Below the pieces are notes generated by a model. The model saw only the letters and a list, made by a program, of their open reading frames with translations, had not been told where the DNA came from and ran no database searches. A stretch of DNA of 43,388 nt from contig PHCF01000008.1 in the NCBI GenBank assembly GCA_002842145.1, forward strand, positions 1 to 43,388, in the 5' to 3' direction. A program made the translations under genes and the position numbers. Position 1 is the first letter of the stretch. Each line of letters begins with the position of its first letter. This document shows, in pieces, positions 1-43,388 of this stretch. Source of the stretch: Betaproteobacteria bacterium HGW-Betaproteobacteria-6 (lineage in GTDB: Bacteria > Pseudomonadota > Gammaproteobacteria > Burkholderiales > Rhodocyclaceae).

Positions 1-99
1 GATGACCCCTGCCGCTTATGCCAGATCACTTGCCCAGAAATCAGTAAAATTAACCCCGGACTCTAAAGCCTACTGCTACTGAAAACGGGGGGACGTCGC
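1..99. mobile_element. Inverted terminal repeat of the window, probable insertion-sequence end (left copy)
   Basis: These 99 bases are the exact reverse complement of 43290-43388, and identity stops at base 100. The right copy interrupts a panE-like gene, so the repeat behaves as the end of an inserted element. A short frame at 2-82 opens toward the interior and stops at TGA 80-82, 17 bases before the repeat ends. It could be the C-terminal tail of a transposase that lies outside the window, but I do not recognise the family. Both window ends abut the same end of this element in opposite orientation. Confidence 0.75.
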
Positions 100-247
100 C
101 CCCAAAACGGATGGCGATTTAACATGCCAGAGGTTAACAGGTGGGCATGAACGTCAATTAGCATGAGTTGTCCTCAAAGTGGCGGCACAGATGGTCAGCA
201 CCAAGCGAGTTTTCGAGACTGCCTGTGCAATCAAGCGACAGGGGGCT
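100..247. other. Intergenic junction between the repeat and the ferredoxin reductase gene
   Basis: This is 148 bp of non-coding DNA downstream of the minus-strand reductase gene. A G5/C5 palindrome (about 87-104) spans the repeat/host boundary. Read on the minus strand it is followed by GTTTT, so it could act as a weak terminator. I see no other gene or RNA here. Confidence 0.4.
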
Positions 248-1501
248 TCACCTTCCAGCCCCTTCTCCTGGACGGTTCTCGGATTCCCATACTTTCAGGT
301 CAAAGCCCGGAGTTGCAGCGATAGCCGGCGTTAATGCGGGGGGACGAGAAAGAATTTTCCGGGCGATGATGTGGTCGCCCGGCCGACTGCACGACTCGAC
401 CGCCAACAGTTCTTGACCTCGAAAACACAACACAGACAATTGCTGCTTCTCAATATCGCCGAGAGCTACATAGCTGTCTGCCCCTGTCGACAGCCCGGCA
501 ATTTGCAGCTTTAGGCTACCTTGATCTGTCCAAAACCAGGGCAGCGCCGAATACTGGGCGGGCTTACCCATCAGGCGTGCAGCAATCAGTTTCCCTTGGT
601 CTACGGCATTCTGGACCGATTCCAGACGTGTCAGCTTTTCATCATTTTGGGCACAGGGAAATGCCGCCACGTCGCCAAGTGCTGATATAGCTGGATCTGA
701 CGTCAGCATATTGCCATTTACACGAATCCCATTGTCGATTTCAAGCCCTGCCTCTAACGCTAGAGCCACATTAGGAATCACCCCAATGCCAAAGACCACA
801 AGATCTGCCGGCAATAGTCGACCATCCGAAGTAACCACCTCGGCAACCTTCCCACCCTCGCCCTTTAATGCAGCTATACCGGTACGAAAATTGAACTTAA
901 CCCCCCACCCTTGGTGCGCTGAAAGGAATAACTCCGACATCTGCGGCGATACAGCCCGTGCCATCAGACGATCGCCTAGCTCGATGACTTCGACGGTAGC
1001 ACCGCCAGCGGCAGCAACAGCCGCGAACTCGAGTCCAATGAAACCAGCGCCAATTACCACAACGTTTTTCGCTGACTGAAGCAGTGGAGACAAAGCATCA
1101 GCATCCACTTTCGTCTTAATTCCAAAGATTCCATCCATGTCAGAACCGGGCACGTTAAGTGGCCGATTGTGCGCCCCTGTAGCCAGCACTAGGTGATCGT
1201 AGCGAAGCTCAGCGCCGGATTTTAGTATGACGCGCTGATTCTGTCGGTCGATTGCCTCAGCATCATCATGAATCATGCGAATGCGCTGATCCTCATAAAA
1301 CACCTCAGGCCGGAAGATCATTGCAGATGCATTGATCTTTCCGAGCAAATACGCTTTAGATAACGGGGGACGCTGGTAGGGCAGACCCTGCTCGTTATTG
1401 ACCAGAATGATCTCGCCATCGAAGCCTTCCTGACGTAGCGAGGCAGCAACCTGAAAACCACCATGCCCAGCACCAATGATCACGATAGATTGTAGTGGCA
1501 T
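248..1501 (-). CDS. FAD/NAD(P)H-dependent ferredoxin reductase (putidaredoxin/rhodocoxin reductase type)
   Basis: This protein (417 aa) probably passes electrons from NAD(P)H to the [2Fe-2S] ferredoxin encoded just upstream, and from there to a P450 or ring oxygenase. It has an N-terminal FAD dinucleotide fold (GAGHGG, about residues 10-15), the ATGA segment near 107-110, a second nucleotide fold (VVVIGAGFIG, 147-156) and the LGDVAAFP segment that contacts FAD. Length is typical of the class I P450 reductase family. An in-frame TTG lies two codons upstream, but ATG 1501 is preferred because AAGGA lies 8 bases before it. It is the last gene of the minus-strand SDR-FAH-MFS-ferredoxin-reductase run, 22 bp after the ferredoxin. 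The partner oxygenase is not adjacent; the two P450s near 30 kb and 35 kb are the obvious candidates in the window. Confidence 0.9.
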   Translation of the reverse strand: MPLQSIVIIGAGHGGFQVAASLRQEGFDGEIILVNNEQGLPYQRPPLSKAYLLGKINASAMIFRPEVFYEDQRIRMIHDDAEAIDRQNQRVILKSGAELRYDHLVLATGAHNRPLNVPGSDMDGIFGIKTKVDADALSPLLQSAKNVVVIGAGFIGLEFAAVAAAGGATVEVIELGDRLMARAVSPQMSELFLSAHQGWGVKFNFRTGIAALKGEGGKVAEVVTSDGRLLPADLVVFGIGVIPNVALALEAGLEIDNGIRVNGNMLTSDPAISALGDVAAFPCAQNDEKLTRLESVQNAVDQGKLIAARLMGKPAQYSALPWFWTDQGSLKLQIAGLSTGADSYVALGDIEKQQLSVLCFRGQELLAVESCSRPGDHIIARKILSRPPALTPAIAATPGFDLKVWESENRPGEGAGR

Positions 1502-1523
1502 TTCCAAAATCCTTGTTTTCAGG

Positions 1524-1844
1524 TCAATACTGCGATTCGGGCAAACGCAGAGTAAGGCCGTCCATGTCTGCAGTTACAACCAATTGGCAAGTCAGGCGGC
1601 TATTCGGCATAAGCATCGGCACATTCTCAAGCATGTCCTTCTCCGTTCCTTGCGCAGGACCAAAATGTCCCATCCAGGACTCATCAACGTAGGCATGGCA
1701 TGTGGCACATGCACATGCCCCGCCGCAATCAGCCGATATCCCGGGTAGGCCGGCAAAGGTAGCAGCCTGCATGACAGACTGTCCGACCTCGATGGAAACC
1801 TGATGTTCGTTACCGTTGTGCTCGATGAAAGTAATGGTAGGCAT
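1524..1844 (-). CDS. [2Fe-2S] ferredoxin, putidaredoxin/adrenodoxin type
   Basis: This is a 106 aa electron carrier. The cluster ligands are visible as C40-x5-C46-x2-C49 and C86, the spacing of putidaredoxin-like ferredoxins. There is an additional non-ligand C44. ATG 1844 was chosen because the conserved fold starts there (MPTITFIEHNG). The longer frame upstream would only add residues lying in the 40 bp gap after the MFS gene. A purine-rich AAGAGA precedes the start. It sits 22 bp before the reductase gene, and together they form a class I P450 redox pair. Co-transcription with the upstream catabolic genes suggests service to an oxygenase of this pathway. Confidence 0.92.
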   Translation of the reverse strand: MPTITFIEHNGNEHQVSIEVGQSVMQAATFAGLPGISADCGGACACATCHAYVDESWMGHFGPAQGTEKDMLENVPMLMPNSRLTCQLVVTADMDGLTLRLPESQY

Positions 1845-1884
1845 GTGGAATTCTCTTATAAAGTTGTTTCTAATCAGGACTGAA

Positions 1885-3213
1885 CTACAGAAGCTTCTGT
1901 CTTCTTGAATGCTCTGGATAGACTTCTTGCACGAATGACGGACTACGCCCAAGAGTCAGTAACATGAAGGAGCCAATTAGCGTGCTGACCACGCTATAGG
2001 TCAGCATCGAGGAATATGAACCACTCTTTGCCAGCATGCTTGCAAAGAGCAGCGGCGCAGCAGCTGATGCGACGGTAATCAGCCCCTGATGCACTCCAAA
2101 CAGCCGGCCGTAATCCTTGAGTCCGAAGTAACGTGCAATCAAAAAGGCGGCAATATCGAATTCGGCACCGGCCCCCAGACCGATGAGCACACCAGCTAGA
2201 CTAATCAGCTGTATTGAGTTGTTGTCAGACAAATAGATCAGGCAACCAACAGCAGGCAGTGCCAAACTCAGTGCTGCAATTCCGGGAGGCCAGAATCGAT
2301 CAAGCAGATAACCAACAACTAGACGGCCAGCGATCAACGCAAAGCCAAAATAGCTGAAGATCATAGTTGCCTCTGCCGTCGAGAACCCACGGTCGCGCAG
2401 CATCGGGACGGTACTTGTAACTAAGCCGACCACCGCCGATACTACCAACGATAGCGCGATATTGCAGACCCAGAATTTGGGGGCGCACACACCATGACGA
2501 AAATCGATTCCCGCCAAAGAGGTACGCTCAACAATTTTCTCAGATTGATTTTTGGTCCCCGGCGACGCTCTCTTGAGTTCTCCTGGAAGTCGAAACCACC
2601 ACAAGGTCAGAGGAATTCCGATCACTAAATTAAGAGTAGCCAGAATAACGAACGCCGCCCGCCAATCCCAGTTCTCGACTCCCCACCCCAGCAGGCGGGG
2701 GATCAATGCCGCTGTGATACCTGTCCCTGAAAGTCCGATTGCTAGGGCCAGCCCTCGATTGCGCATAAACCAGAGGTTAAGCAACTGGGTCCAAGTGACA
2801 GCGAGAGCCCCCATTCCACAAATTGGCAGAAGGAAAAATGCGGCGTACAAGCTCCAGATTGAACCCCAGATTTGTGTCGTTGCAAGATAGCCAAGCGCCA
2901 TCAGGAAAAAGGAGGCGAGAGTGACTCGCTTGATTCCGTAGCGGAGATTGGCCCAGCCGACAAGTTGCAGTCCAATTACCGCTCCGCCAAATAGAAAACT
3001 GATTGCTGCCTGCAACTCCCCTCGTTCCCATCCAAAAGCCTGCTGCAATGGAATAACAAGCACACCGAAACCATAAAGGAGTGCGGCGTTGATGCTAATT
3101 GCCACACCAACCACCGCCAAGAGCACGATGGACCATGCTTCCTTGAACTCAGTCAAATCGATTGCCGCCAGACTGGATGTCATGTGCCTATTTTTCATGA
3201 GATATATTCCCAT
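1885..3213 (-). CDS. MFS transporter (monocarboxylate/oxalate-formate antiporter-like)
   Basis: This is a 442 aa integral inner-membrane protein with about twelve hydrophobic segments and a central hydrophilic loop near residues 205-230 (RASPGTKNQSEKIVERTS). The sequence style fits the MFS monocarboxylate/OFA branch. It probably imports the growth substrate or an organic-acid intermediate; the dit cluster also carries an MFS permease (DitE). Three in-frame ATGs (3213, 3198, 3183) make the start uncertain, and hydrophobic sequence starts only after residue about 27. It lies 31 bp after the FAH-fold gene and 40 bp before the ferredoxin, inside one minus-strand operon. The substrate cannot be read from the sequence. 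Confidence 0.82.
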   Translation of the reverse strand: MGIYLMKNRHMTSSLAAIDLTEFKEAWSIVLLAVVGVAISINAALLYGFGVLVIPLQQAFGWERGELQAAISFLFGGAVIGLQLVGWANLRYGIKRVTLASFFLMALGYLATTQIWGSIWSLYAAFFLLPICGMGALAVTWTQLLNLWFMRNRGLALAIGLSGTGITAALIPRLLGWGVENWDWRAAFVILATLNLVIGIPLTLWWFRLPGELKRASPGTKNQSEKIVERTSLAGIDFRHGVCAPKFWVCNIALSLVVSAVVGLVTSTVPMLRDRGFSTAEATMIFSYFGFALIAGRLVVGYLLDRFWPPGIAALSLALPAVGCLIYLSDNNSIQLISLAGVLIGLGAGAEFDIAAFLIARYFGLKDYGRLFGVHQGLITVASAAAPLLFASMLAKSGSYSSMLTYSVVSTLIGSFMLLTLGRSPSFVQEVYPEHSRRQKLL

Positions 3214-3244
3214 GCTTCACTAGCCGACGAAGCTCACTGTTGGC

Positions 3245-4231
3245 TCACGATTTAATCACGCGGCTACGCAGGATGCCGATACCCTCGACTTCAAGTTCAA
3301 TGACATCGTTGGGCTTCAGGAAACGTTGCTGCTCTAGGCCACAGCCATTGCCAACCGTTCCAGACCCAAGGACCTCACCGGGATATAGCGTTTCCGAACG
3401 GGATATATGCGCAATGACATCCTCGAACTGCCAGCGCATGTCTCGCGTCGTACCTCGCCCCCACTCCTCACCATTGACCCGTGCAATCATGAGTAGATCG
3501 TAGGGATCAGGCAACTCGTCTGCAGTCACTAGGCACGGCCCCATCACATTGCCTGTATCAAAATCCTTGCTCTTGGCTGGGCCAAGCATTCCTGGCATTT
3601 CCCTGGCCTGCGCGTCCCGCGCACTCATGTCGTTGAAAATGGTGTAACCGACGATATGCTCGCGAGCTCTTTCACGCGCAACGTCCTTGGTCTGGCGACC
3701 TATGTAGCAAGCAAACTCAAGTTCAAAATCCATTACCTTGCTATAGGAAGGCCAGATTACATCGTCATCCGGACCGATCACGGCAAATCGGTTGCACTTG
3801 TAATAGATGGGCTGACGATTAAAAGTCTCGATAACGCGATCGTCGGCACGGGTATTCATGAGCTTAAGTGCCTCTTCTGGATTCGGCTCGTTTGCTACCC
3901 GTGCTCGTCTCGCGGCAGCAAAGCTCTGGCGAAGATGCAATTCAAAACAAGAACAATCTCGCATCTGGGGCGGCGGCTGGATTGGCGCACACAACCTCAC
4001 CATGTCGCGCTGAACCACCGCAATAGTTGGTGCCCGCGCCACAAGAGCCCCTGCAGCGTCTAACGCGTTCTTACCACCTTCGACCAACGATAGGATACTG
4101 GCGAATTCTGGAATGGCATTACCCGTGATTTTCTCTGCCGCCGCGAGCAAATCAACAATCGCTGAATCTGACTCAATCAGCGCCCCTGCTCGCTGAATCC
4201 CATGTTCGTTAAGATAGGTAACTAATCTCAT
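3245..4231 (-). CDS. Fumarylacetoacetate hydrolase-fold enzyme (C-C hydrolase / isomerase-decarboxylase type)
   Basis: This 328 aa protein carries the FAH catalytic fold in its C-terminal two thirds. The metal-binding acidic residues are visible at E170 and E172 (DFELEF) and D201 (NDMSARD), followed by the conserved PAKSKDFDTGNVMGPCL segment. Family members cleave C-C bonds of dioxo acids or isomerise/decarboxylate meta-cleavage products. In the dit cluster the equivalent protein (DitH) is assigned to processing the ring-cleavage product. A matching role after the extradiol dioxygenase here is inferred. ATG 4231 is preferred over the longer frame (to 4306) because GAGG lies 8 bases before it and the conserved MRLVTYL start fits homologs. 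It lies 85 bp downstream of an SDR gene. An alternative role is a true fumarylacetoacetase-like hydrolase giving acetoacetate, which the acetoacetyl-CoA synthetase at 15830 could salvage. Confidence 0.88.
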   Translation of the reverse strand: MRLVTYLNEHGIQRAGALIESDSAIVDLLAAAEKITGNAIPEFASILSLVEGGKNALDAAGALVARAPTIAVVQRDMVRLCAPIQPPPQMRDCSCFELHLRQSFAAARRARVANEPNPEEALKLMNTRADDRVIETFNRQPIYYKCNRFAVIGPDDDVIWPSYSKVMDFELEFACYIGRQTKDVARERAREHIVGYTIFNDMSARDAQAREMPGMLGPAKSKDFDTGNVMGPCLVTADELPDPYDLLMIARVNGEEWGRGTTRDMRWQFEDVIAHISRSETLYPGEVLGSGTVGNGCGLEQQRFLKPNDVIELEVEGIGILRSRVIKS

Positions 4232-4316
4232 GCTTTGCCTCAATTTCGCGAAACGCCACTTGGAAGCGGCCAAGTACGAATGATTTACGGGCGTTTGAAA
4301 ACCCAATATCTGTTAT

Positions 4317-5018
4317 TTAGAGTCGCCCGCTGACCGGAATACTCGCCCCGGTCACATCAGATGCATCATCTGAGAGTAAAAATGCAATGACTGCAGCAAG
4401 TTTCCCAAGCGACACCCAACGGTTTCTATCGGCATCCGGCATAAGGGCCCGGCTTGCCGGCGTATCGATGGTGCTCGGGAGCACAGCATTCACGGTAATC
4501 CCCCGATCCTTAAACTCCTCGGAGAGCGCTTCCGTCAAGCGGATGACGCCGGATTTTGAGGCCGCATAAGCGCCCATTCCCGCTCCGGCCTTAAGCGCTG
4601 CCATCGAAGCCACATTGACTATGCGTCCCGCAGGATGTTCCAAAAGATGCGGCAAGGCAGCACGACAACTGGCAATAGCAGTACGCACATTCATCGCATA
4701 CATACGATCCCAAGACTCAAGAGTGCCACTCTCAACCGACTCCCAAACAAACCCCCCGGCGACGTTAACCAATCCGTCGATACCTCCGAGAACACTTCGT
4801 ATGCTGTCAAATGCAGTTGTGCAGGAAATCCCATCACTCAGATCAACCTCGCCAAGCGCGAGAACAACTCCCGAAGGTAGCCCATCTGTCGGCACAGGTG
4901 CGCAGTCGAGCAACACAACTTGCGCACCTTCGGCGACCAAGCGAGCAGCCAAGGCCCGACCCAGCGCCCCGAAGCCGCCTGTAATCACAATATTAGTAGA
5001 TCTAATTGCAGATGACAT
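4317..5018 (-). CDS. Short-chain dehydrogenase/reductase (classical SDR)
   Basis: This 233 aa NAD(P)-dependent oxidoreductase has the cofactor motif TGGFGALG (13-20), NVAGG (85-89) and a complete catalytic triad at S138, Y151 and K155 (YAASK). It probably interconverts an alcohol and a ketone on the terpenoid/steroid-like substrate or its diol. It is the first gene of a minus-strand operon whose promoter lies in the 132 bp divergent region with the DUF35 gene, next to the operator-like dyad at 5073-5097. The physiological substrate cannot be inferred from the sequence. Confidence 0.9.
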   Translation of the reverse strand: MSSAIRSTNIVITGGFGALGRALAARLVAEGAQVVLLDCAPVPTDGLPSGVVLALGEVDLSDGISCTTAFDSIRSVLGGIDGLVNVAGGFVWESVESGTLESWDRMYAMNVRTAIASCRAALPHLLEHPAGRIVNVASMAALKAGAGMGAYAASKSGVIRLTEALSEEFKDRGITVNAVLPSTIDTPASRALMPDADRNRWVSLGKLAAVIAFLLSDDASDVTGASIPVSGRL

Positions 5019-5072
5019 ATCACTTAATTCCTTTATTCAACCCATTTAACCACTAGGGAACCAAGCAAACTT

Positions 5073-5097
5073 TAGACAGTTTTTAAACATATGTCTA
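5073..5097. promoter_or_regulatory. Operator-like dyad in the divergent SDR/DUF35 promoter region
   Basis: The inverted repeat TAGACA-N13-TGTCTA lies in the divergent intergenic region. From 5075 the 25 bases match 8587-8611 upstream of the small ferredoxin at 20 positions without a gap. The cognate regulator is most simply the IclR protein encoded at 7769-8557, between the two sites. This is inference from repetition and position. An ATG at 5091 lies inside this element, which argues that translation of the DUF35 gene starts later, at 5151. Confidence 0.6.
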
Positions 5098-5150
5098 TAT
5101 CTTGTTATAGAATCAGTATTGACCATTCGTCAAACGACAAGGCGAACCAT

Positions 5151-5549
5151 ATGACTCGAAAACTACCGTCAATCACACCTGACAACGTCAATTTTTGGCA
5201 CGATGGCGCAAAGGGACAGCTCACAATTCACTATTGTCAGCAGTGCCCCCGTTTCTTCCATCCTCCTGCACCGATCTGTCCACGCTGCACAAGCTTTGCC
5301 GTGGAACCCAGACGCGTTTCCGGCAAAGGGCATGTCGCAAGCTACACAATCAACTACCAAGCGTGGCGCCCCGATCTGACCACACCCTATGTCGTCGCGA
5401 TTGTTGAACTAGAAGAGCAAGCCGGACTCCGTTTCGTCAGCAATATTGTTGACATACCTCCCGAAGAGGTTCGTATCAACATGGCGGTTAAGGTGCGATT
5501 CGAGCAACACGAAGACGTCTGGCTACCTCTGTTCGAGAAAGATGAATGA
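5151..5549 (+). CDS. DUF35/OB-fold zinc-ribbon protein, partner of the thiolase-fold enzyme
   Basis: This 132 aa protein has an N-terminal rubredoxin-like zinc ribbon (C29-x2-C32 and C43-x2-C46) followed by an OB-fold acyl-CoA-binding domain. Such proteins form a complex with SCPx/Ltp2-type thiolase-fold enzymes; in the mycobacterial steroid pathway the DUF35 domain of ChsH2 binds the Ltp2 aldolase. Here it is a free protein whose stop overlaps the start of the next gene by ATGA, a usual sign of coupled translation of complex partners. Start ATG 5151 has AAGG 10 bases upstream. The longer frame from 5091 would run through the operator-like dyad. Confidence 0.9.
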   Translation: MTRKLPSITPDNVNFWHDGAKGQLTIHYCQQCPRFFHPPAPICPRCTSFAVEPRRVSGKGHVASYTINYQAWRPDLTTPYVVAIVELEEQAGLRFVSNIVDIPPEEVRINMAVKVRFEQHEDVWLPLFEKDE

Positions 5550-6739
5550 TGTTCGACCGAATTTTTGAAAAAGACGTCGCCATCTCCGGCATCGGCCAAT
5601 CTGAAGTTGGGCGCCCAGTAGCAAAAACAGCCATGCAGCTAACCTTGGATGCTTGCCTCGAGGCAATAGCCGATGCTGGGCTCCGACGAGATGATATTGA
5701 CGGTGTCGCCTGCTGGCCGGGAGACAACAACAATGGGGATGCCTTTTCGCCGGTTGGCCCGAATGCCTTAATCAGCACTCTTGGACTCAAAGTCAATTGG
5801 TACGGCGCTGGTTATGAAGGCCCCGGCCCACTAGCTGGCATAATTAATGGCGCGATGGCGATCGCTGCGGGGCTATGCCGTAACGTGCTCGTATTTCGCA
5901 CCATTACCGAAGCGAGCCGCCGACAAACCGACAAGACTGCAAGCGCCCTAACCAACAAAACAGTTGGCCGCGACAGCAGCTTTTTCTGGCAATGGTACAC
6001 CCCATTCAACGTGCTTTCTGGGGTCAATCTCATGGCGCTCTATGCGCAGCGCCACTTCCATGAATATGGAACCACCCCGGAACAACTGGCCCAAATCGCA
6101 CTGACTTGTCGCGCTAATGCTGCGCTCAATCCAAAGGCCATCTATCGCACGGCACTCAGCTTGGACGATTACCTAGCCTCACGGATGATTTCCAGCCCGT
6201 TACGGATGCTCGATTGCGATGTTCATTGCGACGCCTCAACAGCCATCATTTTGTCTCGTGCCGATGTTGCTAAAGATGGGCCGAATCAACCGATACGAAT
6301 CGAAGCCATTGGCTCTGCACTGCACCAGCCCTGGTCATGGGACCAAATCGATCTTACCGGCATGGCTGCCGGCGACGCCAGTGACATGATGTGGGCACGC
6401 ACCGACTACAAGCCAAGCGATGTCGGCTCGGCTCAACTGTATGATGGATTTTCCATTCTGACCATGATCTGGATGGAAGCTCTCGGACTCTGCCCCCGAG
6501 GCGAAAGTGGCCGTTTTATTGAGGGGGGAGAGCGAATTTCCCGCACCGGCCAACTGCCAATTAACACCAATGGTGGCCAATTATCGGGCGGCCGCACGCA
6601 TGGCCTTGGTTATGTTCACGAAGCATGCAGCCAGCTATGGGGCAGAGCCGGGAAGAGACAGATCGCCGAGCATCAGGTTTCCGTTGTCGCCTCCGGAGGA
6701 GGCCCCTTGGCTGGTAGCGTATTGCTGGTTCGTGAATAA
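5546..6739 (+). CDS. Thiolase-fold acyl-CoA aldolase/thiolase-like enzyme (SCPx/Ltp2/DitF-like)
   Basis: This is a 397 aa thiolase-superfamily protein. The segment that normally holds the nucleophilic Cys (around residues 90-105, EGPGPLAGIINGAMAIAAG) has Gly/Pro instead of Cys. The usual histidine region has Tyr (LYDGF, Y299). The C-terminal part keeps THGLGY (351-356) and SGGG (383-386). Ltp2-type retro-aldolases lack the thiolase Cys, use tyrosines and need a DUF35 partner, so side-chain cleavage by retro-aldol chemistry is more likely than true thiolysis. Start ATG 5546 overlaps the DUF35 stop. The dit cluster gene ditF encodes a protein of this broad class. The reaction is inferred; a role in condensation cannot be excluded. 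Confidence 0.82.
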   Translation: MMFDRIFEKDVAISGIGQSEVGRPVAKTAMQLTLDACLEAIADAGLRRDDIDGVACWPGDNNNGDAFSPVGPNALISTLGLKVNWYGAGYEGPGPLAGIINGAMAIAAGLCRNVLVFRTITEASRRQTDKTASALTNKTVGRDSSFFWQWYTPFNVLSGVNLMALYAQRHFHEYGTTPEQLAQIALTCRANAALNPKAIYRTALSLDDYLASRMISSPLRMLDCDVHCDASTAIILSRADVAKDGPNQPIRIEAIGSALHQPWSWDQIDLTGMAAGDASDMMWARTDYKPSDVGSAQLYDGFSILTMIWMEALGLCPRGESGRFIEGGERISRTGQLPINTNGGQLSGGRTHGLGYVHEACSQLWGRAGKRQIAEHQVSVVASGGGPLAGSVLLVRE

Positions 6740-6800
6740 TACAAACCATATTCTGCCCTACCCACAGCCAAATCAGTTGCCCCCGAAATGCGAGGAAACG

Positions 6801-7664
6801 ATGTTTATGAAAAAAGTTCTTATGGGTATTGCCTTGATCCTCTCAACCGGCCTTCATCCTCTCTGGGCAGCAGATACTCCAAGTAGCGCCAACGATTCAC
6901 TCGACGCAAAACGGGCCCAACAGCTCCTGCAGCGAGCAGTCTTGCGTTATCAAGCAGTTCAAGACAAGGCATTGGCAGAGTTTGCACGACAAGGGGAATT
7001 TACTGACAACGAACTCTATGTATACGTTCTCGACATGGATGGCGTTGTTTTAACGAGCGGAGGTTCCTCCGCCACGCTCGTTGGGCGGAACGTCAAGACA
7101 ATGCGGGACATAGCAGGCAAACCATTTTTTGCCGAAATGATTCACAAGGCCCGCCAGGATGGCCACGGCGAAGTTGACTATCGCTGGCTCAACTGGGCAG
7201 ACAATACGATTCAACGAAAACGTCCATTCTTTGAAGTCTCGTCTGACAGGATCATTGCCGTCGGTTACTACCTTACTCGCGCGTCGCAAGATCAGGCGCG
7301 AGCATTTCTCAATCACGCCGTAGCAGCGATGAAAACATCTCCATCCGAGGCAATTGAAGAATTCAACAAGCTAGATGGCCGCTTCATACAGGACGATCTC
7401 TATGTATATGTGATCGATACCCGGACTGGCCGCTTCGTAGCGCACGGAACGATGCCAAGGCTACGCGGCACAGATGGCAATGAACTACGTGACCGTGACG
7501 GCACACCAATTATCAAAAACCTGATAGCACAATCACTCAAGCAACAAAATGGTCAGCTTCAGTACGTCTGGAAGAACCCCGTTACGCAGCGAAGCGAAAA
7601 CAAGTTCGCACTGTTTCAAGTGGTCAATAACTATATCGTCGCCGTGGGCTACTACAAACCATAA
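6801..7664 (+). CDS. Periplasmic double-Cache domain protein without a signalling module
   Basis: This is a 287 aa exported protein. Residues 1-23 form a signal peptide (MFMKKVLMGIALILSTGL, then cleavage after LWA). Two copies of a Cache-like unit follow, about 72-157 and 200-285, each beginning LYVYV-x-D and ending VAVGYY or IAVGYY. Cache domains normally sense small ligands in chemoreceptors or histidine kinases, but here no transmembrane or output domain follows. It may therefore bind or escort a periplasmic ligand. AGGA at 6793-6796 supports ATG 6801; the open frame upstream to 6507 overlaps the aldolase gene and is not used. It lies 61 bp after the aldolase, probably in the same operon. 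Confidence 0.83.
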   Translation: MFMKKVLMGIALILSTGLHPLWAADTPSSANDSLDAKRAQQLLQRAVLRYQAVQDKALAEFARQGEFTDNELYVYVLDMDGVVLTSGGSSATLVGRNVKTMRDIAGKPFFAEMIHKARQDGHGEVDYRWLNWADNTIQRKRPFFEVSSDRIIAVGYYLTRASQDQARAFLNHAVAAMKTSPSEAIEEFNKLDGRFIQDDLYVYVIDTRTGRFVAHGTMPRLRGTDGNELRDRDGTPIIKNLIAQSLKQQNGQLQYVWKNPVTQRSENKFALFQVVNNYIVAVGYYKP

Positions 7665-7697
7665 TCAGTCTCCCTGTCCATTCATTGCGACAACTCA

Positions 7698-7713
7698 ATT
7701 CTAAATATAGAAT
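7698..7713. promoter_or_regulatory. Perfect dyad upstream of the IclR gene
   Basis: ATTCTA-AATA-TAGAAT forms a perfect inverted repeat 56 bp before the IclR start. The decamer TATAGAATCA of its right arm also occurs at 5106-5115 in the divergent promoter region. It could be an autoregulatory site or part of an AT-rich promoter. No experimental support can be read from the sequence. Confidence 0.35.
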
Positions 7714-7768
7714 CATTTTCCTGTGCGAGTAGTGCCACAGCCTTGCACGCTACTAGACGAGTGCGAAT

Positions 7769-8557
7769 ATGGAAAATGAAACAACAGAACAAGGCTCGCT
7801 TCGGCCATCAACAGGTGTAATGGTTAAGCCCGTCTCGAACGCAATCAGCATCATCCGTTTCCTGACCCTTTCCGGAACCCCCGAACGAGCCTCCGATATC
7901 GCACGGGAACTATCGATTAATCCGAGCACATGCTTTAACATCCTCCGGACCTTGGTAGCCGAAGGAATGATCGATTTTAGTGCCTTGTCGAAAACCTACA
8001 CACCAGGACTCGGCCTGGCCAAACTGCTAGATCATCTTGTAACCCAGGGTCAGCGACTTGATGTCGCAAAGCCCCTCATGCAGGAACTCGCGGCCCGTTT
8101 TCATGTCACGGCTACACTTTGGCGCCAGATGGGATCGGATCGCATAGTTCTGGTTAGTTCAGAAACCAGCCCAAGCGACTTACGTATCGACATGGCCGTT
8201 GGGCAACGGTTGCCGATCTTGATGGGCGCAAGCGGCCGCCTCTTTGCCGCTCACATGAACCTCGACATATCAACCATGCAAGCGGCTTTCAATAAAGTCC
8301 GCTGGGCCCGCCCACTTAGCTTCGACGAATATTTGGCACAGGTCGCCTTAGCGCGAGAGTGCGGCTGGGCCATTGACGATGGATACTTCTCTGCCGGCAT
8401 TCAGACCATTGCGGCGCCAATCAGAGAGCGGAATACCGGTATAGCGGCCACCCTCTCAGCTGTAATGTTTCGCGGACAACACACCCCTGAAGATATCAAG
8501 AAAATTGGCGAAGCCGTACGAAAGCTAGCCAACAAGTTGTCCAGCTTGCTTTACTGA
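7769..8557 (+). CDS. IclR-family transcriptional regulator
   Basis: This 262 aa regulator has an N-terminal winged helix (about 20-80; AISIIRFLTLSG...SDIARELSINPSTCFNILRTL) and a C-terminal effector-binding IclR domain (about 90-260). It is placed between the DUF35/aldolase operon and the small-ferredoxin/extradiol operon, both of which carry the same dyad, so it is the likely controller of both. In the dit cluster an IclR-type protein (DitR) activates the pathway, which fits. ATG 7769 has no strong ribosome-binding site, and a later start at MVKPVSNA (7820) is possible. Confidence 0.9.
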   Translation: MENETTEQGSLRPSTGVMVKPVSNAISIIRFLTLSGTPERASDIARELSINPSTCFNILRTLVAEGMIDFSALSKTYTPGLGLAKLLDHLVTQGQRLDVAKPLMQELAARFHVTATLWRQMGSDRIVLVSSETSPSDLRIDMAVGQRLPILMGASGRLFAAHMNLDISTMQAAFNKVRWARPLSFDEYLAQVALARECGWAIDDGYFSAGIQTIAAPIRERNTGIAATLSAVMFRGQHTPEDIKKIGEAVRKLANKLSSLLY

Positions 8558-8584
8558 CGATAAATATATCGACCCTGACAAAAC

Positions 8585-8609
8585 GTGACAGTTTTTTGAA
8601 ATATGTGCA
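8585..8609 (+). promoter_or_regulatory. Operator-like element upstream of the small ferredoxin
   Basis: GTGACA-N13-TGTGCA has the same layout as the dyad at 5073-5097, with a weaker right arm. Bases 8587-8611 match 5075-5099 at 20 of 25 positions. It lies 50 bp before the ferredoxin ATG, close to where a promoter or activator site would be expected. Confidence 0.55.
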
Positions 8610-8658
8610 TAATCTCTCCACGGACCTAAGTAGTCCAATCCACACAAGGAGACAAAAC

Positions 8659-8874
8659 ATGAGCGAAAAACTTCACAAGGTCACTATTGACCGCAGCCGT
8701 TGTTGCGGATACGGACTTTGCGCCGCAATCTGCCCGGACGTCTATAAGCTTGATGCCGACGGTATCGTATACCTTGAAATTGATTTCGTACCTGCCGGTA
8801 TGGAAGAGGCTGCCATTGAAGGCGCTGCAGTTTGCCCCGCAGAAGCCATTCACGTCACCCCCCCGATGCCCTGA
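8659..8874 (+). CDS. Small ferredoxin, probable [3Fe-4S] type (P450/dioxygenase-associated)
   Basis: This is a 71 aa electron carrier. The ligand pattern is C15-x2-Y18-x2-C21-x3-C25-P with a distant C59-P. Position 18, where a 4Fe-4S ferredoxin has its second Cys, is Tyr, so a [3Fe-4S] or three-Cys [4Fe-4S] cluster is likely. C16 is an extra Cys. Ferredoxins of this kind serve bacterial P450s, and in the dit cluster DitA3 of this class serves the ring dioxygenase. ATG 8659 has AGGAG upstream; the longer frame from 8596 crosses the promoter. It is followed by an SDR and the extradiol dioxygenase. It is a second electron-transfer route besides the [2Fe-2S] ferredoxin at 1524. Confidence 0.88.
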   Translation: MSEKLHKVTIDRSRCCGYGLCAAICPDVYKLDADGIVYLEIDFVPAGMEEAAIEGAAVCPAEAIHVTPPMP

Positions 8875-8881
8875 CAAAAAA

Positions 8882-8908
8882 TCAGTCCTACCATATAGGT
8901 CGGACTGA
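8882..8908. other. Stem-loop after the small ferredoxin gene
   Basis: TCAGTCC pairs with GGACTGA (7 bp), then ACC with GGT across one mismatch, closing on the loop ATATA. It starts 7 bases after the ferredoxin stop. On the minus strand it is followed by six T, so it would be a rho-independent terminator in that direction. On the plus strand it has no T run and may instead mark mRNA processing or protection between the ferredoxin and SDR. Confidence 0.5.
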
Positions 8909-8998
8909 ACGGAGATTACTCCCATTAGTTGTCAAAGGCTCCTCCTAGAAATACAAGGATAGCCCTTTACGCTCGGCAAAATCTTCTTGGACATTGTC

Positions 8999-9757
8999 AT
9001 GAAAAGATTGACTGGAAAAGTCGCCCTCATCACAGGCACAGGTGGTGGACAAGGGCGAGCAGCCGCCTTGCAATTTGCGCGAGAAGGCGCAATTGTTGTC
9101 GGCTGTGATGTTGATGCAGCAGCTCATGAAGAAACCCATCGCCTGCTGCAGGCCGAGGGGTTTAGTCTGTATGGCAACGCACCCGTCGACCTCGGCGACC
9201 ATGAACAAGCCCGTGAATGGATTATGTCGGCAATCAAGCAGCACGGGCGCATCAACATTCTTTACAATAACGCCTCTGCCGCGCGTTTCGGAGCAGTCGA
9301 CAAATTTTCGATTGATGATTGGCATTACACGATCCGGAATGAACTCGACTTGATTTTTTTCACCACAAAATATGCCTGGGAACACTTGGCAGTTCAGGGT
9401 GGCGTGGTAATCAACATTGCCTCAACTGCTGCCTGGGGTGGCTCCAAGGTGGCCGGCATTAGCGCCCACGCCGCAGCGAAAGGTGCCGTTGTTTCCTTCA
9501 CCCGACAACTGGCGGTAGAAGGAGCTCCACAGGGGATTCGGGCCGTCAGCATCAGCCCAGGTTTTGTACGGACCCCCGGCACGGCTGCTTTTGTAGACGA
9601 TCCCAAGACCCGCCGAGCGCTTCTCGACGGGGTCCTGCAAGATCGTCCGGGGGAACCAGAAGAGATCGTTTCCTTGGCTCTCTATGTGGCATCGGATGAG
9701 GCTGCATTCATGACTGGCTCGGATCTCGTCATTGACGGCGGCTTACTCGCACTTTAA
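8999..9757 (+). CDS. SDR-family oxidoreductase with His in place of the catalytic Tyr
   Basis: This 252 aa protein is of the classical SDR fold. It has the cofactor motif TGTGGGQG (12-19), YNNAS (89-93) and S142. The usual Y-x3-K is H157-A-A-A-K161, so the catalytic Tyr is replaced by His. The sequence around it (HAAAKGAVVSFTRQLA) recurs in an SDR subgroup, so the change is probably not an inactivating mutation. By position, between the small ferredoxin and the extradiol dioxygenase, it could oxidise a dihydrodiol to the catechol, as DitB does in abietane breakdown. ATG 8999 is preferred to TTG 8987, although neither has a strong ribosome-binding site. Confidence 0.82.
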   Translation: MKRLTGKVALITGTGGGQGRAAALQFAREGAIVVGCDVDAAAHEETHRLLQAEGFSLYGNAPVDLGDHEQAREWIMSAIKQHGRINILYNNASAARFGAVDKFSIDDWHYTIRNELDLIFFTTKYAWEHLAVQGGVVINIASTAAWGGSKVAGISAHAAAKGAVVSFTRQLAVEGAPQGIRAVSISPGFVRTPGTAAFVDDPKTRRALLDGVLQDRPGEPEEIVSLALYVASDEAAFMTGSDLVIDGGLLAL

Positions 9758-9835
9758 TTCGACTCAACAACGGACGCACCAAAATACCCCCAGGACTTAG
9801 CGGGGAATCACTCAAGACAATAAAGGAGGACAGCA

Positions 9836-10774
9836 ATGGATATCATCGGTATCGGTTACCTGGGATTTGAATCGACCAAACTCGACGAATGGCGAACCTA
9901 CGGCCCAGAGGTCATGGGACTGCAAATTGGTCAGTCACCTGAATCCGACTCGGAATCACTATATTTTCGGATGGATGATCGGAGGCACCGGCTTGCATTC
10001 CATCCAGGGAAAATTGACCGTCTGAGCTATATCGGCTGGGAAGCAAAAGGAAAATTGGAATTTCATGCTGCTGTCGAACGATTTCGCAGTCATGGTGTGG
10101 AAATAGCCTTTGGCGATGCCGCCTTATGTGAAAAGCGTGGTGTCAAGGAACTGATTCGCTTCCGTGATCCAGTCGGGTATCAGCACGAACTTTTCTACGC
10201 ACAGAAATGGATGCCAAGATCATTCCAGCCAGGCCGTCCCCATGGTGGATTTGTCTGTGGTGATCGCGGCGTTGGGCACGTTGTTGTTATTACCCCGACC
10301 TACACACCGGAACTTGAACATTTTCTGACCGAGATCATGGGCATGCACTGGTACGGTTCGGGCGCTGGCAAGGGCAAGACCGGATTTTTCCGCTCGAAAC
10401 TCAACAACAAGACCAGTCACGATATCGCGTATGGGTTCGGTCCTGGAAAGGCGGGCGTGCAACACATTGGCCTGTTTGTTCAGAGCGTCAGAGATGTCGG
10501 CGAAACCTATGACCTAGTAAAGAAAAAAGGATTGCCGATGATGATGACCCTGGGCCAACACACCCAAGATCCGCACATGTCCTTTTATCACTTCACCCCC
10601 TCCGGTTTCGCCATCGAATGCATTACCGAATTGGAGCCATGGCACGACGACGGATTTGAACTAAACCCGGAGCAATTGTCGACTTGGGGTCATGAGCTGG
10701 TGGGGCCAATTCTGGGGCCCAGCGTACGGGCACCCGAAGATATTTTTGACCCTGCAGTTCTCGCAGCGAAGTAA
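9836..10774 (+). CDS. Type I extradiol ring-cleavage dioxygenase (two-domain VOC fold)
   Basis: This 312 aa Fe(II) enzyme should open a catecholic ring next to the two hydroxyls (meta cleavage). The iron ligands are H148, H210 and E261. The acid/base residues H195, H242 and Y251 are also present, at almost the same numbering as in BphC-type enzymes, so the active site looks complete. The N-terminal domain (1-130) is the degenerate VOC half. A strong AGGAGGA precedes ATG 9836. A polycyclic catechol is the expected substrate, comparable to DitC, HsaC or BphC. The gene lies 78 bp after the SDR and is followed by a long hairpin. Confidence 0.93.
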   Translation: MDIIGIGYLGFESTKLDEWRTYGPEVMGLQIGQSPESDSESLYFRMDDRRHRLAFHPGKIDRLSYIGWEAKGKLEFHAAVERFRSHGVEIAFGDAALCEKRGVKELIRFRDPVGYQHELFYAQKWMPRSFQPGRPHGGFVCGDRGVGHVVVITPTYTPELEHFLTEIMGMHWYGSGAGKGKTGFFRSKLNNKTSHDIAYGFGPGKAGVQHIGLFVQSVRDVGETYDLVKKKGLPMMMTLGQHTQDPHMSFYHFTPSGFAIECITELEPWHDDGFELNPEQLSTWGHELVGPILGPSVRAPEDIFDPAVLAAK

Positions 10775-10783
10775 TCGCTAGGC

Positions 10784-10819
10784 GGAAGTGATGGGTAGCC
10801 TTGGCCACCCATCACTTCC
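10784..10819. terminator. Long hairpin after the extradiol dioxygenase gene
   Basis: A 13 bp perfect stem (GGAAGTGATGGGT with its complement) is extended by GCC/GGC across one A-C mismatch, closing on TT. It starts 9 bases after the dioxygenase stop. No long T run follows on either strand (plus strand continues CCCCTTGACC). It is probably the transcript end or an mRNA-stabilising structure. Confidence 0.6.
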
Positions 10820-10971
10820 CCCCTTGACCACAATTTACCAGCCCCAAGATGATCGATTAGTTCCGGAGATTCATACGAAGAGCAATCACTTCCGCACAGA
10901 ATTGATGTGCGCACATGGGATGTCGGCAACGTATCGACATTCCTACACCAGCACCCACGGAGCCAACTGCT

Positions 10972-12021
10972 ATGTATAGCCATATCCTTGTTCCCACCGA
11001 CGGCACGAATCTCTCCAGCCAAACCATTACTCAGGCCGTTCAATTCGCGCTATCGACCGGTGCTCGCATTACCTTTTTCTACGCGGATGCTGACGCGAGT
11101 GAATCACTTGTTGATGATGGAGCACTCGTCCATCTCCTAGATACTGCACTTTATCAAGACGACTTCGGTGGCCGTGCGCGAGAAATACTTTCGAAAGCGG
11201 AGGTTTCTGCACGGGCCGCAGGAGTGGACTGCAATTGCGTTAGCCGACCGGCTCGGCGACCTTTTGAAGCCATCCTCGCCATCGCGGCTGAGTTGGATTG
11301 CGACCTAATCTTTATGGCATCGCATGGTCCGCGTAGCATCGGCGGCTTTATGCTCGGATCGGAAACGCTCAAGGTTTTGGCTGGCAGCCGGATTCCCGTG
11401 CTTGTGTCTTCTGTCGAAAAAAACGACTTGAACCCAGCCATGAGCACTGTCTGCGCCATCATGAAAGATGAACACCGCTGCATCGCGGTGGTTTCCTATG
11501 GCATGCGCATGCTTTCCGCTAAACTCTCACAAGGAGAGATGATTGATTTAGGTTTGCTTGAGTCGATGTTGATTTACTTGGCCGAGTTTCCAGCCAAGCT
11601 CCACCACCCGAAGGAAGAAACCTACCTGTTCGCAGCACTGGCACGTCGATCGAATCAACTGCACGAGACAATCAATGAACTGCAGCGCCAACACGCAGAA
11701 GGAAACGCTCACCTGAAAACACTGCGTGAAGCACTTGAGGAATACAAGTCGCATCCAGACGAAAAAAATCTGTCGCTAGCTACCGCAGTAGACGCCTTTG
11801 CAAGTGCTCAATTAAAACACATCGCAATAGAAGAGCAACGGATCATTCCTGGGGCACAAAAGCACTTGACTGAAGATGACTGGAAGGAAGTAGCAACAGC
11901 TTTCGGACAGAATGGTGACCCCCGTTTCAATGCAGGGGAGCGCGAAACCTATCGTCGCCTATATTCGCGAATCGCCAACCTTCATGAGACATTAACTCGC
12001 ATAGGCACATCCGGGGAGTGA
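10972..12021 (+). CDS. Universal stress protein fused to a hemerythrin domain
   Basis: This 349 aa protein has two parts. Residues 1 to about 145 form a UspA-type domain (MYSHILVPTDGT at the start; ASHGPRSIGG...LGSETLKVL near 125-145, an ATP-binding-type glycine loop). Residues about 155-335 form a hemerythrin/HHE helical bundle with DEH, HHPKEE, QRQHAEG and HIAIEEQ, giving the expected His and Glu ligands for a di-iron site. USP domains bind nucleotides under stress; hemerythrins bind O2 or sense oxygen or nitric oxide. Joining them suggests an oxygen-responsive stress protein. GGAG at 10959 supports ATG 10972. Its stop overlaps the next gene's GTG start by GTGA, implying coupled translation. 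Confidence 0.87.
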   Translation: MYSHILVPTDGTNLSSQTITQAVQFALSTGARITFFYADADASESLVDDGALVHLLDTALYQDDFGGRAREILSKAEVSARAAGVDCNCVSRPARRPFEAILAIAAELDCDLIFMASHGPRSIGGFMLGSETLKVLAGSRIPVLVSSVEKNDLNPAMSTVCAIMKDEHRCIAVVSYGMRMLSAKLSQGEMIDLGLLESMLIYLAEFPAKLHHPKEETYLFAALARRSNQLHETINELQRQHAEGNAHLKTLREALEEYKSHPDEKNLSLATAVDAFASAQLKHIAIEEQRIIPGAQKHLTEDDWKEVATAFGQNGDPRFNAGERETYRRLYSRIANLHETLTRIGTSGE

Positions 12022-13604
12022 GCGTTTCGCCAAAATTGGCCGACGCATGGGCACCATTGCATCACCAGCCTTTTCGGGCACTCTGGATTGCAGCCACGGT
12101 GGTCAACCTCTCCATATGGATGGAGAATATCGCTGCAGCATGGATGATGACGGACCTACAACCAAATTCGCCATTCATGGTTTCGCTCGTCCAGACGTCG
12201 ATGGCCCTTCCAGCTTTTCTGCTTGGCCTGCCCAGCGGGGTACTCGCCGACCTAGTCAATCGCAAACGCCTTCTAATAAGCACGCAGATCGGTTCGCTCG
12301 GATTCTCGGTAATCTTGGTTGGCTTCGCCTGGGTAGGCGAAATCGATGGTTGGCTGCTTCTCGGGCTAACTTTTGCCATCAGTTGCACCAATGCCTTCGC
12401 TATGGCTGCTTGGATCGCGTCGACCATTGACTGCGCGCCCCAAGGACAGGTTACTGCTGCAATCGCGCTGTCAACGATCACTCCGAATATTGCTCGAGTC
12501 GTCGGTCCCGCCCTAGCTGGATTTTTAATCGCAGTAGCCGGAACCACCACACTGTTCATTTCTGTCAGCGCTGGTTTTCTCCTATCTCTCGTTCTGCTAA
12601 AAGCCCTCCCGGAAGCTGCAATTCGCCCCAAGCTTCCGCCGGAACGGATGTGGAATGGAATGCGCAGCGGTCTGCGCTACATGCAGCACTCTACTGACCT
12701 TCGCCTGGCGCTGCGACTGGTATTTGTGTTCGTTGCAACGGGAAGTTCAATTTGGGCCCTGCTCCCCCTTGTTGCACGAGTCCAACTGGGTTTTGGTGCA
12801 AGCGGATTTGGGCTCCTCCTTGGTAGCCTCGGCGTGGGAGCAATGCTCGCAGGATTTCAGGTCACACTGCTCTACCGTCACCTATCTGCTAGGCAAATTA
12901 TTATGGGGGGAGGGATAGGTTTTGCCGCCATCACTGCGTTGATCCCGGTCGTTTCACACCCGTGGATCATGTGTATCCTTCTTATCGTTGGCGGAATGGC
13001 ATGGATGGCGGTTAACACAACAATAGGAACGGTGATTCAGACCTCGGCCGCAGCATGGGTACGTGCTCGAGTCGCCTCGGTGTACCTACTAGTCGTAATG
13101 GGAGCCATGGCTGCTGGCGGAGTTATTTGGGGCGCTATAGCACAACACTTTGGGATACAGGAAGCTCTTTGGCTTTCGGCGATCATGATTGTCTTAGGGC
13201 TTCTATTAACTGGCCGCATCAACATAAAACTCGGATCTGAAACAGATTTCAGTGTGGTCAAACAGTATCCGTTTGAACCTCAGACGATCATCGAAGACAC
13301 ATCAGACGGCCCCGTCGCAGTAGAAATATTCTATAAAGTTGCAGCAGGAAACCACTCGTTATTCATCGCGAAATCCCGACAAGTCGGACAGTCTCGTCGT
13401 CGGAACGGCGCTCTTGCCTGGCGCCTGTACCGTGATCTCGACACCCCTGACTGCTTTGTCGAACGCTTCCTGGTGGACTCGTGGCTAGACTACCTTCGCC
13501 ACGTCGAACGTCAAACCCGAATAGACAAGGAAGGCGAAGAAGAACTTCTGTCCTTCGCAACGAACCCTACACTAAGCACCCGACGTTATATCGCGGTGGC
13601 TTGA
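12018..13604 (+). CDS. MFS exporter (enterobactin-exporter/MFS_3 type) with C-terminal ABM-like domain
   Basis: This 528 aa protein has twelve predicted membrane segments in residues 1 to about 405. A soluble tail of about 120 residues (from about 410, VEIFYKVAAGNHSLFI...RLYRDLDTPDCFVERFLVDSWLDYLRH) resembles the antibiotic-biosynthesis-monooxygenase fold seen at the end of this MFS subgroup. It is likely an efflux pump for a toxic intermediate or a siderophore-like compound. GTG 12018 overlaps the previous stop. Convergent to it, a small minus-strand gene ends 7 bp downstream. Confidence 0.85.
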   Translation: MSVSPKLADAWAPLHHQPFRALWIAATVVNLSIWMENIAAAWMMTDLQPNSPFMVSLVQTSMALPAFLLGLPSGVLADLVNRKRLLISTQIGSLGFSVILVGFAWVGEIDGWLLLGLTFAISCTNAFAMAAWIASTIDCAPQGQVTAAIALSTITPNIARVVGPALAGFLIAVAGTTTLFISVSAGFLLSLVLLKALPEAAIRPKLPPERMWNGMRSGLRYMQHSTDLRLALRLVFVFVATGSSIWALLPLVARVQLGFGASGFGLLLGSLGVGAMLAGFQVTLLYRHLSARQIIMGGGIGFAAITALIPVVSHPWIMCILLIVGGMAWMAVNTTIGTVIQTSAAAWVRARVASVYLLVVMGAMAAGGVIWGAIAQHFGIQEALWLSAIMIVLGLLLTGRINIKLGSETDFSVVKQYPFEPQTIIEDTSDGPVAVEIFYKVAAGNHSLFIAKSRQVGQSRRRNGALAWRLYRDLDTPDCFVERFLVDSWLDYLRHVERQTRIDKEGEEELLSFATNPTLSTRRYIAVA

Positions 13605-13611
13605 GGCCTGA

Positions 13612-13842
13612 TTAGCGAGCGCTGGCCGCGAAGTGCCCCAAAAACTCGTTAACTGTCATGTGGCTATAAGGATGGGGCAAATGGTGCTCCGGGACATTTT
13701 CAAAAATACTACATCCCTGCACGGCTTTGCACTCCGCGATAACATTGATAATGGGGAGCAAGCTAGCTCTGGAACCAAGTCCGCTTGATCCCGCCAATGC
13801 AACGGTCACAATAGCCACGACGCCTACTATTTTTATAATCAT
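13612..13842 (-). CDS. Small secreted protein of unknown function
   Basis: This 76 aa frame has a very strong ribosome-binding site (AGGAGGAGAT before ATG 13842), so it is probably expressed. Residues 1-24 form a signal peptide or membrane anchor (MIIKIVGVVAIVTVALAGSS). The mature part contains two Cys seven apart (ECKAVQGC), a His/Pro-rich stretch (PEHHLPHPYSH) and an acidic-poor tail. I do not recognise a family. The His-rich stretch might bind a metal, but that is speculation. It is convergent with the MFS exporter and transcribed away from the etf terminator. Confidence 0.6.
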   Translation of the reverse strand: MIIKIVGVVAIVTVALAGSSGLGSRASLLPIINVIAECKAVQGCSIFENVPEHHLPHPYSHMTVNEFLGHFAASAR

Positions 13843-13984
13843 TGTATCTCCTCCTAAATCGGTTGAAGCATCTCAACCAGCCATTCTCCATTCGGAATCA
13901 TTGTTCTGATTTCAGGATAGTACAAAACAAATAAAACACAAGCTTAATTTATGTTTAACTTTTTAACATTCGAGACAGCAAGCC
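13843..13984. other. AT-rich intergenic region upstream of the small secreted protein
   Basis: This 142 bp region lies between the small secreted-protein gene and the etf terminator. It is rich in A/T (around 13920-13970) and must hold the promoter of the minus-strand small gene. No RNA gene or repeat is recognisable. Confidence 0.4.
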
Positions 13985-14015
13985 AAAAAAAACCCACCGC
14001 TTAAGAAGCGATGGG
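13985..14015 (-). terminator. Rho-independent terminator of the IOR-AACS-etfBA operon
   Basis: On the minus strand a stem of CCCA/TGGG and CGCTT/AAGCG (one C-A mismatch between them), with a three-base loop, is followed by eight T. It lies about 105 bp after the etfA stop and fits an intrinsic terminator for the minus-strand operon. Confidence 0.85.
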
Positions 14016-14121
14016 CAAATCTTCGGCAATAACGCTTGGCAGAGGTACAAACTCGCCGAAGAATCCACGAAAACAAACAGGCCTCTGGGCTATCTGAAAG
14101 CCAGCTTTTCCTCAGAAGGCG

Positions 14122-15051
14122 TCAAAGGGCATCCGCCAGTTCAGGCACGAGCTCAAACAAATCACCGACCAGACCGTAATCGGCCACCTGGAAAATCGGT
14201 GCGTCAGGGTCCTTGTTGATGGCGACGATGACCTTCGACTCCTTCATGCCGGCCAGATGCTGGATGGCCCCGGATATACCGACGGCGATGTAGAGCTGCG
14301 GGGCGACGATCTTGCCGGTCTGGCCGACCTGGTAGTCGTTCGGCACGAAGCCGGCATCGACCGCGGCGCGGGAGGCGCCGAGGGCGGCACCGAGCTTGTC
14401 GGCCAGCGGTTCGAGCAGGGTGTGGTAGTTCTCGCCACCGCCCAGTCCGCGACCACCGGAGACGATGATCTTGGCGGCCCCGAGTTCGGGACGCTCGGAC
14501 TTGGTCAGTTCGCGGCTGGTGAGGGTGCTTTGGGCGGTGTCGGCTGCGGCGGCAATGCTTTCGATTTTCGCGGCATTTTCCCGGTTCACCGTGTCAAAGG
14601 CCGTCGTGCGCACGGTAATGACCTTGACGGCGTCAGCGCTCTTGACGGTGGCCAGGGCATTGCCGGCGTAGATGGGACGCACGAAGGTATCCGGGCTGTC
14701 GACACCAGTGATTTCCGAGATCTGGGCGACGTCAAGCAAGGCAGCCACGCGCGGCATGAGGTTCTTGCCGAAGGTGGTGGCCGGGGCGAGGATGTGGCTG
14801 TAGCCGGCAGCGTTGGCGATGACGAGTGCCGTGAGATTCTCGGCGGTCTGGCTTTGGTAGTGGGCGGCGTCGGCGACTTTGACGGTGCTCACACCGCTGA
14901 GCGTGGCGGCTTCCTGGGCGGCGGCTTGGCAGCCTGATCCGGCGACGAGGAGGTGGATGTCGCCCCCGATCTTTTGCGCGGCAGCGACGGTGTTGAGGGT
15001 GGCGGCCTTGAGGGACTGGTTGTCGTGTTCGGCTATGACGAGAATGGTCAT
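14122..15051 (-). CDS. etfA: Electron transfer flavoprotein alpha subunit
   Basis: This 309 aa FAD-binding subunit of ETF has the N-terminal [12 protein letters not shown] domain and the C-terminal FAD domain ([51 protein letters not shown]-type segment near 250-265; [11 protein letters not shown]). ETF accepts electrons from acyl-CoA dehydrogenases, three of which are encoded at 23.6-27.7 kb, and passes them to ETF-quinone oxidoreductase. The start at 15051 is 2 bp after the etfB stop; the larger open frame upstream merely overlaps etfB in another frame. The gene is strikingly GC-rich: bases 14401-14460 are about 70% G+C against about 52% at 16681-16740 in the next gene but one. Confidence 0.95.
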
Positions 15052-15053
15052 GA

Positions 15054-15803
15054 TCAGATCACCTTGGCTTCGTTCTTGAGTTTGTTGACGAGTTCGGCGA
15101 CGTCGGCGACGCGGATGCCGGCGCTGCGCTTGGCGGGTTCGGCGACCTTGAGGGTGGTCAGACGCGGCGTGACGTCGACACCAAGGTCGGCCGGCTTGAC
15201 GGTGTCGAGCGGCTTTTTCTTGGCTTTCATGATGTTGGGGAGCGTGGCGTAGCGCGGTTCGTTGAGGCGCAGGTCGGTACTGACGACAGCCGGCAGGGTG
15301 ATTTCGAGGGTTTCGAGGCCGCCGTCGATTTCGCGGGTGACGGTGGCTTTGCCAGCAGCGAGAACGACCTTGGAGGCGAAGGTGGCTTGCGGCCAGTTCT
15401 GCAGGGCGGCGAGCATTTGCCCGGTCTGGTTGGCGTCGTCGTCGATGGCTTGTTTGCCGCAGATGACGAGTTGCGGTTGTTCCTTGTCGCACAGGGCCTT
15501 GAGGAGCTTGGCGACGGCGAGCGGCTGGAGGTCGACGTCAGTTTCGACGAGGATGCCGCGGTCGGCACCGATGGCCATGGCGGTGCGCAGGGTTTCCTGG
15601 CAGGCAGCGACGCCGCAGGAGACGGCAATGACTTCGGTGGCAATGCCGGCTTCCTTGAGGCGCACTGCTTCTTCGATGGCGATTTCGTCGAAGGGGTTCA
15701 TGCTCATCTTGACGTTGGCCAGGTCTACACCCGACCCATCCGCCTTGACGCGAACTTTGACGTTGTAATCTACAAGGCGTTTTACGGGTACGAGAATCTT
15801 CAT
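15054..15803 (-). CDS. etfB: Electron transfer flavoprotein beta subunit
   Basis: This 249 aa AMP-binding subunit starts [19 protein letters not shown], typical of EtfB. It contains the [11 protein letters not shown] and [27 protein letters not shown] segments that bind AMP and line the heterodimer interface. Gene order etfB-etfA with a 2 bp gap is usual. AAAAGGAGC lies 10 bases before the ATG. Like etfA it has much higher GC and a different codon choice from the flanking catabolic genes, which also produces long spurious antisense frames. It is 26 bp downstream of acetoacetyl-CoA synthetase. Confidence 0.95.
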
Positions 15804-15829
15804 GGATAAATGCTCCTTTTACTTTTCTA

Positions 15830-17812
15830 TCAGATAGCCAACTCAGCCCGATTGGTAAACTCTGCCAGCGCCTCGGGATTTGCCAACGCTTCGAGATTCT
15901 TTACCAGCTGACCATGTACGACGTTTCGCACAGCAAGCTCTACAATCTTGCCGCTCTTCGTACGAGGAATATCGCTTACAGCGAGAATCTTGGAAGGAAC
16001 GTGGCGAGGGGACGCGTTATCGCGTATGACCTGCCGGATCCGACCAGACAAGGCTTCATCCAACAAGACTCCGTCACGCAAACGTACGAACAGGACAACA
16101 CGCACATCACTCGCATCGCTGGGAGGCCAGTTTTGGCCGATCACCAACGCCTCCAAAACCTCCGGTAGTTTTTCCACTTGCCTGTAAATCTCGGCGGTTC
16201 CAATTCGTACGCCGCCAGGATTAAGAGTTGCATCAGATCGCCCATGAATGATGTAGCCACCACGTGAGGTCAATTCGCAATAGTCACCGTGGCACCAGAC
16301 TCCGGGGAAACGGTCAAAATATGCCGTCGAGTACTTCACATTACCCGGATCACTCCAGAAGCCAATTGGCATACACGGGAACGGCTTTATGCAAACCAGT
16401 TCACCTTTCTCACCATGAACCGGACTTCCTGAGTCATCCCAGACCTCGACCGCCATACCGAGTCCAGCACACTGTAGCTCTCCTCTCCAAACAGGCAGAT
16501 TCGGATTACCAAGCACGAAGCAGGACACGATATCTGTACCACCGGAAATTGACGCGAGGAGGACATCGGACTTAATGTGCTCATAGACATAATCAAAACT
16601 TTGGGGCGCCAAAGGACTTCCCGTAGACAAAACAACGCGCAGGTCATCCAAGACATAGCTGGTGTTTGGCCTAACAGTCCCCTTGGACAGGGTCTCGATA
16701 TATTTGGCTGACGTTCCGAAGTGCGTAAAACGCCCAGACTGAGCGTAATCCCAAAGAATCCTGCCATCACCAACAAATGGATTGCCATCGTATAGCATCA
16801 GGCTAGCACCAGTTGCCAAACCGGAAACCAGCCAATTCCACATCATCCATCCACATGTCGTAAAATAAAAAAGTCGATCACCCTCTCGCACATCGGCATG
16901 TAAGACATGCTCCTTCATGTGTTGCAACAGCGTACCGCCAGCACCGTGAACAATGCACTTGGGAACACCTGTGGTCCCGGACGAGTACATGATATATAGC
17001 GGGTGATCAAAGGGCAGGCGTACAAAATGCGGGTCGCGCTTATCTTGGTATGGCGCAACAAAATCTTTGTAGGAGATGACACCAGGTAAGTCACCAAGAT
17101 CTAGTTCACCAGTTCCGGCCAAGTATGGGAGGACAACCAACTGACAAATGCTGGGTAGTTGCGGCAACAATTCCGCCAGTTTCGGACGGATGTCTATCGC
17201 CTTTCCGTTGTACCAATATCCATCAACAGAGACCAATACTTTGGGTTCGGTCTGACCAAATCGATCCAGAACCCCTTGCACCCCAAAATCTGGGGAGGCG
17301 CTGGTAAATACAGCCCCGATGCTGGATGCAGCTAGCATGACAATTACAGTTGCCGGAACATTTGGCATATATGCCGCGACGCGGTCTCCCGGCTTGACTC
17401 CAAGATTAATTAGAGCAGCAGAAAATCGAGCCACTTCAGTGCGTAGTTGATCACGTGTCAGCGACTGTTTGATCTTGTCTTCGCCCCAGAAAACCAGTGC
17501 CGTCCAATTGGAACTAGAGCGCAATAGATTCTCGGCAAAATTCAAACGCGCATCCGGAAACCATTTGGCATTCTGCATTTGCCCCTCATTAACCAACGCC
17601 CGGTCACCCCGCTCTCCGAATACCTTGCAGAAATCCCAGACCAATCGCCAGAAATGAACCGGTGATTCGACGGACCAACGATGAAGATCATCATAGCTGT
17701 TGATATTCTTGCCAAAGCGAGATTCCACCTGCGAAGCAAATGCCGTCATTGCGCTAGCCGAAATCTGATCGGGCCGAGGCGTCCACAACGGCTTGTTAAG
17801 TGTTTCTTTCAT
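15830..17812 (-). CDS. Acetoacetyl-CoA synthetase
   Basis: This 660 aa AMP-forming ligase activates acetoacetate (or a related 3-oxo acid) with ATP and CoA. The P-loop motif MYSSGTTGVPKCIVHG lies near residue 275, SGGTD near 425, and the C-terminal catalytic lysine motif RTKSGKIVE near 620. Length and the N-terminal WTPRPDQI...F cap are typical of acetoacetyl-CoA synthetase and longer than acetyl-CoA ligase-like plant forms. GAGGAG precedes ATG 17812. It is 42 bp after the IOR-like gene. In this setting it may recover acetoacetate released by the FAH-fold enzyme, or activate a pathway intermediate. Confidence 0.9.
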   Translation of the reverse strand: MKETLNKPLWTPRPDQISASAMTAFASQVESRFGKNINSYDDLHRWSVESPVHFWRLVWDFCKVFGERGDRALVNEGQMQNAKWFPDARLNFAENLLRSSSNWTALVFWGEDKIKQSLTRDQLRTEVARFSAALINLGVKPGDRVAAYMPNVPATVIVMLAASSIGAVFTSASPDFGVQGVLDRFGQTEPKVLVSVDGYWYNGKAIDIRPKLAELLPQLPSICQLVVLPYLAGTGELDLGDLPGVISYKDFVAPYQDKRDPHFVRLPFDHPLYIMYSSGTTGVPKCIVHGAGGTLLQHMKEHVLHADVREGDRLFYFTTCGWMMWNWLVSGLATGASLMLYDGNPFVGDGRILWDYAQSGRFTHFGTSAKYIETLSKGTVRPNTSYVLDDLRVVLSTGSPLAPQSFDYVYEHIKSDVLLASISGGTDIVSCFVLGNPNLPVWRGELQCAGLGMAVEVWDDSGSPVHGEKGELVCIKPFPCMPIGFWSDPGNVKYSTAYFDRFPGVWCHGDYCELTSRGGYIIHGRSDATLNPGGVRIGTAEIYRQVEKLPEVLEALVIGQNWPPSDASDVRVVLFVRLRDGVLLDEALSGRIRQVIRDNASPRHVPSKILAVSDIPRTKSGKIVELAVRNVVHGQLVKNLEALANPEALAEFTNRAELAI

Positions 17813-17854
17813 TTTTTCTCCTCGATTGACTACTCGATATTGCCTATAGGTGCT

Positions 17855-20800
17855 TTAGCAACCTGCAGCACTGGAAACTCCCGACTCGTAGTCAGCAAGC
17901 AAATCAGCGCCCTTTTGTTCGGCAAGCTTCATAGCCTGTTCTTTCACATGGCCGTAGCCACGTATCTGGTCAGGTAGCTCGGCCAGCCTGATGGCGGATT
18001 CCAAGCGGTCGATCGTCAGCGAATTGCAGAATCGATCGACCAAGGTGAAATAATTTTCGACCAACTGACGCTCCTTTTTGCGCTCCTCGGTTCTCCCGAA
18101 AACATCCAGGAAAGTGCCACGCAAACCTTTGCACCGGGCCAGTAAGCTAAAGACATTCCTCACCCACGGGCCGAAGCGACGTTTAAGGAGCTTTCCTTCT
18201 GCGTCGCGCTTAGAGACGCTGGGGGGAGCCAAGAAGTAATTGAGTTGGTAATCAATACCCGGCTCTCCATCAAACTGCTCCCGAAGTCGGGATGTGAACT
18301 CGGGCGAAGCATACAAACGGGCTACTTCATACTCATCTTTATAGGCCATTAGTTTCGCCAAATTGCGTGCTACCGCCGCTGTAAGCCGCAACTGCCCCTT
18401 CCCTGCGATGCGCCGCTCAACCTTCCGCAAACGCTTTACAGAGTCACGATAACGGGACGCATAGGCTTGGTTTTGATAAGCGGAGAGCAGCTCGACGCGA
18501 CGCTGGATGATCTGATCAAGATCACCTTCGAGTAAATCAGCAGGATAGCGATCTACGACACTATTTTTGTCTATGCCCTGCAGCCCGGACTGGTTTTCCG
18601 CAGCCATGCGGCCAAAGGTAAAAGCCTGCTTATTCCTCTCAATTGAGACGCCATTGAGCTCGATCGCCCGCACCAACGCCTCCCGTCCAAGCGGAATCCA
18701 CCCTTTTTGCCAAGCGTAGCCGAGGATAAGTGGGTTGGCGTAGATCGAGTCACCCAACAGTCGGACTGCCAGAGCGTTTGCATCGACAAATTGGCACTCA
18801 TCACCTAGGCTGGTAAGAATATCCACCTCAGCAGCCACACTTGGAAATTTCCAGTCGCGATTAGAAAGGAAGTCAGCCGTCGGTGTGCGAGCACTGTTAA
18901 CTACGGCCTTGGTTCTGCCATGACGCATTTTTGACAATGCTTCTGCCGAAGCCGAAACAATTTCGTCGCAGCCAATCAAAAGTGATGCTTCACCCGTCGC
19001 GATACGTGTGGCATGGATACGATCAGGACCAGCAGCAATCTGAACGTGGCTCAAAACAGCACCACCCTTCTGCGCGAGGCCGGTCATATCAAGCACCGTT
19101 ACGCCCTTTTGCTCAAGATGTGCGGCCATCCCTAGAAGCGCACCAATTGTCACAACGCCAGTCCCACCAACGCCGGTCACTACGACGCCATAAGGCTTGT
19201 CCAGCGTAGGTAGTACGGGCTCCGGGAGATCAACTGGACTACTGAATTGTGCGTCAACCGCCGGAATAGGCTTGCGCAACTGCGCCCCCTCCACGGTAAC
19301 GAAACTCGGACAGAAGCCCTTCAAGCAAGAGAAATCCTTGTTGCACGAATTTTGGTTGATTTGACGCTTTGTACCGTACGCTGTCTCCAAAGGCTCTACT
19401 GAAAGACAGTTCGACGCAATCGAGCAGTCACCACAAGCTTCACAGACTGCCGGATTGATAAAAGCACGGCGCGCAGGATCAACAAGTTCACCTTTTTTAC
19501 GACGCCTTCTTTTTTCGGTGGCACAGGTTTGATCGTATATCAGGATGGAAACCCCAGAGGTTTCTCGCAACTGAAGCTGGAGAGCGTCGAGCTCATCTCG
19601 ATGATGCACCGTTACGTTCGCCGGCAAACCAAGCCGCTCACGATATTTCTCTGGCTCATCGCTAACTATTAATGCACGACTAGCTCCCTCACTGACGACC
19701 TGTTGTGCGATCTGAGGGACGGTTAAAACCCCATCCACAGGCTGACCGCCAGTCATGGCTACGGCATCGTTATAGAGAATCTTGTAAGTAATATTGGCCT
19801 TCGCAGCAATTGCTGCGCGAATCGCAAGCAGGCCCGAATGGAAATAGGTACCGTCACCGAGATTGACAAACACATGCTTGTCACCAGAGAAATGCATCTG
19901 TCCAAGCCAGCTAACTCCCTCCCCTCCCATCTGGGAGAAAGTCTCTGTACGCCTATCCATCCACATCGCCATGTAATGGCAGCCAATGCCAGCCAAGGCG
20001 CGAGACCCTTCGGGAACTCGGGTAGAAGTATTATGTGGGCAGCCTGAACAAAACCACGGCTTGCGCTCAACTGTGATTCGCGGCCTGGTGGCTTCGCGCT
20101 CCTTAGCTTCGATCACGGCGATTCGGGCTGCCACCTTAGCGCGTACATCGTCAGGTAGACCAACCTGCTCCAAGCGATTGGCAATTGCCTTGGCAATAAT
20201 TGCCGGAGACAACTCATAACGCGCGGGGAGGAGCCATTGCCCGCGTGGCACTGACCATTCCCCGCCCGCCTTGTCACGCTCATCAAACTTGCCATATACC
20301 CGTGGCCGCACATCGTCGCGCCAGTTGTAGAGCTCTTCTTTCAGGGCATACTCAAGAATTTGACGCTTTTCCTCAACAACAAGAATCTCTTCAAGTCCAG
20401 TCGCAAACTCACGGGCATCATGTGCATTCAGGGGCCAGACGCATCCAACCTTGAACACCCGGATACCGATCCTTTGGCAGGTTTCATCGTCCAGACCAAG
20501 GTCGGCAAGCGCCTGTCGCACATCGAGGTAAGCCTTCCCGGCTGCCATAATCCCGAATCGTGCATTGGGCGAATCGATCACGACACGATTTAGCTTGTTG
20601 GCACGAATATACTCAAGGGCGGCGTACCACTTGTGGTCGAGCATTCGTGCCTCTTGGGCCAAAGGGCTGTCCGGCCAGCGAATATTTAGCCCGCCTTCCG
20701 GCATTTCCAGATGATCGGGTAGAACAATATTGAGGCTCTCTGGATCAATATCCACAGAGGCAGACGACTCAACGACATCGGTAACACATTTCATTGACAC

Positions 20801-21418
20801 CCAAAGCCCGGAGTAGCGACTCATGGCCCACGCATGCAAACCGAAATCGAGATACTCTTGAACGTTGGCTGGATAAAGAACTGGGATTCCGCATGCAATC
20901 AACAAGTGCTCAGACTGATGCGCAACAGAGGACGATTTGGCCGCATGATCATCACCGGCCAGCATAAGTACACCACCATTCGCTGAGGTCCCCGCAGCAT
21001 TGGCGTGCTTTAGCACATCAGCCGAGCGATCCACCCCTGGCCCTTTGCCATACCACATGCCAAATACACCGTCGCGCTGCGCATCTGGATACAGGTTAAC
21101 CTGCTGGGTTCCCCACACAGCAGTTGCTGCCAAGTCTTCGTTTAGCCCAGGCTGAAATACGATATCGTGGCTGGCGAGGTGCTTCTGGGCCTTCCAAAGC
21201 GCAAGATCCAGCCCTCCCAATGGCGACCCACGGTAGCCTGAAACGTATCCAGCCGTATTAAGCCCCTGACGACGATCACGTTCTTTTTGCAGCATCGGGA
21301 GCCTAGCCAAGACTTGCGTCCCACTAATGTAAATCCGGCCTTTGGTCTGGATATATTTATCGTCCAGCGTCACAGACTGCAAAGCGTTGTTGGCATCAGC
21401 ACTCAAGGGTGAGTTCAT
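17855..21418 (-). CDS. Indolepyruvate ferredoxin oxidoreductase-like 2-oxoacid oxidoreductase (fused subunits)
   Basis: This 1187 aa protein combines the alpha/beta thiamine-diphosphate domains (residues 1 to about 680) with the gamma domain (from about 740, VGGTGVVTIGALLG). A Cys-rich stretch near 660-710 (CEACGDCSIASNC then CNKDFSCLKGFC) can bind Fe-S. Such fused enzymes oxidise aryl or branched 2-oxo acids to acyl-CoA and CO2. GGAG stands 7 bases before ATG 21418. It heads an operon with acetoacetyl-CoA synthetase and etfBA and is divergent from a LysR gene. The proximity of ETF raises the possibility of ETF rather than ferredoxin as electron acceptor, but this is inference. The 2-oxo acid substrate is unknown. 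Confidence 0.88.
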   Translation of the reverse strand: MNSPLSADANNALQSVTLDDKYIQTKGRIYISGTQVLARLPMLQKERDRRQGLNTAGYVSGYRGSPLGGLDLALWKAQKHLASHDIVFQPGLNEDLAATAVWGTQQVNLYPDAQRDGVFGMWYGKGPGVDRSADVLKHANAAGTSANGGVLMLAGDDHAAKSSSVAHQSEHLLIACGIPVLYPANVQEYLDFGLHAWAMSRYSGLWVSMKCVTDVVESSASVDIDPESLNIVLPDHLEMPEGGLNIRWPDSPLAQEARMLDHKWYAALEYIRANKLNRVVIDSPNARFGIMAAGKAYLDVRQALADLGLDDETCQRIGIRVFKVGCVWPLNAHDAREFATGLEEILVVEEKRQILEYALKEELYNWRDDVRPRVYGKFDERDKAGGEWSVPRGQWLLPARYELSPAIIAKAIANRLEQVGLPDDVRAKVAARIAVIEAKEREATRPRITVERKPWFCSGCPHNTSTRVPEGSRALAGIGCHYMAMWMDRRTETFSQMGGEGVSWLGQMHFSGDKHVFVNLGDGTYFHSGLLAIRAAIAAKANITYKILYNDAVAMTGGQPVDGVLTVPQIAQQVVSEGASRALIVSDEPEKYRERLGLPANVTVHHRDELDALQLQLRETSGVSILIYDQTCATEKRRRRKKGELVDPARRAFINPAVCEACGDCSIASNCLSVEPLETAYGTKRQINQNSCNKDFSCLKGFCPSFVTVEGAQLRKPIPAVDAQFSSPVDLPEPVLPTLDKPYGVVVTGVGGTGVVTIGALLGMAAHLEQKGVTVLDMTGLAQKGGAVLSHVQIAAGPDRIHATRIATGEASLLIGCDEIVSASAEALSKMRHGRTKAVVNSARTPTADFLSNRDWKFPSVAAEVDILTSLGDECQFVDANALAVRLLGDSIYANPLILGYAWQKGWIPLGREALVRAIELNGVSIERNKQAFTFGRMAAENQSGLQGIDKNSVVDRYPADLLEGDLDQIIQRRVELLSAYQNQAYASRYRDSVKRLRKVERRIAGKGQLRLTAAVARNLAKLMAYKDEYEVARLYASPEFTSRLREQFDGEPGIDYQLNYFLAPPSVSKRDAEGKLLKRRFGPWVRNVFSLLARCKGLRGTFLDVFGRTEERKKERQLVENYFTLVDRFCNSLTIDRLESAIRLAELPDQIRGYGHVKEQAMKLAEQKGADLLADYESGVSSAAGC

Positions 21419-21454
21419 CCGTGTCTCCAGACCATATATTTATTGAACACATAG

Positions 21455-21466
21455 TACATAAATGTA
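21455..21466. promoter_or_regulatory. Palindrome in the IOR/LysR divergent promoter region
   Basis: TACAT-AA-ATGTA is a perfect inverted repeat in the 96 bp between the IOR-like gene and the LysR gene, a usual place for a LysR-type regulator site. A GAACAC half-site at 21445-21450 lies beside it, and the 13-mer TTATTGAACACAT around that half-site also occurs upstream of P450-1 (30704-30718 region). Confidence 0.45.
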
Positions 21467-21514
21467 TATGTATCGTAAAATCAAAAATGATGAGTTCTGG
21501 TATTAGGAAAACAG

Positions 21515-22426
21515 ATGTCATTAGCCAACAATGTCACATTGCGCCAATTGAATTACTTTGTTGCTGCTGCTGAGACCGGGCAGTTCTCAATGGCTGCCAC
21601 TCGCGTCCACGTCTCCCAGTCGGCAATTACCAATGCCGTTTTACTTCTCGAGGAAACACTTGATCTCAAGCTATTTGATCGCAAGCCACACGGCGTCAGC
21701 CTAACCGCCGAAGGACATAGCTTCTACCAAAGGGCGCGACACATTTTAGATTCGCTTGAGGATGCTCTACGCGAGCCAAGGCACCTCCCTCTGAACCTGA
21801 AAGGTACGATCAGAATCGGTGCGTCATATACCTTGCTCGGATACTTTCTGCCGCCGCTCCTGGCTCGCTATAGAGCTCACTATCCCGAGATCGAGATCGA
21901 CCTGCGCGACATGAATCGGGATGAAATCGAGATGGCCATCGATCAAGGAGAGATTGATGTCGGTGTAGTCATTCTTTCCAATATCGTCGAACCCGAGCGA
22001 TTTGGCCACCACGTACTGCTACGTTCGCGCCGGCAGCTCTGGGCTGCGGTTGCACACCCACTGATGCAGCAGCCCAATGCAGCACTCGAGGACGTCGCCC
22101 GATACCCCTATATCCAGCTCACGGTGGATGAAAGCGAACAGTCCACAAGTCGTTATTGGAACGCCAAGGGGGTAATCCCTAATATCGCCTTTCGAACGAG
22201 TTCAATGGAGGCCTTGCGCGGGCTAATCGCTCACGGCTTCGGTGTGAGTATCCTGTCCGACATGGTTTACCGACCTTGGTCGCTGGAAGGAAAAAAAATT
22301 GAGGCTCGCCCCATTCTGGACGTCGTTCCCGATATGGAAATCGGACTCATCTGGAATCGGAAACGAGAGCTGCCGCCTAGTGCGAATGCTTTCAGGCAAT
22401 TTTTGATACAGATCTGCACCAATTGA
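21515..22426 (+). CDS. LysR-family transcriptional regulator
   Basis: This 303 aa protein has an N-terminal winged helix-turn-helix (about 8-67; TLRQLNYFVAAAETGQFSMAA...SQSAITNAV) and a periplasmic-binding-protein-like effector domain (about 90-300). It is transcribed away from the IOR-AACS-etfBA operon with a 96 bp divergent promoter region, the standard arrangement for LysR control of the neighbouring operon. Its effector is unknown, probably a 2-oxo acid or acyl-CoA of that operon. Confidence 0.92.
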   Translation: MSLANNVTLRQLNYFVAAAETGQFSMAATRVHVSQSAITNAVLLLEETLDLKLFDRKPHGVSLTAEGHSFYQRARHILDSLEDALREPRHLPLNLKGTIRIGASYTLLGYFLPPLLARYRAHYPEIEIDLRDMNRDEIEMAIDQGEIDVGVVILSNIVEPERFGHHVLLRSRRQLWAAVAHPLMQQPNAALEDVARYPYIQLTVDESEQSTSRYWNAKGVIPNIAFRTSSMEALRGLIAHGFGVSILSDMVYRPWSLEGKKIEARPILDVVPDMEIGLIWNRKRELPPSANAFRQFLIQICTN

Positions 22427-22472
22427 ATATCCCACTTCAATTCGAATGTATCTGACACCATTGAGCAAGTCA

Positions 22473-22916
22473 TTAGTCTGCAGTTACCTTCATCCTCTTC
22501 AGAACTAGCGGCACCCCGCCTGCCTGCTTCTTAACCATCCACTGTGCCAGCGCTGAATCCATATACGCAGCATGCCCCGGAAACCATTCCTCAAGTGCTA
22601 GAGCGAATCGCCGCCCAACCTCGAAATCACCGGATGCAAGCATTTTCTGAACCTCCCGAAGTGAGCAAAGTACCTTGTCGTGTTCCTCAATGTGACAGTC
22701 ACGTGCAGGAAAATCCTCGGCAGCCATCCACTCGGCCTCCTCGGCGAAATGTTTTTCCGCATGCGCAGAAAATCGATCCAGCAACGCAGGGAACACCTCA
22801 TCACTGACTACACGCATCGCATGCACGAGATCGACAAACTCGCGATGCGTATCATCCATGGGCGTGTACCCGAGGAGAAAGTCATCGCACCAGGAGGAAG
22901 TACCGTTGCTCATCAT
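22473..22916 (-). CDS. Bacteriohemerythrin
   Basis: This 147 aa single-domain O2-binding di-iron protein has the full ligand set: H24, H56, E60, H75, H79, H115 and D120. It should be a cytoplasmic O2 carrier or buffer. ATG 22916 (or 22913) is preferred over TTG 22931 because GGAG stands 5-8 bases upstream. It is the last gene of the acyl-CoA dehydrogenase operon, 11 bp after folE. A carrier of O2 fits a pathway that depends on P450s and a dioxygenase; this is inference by analogy with hemerythrins that supply oxygenases. Confidence 0.92.
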   Translation of the reverse strand: MMSNGTSSWCDDFLLGYTPMDDTHREFVDLVHAMRVVSDEVFPALLDRFSAHAEKHFAEEAEWMAAEDFPARDCHIEEHDKVLCSLREVQKMLASGDFEVGRRFALALEEWFPGHAAYMDSALAQWMVKKQAGGVPLVLKRMKVTAD

Positions 22917-22927
22917 CAAAGCTCCAT

Positions 22928-23556
22928 TCAAGCGTTCGACCTCTGGCCGCCCCTAGCCATTCCAATCATGGCCAGAAACTCACGGCGCGTAGACGCATCC
23001 TCGCGGAAAGCACCGAGCATTCTGCTCGTCACTAATCCTGCTCCGGGTTTATTTACGCCGCGCGTGGTCATACACTGATGTGTCGCTTCGATTACCACTG
23101 CAACACCCTTTGGCTGGAGCACAGAATGAAGTGTATCCGCAATCTGAACGGTCATTTTCTCCTGAATTTGCAGTCGCTTAGCATAGATATCTACCAGCCG
23201 GGCCAGCTTGGATATTCCAACGACCCACCGATTCGGCAAATAGCCAATGTGGACCTTGCCGATAATTGGCAGCATATGATGTTCGCAATGACTTTCGAAA
23301 CGAATATCCTTCATCACAACCATCTCATCGTACCCTTCGACCTCGGAAAAGGTTCGTGCAAGTACCTCAGCGGGTTCCTTTGCATAGCCTACGAAGAACT
23401 CTTCATAGGAGCGGACTACTCTGGCCGGGGTATCAAGCAGACCTTCCCGATCGGGGTCATCCCCGGCCCATTGAATTAGCGTTCGCACCGCTGTCTCTGC
23501 CTGTTCGCGAGAGACTTTAGTCTTTCCCGAAGGAACGATTTTTTTGATTTGGCCAT
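22928..23556 (-). CDS. folE: GTP cyclohydrolase I, with apparent one-base frameshift near the N terminus
   Basis: FolE turns GTP into 7,8-dihydroneopterin triphosphate, the first step to folate and other pterins. The zinc/active-site motif [13 protein letters not shown] and the C-terminal [11 protein letters not shown] are intact. The continuous frame starts only at GTG 23488 (186 aa) and misses conserved N-terminal residues. Upstream, the same frame reads [17 protein letters not shown], typical FolE sequence, but it reaches a stop without an ATG. ATG 23556, with an AGGGGG ribosome-binding site, is one frame away. One extra A in the A7 run (23539-23545, T7 on the plus strand) would join them. 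This may be a sequencing error, a mutation or transcriptional slippage; an ATT start is the alternative. It sits 20 bp after an acyl-CoA dehydrogenase gene. Confidence 0.85.
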
Positions 23557-23576
23557 TAATCGCCCCCTGGTCTTAT

Positions 23577-24701
23577 TCACATTGCCCGGGAAATGATTTC
23601 CTTCATGATTTCTGATGTACCGCCGTAGATTCGTGCGACTCGCGCGTCAACCCAGGCACGACTGATCTTGTACTCGCTCATGAAGCCGTATCCTCCATGA
23701 AGCTGCAGCAGTTCATCAAGAACTTTCCCCTGCATCTCCGAACCCATCAGCTTGCACATCGCACCGACCTCCGGAGATAACTCGCCACGCATTGCCTTGC
23801 CGAGGCAGTCATCAACAAATACGCGCAACATTGTGGCCTGCGCCTTGCATTCTGCTAGCTTGAACTTCGTGTTTTGAAAGTCAAACACCGTCTTTCCGAA
23901 CACTTTCCGTTCCCGCACATACTGAAGGGTATCCTCGATCAGCGCTTCAATTGAAGCGGCGGCACGAATGCCAATGATGGTACGTTCCCAAGCAAGCTGA
24001 TGGGTAAGATAGCTAAACCCCTTGTTTTCGTCCCCAAGGCGATTTTCTATCGGCACGCGTACATCATCGAAGAACAGCTCTGACGTATCCTGGCCCTTCA
24101 GTCCGATTTTCTCCAGGAGTCTTCCTTTGGAAAAACCGGGACGATCAGCTTCGATACAAATGAGCGTTAACTCTTTGACGTTAGGATCAAGCTTGGTTGC
24201 CGTCACCATCAAGTCAGCATTTCCTCCATTGGTAATGAAAGTTTTCTGACCGTTAACAACGTATTCACCGCCCTCACGCCGGGCGCTAGTACGCATTGAG
24301 CGCAGGTCTGAACCAACGCCAGGCTCACTCATCGCGATGACACCAATCAACTCGCCAGAAACCATTTTCGGAAGCCACTTCTGCTTCTGCTCTTCGGTAC
24401 CGTAGGCAACAATATAGGGAGCAACAATCTCCGAGTGCGTGGTAAAGCCGATCGCTGTTGCATTGACCCGTGCCAGTTCCTCAATCATCACCGCTGAGTG
24501 GCCAAAGTCACCCCCTGCACCACCGTACTCCTCTGGCACTGTCGAGCATAGCAGGCCGACTTGACCCGCCTTCAGCCAGATATCCTTGGGTACGATACCG
24601 TCCTGTTCCCACTCATGCAGATGGGGAACAATTTCGTTTTCAATGAACCTACGCGCCATCTCGCGGAACATTTCATGATCTTCACGGAATACAGCCCGCA
24701 T
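23577..24701 (-). CDS. Acyl-CoA dehydrogenase (long-chain/isovaleryl-like type)
   Basis: This 374 aa flavoenzyme introduces an alpha,beta double bond into an acyl-CoA and passes electrons to ETF. It has the complete FAD-binding middle domain (IGVIAMSEPGVGSDLRSMRTSA...VNGQKTFITNGG). The C-terminal motif is YGGTSEIMKE, without the medium-chain-type Glu. The catalytic base is more likely the Glu in LAWERTIIG, as in long-chain and isovaleryl enzymes. GGAG precedes ATG 24701. It lies 35 bp after the crotonase gene. A substrate with a branched or cyclic acyl group is plausible. Confidence 0.92.
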   Translation of the reverse strand: MRAVFREDHEMFREMARRFIENEIVPHLHEWEQDGIVPKDIWLKAGQVGLLCSTVPEEYGGAGGDFGHSAVMIEELARVNATAIGFTTHSEIVAPYIVAYGTEEQKQKWLPKMVSGELIGVIAMSEPGVGSDLRSMRTSARREGGEYVVNGQKTFITNGGNADLMVTATKLDPNVKELTLICIEADRPGFSKGRLLEKIGLKGQDTSELFFDDVRVPIENRLGDENKGFSYLTHQLAWERTIIGIRAAASIEALIEDTLQYVRERKVFGKTVFDFQNTKFKLAECKAQATMLRVFVDDCLGKAMRGELSPEVGAMCKLMGSEMQGKVLDELLQLHGGYGFMSEYKISRAWVDARVARIYGGTSEIMKEIISRAM

Positions 24702-24736
24702 ACTATTTTCTCCAGATTCTCTTGGTGGCCAGGTGG

Positions 24737-25537
24737 TTAGCGGCCGGTGAATTCAGGGGTCCGTTTTTCCAAAAAGGCTGCAACGGCTTCCATATGATCC
24801 TCGGTGTGATGTGCCAAGGCTTGGTAGGCGGCAGAGAGCTCAAGCAAGGAATCGAGCCGCATATGCTGCCCCTCGCGCAGCAGTCGCTTCGTCAATCGCA
24901 AGCCATGTGATGGATTAACCGCCATACGCCTGGCGATCGACATTGCCGCATCATCCAGATCATCTGCCCGGACAACCTCCGTAACCAGCCCCCAGGCCAG
25001 CGCCGTCGAAGCATCGATGGCATCGCCTGTCAATGCCATCAGGCTCGCCTTTGGCATTCCAATGATTCTCGGCAAAAACCAAGCGCCTCCATCACCGGGC
25101 ACGATGCCTAGTTTGACAAAACTCTCTGCAAACCTGGCTGTATCTGCCGCAACTCGAACATCACACATGCATGCCAGATCAAGCCCCGCACCGATAGCAG
25201 GGCCATTCATCGCGGCAATAACCGGCACATCAAGGTCATACAGGCAAAGAGGAATGCGCTGGATACCGTTGCGGTAATTGTCCCGAAGCTCATAGGGCGA
25301 ACCACCAAATATGCCGCCTCGGTCACGCATATCCTTCACATTTCCACCAGCACAAAATGCCGGCCCATTACCACTCAAAACAACAACCTTGATACTGCGG
25401 TCTTCACGCACTCGCTTGGTTAGATCAACGAACTCCTGCATCTGAGTCGGATCCGTCAAGGCATTCCGCGTCTCAGGACTATCCATGCGCACTTTTAGAA
25501 TGGAATCTTCACGCTCGATGAGCAGGAATGGTTTCAC
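24737..25537 (-). CDS. Enoyl-CoA hydratase/isomerase family protein (crotonase)
   Basis: This 266 aa crotonase-fold protein has oxyanion-hole motifs GPAFCAGGNVKDM and AMNGPAIGAGLDLACMCD. The two hydratase glutamates are not at their usual places: the segment corresponding to the first has Asp (GLDLAC) and the second has Phe/Val (ESFVKLGIVPGDGG), with a conserved Asp in PGDGG. It may be an isomerase, a hydratase with different residues or a ring-opening hydrolase-like enzyme. It overlaps the upstream acyl-CoA dehydrogenase gene by ATGA. It is part of the side-chain beta-oxidation operon. Confidence 0.88.
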   Translation of the reverse strand: MKPFLLIEREDSILKVRMDSPETRNALTDPTQMQEFVDLTKRVREDRSIKVVVLSGNGPAFCAGGNVKDMRDRGGIFGGSPYELRDNYRNGIQRIPLCLYDLDVPVIAAMNGPAIGAGLDLACMCDVRVAADTARFAESFVKLGIVPGDGGAWFLPRIIGMPKASLMALTGDAIDASTALAWGLVTEVVRADDLDDAAMSIARRMAVNPSHGLRLTKRLLREGQHMRLDSLLELSAAYQALAHHTEDHMEAVAAFLEKRTPEFTGR

Positions 25538-26592
25538 GCCGGAACCCCCTTCAAATTGTGAAGCTGACCGCTTGTGATAGCTGGCCAGAACTCTTTAGCA
25601 CCGCCACTGCAAGCGGCATATCCAAGCTTCTTCGACCACTCGGTCAATGAGCCAAATTCGCTACGCCAAGCCCAAAGCCGACGTGTGGTTAAATGCAAAG
25701 CATGTTCATGGGTAAAGCCAATAGCGCCATGCACCGCATGGGCGATACCAGCTCCAATGCCGGCGGCTTCGGATGAGCAGATCTTAGCTGCCATGCTAAA
25801 GAACTCTGCCAAGCGCTCATTCGATGATTCGGCAAAAGCAGCTTCTGCTGCTATCGCCGATGCTGCCGTATGTTCAGCCAGAACGGATACCTGATGCTGG
25901 ATAGCTTGAAAACTGGCAATGGGTTTGCCGAATTGCACGCGTTCTCCGGCATAAGTAGTGGTCAATGCAAGCCCACACTCCAGTGCACCTGCAATCTGGG
26001 CCGAGCGCAGCATGGCGCCGCCAAGCCGAAGGACATCGTCGTACAGTCCTAGTGGAAGAAGCTCAGTTGCCAGAGGAACAACCTCGTTAAAGACCAGCGT
26101 ATCGCGCGGCTCCCCAGCAATATTGGCCCCGTGTATCTTCTGCACACCATACGTCGAGAGCAACACCACACGAGGCTCATCACCCGCAATCACAGCAACA
26201 ATAAAATCTACCTCGGAGCCCCAAGGCACGTCGATTGCCTCACCGCTTACCGTGCCATTTTCGAAGCGGAGCGTACCCTGAGCGCCTATCGTCAACCGAC
26301 CTCCACACCCCTGTAGCCCACTAACACCAAGCAGCCAATTTGCCAGCATTGCCTCTGGTAACGGCAATGGAAGACTGAAACGTCCGGCCAGCCGTACTAT
26401 ACCGCAGACATCAGCCCAAGCTGCACCAGCTCCGCCAGCTGACTCAGGAGCCAGCGCCAACGTGAATCCAGACTCTTCGATAGCATCCCACATGGCTTCC
26501 GGCCAAACACCACCTTCGCAAGACATTACTGCCTGCGGCGTGACCAAATCCAAGAACAGACGCTCGATAGTAGAATCAAATATTTCTCTCAT
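25534..26592 (-). CDS. Acyl-CoA dehydrogenase-like protein, degenerate partner subunit
   Basis: This 352 aa acyl-CoA dehydrogenase fold lacks the FAD-binding motif (no SEPxxGSD segment; the middle domain reads LTIGAQGTLRFENGTVSGEA). C-terminal helices are preserved (GERVQFGKPIASFQAIQHQ). In mycobacterial steroid degradation, heteromeric alpha2beta2 acyl-CoA dehydrogenases are encoded by adjacent fadE pairs with one degraded subunit, and this gene and the next upstream fit that model. ATG 26592 lies two bases after the stop of the partner gene; the ORF start at 26598 is a TTG and less likely. Confidence 0.88.
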   Translation of the reverse strand: MREIFDSTIERLFLDLVTPQAVMSCEGGVWPEAMWDAIEESGFTLALAPESAGGAGAAWADVCGIVRLAGRFSLPLPLPEAMLANWLLGVSGLQGCGGRLTIGAQGTLRFENGTVSGEAIDVPWGSEVDFIVAVIAGDEPRVVLLSTYGVQKIHGANIAGEPRDTLVFNEVVPLATELLPLGLYDDVLRLGGAMLRSAQIAGALECGLALTTTYAGERVQFGKPIASFQAIQHQVSVLAEHTAASAIAAEAAFAESSNERLAEFFSMAAKICSSEAAGIGAGIAHAVHGAIGFTHEHALHLTTRRLWAWRSEFGSLTEWSKKLGYAACSGGAKEFWPAITSGQLHNLKGVPA

Positions 26593-26594
26593 GA

Positions 26595-27740
26595 TCAACG
26601 CATCCCCAAACCACGCGCGATGATTCCACGAAGAATTTCCCGGGTACCGCCACGCAATGAAAACGACGGTGCCATCTGGGTCAGATAAGCCAGAACCTGG
26701 GCATGATCGCTACCGCCCTCTATCTTCGGCGAAATATCACACAACAATTGAGCCAACTCAGAAATTTCTTGCTCGAAAACAGCGCCAAAGTCCTTAACCA
26801 CCGAAGCTTCCCACGCGGGGTTCTGGCCTGCGGCCAGCTGTGAAGTCACCGCCAACGACATATGGCGCAACGTCAACAGGCGCGCCATTAAACGACCAAT
26901 TTCCTTGGCTTGCAGCGCATCTGGCTTGCAGCCTACGGCATCGATCAGGGTATGGATCAGTGCGATCGAACTCAAGAACCTTTCAGGACCGCTACGCTCG
27001 AAAGCCAGTTCGGCGGTTACCTGCGCCCAACCCTGCCCTTCGGTTCCAATAAGCGCATCAGCGTCGAGCACCAATTCATCAAAAAATACTTCATTAAAAT
27101 GCTCAGACCCGGTCAGATCCTTAATCGGACGGATGGTAATACCCGGCAGAGAGAGATCAATGATGAATTGCGAGAGTCCTTGGTTGCGTGAACTATTCTC
27201 GCCCGTGCGTACCAGCGCGATCATGTAGTGGGAACGGTGTGCATTGGTTGTCCATACCTTCTGCCCATTCACCACCCACTTGTCACCCTCCCGGCGAGCA
27301 CGTGTTTTGATCGAAGCCAAGTCAGAGCCAGAATTCGGTTCGCTCATGCCGATACAAAAAAACTGCTCACCGCGGCAAATTGCAGGAAGGTGCTTTTCCC
27401 TCTGCACATCCGTACCGTAGTGGAGTATCTGTGGGCCGCTCTGACGATCAGCGAACCAGTGTGCAGAAACCGGAGCTCCAGCAGCAAGAAGCTCTTCGAT
27501 CACAACATAACGCGCGAACGGACTCGCATCGCCACCACCATAACGCTTGGGCAGCGCCATGCCAATCCAGCCACGAGCACCCAGCTTGCGACTAAATTCG
27601 GCGTCAAAACCCATCCAAGAATTTGCCCGGCGAATCGCTGGATTGTCCTTAAGGGCATCGGCAAGAAAGGCACGAACCTCTCCGCGAACTGCTTCAGCCT
27701 CAGGCGGAATACGACTGTATTTAAACTGATCGATAGACAT
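26595..27740 (-). CDS. Acyl-CoA dehydrogenase, catalytic partner subunit
   Basis: This 381 aa protein has the intact FAD/substrate motif FCIGMSEPNSGSDLASIKTRARR, the VNGQKVWTTNAH segment and the C-terminal GGTREILRGIIARGLG. It is the first gene of a six-gene minus-strand run: this gene, the degenerate partner, crotonase, acyl-CoA dehydrogenase, folE, bacteriohemerythrin. Spacing to the partner is two bases, so a heteromer as in FadE26/27 or ChsE1/ChsE2 of actinobacteria is inferred. No strong ribosome-binding site precedes ATG 27740. Electrons would go to EtfAB. Confidence 0.92.
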   Translation of the reverse strand: MSIDQFKYSRIPPEAEAVRGEVRAFLADALKDNPAIRRANSWMGFDAEFSRKLGARGWIGMALPKRYGGGDASPFARYVVIEELLAAGAPVSAHWFADRQSGPQILHYGTDVQREKHLPAICRGEQFFCIGMSEPNSGSDLASIKTRARREGDKWVVNGQKVWTTNAHRSHYMIALVRTGENSSRNQGLSQFIIDLSLPGITIRPIKDLTGSEHFNEVFFDELVLDADALIGTEGQGWAQVTAELAFERSGPERFLSSIALIHTLIDAVGCKPDALQAKEIGRLMARLLTLRHMSLAVTSQLAAGQNPAWEASVVKDFGAVFEQEISELAQLLCDISPKIEGGSDHAQVLAYLTQMAPSFSLRGGTREILRGIIARGLGMR

Positions 27741-27824
27741 GAAAGGTCGTTTGATAAGTGATTTTCGTCAAATTATCGCTGCCGACCAATTGCTCATCGC
27801 AAATGGCCGGCAGTAAGCACAACA

Positions 27825-27849
27825 AGACCGGGGGCATCACCTCCGGTCT
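27825..27849 (-). terminator. Hairpin after the amidohydrolase gene
   Basis: AGACCGG pairs with CCGGTCT (7 bp) around an 11-base loop. On the minus strand it starts 8 bases after the amidohydrolase stop and is followed by TGTTG, a weak T-rich tail. It probably separates this gene from the acyl-CoA dehydrogenase operon. Confidence 0.5.
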
Positions 27850-27856
27850 GCGACTA

Positions 27857-29164
27857 TCAGAGCGCAGTCTGCGCGTCTGCTGCTGCAAACATCTTATTGA
27901 TGTCACCAGAAGTCACCGGCTTGCTAGGATCTCGCTCAACCGCAGCGCCACCCAAGCCCAGAGCAGGCTCTACGTTGACATGAGCAGCCTGGGCGCGCAA
28001 GGCGCCAACCGTGCAGTTTTCACGCCCGAGAATAGCGAATGGGTCATACGAGAACTCACGCATCACGTTAAGGTGCGAAATCTTGTTGATGATCTCATCC
28101 GGCAGATGCTTTGCCTGATCCCAGAACACATCGGCCGAGTTCGGCCAGGTGCAGTCCGAATGCGGGTAATCACACTCCCAAGTCACCTTGTCGACATTAA
28201 TGGAGTCAAGGTTTTTGAGACCAAACGCATCTTCAATGAAGCAGGTAATGATGTGTTCGTTGAAGATATCGCTAGGCTTCTTGCCACCGAAATTAGACAT
28301 CGTCCAAGCGTGATGGTGGTTATGCGTAAAATCGGCGCGCTCAAGCAGATAGGGAATCCAACCGATACCACCTTCTGACAGAGCCATCCTAAGCTTCGGA
28401 AACTTCTTCCACATCGGCGCCCAAATCCAGTCAGCTGCGGAGTTCGAAATCGAGATCGGCATGGCAGTAATCCAGGCGTCAATCGGGGAATCATCCGATG
28501 CATGAGCCGCCTTGGTTCCGGTACCGATATGGCAGCAGACCACGACATTGTTGTCCGAACAAGCTTTCCACAACGGATCCCAGTGAGGGCTATGGATGGA
28601 CGGATAGCCGTGCACGGTCGGATTGTCTGAAAATGTTACTGCATGCACACCCTGAGCAGCCAAGCGCTTGACTTCGGCTGCGGCCGCCTGCATATCCCAC
28701 CATGGCACCATCATTAGCGGAACAAAACGGCCAGGTGCAGCATTGCACCAGTCATGCAAGTGCCAATCGTTGTACGCCTGAATCGCGGCAAGGCTTACAT
28801 CTTTGTCCGGCATAACCTGAAAACGCTGCCCAGCAAAACCAGGGAAAGTTGGGAAACAAATTGAACCAAGAACGCCATTGGCATTCATATCATCCACGCG
28901 AGCCTTGACATCCCAAGTACCACGGCGCATCTGCTCGTAGGATAGCGGCTCCATACCGTACTCTTCTTTCGGGCGCCCTACCACGGAGTTTAGACCCATG
29001 TAGCCCGTGGCTTGATCTTCGAATACCCAGATGTCACGGCCATCTCGGTTCTCGACTTTCGGCTGACGCCCTTTGTACTTGGCTGGCATGTGCCGATCAA
29101 ACGCACCACGCGGCTCAATCGCATGATCGTCAACGCTAACCAAGATCAGATCTTCAAGTTTCAT
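27857..29164 (-). CDS. Amidohydrolase-2 family metal-dependent hydrolase/decarboxylase
   Basis: This is a 435 aa TIM-barrel protein. Metal-binding residues are visible: D12-x-H14 in SVDDH, a histidine in CHIGTGTK near 215, the ALSEGGIGWIPYLLERAD segment and the aspartate in WECDYPHSD near 325. Members hydrolyse or decarboxylate cyclic and aromatic acids (the ACMS decarboxylase/uracil-type branch). GAGGAG lies 7 bases before ATG 29164. The operator-like dyad at 29251-29273 lies about 90 bp upstream, the same as found before P450-1, so it is probably induced with the P450s. Related amidohydrolases often stand beside P450s in steroid/terpenoid regions, but the substrate is unknown. Confidence 0.87.
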   Translation of the reverse strand: MKLEDLILVSVDDHAIEPRGAFDRHMPAKYKGRQPKVENRDGRDIWVFEDQATGYMGLNSVVGRPKEEYGMEPLSYEQMRRGTWDVKARVDDMNANGVLGSICFPTFPGFAGQRFQVMPDKDVSLAAIQAYNDWHLHDWCNAAPGRFVPLMMVPWWDMQAAAAEVKRLAAQGVHAVTFSDNPTVHGYPSIHSPHWDPLWKACSDNNVVVCCHIGTGTKAAHASDDSPIDAWITAMPISISNSAADWIWAPMWKKFPKLRMALSEGGIGWIPYLLERADFTHNHHHAWTMSNFGGKKPSDIFNEHIITCFIEDAFGLKNLDSINVDKVTWECDYPHSDCTWPNSADVFWDQAKHLPDEIINKISHLNVMREFSYDPFAILGRENCTVGALRAQAAHVNVEPALGLGGAAVERDPSKPVTSGDINKMFAAADAQTAL

Positions 29165-29250
29165 GTTTGTCTCCTCAGTTGTGATGGAATCCGCTTTTCT
29201 GCGGAATGGATTGCTGAGTTCGTATCTTAGATCAAGGAATGGAATTTGTT

Positions 29251-29273
29251 AAACACTTTTTCTATTTGTGTTC
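29251..29273. promoter_or_regulatory. Operator-like dyad A (AAACAC-N11-GTGTTC)
   Basis: This inverted repeat lies between P450-1's 3' end and the amidohydrolase start. Its half-sites and 11-base spacer match dyads at 30711-30733 and 33321-33343. The spacers here and at 30711 both read as a T-run then CTA. It is a likely shared transcription-factor site, perhaps for one of the two TetR proteins in the window. Confidence 0.6.
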
Positions 29274-29329
29274 ATAAAAATTCAATCCTTGCAGATGACA
29301 ATCGACGGAATCACCACCATCTGCCTATA

Positions 29330-30604
29330 TCAATCCCAAATCACTGGTACAGAATGTGGCCCTCGGAGCTGCGCGCCGGTGATTTCTGGCCTTGGTTGTT
29401 CAGGATCCAAACGAATATTCGGAAAAAGATCCAGAATAGCGTTCAGGGCCACCTGCAGTTCCGTCTTGGCAATAAACTGACCAATACACATATGCGGACC
29501 AAAACCAAATCCGAATGAAGGCTTCACTTTTCGATCAATATCGAATACTTCAGAATTTTCGAAGACATCTTCATCACGATTGGCTGAAGCGACGATGCAT
29601 TGGACCATCGCCCCCTTGGGGATCGACATGCCCGACAACTCTAGGTCCTGGGCAGCCTGGCGAACTTTGAACGTCGCTACCGGTTCTAGTCGAATGGCCT
29701 CATCGATTGCCTTGCCAATCAATGATCGGTCAGCGCGGATGCGATCCAGCAACTCAGGACGCTCAAGTAGCAGAACCATCAGTGAGCCAAAAGTACGCGT
29801 CGTAGTCTCTCCAGCTGCAGGCAATAGAGACCGAACGAAAGTGGTGATCTCGTGGTCATCAAGCTTCCGATCTTCATACTCAGCGCGAATAAGGCGACTG
29901 ATCAAATCGTTGCCAAGACCCCCATTTTTTCGCACATCGACTACGGCGATCTTGACTGCATCATAGAGTGCCGCAGCGGCCTCCATCGCTGCTTTGCGTG
30001 CGATGGCGGCCTTCTCAGCATCCAACTGAGGACCCGCGAGAATTGCCAAGGCCCAAGCTGCATACTGTTTGATTTTTTCCGGATCATCATCCGGAAAGCC
30101 GATAAGTGCGTAGATCAGCCTAATAGGAAAATATAGGCCAAAATCCATCAAGTCGGCCTTTTTCTGGGGGATCAATGGAATAAGGTACTCGTTCCGAACA
30201 ATCGGATCCATCTTTGCATCGCGCCAGGTATTTACTACGTCAGGCATGAAGATGGGTTGGAGCAGGCCACGCGCCTTTTTGTGTGCATCACCATCCATAC
30301 CGGTCAAAATCAGACCGTCAAAGAAAGCACCCAAACCCTCAGCGATGAAGCCACTTGTATAGTTGGCTGCATCACGAAGCACCGCCATCACTTCCTTGTG
30401 CTTAAAAACGGTATAGGTTGGACGGTCCGGGTCCAGACCAGCAATATTTGGCACACCAAGCTTAGCCATAAAGTTCTCGGCGATGATCGGCGAGTTCTTT
30501 CGCATATTGCGATAAAGCTCATTGAGATCTACATCGTCGCCTCGATAGTTGTCAGCCACACCGGCAAACGCCTTTTCCAGAGCCGCATTACTGCTATTAC
30601 TCAT
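29330..30604 (-). CDS. Cytochrome P450, paralog 1
   Basis: This 424 aa soluble bacterial P450 should hydroxylate the substrate with O2. The oxygen-activating I-helix motif is AAGETT (263-268). ExxR is E302-A-I-R305. The haem-binding loop is FGFGPHMCIG with C373 as thiolate ligand. ATG 30604 is preferred because AGGAGGA stands 8 bases upstream; the open frame extends 12 codons further without such a signal. It is a clear paralog of P450-2 (34968-36242), the same length, with long identical runs such as FIAEGLGAFFDGLI and KPSFGFGFGPHMCIGQF. Electrons could come from the [2Fe-2S] or the 3Fe-4S ferredoxin in this window. In the Burkholderia abietane pathway two P450s (CYP226A) also act; family assignment here is not certain. 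Confidence 0.94.
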   Translation of the reverse strand: MSNSSNAALEKAFAGVADNYRGDDVDLNELYRNMRKNSPIIAENFMAKLGVPNIAGLDPDRPTYTVFKHKEVMAVLRDAANYTSGFIAEGLGAFFDGLILTGMDGDAHKKARGLLQPIFMPDVVNTWRDAKMDPIVRNEYLIPLIPQKKADLMDFGLYFPIRLIYALIGFPDDDPEKIKQYAAWALAILAGPQLDAEKAAIARKAAMEAAAALYDAVKIAVVDVRKNGGLGNDLISRLIRAEYEDRKLDDHEITTFVRSLLPAAGETTTRTFGSLMVLLLERPELLDRIRADRSLIGKAIDEAIRLEPVATFKVRQAAQDLELSGMSIPKGAMVQCIVASANRDEDVFENSEVFDIDRKVKPSFGFGFGPHMCIGQFIAKTELQVALNAILDLFPNIRLDPEQPRPEITGAQLRGPHSVPVIWD

Positions 30605-30710
30605 TTCATCTTCCTCCTGTGAATTCTTGTTCTCCACCATGACCCCTGTTCACAGAACGGAATCTCACGGCAACCAGAAACCGGCCCCCTGAGGTCACCG
30701 GATACTTATT

Positions 30711-30733
30711 GAACACATTTTCTAATAGTGCTC
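30711..30733. promoter_or_regulatory. Operator-like dyad B (GAACAC-N11-GTGCTC)
   Basis: This dyad lies about 107 bp before the P450-1 start codon. Alignment with dyad A gives TTRTTRAACACWTTTTCTA plus GTGYTC, 32 bases with only a few differences. The stretch TTATTGAACACAT is also shared with the IOR upstream region at 21441. Confidence 0.6.
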
Positions 30734-30816
30734 TATTTTTTACTGGATGCCAAGGCAAGAAGGAGGGCGGAAACAGTTAAGCTAACAAATATTCCCCAAG
30801 CGGTTCTGAGATTCAC

Positions 30817-31017
30817 CTAGTTTTGAGCGGCGCTACTCTTGAATCCAATCCGCGTGTGAGCTCCATCACAAAATGGCTTATTGGCCGAAGCGCCACAACG
30901 ACAAAGGAAAATTGGTCCTGCCGGATTCATGGGAACAGCATCCTCCAGAACAAGATCAACTGCCCCATCGATTTTAATGGGCCCATTGTTAAGAACACTC
31001 ACTTTGACATCAGACAC
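30817..31017 (-). CDS. CDGSH iron-sulfur domain protein
   Basis: This is a 66 aa protein with C39-x-C41-x2-S-x3-P-x-C50-D-G-A-H54, the 3Cys-1His [2Fe-2S] ligand set of the CDGSH/mitoNEET family. GTG 31017 is preferred because GGGAG stands 8 bases upstream and homologs begin about there (MSDVKV); no ATG is close. CDGSH proteins act in redox or Fe-S transfer. Here, between an MFS gene and P450-1, it may be a small redox helper; its role is unknown. Confidence 0.85.
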   Translation of the reverse strand: MSDVKVSVLNNGPIKIDGAVDLVLEDAVPMNPAGPIFLCRCGASANKPFCDGAHTRIGFKSSAAQN

Positions 31018-31090
31018 ATTCTTCTCCCGTGTATTAATTAGTTGAACTGCTTGCAAAACCCCAACCCGGTCAGCCCAATACGTGACTGCC

Positions 31091-32305
31091 TCAACACCTA
31101 CCAACCGATCTAAGCTGCCGAGCCTCCAAACACCCCAGCCCTAGGGCAGTTGCCATCAGCCAGAACAAGGAAGCGGCTCCGATGCCTGCGCCAATTAGGC
31201 CAAAGAATAGGGGCATCACTGTCATCGATGCATGAACCGTCATCGAGCGGAATGCCAACGCCTCTCCGTGCCGCTCCTTTGGCACCACATCGAGCAGCGT
31301 AGCCAGAATGGAAGGTTGAATTGCCCCCAAGGCAATGCCAAGCGCTGCGGCACAAAGCGCCATAGCCCAGGCCTCATAAAGAAGCGGATAGACTAAAAAT
31401 ACTGAAAATGTCAGCATCAGAGCGCCAACCAAAATGTGGCGCCTGGGAAGCAGTTCAGCAACTACCGGAATAATTAGACGCACAGCCATGGAAGACACTG
31501 CGTATGCCGCCAGAACACCGCCCAAAGCTGAGGCACTAAGTCCGCGTTGCACCCCAAGGATGGGAAGGGCAAAACAATGGACATCCCAACTTGCAGATAC
31601 CAGCCAGTTGATTAATAGTAAGCGGCGAAAAGCCGGCAACCTCAAAAGGCCCGAGGACGACGGCTGATTTTGTAGGCCTCTGACAGTAGTCGGCAGCCTC
31701 TCCACAGGGACCGCTTTAGATATCAACAAGGTGCAGGCAGGCAGAAGTGCCAAGGCCACAAATGCAGCAGTAAATCCTGCATAGTCGATCAGCGCACCAG
31801 CAAGCATGGGGCCAAAGAGCCCAGCAATGGCGGGAGCCAAAGCAATCCAGCTGAATACCCGTAGACTGTCGGCATCTCCATGTGACAAGCGACTTGCGCT
31901 TCGCTGAATGGTAATCATACCAAGGCCAGATCCAGCACCGCACAGGGCTGCGGAAGCACATAGAAAAACAAGCTGCTCGGAGAACACAGCCAAAAAGGCT
32001 CCAACAACCGATAATATTGCTGCCAACCTTACAGGCAGATGATATCCATTCCGGTCTGCAAATCGCCCTGCCGGTATTGCCAATAATGCAGGAAAGAGCG
32101 CAAACATGGTCAGCACCAGGCCAACAGACCACTCAGAATATCCTTGCCGCAAGGCGCTCAATGGTGCAGCAAGACGTACGCCCTGAACGCAGGCATGCAA
32201 TCCAATCTGGCAAGCTATCAAGGCAACGAGCACGCTTCGGCTTGAATTGCTTGACGGGGGCATATTCACATCAGCCAATGGCGCACTCCCGAGAGTCGTC
32301 GCCAT
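31091..32305 (-). CDS. MFS transporter
   Basis: This 404 aa protein (from ATG 32305; ATG 32264 would give 390 aa) has twelve hydrophobic segments and the MFS loop motif AGRFADRNGYHLPVR between helices 2 and 3. It is probably a substrate importer or an exporter of a pathway product. No clear ribosome-binding site separates the start candidates, and the frame also extends to 32371. It lies between the CMD-family gene and the CDGSH gene on the same strand. Confidence 0.82.
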   Translation of the reverse strand: MATTLGSAPLADVNMPPSSNSSRSVLVALIACQIGLHACVQGVRLAAPLSALRQGYSEWSVGLVLTMFALFPALLAIPAGRFADRNGYHLPVRLAAILSVVGAFLAVFSEQLVFLCASAALCGAGSGLGMITIQRSASRLSHGDADSLRVFSWIALAPAIAGLFGPMLAGALIDYAGFTAAFVALALLPACTLLISKAVPVERLPTTVRGLQNQPSSSGLLRLPAFRRLLLINWLVSASWDVHCFALPILGVQRGLSASALGGVLAAYAVSSMAVRLIIPVVAELLPRRHILVGALMLTFSVFLVYPLLYEAWAMALCAAALGIALGAIQPSILATLLDVVPKERHGEALAFRSMTVHASMTVMPLFFGLIGAGIGAASLFWLMATALGLGCLEARQLRSVGRC

Positions 32306-32516
32306 CAGACAACCAATTCTGAATCTCTTCAGAACCGGCGGAAGAGCACTGTACCGTTGCCACATCAACAAGGAATGCTCGAATCAGAATGATATCGATC
32401 TGTTTTGGGACCAATTCTTTCATCATTGCATGCACCAGCCCAGGGCAACTACGATGCCACTTGGGCAGCCGGTGGGCGAGCTGCCATTACGATGCACTGG
32501 ACCCTCTGTTGATTCC

Positions 32517-33086
32517 TCAAACGATTTCATCGTAGGCCTGCTGCACAAAGGTCATTCGCCCCCCTGCCAGCATCAGCGCACAAAACATATTGAGTTCGAC
32601 GATTTCCGGAATAGAAAAATGCTTCCGCAAATTATCAAAAACCTCGTCACCAATCGCCATATAGTCTGCAGCGAACAACTCCGCGTAGCGTAGCGCCACC
32701 TGCTCGGGTGGAGAAAAGCGATCGCTGTCTGATGCTAGGCAGGCAATGTCTTGCTCGCTTACCGAATCATCTTTACGGGCTACCTGACAAGCCTTACATG
32801 TAGTAATGGAGGCAATCTTCAAGCGAACCAACTCTTTTAGACGCTGGTCAAGAAGACCTCGTAAATGCATGGCTTCTAAGGCTCCAAGCCATGCCTCAGC
32901 GACCTCCGGGCAATGGGCCCAAACCTGAACCGGAACCGAGGAACTGAGCATGCGGTTGGAGCGTCCACGCCTGACTGCCTCGGCAAGAGATGGGGGGAAC
33001 TGGTCAACAGGTACCGTAGAAATTCTTACCACGACAATATCCTTGCGTAATAACCTAGCCCCCTCGTAGTCGCTGGCAATGGGCAC
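32517..33086 (-). CDS. Carboxymuconolactone decarboxylase (CMD/AhpD-fold) family protein
   Basis: This is a 189 aa all-helical protein. C97-x2-C100 (TTCKACQVARKD) sits where AhpD-type peroxidase/thiol sites are, but the histidine usually three residues on is absent (VARKDD). The upstream region (residues 1-40) does not match the family core. GTG 33086 is the first start of the frame; an ATG 2 bases further is out of frame. Family members in steroid and terpenoid degradation clusters are common and mostly unassigned. The dyad C at 33321-33343 lies upstream. Confidence 0.78.
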   Translation of the reverse strand: MPIASDYEGARLLRKDIVVVRISTVPVDQFPPSLAEAVRRGRSNRMLSSSVPVQVWAHCPEVAEAWLGALEAMHLRGLLDQRLKELVRLKIASITTCKACQVARKDDSVSEQDIACLASDSDRFSPPEQVALRYAELFAADYMAIGDEVFDNLRKHFSIPEIVELNMFCALMLAGGRMTFVQQAYDEIV

Positions 33087-33468
33087 ATGAACATTGAGAT
33101 GGCTTTAGGCGTAGTTATCTTCAATCACTAAACAGTCGTCGCTAGTCTTGCTTCTAGCAAGGAGCTTGATCTCCAATCCATTCGGTGCGACTTCATTACG
33201 AACACTACAAAACCTGCCTTGTCACACACCGTCCAGGCCGCCACCCAACCGCGCATCAAATCGACAATCTTTGCCAACCGAGGCTCATAAAATCGGCACC
33301 TTTGCCCGACGACATGATGTGATCACATTTGTAACTTGTGTTCAACCTTACCGTCACAAAGGATCTTTGTCGACAAAATTCTGGCGGCTACCCAACCGAA
33401 TGGCGTCATTTCTCTGGTGGTATTTAATGGGTAAGCAGAGGGAATCAGCCGCTACTATTCGGGTACAC
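33087..33468. other. Non-coding gap with a regulatory dyad
   Basis: These 382 bp hold no convincing gene. The plus-strand frame crossing it runs antisense through the NTF2-like gene and lacks a ribosome-binding site or recognisable domain. The only structure I see is dyad C at 33321-33343. The region probably carries the promoter of the CMD-MFS-CDGSH genes. Confidence 0.5.
33321..33343. promoter_or_regulatory. Operator-like dyad C (GATCAC-N11-GTGTTC)
   Basis: Both half-sites match dyads A and B and the spacer is again 11 bases. It matches dyad B at 16 of 23 positions. It lies about 235 bp before the CMD-family start, in an otherwise empty intergenic region. Confidence 0.55.
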
Positions 33469-33828
33469 CTATGGCTGATCAATGAAATAGCGTACGGACA
33501 AGTCGCCGCTAGCATTGAAGCTGTACAACTCGATGGTATCTATACAAATACAGCTATCCCTAATTCTGTTGCGATTGTGCGCAGCGGCTTCGTGCCCATT
33601 GATGACCAGGGCCACCTCCTCGATCTCGATCCGAGCATTTTGTTTTGCCCATATCCCCTCAAGCACGGCCCATCCATCGGCTGATGAGTTGCCGACATAT
33701 TCGATTGAGAATCGACCGGGCACAGCAGCACGATATGCAGCAAAAAAGCCCTCTTTGTCGCCTGCGTTCCAACAAGCAACTTGTGCATGCATAAAGCGTT
33801 CGATAGCGTTAATTTCAAAGGTATTCAT
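33469..33828 (-). CDS. NTF2-like/SnoaL-like fold protein
   Basis: This is a 119 aa cone-shaped fold protein (IERFMHAQVACWNAGDKEGFFAAYRAAV at the N terminus; VLEGIWAKQNARIEIEEVALVINGHEAAAHN in the middle). Related proteins are isomerases, dehydratases or polyketide cyclases. GGAGAG precedes ATG 33828. It lies 40 bp after the CrtC/AttH-like gene. A role in rearranging a ring or double bond is possible; catalytic residues are not obvious. Confidence 0.75.
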   Translation of the reverse strand: MNTFEINAIERFMHAQVACWNAGDKEGFFAAYRAAVPGRFSIEYVGNSSADGWAVLEGIWAKQNARIEIEEVALVINGHEAAAHNRNRIRDSCICIDTIELYSFNASGDLSVRYFIDQP

Positions 33829-33868
33829 ACTGACTCTCCGTTGCAGCAACAATTCGTAACGTCGTTAT

Positions 33869-34900
33869 TTATAGATCTTGGCCCCGTACGTTCCGTGCAG
33901 TTCCATTCCGACGATCAGATTCCCCCCAACCCATCCAGCGATCAGGCTCACGCGTATCACCCACTCTGCGCCACCGTCCCTCTTGTTGCGCGGTAATCGG
34001 AAATCCGCCGACAAAATCGATCATTTCCCCCTTTTTATCAGGCAAAAACTCCCACTCCTCATTTCCCTCGAGCACTATGCGAGCACTCTCCACAAAGTAA
34101 CTACCGGGCTTGTGGACAACACTGCCTTCGATGTCCGTAGTACAGTAAATCTCGCCTTTATGGTTCTGGAGAATTGCGTAGCCGAGATGATCGTGCCCGA
34201 CCATGAACGAACCGACATCCCAGGTGCCATCCTTGTAAATCGTGGCAAAAGACCACCAAATCACGTGCATCTTGTTATTTACGACCAAGTCCTTGTGAAA
34301 ATGGATGCTCCCACCTTCTGGTAGCCAGGCCTGATCCAAGGCGATAACACCTTTCACCGGCCGCCCCTCGCAAATGCCTTTTACATCATACAATTGGGAA
34401 ACATAGAAGGTTCCCCATTCCTCTCCTGGCAAATACCACTGCATCCCATTGCCAATCAGAGAACCACTAAGATCGAGGAGCCCCTCCTCCTTCCAGCTAA
34501 AACGTGTGCCTGAGGCTGTAATCAGCCACGGATTGCCCATTTCCTCATCCAGACTCGACCAGCAGGCGGTATCGCCATCGAGCCATCGCTTCGGAAACAT
34601 CGTCAGCGCCTGAGTCGCAATCCGCGCTTTATCGACTCGCACATTCTTATTGTCGAGACGGGTAGACTGGTAAATGAACTTCGTTGGATTAGGGCTGCTA
34701 CCGGGCGCATTGATAGCGCGAACCATTGCATAGATATGCCCGTCATCATCGCGCACGCAGCCAAACGGCATGTGCTTGGTCAGCTTTAAACCGTAGTGAT
34801 CGCGCAAGTCCGCCAACTTTGCACCACTGACATTTTGCGGACCAACCAGGCATTGATAAGCAAAGTCGCCACGCTGGGGAATGGTCGTAAATTTTCTCAT
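33869..34900 (-). CDS. CrtC/AttH-like (lipocalin-fold) protein, possible isoprenoid hydratase-like
   Basis: This 343 aa protein is rich in beta structure and Trp. Segments such as GMQWYLPGEEWGTFYVSQLYDVKG, GVIALDQAWLPEGG and MHVIWWSFATIYKDGTWDVG resemble the AttH/CrtC-like double lipocalin family, whose best-known member adds water to carotenoid double bonds. No signal peptide is visible. It is the gene after P450-2 (67 bp gap) and likely co-transcribed with it. A role in hydrating or binding an isoprenoid is an inference; family placement rests on my pattern recognition and should be checked. Confidence 0.6.
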   Translation of the reverse strand: MRKFTTIPQRGDFAYQCLVGPQNVSGAKLADLRDHYGLKLTKHMPFGCVRDDDGHIYAMVRAINAPGSSPNPTKFIYQSTRLDNKNVRVDKARIATQALTMFPKRWLDGDTACWSSLDEEMGNPWLITASGTRFSWKEEGLLDLSGSLIGNGMQWYLPGEEWGTFYVSQLYDVKGICEGRPVKGVIALDQAWLPEGGSIHFHKDLVVNNKMHVIWWSFATIYKDGTWDVGSFMVGHDHLGYAILQNHKGEIYCTTDIEGSVVHKPGSYFVESARIVLEGNEEWEFLPDKKGEMIDFVGGFPITAQQEGRWRRVGDTREPDRWMGWGESDRRNGTARNVRGQDL

Positions 34901-34967
34901 GGGAATTTTCCGAAAACGATCTAATGCCCTCCGTAGAAACGAAAGGGCAAGTGTCAGGCTTGACGAT

Positions 34968-36242
34968 TTAGTCCCAAATCACATGAACATGCGATGCGCC
35001 ACGCAGTTGCGCACCTTCGATAACTGGCGCCGGCATATCTGGGTCAAGCCGGATATTCGGAAAAAGATCGAGGATGGCGTTGATCGCACAATTCAGTTCG
35101 ACCTTGGCGACGAACTGGCCGATACACATGTGCGGACCGAAACCAAAGCCAAAGGACGGTTTAAGTTTGCGGTCTATGTCGAATGTGTCTGGGTTCTCGA
35201 ATACTTCTTCGTCACGATTGGCCGACACTACCAAACACTGGACAAAAGAACCCTTTGGAATTTTCACACCGTGGAATTCGACATCTTTAGCCGTTTCACG
35301 CACCTTGAATGTTGAAACTGGCTCATAGCGAACTGTCTCATCAATCAGTTTCGGTATTAGAGAACGGTCAGCGCGTACCCGATCAATCAGACCTGGTGTA
35401 GCGAACAGCAGAGACATTACCGAACTAAATGTACGGGTCGTCGTTTCGCCAGCAGCCGGAAGGAGGGAGCGCACGAACGTAACTACTTCATGGTCATTCA
35501 GTCGATGCCCTTCATGCTCAGCTCGCAGCAGGCGGCCAATTAGGTCGTCTCCTATGCAACCATCTGCCCTTCTCTTGACCACCACATCCTTAATGGCGTC
35601 ATAGAGTAATTTGACAGCGATACCTGCATTTCGCCTTGCTTCAGGGGCCTTTTCCGGATCAATCTGATTGCCGCCGACCATAGCCAAAGTCCAGGCCGCA
35701 TATTTTCGGTACGCCTCTTTGTTGTCGGTAGGAAACCCCATTAGCGCGTACATTTCGCGAATTGGAAAGTTCAACCCAAAATCCATCAGGTCCGCTTTCT
35801 TTACCGGCACCATCTGCTCAAGAAAGTCCTCGCGGATTACTTCATCGATCTGGTCCCGCCACTTGTTGACTGTTTCTGGCATAAAGGCCGGTTGAAGCAA
35901 GGCACGGACGCGACGGTGTTGCTCACCATCCATCGCAAGGATAATCAAACCATCAAAAAAGGCACCCAATCCCTCAGCAATAAAACCATTGGTGAAAGTG
36001 GAAGCATCTCTAAGAACACTCATGACGTCCTGGTATTTGAACAGCGCAAAAGTTGGACGAGTACCCTGTTGCATTCCAGCATTCGTTGGAACACCAAACT
36101 GTTCAAGAAAGTCACCGACAAAAACTGGCGACTTACTCCTCATTTCACGGCAAGCGACATGAATGTCGCCTTTGCCTTTATAGGTTTCCGAAACAGCTGA
36201 ATAAGCGGTTTCCAGATCAAGATCGACCACGTTGTTTTTCAA
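34968..36242 (-). CDS. Cytochrome P450, paralog 2, TTG start
   Basis: This 424 aa P450 has AAGETT on helix I, E-x-x-R (DETVRYEP) and the haem loop FGFGPHMCIG with C373. No in-frame ATG exists in the N-terminal region. TTG 36242 (first residues MKNNVVDL) is chosen because GGAG stands six bases upstream, and it gives exactly the length of P450-1. The two paralogs share long identical runs, so they came from a duplication, but their differences (N terminus, the F-G region) suggest different sites or substrates. A TetR gene is divergent, with its promoter region 36243-36427. Confidence 0.93.
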   Translation of the reverse strand: MKNNVVDLDLETAYSAVSETYKGKGDIHVACREMRSKSPVFVGDFLEQFGVPTNAGMQQGTRPTFALFKYQDVMSVLRDASTFTNGFIAEGLGAFFDGLIILAMDGEQHRRVRALLQPAFMPETVNKWRDQIDEVIREDFLEQMVPVKKADLMDFGLNFPIREMYALMGFPTDNKEAYRKYAAWTLAMVGGNQIDPEKAPEARRNAGIAVKLLYDAIKDVVVKRRADGCIGDDLIGRLLRAEHEGHRLNDHEVVTFVRSLLPAAGETTTRTFSSVMSLLFATPGLIDRVRADRSLIPKLIDETVRYEPVSTFKVRETAKDVEFHGVKIPKGSFVQCLVVSANRDEEVFENPDTFDIDRKLKPSFGFGFGPHMCIGQFVAKVELNCAINAILDLFPNIRLDPDMPAPVIEGAQLRGASHVHVIWD

Positions 36243-36427
36243 TTTTGTCTCCGTTATATGAATTCCTGCGTATGCCGGACGCAATTAGCCACGAATTAAA
36301 AACTGAATACTTTTTCAATTTTCGAATACATAATACCGACTTCAGGTCACCGCAACCGTAGCTTCGTTTGACCTTCAGTCAAGTGGAGTAAGATGATCTG
36401 AATCTAGATAAGATATGTAGCCACTTC
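36243..36427. other. Divergent promoter region of P450-2 and TetR-1
   Basis: This 185 bp region is A/T-rich around 36295-36340. GAATAC at 36305 followed by TTTTTCAATTT resembles the left half and spacer of dyad A, but the right half is not preserved, so I list it only as a possible weak site. No RNA gene is seen. Confidence 0.4.
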
Positions 36428-37138
36428 ATGCTTGGAAAGACCAAAAGCATCACCTCTCCAATCGCAGGCAAGGCGCCTCCGGACAAACGTGAGACCTTGA
36501 GGCGGATTGCTGAAGCGGCACGACAAGAGTTCGCCGCAAAGGGTTTGGCTCAGGCACGGATCGATGACATCGCCCAAGCTGCGGGCGTCACAAAGCAACT
36601 GATCTACCACTACTACCATAGTAAGGACGAACTCTTCGCCTATGTTCTGGAACAGTCCTCAGCCGAAACAATGAGCGGATTGCTGTCGATAGAGCTCGAC
36701 CATCTATCGCCCCGCAAAGCCCTCCAGGCACTCCTCGAGCACATGATTCACCCTTATCATGACCCTCTTCTGAGTTCGCTCGCTCAGGAAGGCATCCGAT
36801 ACCATGAGAGTCATACGACTCCACGGAACAGCTTTATCGAGCTTGCTCCTGAATTGAAACAGATGATGCGTCGAGTGTTTGACCGCGGCATAGAATCGGG
36901 TGATTTTCGCCGGGACGTCGACATTGAATTACTGCTTACGGCAGCAGTATTGGCCACGACCAGCGCCTACGTTAGCCGCTATACCGTCTCAACATTGTGC
37001 GGATTGGATGTCAGCAAAAAAACGGATGCAGATATTTGGCGAAGATTTTCCGTCGATTTCGTACTCTCCGCGGTAGAAAGGGAACGTAGCGAGTCGCACC
37101 CTCTCGTTAAAGTGGCGAACGAGCCAAATATCGTTTAA
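36428..37138 (+). CDS. TetR-family regulator 1
   Basis: This 236 aa protein has an N-terminal TetR helix-turn-helix (about 20-65; REFAAKGLAQARIDDIAQAAGVTKQLIYHYYHSKDELF) and a C-terminal ligand-binding domain of the TetR_C type. It is divergent from P450-2 and overlaps the 3' end of the convergent CrtI-like gene by 32 bp. It probably controls the P450-2 operon; the dyads A-C could be its sites, or those of TetR-2. Confidence 0.92.
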   Translation: MLGKTKSITSPIAGKAPPDKRETLRRIAEAARQEFAAKGLAQARIDDIAQAAGVTKQLIYHYYHSKDELFAYVLEQSSAETMSGLLSIELDHLSPRKALQALLEHMIHPYHDPLLSSLAQEGIRYHESHTTPRNSFIELAPELKQMMRRVFDRGIESGDFRRDVDIELLLTAAVLATTSAYVSRYTVSTLCGLDVSKKTDADIWRRFSVDFVLSAVERERSESHPLVKVANEPNIV

Positions 37139-38696
37139 CCCGGCCCGCAGCAATTCGCCCAGGCAAGCCATTGACCCCTCCACCCGGATGAATACCAGCT
37201 GCCCCCAAAAACAAACCTGCCACTGGTAAAGTGTCGCCCCCCAAACTGACCGCAGGACGCATGAGTGAGGAGCGCGTTGTGCTGGTATCAATGTGCACCA
37301 CGCAGCCGCGATATACATTCAGACGGGCAGCCAGGTCAGGTGCAGCTTCGATGCGACGACCAATTTCATACTCCTTCAATCCATCCATATAGTCAGCAGC
37401 CTGATCTATCACCTGCTGACCAATACGCGACCGAATCACCCCCCATCCTTCGCGCGGCTCGACGGGCATGGCAACCGAATAGAGATAAGCGACTTCCTGC
37501 CCATCTGGAGCCTGACCTGGATCAACAGCACTCGGGGCTGTAATCCATAAGTAGGGCAAACTCGAGACATCGCCGCGTGCAGAGACACGAAAGTTATCGA
37601 GAACCGCTTCAGAGGTACCAATTAACAGAACGCATTGTCTCAAGCTCAAGCCATCATGCCGCATTGCTTCATGGCGTTTATAGCTAATCCTGCCGCTGAG
37701 CGCGACATCAACCTTCAGCGGCGAAGCGCCATGACCATTCGATGGTGCATGCGCCACTCGAATCAAGGTACGCCGATCTAAGACACCTGGCGTAACCATT
37801 TCTAACGCCATCTTCGGATGAATCGAGGCAACCACAGCCTTAGCCGTCAATATCGTGCCGCTCTTTAGGCGAACGCCTTTCACTCGCCCCCTCTCAGCAA
37901 GTATTTCCTCAACGGGTGACGACAGCAGAATTTCTCCACCCAGTTCTCGTAACCGGGAGGCTAGCGCGTTGGAAATCGTTTGGGTACCACCAATTGCCCG
38001 ACCAATACCGAAACGGTGAATAAACCCGAGCAAGGCGAAGTAGATTCCGGTCGCCTCGTTGGTAATCGGCCCAGCCGCACCGAGCAGACAACACAATGCT
38101 GATTGTGTAATGGGGTGCTCAAAGCGCTCCATGATCGAGGTATAGGCAGGACTTCCGATCAGCGCCATGACGTCAGGTTTGAGGTGGCGATTCCGAAACA
38201 GGGCCTTTATCGCCTCCCACTTTGCGCCTAGATTCCGCTGAGAAGGATCTACCCGCATCATCGGAATAGCCATATTGACGAAGGCATCAACCAATTTCAT
38301 CAAGTCCAAGAATTCAAGCGCGTCCTTGGCAGAGAAACGTGCAATCTCCTCAGCCGTTTTTTTAGGATCGCGCCAGAAGACCAGCGAGTTGCCATCCGGA
38401 TGCAGGTATACATAGCCAGGACTGACCTCCACCTGGCGAAATCCATGACGGTCTAGTTGTAACTCCTCAGACATCATGGGATGAACCCTTAATGACATCA
38501 GGTCCAAGGCACATGGATTGATAAGATGCTGTGGTGCTTCTGGAATCAGATATCCACTCGATGCCATCCCACCGATCTTGTCACATGCTTCGATCACTAC
38601 CACCCGCTTCCCAGCTTCTGCCAGATAGCAAGCGGCAGCTAATCCGTTATGCCCTCCGCCGACAATTGCCACATCGTATGAACTCCCGACTACCAT
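37107..38696 (-). CDS. Phytoene-desaturase-like FAD-dependent oxidoreductase
   Basis: This 529 aa protein has an N-terminal FAD fold (GGGHNGLAAACYLAEAGKRVVVIE, residues 12-35) and the C-terminal AGLFLGAAGIHPGGGVNGLPGRIAA typical of CrtI/PYROXD2-like amine-oxidase-family enzymes. Such enzymes desaturate or isomerise isoprenoid chains or are of unknown function. AGGAGGAGA precedes ATG 38696. It overlaps TetR-1 tail to tail by 32 bp. With the CrtC/AttH-like gene and P450s, it points to an isoprenoid substrate, but this is inference. Confidence 0.88.
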   Translation of the reverse strand: MVVGSSYDVAIVGGGHNGLAAACYLAEAGKRVVVIEACDKIGGMASSGYLIPEAPQHLINPCALDLMSLRVHPMMSEELQLDRHGFRQVEVSPGYVYLHPDGNSLVFWRDPKKTAEEIARFSAKDALEFLDLMKLVDAFVNMAIPMMRVDPSQRNLGAKWEAIKALFRNRHLKPDVMALIGSPAYTSIMERFEHPITQSALCCLLGAAGPITNEATGIYFALLGFIHRFGIGRAIGGTQTISNALASRLRELGGEILLSSPVEEILAERGRVKGVRLKSGTILTAKAVVASIHPKMALEMVTPGVLDRRTLIRVAHAPSNGHGASPLKVDVALSGRISYKRHEAMRHDGLSLRQCVLLIGTSEAVLDNFRVSARGDVSSLPYLWITAPSAVDPGQAPDGQEVAYLYSVAMPVEPREGWGVIRSRIGQQVIDQAADYMDGLKEYEIGRRIEAAPDLAARLNVYRGCVVHIDTSTTRSSLMRPAVSLGGDTLPVAGLFLGAAGIHPGGGVNGLPGRIAAGRVKRYLARSPL

Positions 38697-38861
38697 TCAG
38701 TCTCCTCCTGGACTTTCCCAGTCCGTTCCAATGATTCTGGCGGTTAAACTTCAATCGACACGGATTGAAGCACATCACCAGTTCTTGAACAGGAGATTGG
38801 TTTTACCTGGAGTCAAAGGCAAATACCTGATCGCCCCCGCACGGTGCTGTCGGTCTAAGTA

Positions 38862-39569
38862 TTAGCGTCGAGCAACTTTGCCCGACATCAACATCGAGAT
38901 CATTCGACCGATCTTGCGTGGCACATTACGCCGCTCTGGGCCCGATGGAACGAGGACTTCGCTCAAGATATAACGGATCATCAGCTCACAAATCATTTCA
39001 CGGTCGAGTTGGACGCCAAAGCGTTCCTCCCAGGCATCGAAGACTGTCCGTAAAACATCCTGAAATCGGACCACAGAATCCTGAAAAATACGCTGGAAAA
39101 AACGCAGCGCGTAATCAGGTGCCACTACCAGCAGCTGTCGGGCACGGGTATTTTCAAGGTAATTATCGATGTAACGTACAACCGCCTGAAGTCGCTCGTC
39201 CGGATCGACGTAAGCATCGGTTGCATCATGCAACGAGGTATGAAATTGGTCGCGCTTGTAACGGGAGTAAGCGTCAAGCAAGTCTTCCTGCGATGAGAAG
39301 TAACGATAGAACGTGCCGCGCGAAATATGAGCTTCTTCGCAAACATCCAGAATAGAAATCCGTTCCGCCCCAGAGCGAAGCAAAATCTCTTCAGTTGCAC
39401 TCAATATCGACTGAATCGTGCCATCAGATCGCTTGTTACGCCGCACCTTGATCACAGCACCGCTTTGTTTGGGCGTCCTGGTACCTATCCCCAGACTTTT
39501 TTTGCCACGAGCAGTCCCGTCCATTTTATTTGCCTTATCAGTTTTTCCCTGCTCACCCAGATCCGTCAT
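38862..39569 (-). CDS. TetR-family regulator 2
   Basis: This 235 aa protein has an N-terminal basic leader (RGKKSLGIGTRTPKQSG) followed by the TetR helix-turn-helix (GAERISILDVCEEAHISRGTFYRYFSSQEDLLDAY). The C-terminal domain has no motif I can assign. ATG 39569 is preferred because GGAGAG stands upstream; the frame extends to 39638 without such a signal. It is divergent from the CoA ligase operon, with a strong promoter between them, and is likely its repressor. Confidence 0.9.
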   Translation of the reverse strand: MTDLGEQGKTDKANKMDGTARGKKSLGIGTRTPKQSGAVIKVRRNKRSDGTIQSILSATEEILLRSGAERISILDVCEEAHISRGTFYRYFSSQEDLLDAYSRYKRDQFHTSLHDATDAYVDPDERLQAVVRYIDNYLENTRARQLLVVAPDYALRFFQRIFQDSVVRFQDVLRTVFDAWEERFGVQLDREMICELMIRYILSEVLVPSGPERRNVPRKIGRMISMLMSGKVARR

Positions 39570-39661
39570 CAATCTCTCCAGAAACCACCGAAACCATGCG
39601 ATGGATTGTAGCGCGCCCGCCTCAATCCGAATATGCACAAGCCCTTAAAATCGGAACAACT

Positions 39662-39690
39662 TTGACACTTATTCGTTTTCTGTTTATATT
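39662..39690 (+). promoter_or_regulatory. Sigma-70-like promoter of the CoA ligase operon
   Basis: TTGACA and TATATT with a 17-base spacer match the consensus closely. The start codon of the ligase lies about 60 bp beyond. The TetR-2 gene is divergent, so repression at or near this promoter is plausible. Confidence 0.65.
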
Positions 39691-39751
39691 TTGTCGGACT
39701 TGATCACATCACATCAACCTCATCGCAACGCATGAGGATCAGGAGACAAAT

Positions 39752-41383
39752 ATGGCTGGAATTGGCGACATCAATACTTGGTCTATCGGCCAGCAGGATA
39801 CGGTTATCGCAGCACTTGATAGGGCGGTTGCCGCCCACCCGGATCGAGTGCTACTCGATTTCGGTGGACAATTGTTCACGTATGCAGACGTAGACCGACT
39901 CTCAACGCAATTTGCTCATGCACTTGCCGAATTGGGTGTAGAAGCCGGGCATACAGTGTTAAGCATGCTCGATAACAACATCGATGCGGTAGTCTGCTGG
40001 CTTGCGGCGAATAAGCTCTGCGCGGTAAGTGTTCCGGTCAACACTGCACTGCGAGGAGAGTTTCTGCGTCACCAAATCGCTGACTCGAAAGCAAAAATCA
40101 TCATTTCCGAGGCAGATTACGTTGATCGTATCGCCCAAGTATCAGACGGCATTCCCGATGCAAGTTTAATCCTGCATCGAGGCAATCTCGAGCGGCACCC
40201 AACATCGCCTATTGGCATTCGTCCACTCGACGAACATCGAGGTAGTTGCACTGACACGATAATGACCAAGCCAAATCCTTGGGACCTTGCCTGTATCGTT
40301 TACACCTCAGGTACTACCGGGCCATCAAAAGGTTGCATGCTGAGTTACAACTACATGTGCAATCTAGCCCGCCTACAACTTCGAGCGGGGCCCGCTACAG
40401 AAAAGGACGTGACAATCACGCCTCTACCGCTGTTTCATATGAACGCACTATGCGTCGGCATCATATCGAACATCCTCGTCGGTGCCCGTGTTGCCATTGT
40501 TCAACGCTTCTCCGTCTCAAATTTCTGGCCCGAGGTTGAACGAAGCGGCGCAACGATTGCTTCCATCCTTGGCAGTATGGGCGGTTTACTCGCTCAAGCG
40601 ACAGACAACGCATCAATGAAAAAGTGCTTCGGCCAGATTCACACTGTAAGGGGAAATCCATTCACTGAAGAAACCAAAAAGACTTGGCGTGATCGATTCG
40701 GCGCAAAGCAAGTTGGCGGAAATGGGTATGGCCTGACCGAAGCCAGCGTTATCACTTCGTTACCAGGTGGCGAATATGCCGCACCAGGATCGTCTGGCAA
40801 ACGTGTACCAGACTTTGATGTTCGTATATTTGATGAACTGGACCGCGAACTTCCCGCTAACTCGCCGGGTGAAATCGTGGTTCGTCCACTTCGCCCAGAC
40901 ATCATGTTTATGGGCTACTGGGGCCGTCCTGCTGACACAGTCAAACTAATGCGCAATATGTGGTTCCATACCGGCGATATTGGCAAGTTTGACGACAATG
41001 GCTTTTTCTATTTCGTGGACCGCAAGAAAGACTACCTGCGTCGCCGCGGAGAAAACATTTCAAGCTTCGAGATGGAGGCTGCCTTCTCCGCGCATCCAGA
41101 AATTGAGGAAGTGGCCGTACATGCTGTCCCCTCTGACAAGGGGGAGGATGACGTAAAAGTAACCGCGATCCTCAAACCTGGTAGTTCCCTTAAGCCGGAA
41201 GACCTCTTCAAATGGGCGACATCTGCAGTGCCCTACTATGCGCTCCCCCGCTACATCGAGTTTCGGACGACCATGCCAAAGAACCCCCAAGGACGCGTGC
41301 TGAAATACGAACTCCGTGAAGAAGGCAAAACTCCTAGCACTTGGGATATGGAACAAAGTGATATCCAGATAACCAAGCGTTAA
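39752..41383 (+). CDS. AMP-binding acyl-CoA ligase (CaiC-like)
   Basis: This 543 aa ligase would activate a carboxylic acid as CoA thioester, with ATP giving AMP. The P-loop-like VYTSGTTGPSKGC is at 183-195, GYGLTEASV near 325 and WFHTGDIGKFDDNGFFYFVDRKKD near 405-430. The final motif reads NPQGRVLKYELR with Arg where many ligases have the catalytic Lys; Lys lies three residues on, as also found in some CaiC-like proteins. GGAGACAAAT precedes ATG 39752. It starts a plus-strand run with a VOC protein, a methyltransferase and a truncated panE-like gene. Confidence 0.92.
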   Translation: MAGIGDINTWSIGQQDTVIAALDRAVAAHPDRVLLDFGGQLFTYADVDRLSTQFAHALAELGVEAGHTVLSMLDNNIDAVVCWLAANKLCAVSVPVNTALRGEFLRHQIADSKAKIIISEADYVDRIAQVSDGIPDASLILHRGNLERHPTSPIGIRPLDEHRGSCTDTIMTKPNPWDLACIVYTSGTTGPSKGCMLSYNYMCNLARLQLRAGPATEKDVTITPLPLFHMNALCVGIISNILVGARVAIVQRFSVSNFWPEVERSGATIASILGSMGGLLAQATDNASMKKCFGQIHTVRGNPFTEETKKTWRDRFGAKQVGGNGYGLTEASVITSLPGGEYAAPGSSGKRVPDFDVRIFDELDRELPANSPGEIVVRPLRPDIMFMGYWGRPADTVKLMRNMWFHTGDIGKFDDNGFFYFVDRKKDYLRRRGENISSFEMEAAFSAHPEIEEVAVHAVPSDKGEDDVKVTAILKPGSSLKPEDLFKWATSAVPYYALPRYIEFRTTMPKNPQGRVLKYELREEGKTPSTWDMEQSDIQITKR

Positions 41384-41412
41384 CCCTGAGAAAATCAAGA
41401 AACGGCCACAAC

Positions 41413-41796
41413 ATGAGCATCCTTACACACATTACACTAGGCACACAGGACCTCGATCGCGCCAAATTATTTTATGACTACGTACTCGAACCATTAAACT
41501 TTAAGCCTCTGCTCAATCTGGCGCACAAAATCTGCGGCTGGGGAATCCAATCCCCACAATTCATGGTTGGTTACCCGCGCAATGGGGAGCCTGCATCCGC
41601 AAGCAATGGTTTGACTATCGGGCTTCAGGCACCTAACCGTGCAGCCATTAATGAGTTTTACCGGCGCGCACTCGAACTCGGCGGAACTGACGAAGGCCCC
41701 CCCGGCCCACGCCCATTTGGTGAGAACGCCTATGCAGCCTATATCCGCGACCTCGATGGGCACAAAATTGTTGCCTCTTGCCGCTCCCCGGAATGA
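41413..41796 (+). CDS. VOC-superfamily (glyoxalase/bleomycin-resistance-like) protein
   Basis: This 127 aa single VOC module starts MSILTHITLGTQDLDRAKLFYDYVLEPL and ends YIRDLDGHKIVASC, typical of small VOC proteins. Potential metal ligands are H6 and E119-region residues, but the second His of glyoxalases is not obvious. The function could be a lyase, isomerase or binding protein. It is 29 bp after the CoA ligase and 58 bp before the methyltransferase. Confidence 0.85.
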   Translation: MSILTHITLGTQDLDRAKLFYDYVLEPLNFKPLLNLAHKICGWGIQSPQFMVGYPRNGEPASASNGLTIGLQAPNRAAINEFYRRALELGGTDEGPPGPRPFGENAYAAYIRDLDGHKIVASCRSPE

Positions 41797-41854
41797 AAGC
41801 ATGCTTAGGCACAGCATCAGGTGTAAATCATTGAATTGAGCTTCAGGTAAAAAT

Positions 41855-42892
41855 ATGGCGAAAAAACCGACAACCCTAATCCGGAAATCGGATTTTTCCC
41901 AGCCGACAGGATCCAATGAGTTGGCGATGCTCGACGTCTACATGCCGATGATGAAATCGTCAGCAATCATCGCAGCAGGACGCCTGGGGCTGTTTGAAGC
42001 ATTGGCCGTTGGCCCCCTCTCAGTTGCGAAACTTGCTGCCAAAATTGATTCCAGCAACAAGGGGACTGCCGCCCTAACTGACTTCCTAATAGCCTTGGGC
42101 TATCTGGAAAAGCACGGCGATCACTTGGCCAATACTGCTAGTACCCAACGTTGGTTTACAAGCCGAGGGAAAGTCGACTACACACCGGGGCTGCTATGGA
42201 CACACGAGGCATGGTCAATGATGGGGGGGCTAGCGGAAGCAGTGCGCGGCGGACACCCTGAAAATATTCTTTGGAATGCGATGGTGGAAAAACCCCACCT
42301 TGGTGATTTGTTTTCATCATATATGGCTGCATTTGCTTCAGATCTTGGAGCTGACCTACTAAAACACGTCCCTGTTCAAGCAGAATATCGCCAATTGCTC
42401 GACTTGGGTGGCTCACATGGTCTACATGCGATTCGATTCTGCCATCACTACCCACAGCTCAACGCGGCCATCGTTGACCTTCCCTCCGCTCTAACCAAAA
42501 CAGGGAAAACCATCAAGAATGAAGGCCTCTCAGAACGTATTGACTTGATTCCCGGAGATTTACAAGAACAGAACTGGGGAATCAACCATGACTTGGTATT
42601 TTATCTTTCAGTCGCACACAACCATACTGTGGACGAGAATCGCCTTGTCTTTCAGCGGATTTTCAACTCCCTAAACCCAGGGGGCCTGCTCGTCATCCAT
42701 GAATACTTAACAAAGACACCGAAGAACGCACTCGATGCAGCATTTCGCCTTACTCTCCTGTTAGAAACCGGCACTCAAACCTACTCCTATGATGATTACT
42801 CAAATTGGTTAACAGAAGCCGGTTTCAAGTCCGTTGAACTAGTCCATCTCGACCCACGAGAAAAGGGTTCATTTATATTGGCGCGGCATTAG
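41855..42892 (+). CDS. SAM-dependent O-methyltransferase-like protein
   Basis: This is a 345 aa protein with an N-terminal dimerisation winged helix (about 25-110; SAIIAAGRLGLFEALAVGPLSVAKLAAKI) and a SAM-binding domain whose motif I is LLDLGGSHGLHAIRF (near 180-194). It belongs to the caffeate/hydroxyneurosporene O-methyltransferase group. GxGxG is GGSHG. In a degradation cluster a methyltransferase is unusual; it might protect a hydroxyl or act in regulation. It shares the plus-strand operon with the CoA ligase. Confidence 0.85.
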   Translation: MAKKPTTLIRKSDFSQPTGSNELAMLDVYMPMMKSSAIIAAGRLGLFEALAVGPLSVAKLAAKIDSSNKGTAALTDFLIALGYLEKHGDHLANTASTQRWFTSRGKVDYTPGLLWTHEAWSMMGGLAEAVRGGHPENILWNAMVEKPHLGDLFSSYMAAFASDLGADLLKHVPVQAEYRQLLDLGGSHGLHAIRFCHHYPQLNAAIVDLPSALTKTGKTIKNEGLSERIDLIPGDLQEQNWGINHDLVFYLSVAHNHTVDENRLVFQRIFNSLNPGGLLVIHEYLTKTPKNALDAAFRLTLLLETGTQTYSYDDYSNWLTEAGFKSVELVHLDPREKGSFILARH

Positions 42893-43043
42893 GCATTTAG
42901 TCCCTTGGCGCCCTGAATCGGATTTGTCCTGACCCTGAAAGCACAACTTACCTCCATCGACGGTACGCCATTTGCTATCGCTATGCTTCCCTCCTACATA
43001 GAGCAGATCCCGAGAAGACAACAAAATACACAGAGAACACGCT

Positions 43044-43289
43044 ATGAAGACCACAATACTGGGTGCTGGCGCAGTCGGCTGCTTTTACGGCGGAATGCTT
43101 GCTCGCGCTGGACGTGAAGTTGTCCTGATTGGCCGCTCTGTTCATGTCGAAGCAATTCGTTGCGGCGGGTTGCGCATGCAAACGCAAAGTTTTGACGAAC
43201 AGGTGCCGGTTTCCGCCAATACTGATCCTGCTGCTGTCGCTGGTTCAAAGATGGTACTTTGCTGTTTCAAATCAAACGATACTTTGCAA
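43044..43289 (+). pseudogene. Truncated 2-dehydropantoate 2-reductase (PanE/ApbA)-like gene
   Basis: The first 82 residues show the NAD(P)-binding start MKTTILGAGAVGCFYGGMLARAGREVVLIGR and end at CCFKSNDTLQA. The repeat then begins at 43290 and the frame ends 8 codons into it. A full ketopantoate reductase is about 300 residues, so only a quarter remains. In the island it may have been a ketoacid reductase. The start has no strong ribosome-binding site. Confidence 0.85.
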
Positions 43290-43388
43290 GCGACGTCCCC
43301 CCGTTTTCAGTAGCAGTAGGCTTTAGAGTCCGGGGTTAATTTTACTGATTTCTGGGCAAGTGATCTGGCATAAGCGGCAGGGGTCATC
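43290..43388. mobile_element. Inverted terminal repeat, probable insertion-sequence end (right copy)
   Basis: This is the reverse complement of 1-99, base for base. It lies inside the panE-like gene, so an insertion split this gene. The element itself continues outside the window, and its transposase and target duplication cannot be seen. The equal 99-base length on both sides may reflect the assembler's word size rather than the true element end. Confidence 0.75.

Follow-up and report, generated by a model that had tools for sequence, protein, structure and literature searches.

A dit-type catabolic island without DitA1A2, in which a paralogous Rieske oxygenase probably takes their place

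The window analysed here (the whole stretch of 43,388 nucleotides) is an entire 43.4-kb contig. It holds approximately half of an island of the dit type, the kind that serves the breakdown of abietane diterpenoids such as conifer resin acids. Judging from sequence comparisons, we consider it likely that the island acts on abietane-like diterpenoids and that a paralogous alpha/beta Rieske oxygenase, termed class II and encoded on contig C143, replaces a lost DitA1A2; the substrate, the order of the steps and the replacement of DitA by class II are the parts of this explanation that we infer.

In the proposed pathway, the P450s would hydroxylate ring B of the substrate, by analogy with DitQ, which is described as a C-7 hydroxylase in the accessible text of PMC13063091. 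A Rieske dioxygenase (most likely class II from C143, with one of the window's ferredoxins as its probable electron donor) would form the ring-C diol, an SDR would convert this diol to a catechol and the extradiol dioxygenase (EDO) would open the ring. The remainder would be degraded by the FAH enzyme, the thiolase/DUF35 pair, the CoA ligase and the acyl-CoA dehydrogenases. According to the same accessible text, only DitQ and DitA have been directly linked to specific steps in Pseudomonas abietaniphila (PMC13063091, 2026).

Features were assigned by a Pfam scan of the 38 ORFs of the window (Table 1). Of the genes named in the original prediction, Pfam recovered IclR, two SDRs, EDO, FAH, DUF35/thiolase-fold, MFS, CoA ligase, two P450s and beta-oxidation genes. 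The small ferredoxin is also real, and its C-x2-Y-x2-C-x3-CP arrangement, compared by eye with the motif of such proteins, fits the putative 3Fe-4S type that had been guessed. The Fer2-type ferredoxin and the reductase were absent from that gene list. One region of P. abietaniphila ATCC 700689, which we take to be strain BKME-9, holds counterparts of the EDO, thiolase/DUF35 pair, FAH, IclR, CoA ligase, P450s and beta-oxidation genes at 55-83% identity. Most of the genes in the prediction have homologues grouped there, which supports the earlier description of a dit-like island. The first acyl-CoA dehydrogenase (ACD1) is 83% identical to its counterpart, and P450 b is 80% and 61% identical to the two P. 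abietaniphila P450s. The third-position GC of the ETF genes was 0.80-0.81, against 0.49-0.57 in the 11 other genes measured. Identity rows were dropped below 40% identity or 60% coverage in the first comparison and below 35% or 55% in the island comparison; Dit names were given by family or after the accessible text of PMC13063091.

Table 1. Features of the window, with the basis of each assignment (percentages are identities unless stated otherwise).
Feature	Positions	Strand	Basis and remarks
IS end	1..106	.	inverted copy at right end; 106-nt arms 97% complementary
Amidohydrolase gene, first 22 codons	99..164	-	read against Caulobacter sp. FWC26 homologue
Ferredoxin--NAD reductase	248..1507	-	Pfam; NCBIfam HcaD-like, below cut-off
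[2Fe-2S] Fer2 ferredoxin	1524..1844	-	Pfam
MFS transporter (MFS1)	1885..3213	-	Pfam; 66% to P. abietaniphila
31-base gap	3214..3244	.	place of DitA1A2 homologues in Thauera, Aromatoleum, Zoogloea
FAH-fold isomerase/decarboxylase, DitH-like	3245..4306	-	Pfam; 71% to P. abietaniphila
SDR	4317..5018	-	Pfam; 59% to P. abietaniphila
DUF35/OB-fold (OB_ChsH2_C) thiolase partner	5091..5549	+	Pfam; 62% to P. abietaniphila
Thiolase-fold lipid-transfer protein, DitF-like	5546..6739	+	Pfam; 81% to P. abietaniphila
Free-standing Cache-domain protein	6801..7664	+	Pfam; common to Thauera, Aromatoleum, Zoogloea islands
IclR regulator, DitR-like	7769..8557	+	Pfam; 61% to P. abietaniphila
Small ferredoxin, 71 aa, DitA3-like	8659..8874	+	68% to P. 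abietaniphila; 80% to Thauera/Aromatoleum
SDR, candidate dihydrodiol dehydrogenase	8987..9757	+	Pfam; 73% to P. abietaniphila
Extradiol dioxygenase (EDO), DitC-like	9836..10774	+	Pfam BphC_D1 + Glyoxalase; 75% to P. abietaniphila, 87-88% to Thauera/Aromatoleum
Usp + hemerythrin protein	10915..12021	+	Pfam
MFS_3 transporter	12018..13604	+	Pfam
Electron transfer flavoprotein alpha + beta (ETF)	14122..15803	-	Pfam
Acyl-CoA synthetase (ACAS_N)	15830..17812	-	Pfam; present too in one Zoogloea island
Indolepyruvate ferredoxin oxidoreductase (IOR) family protein	17855..21418	-	Pfam, NCBIfam
LysR regulator	21515..22426	+	Pfam
Hemerythrin protein + GTP cyclohydrolase I (FolE)	22473..23488	-	Pfam, NCBIfam
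Beta-oxidation block: three acyl-CoA dehydrogenases + enoyl-CoA hydratase	23577..27740	-	Pfam; 55-83% to P. abietaniphila
Amidohydrolase (PF04909)	27857..29164	-	Pfam; 80% to P. abietaniphila
Cytochrome P450 a	29330..30640	-	Pfam; 71% to P. abietaniphila
MFS transporter	31091..32371	-	Pfam
CMD-family protein	32517..33086	-	Pfam
Small conserved hypothetical protein	33469..33864	-	52% to P. abietaniphila; 'hypothetical' in Massilia annotation
'AttH-like' protein	33869..34900	-	65% to P. abietaniphila
Cytochrome P450 b	34968..36284	-	Pfam; 80% to P. abietaniphila
TetR regulator	36428..37138	+	Pfam
FAD-dependent oxidoreductase, 'CrtI-like'	37107..38696	-	Pfam
TetR regulator	38862..39638	-	Pfam
Acyl-CoA ligase, DitJ-like	39752..41383	+	Pfam; 72% to P. 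abietaniphila
VOC protein	41413..41796	+	Pfam
Ketopantoate-reductase-like gene start, cut by right-hand IS	43044..43289	+	by-eye reading

The absence of DitA1A2 from the window, as originally claimed, was borne out: no Rieske domain was found in the 38 ORFs, and the window gave no match to PF00848 or PF00866. Nor was a DitA1A2 orthologue found in the window or the genome, including the usual place beside FAH; in Thauera, the corresponding FAH-MFS1 interval holds an alpha/beta pair that is 76/64% identical to that of P. abietaniphila. Whole-genome profile searches gave one match for the ring-hydroxylating beta subunit and two for PF00848; the MAG is 93.9% complete, so these searches could have overlooked DitA1A2 at another site.

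Since the sequence of the left-hand IS end is repeated in inverted orientation at the right end, the contig was broken at copies of one IS. The remainder of the amidohydrolase gene, of which the first 22 codons lie at the left end of the window, opens C143: one IS-cut gene spans both contig ends, and the two contigs are therefore linked and adjacent across the IS. The class II alpha/beta pair is located on C143, approximately 25 kb beyond the left end of the window. The earlier suggestion of an unlinked oxygenase comes near to this, the paralogous pair being outside the window but linked to it.

The class II alpha subunit is 69% identical to the P. abietaniphila alpha. Catalytic motifs were kept in 29/29 class II rows (two of them identical) and in 49/49 class I rows of the alignment, at positions which we assign by motif to four Rieske ligands, a bridging Asp and two Fe-His; the classes were cleanly separated at only four alignment columns. 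Among 21 named genomes, all with an EDO homologue, four carried DitA1-type only, nine carried both classes and eight, including the window's own species, carried class II only. In these counts, the second Pseudomaricurvus alpha (L127) was placed in class I by its identity and FAH neighbour; it was left out of the motif alignment and is sister to class II in the tree. From its sequence, class II probably performs ring dioxygenation here in place of DitA1A2, and it may have another job in the nine genomes that keep both classes.

That coexistence in nine of the 21 genomes suggests different roles, and gene classes of the edc cluster (P450, extradiol dioxygenase and IOR-like enzyme) are present here too, so an island of the same kind could serve another substrate via class II, be it a different terpenoid with three rings or a steroid-like compound that has been aromatised. 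We consider this unlikely, though still credible: the two classes differ cleanly at only the four columns, much of the island is collinear with genomes that keep DitA1A2, and the EDO shares 62-88% identity with its counterparts in other genomes that carry DitA1-like oxygenases (and 100% with that of the window's own species), against approximately 33-34% with HsaC-annotated enzymes on plasmids. Estrogen or steroid degradation, a reading drawn from the P450, extradiol dioxygenase and IOR-like enzyme, was set aside as the main one on these EDO identities, on the comparison with steroid-pathway proteins that had been proposed at the outset (the EDO scored 162.9 of 450 bits, far below the HsaC cut-off) and on the relatives of the IOR, whose best plasmid matches were in Massilia (72%) and on Caballeronia and Paraburkholderia replicons (approximately 70%). 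The earlier hint of an isoprenoid, taken from the CrtC/AttH-like and CrtI-like genes, is weak: the product of 33869-34900 had no Pfam or NCBIfam match, and that of 37107-38696 fell below the carotenoid-family cut-offs (CrtI, 106 of 238 bits; CrtO, 237 of 1000).

C143 also encodes, approximately 3.5 kb from the class II pair, a 'split' Rieske oxygenase, which from its motifs is a further oxygenase candidate in the island. Its first protein has the Rieske motif without the catalytic iron motif; the neighbouring 'Van' protein has the catalytic iron motif and bridging Asp without the Rieske motif. No reductase fusion was found on the first protein, where the Pfam matches were Rieske families only, and one Rieske-partner row (L206) matched a loose iron-site pattern at a place not aligned with the real site. 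Structure prediction gave a mean pLDDT of 31 for the catalytic partner and 53 for the Rieske partner, in which residues 11-110 were fair to good (block means 70-91), residues 111-120 reached 67 and the rest was mostly poor. In a profile comparison of the pair, the N-terminal domains alone aligned, weakly (probability 5.5%, E 0.007).

The split catalytic gene was detected in 13/22 genomes and lies within approximately 1-7 kb of class II in most fetched islands carrying both, which would suit a scheme in which the ring diol is the product of a P450 or the split oxygenase and class II has its place at another step. This scheme is very improbable: the gene was not found in the other nine genomes (including P. 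abietaniphila, Hyphomonas and one Massilia), all of which have the EDO, VanA-type enzymes are usually monooxygenases or demethylases, and genomes with DitA1A2 also have two P450s, the usual number (20/22 genomes). The original proposal of a P450 as the catechol-maker was rejected, since P. abietaniphila has two such P450s beside DitA1A2 and DitQ is a C-7 hydroxylase in the accessible text of PMC13063091.

Returning to the replacement of DitA1A2 by class II, the absence of the pair between the FAH and MFS genes is most simply a loss, which for the window and Massilia may have been one event or two; insertion in other lineages could be an alternative history, because Hyphomonas, far outside, has FAH beside MFS1 without a DitA1-type alpha. 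An assembly or binning artefact, which MAG-like draft data and a contig broken at repeats might suggest, is barely conceivable, as FAH and MFS1 are contiguous within the contig, 31 bases apart, the same 43388-bp contig recurs with one mismatch in the HGW-Betaproteobacteria-18 MAG (which may derive from the same site) and FAH likewise adjoins MFS on a complete Massilia putida plasmid. As a tentative and somewhat doubtful extension, the whole Rieske set may have been rewired: DitA1A2 lost, a paralogue turned to ring dioxygenation and a further oxygenase split over two polypeptides, so that electrons would always cross between unlike subunits. If the split pair is one enzyme, it would be a clean system for such compulsory electron transfer.

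Natural islands without DitA1A2 keep much of the rest and exist beside genomes with both classes or DitA1 only; with such a natural set, the role of the second oxygenase is directly testable. A screen that relies solely on orthologues of ditA1 could overlook degraders of this sort or misinterpret them. Neither a second oxygenase class in dit islands nor a two-polypeptide Rieske pair of this kind was found in the accessible text of the literature matches listed; the LB400 dit work may describe either.

The island of P. abietaniphila, the dit type species, resembles the window in a single region with the EDO, SDRs, IclR, thiolase/DUF35, FAH, CoA ligase, two P450s, acyl-CoA dehydrogenases, MFS, small ferredoxin and Fer2 with reductase, but has DitA1A2 after FAH and no class II alpha; IOR, ETF and FolE were not found in the fetched region. 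The islands of Thauera sp. 2A1 and Aromatoleum toluvorans are largely collinear with the window (56-93% per gene; in Thauera, save for a few insertions) and carry the class II alpha/beta pair too (91/85%), but differ in the DitA1A2 homologues that separate their FAH and MFS1 genes; no reported function for these islands was found in the accessible text of the literature matches listed. Massilia putida plasmid unnamed2 (NZ_CP019037.1) is also largely collinear, with FAH beside MFS and the class II pair approximately 30 kb from the EDO. It differs in extra CoA-transferase/SDR genes; homologues of Fer2, Cache, Usp-hemerythrin, MFS_3 and AACS were not found in the plasmid region, and the hemerythrin and FolE genes are located elsewhere on the plasmid. 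The edc/oec estrogen clusters, likened by gene class, share a P450, an extradiol dioxygenase, an IOR-like enzyme and a ChsH2-like pair, but in those clusters catechol formation falls to the P450 EdcA, and the accessible text mentions no alpha/beta Rieske step (PMC7793797). In NdmCDE of caffeine degradation, which has been reported as a split Rieske oxygenase, the catalytic subunit lacks a Rieske cluster, as does the C143 'Van' protein, but the Ndm Rieske domain is fused to a reductase in the accessible account (PMC4408171), whereas that of C143 is on an adjacent oxygenase-sized protein. Because many of the same genes occur in the same order in the named genomes, the island is more than a chance assembly.

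Nearly all of the genes listed in the original prediction, which described a dit-like island with two P450s and no Rieske oxygenase, were supported by Pfam matches in the window (coordinates in the table); its small ferredoxin was a 71-aa protein, and a [2Fe-2S] ferredoxin encoded with a reductase was the second ferredoxin of the window. The dit-like assignment was right, as judged from homologues in Pseudomonas abietaniphila ATCC 700689 (which we take to be BKME-9, the dit type strain) and from collinearity with a Massilia putida plasmid. One 60-kb stretch of P. abietaniphila carried homologues of 26 of 38 window query proteins (25 from one comparison leaving out matches below 35% identity or 55% coverage, plus the small ferredoxin, searched separately). 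Identities were 75% for the extradiol dioxygenase (EDO), 81% for the thiolase, 71% for FAH, 61% for IclR and 72% for the CoA ligase, and the stretch also matched both P450s, the acyl-CoA dehydrogenase/enoyl-CoA hydratase block and the 'AttH' and 'CrtI' genes. The Massilia plasmid (NZ_CP019037.1) was largely collinear with the window genes (61-91% per gene), and that region of the plasmid had no counterpart of the window Fer2, Cache, Usp-hemerythrin, MFS_3, acyl-CoA synthetase and O-methyltransferase genes. Two P450s are the rule among island genomes (two in 20/22, one in 1, none in 1, a MAG; E 1e-60).

Features of the window and of the second contig, C143
Feature	Coordinates	Remark
[2Fe-2S] ferredoxin and reductase	248-1844	
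Fer2 ([2Fe-2S]) ferredoxin of that pair	1524-1844	
MFS1	1885-3213	
FAH (DitH-like)	3245-4306	
Free-standing Cache sensor domain	6801-7664	flanked by the thiolase and IclR genes; islands of Thauera, Aromatoleum and Zoogloea have it too
Small ferredoxin	8659-8874	
EDO (DitC-like)	9836-10774	
ETF alpha/beta	14122-15803	
GTP cyclohydrolase I (FolE) and hemerythrin protein	22473-23488	part of the catabolic island; Thauera and Aromatoleum have them too; Massilia plasmid folE at 78 kb
O-methyltransferase	41855-42892	beyond VOC gene; no counterpart in islands compared
Candidate split Rieske oxygenase, two adjacent genes	L017:9230-11301	C143, about 19.2-21.3 kb; outside window
Class II alpha/beta pair	C143, 24.8-26.9 kb from left end	paralogous to DitA1A2

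The predicted absence of the oxygenase DitA1A2 from the window was borne out, and its usual position is empty: FAH and MFS1 are 31 bases apart. In the genome scan listing (loci L051-L103), FAH was the nearest matched gene before alpha in 44/53 DitA1-type loci; two had one matched gene in between, and seven had no FAH match in the sequence examined. Thauera, Aromatoleum and Zoogloea, where much of the remaining island matches the window, have the order FAH, alpha, beta, MFS1, Fer2, reductase. FAH also adjoins MFS in Massilia putida and in Hyphomonas; the latter branches far outside, so the pair was possibly inserted in other lineages and not lost here. Loss in the window's group is the simpler reading, because Pseudomonas, Zoogloea and Thauera/Aromatoleum all carry the pair beside FAH. 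The core-gene tree did not resolve the branching of the window, Thauera/Aromatoleum and Massilia, and one loss or two would therefore both fit.

A paralogous alpha/beta pair (class II; the DitA1 type is class I) was found on C143. Profile searches of the genome gave one beta subunit (PF00866) and two PF00848 matches, one of which belongs to a shorter Rieske protein encoded at another place. By comparison with a Caulobacter homologue, an amidohydrolase gene has its first 22 codons at the left end of the window and its continuation at the left end of C143, with IS ends between; the two contigs are thus neighbours, and the corresponding halves lie on one plasmid in Massilia putida. Judged from sequence, this paralogue would settle most of the missing-oxygenase puzzle.

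A tree of 81 alpha subunits put the protein of this genome in a fully supported clade (100/100) of 28 members, nested with sequences from Aromatoleum/Thauera (100/94) and Zoogloea. The P. abietaniphila alpha fell outside this clade, and with the root used class I was not recovered as a single clade. When classes were assigned from identity, position and the tree, 4 of 21 named genomes had class I only, 9 both and 8 class II only (one of these 8 from the species of the window and several of them MAGs, with completeness unstated), and EDO was present in 21/21. Neither class showed variation at the catalytic residues, and a clean separation of the two was seen in only four alignment columns. Pseudomonas resinovorans and Stutzerimonas each carry two extradiol dioxygenases of the EDO family. 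One lies at about 2 kb from the class II oxygenase, the other between the two classes; this placement suggests that class II can supply a ring-cleavage enzyme of its own.

DitQ is described as a C-7 hydroxylase and 7-oxo-dehydroabietic acid as the substrate of DitA (PMC13063091), and a review (PMC6891630) cites a work whose title concerns two CYP226 P450s in the abietane catabolism of LB400. If the steps follow the order described for the dit pathway, the P450s would oxidise the substrate, class II and a window-encoded ferredoxin would add dioxygen to ring C, an SDR would re-aromatise, EDO would then cleave the ring, and the FAH, thiolase and CoA enzymes would carry on the breakdown; we infer from sequence the role of class II as ring-C dioxygenase. 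The IOR/ETF block (indolepyruvate ferredoxin oxidoreductase family protein and electron transfer flavoprotein) is common to the window, Thauera, Aromatoleum, one Zoogloea and Massilia, and our guess is that it may process a 2-oxo acid once the ring has been cleaved, a role proposed for EdcC (PMC7793797).

The host genome (4.3 Mb, 226 contigs, 93.9% complete) includes the window as one complete contig of 43388 bp. A 106-bp sequence is common to both ends in inverted orientation, and the contig is therefore broken at copies of an IS; it recurs in the MAG HGW-Betaproteobacteria-18 at its full 43388 bp, with a single mismatch. Window GC was 0.52, versus 0.57-0.65 in seven other contig stretches (at least 0.59 in six). 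The window and C143 together had 0.52-0.53, the rest of the genome being near 0.62, and the collinear islands were GC-rich (Massilia 0.69, Thauera 0.64); this DNA perhaps came from a low-GC source. Third-position GC of the ETF genes was 0.80-0.81, versus 0.49-0.57 in 11 other island genes measured, and a 76%-identical copy lies on contig C141; exchange with a host copy is possible.

Two neighbouring C143 genes, some 3.5 kb away from the class II pair, putatively divide one Rieske oxygenase between them. In Pfam, the first protein matched Rieske families only (PF00355, PF13806) and the second PF19112 (VanA_C) only. CxH...CxxH was kept in the first protein, and in the second DLTHADFLH was kept and CxH...CxxH absent, each in 15/15 rows (13 genomes, two of them identical in sequence, plus the Massilia plasmid and the Thauera row in a second copy). 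The second, catalytic gene occurred in 13/22 EDO-bearing genomes and in 1/300 sampled genomes of the order, that one being the window's own (E 1e-30). Characterised enzymes are described with both centres on each alpha subunit and electrons crossing between subunits (PMC12445004). In NdmCDE, a reported split case, the Rieske domain is fused to the reductase (PMC4408171), whereas the first protein of the C143 pair has Pfam matches to Rieske families alone.
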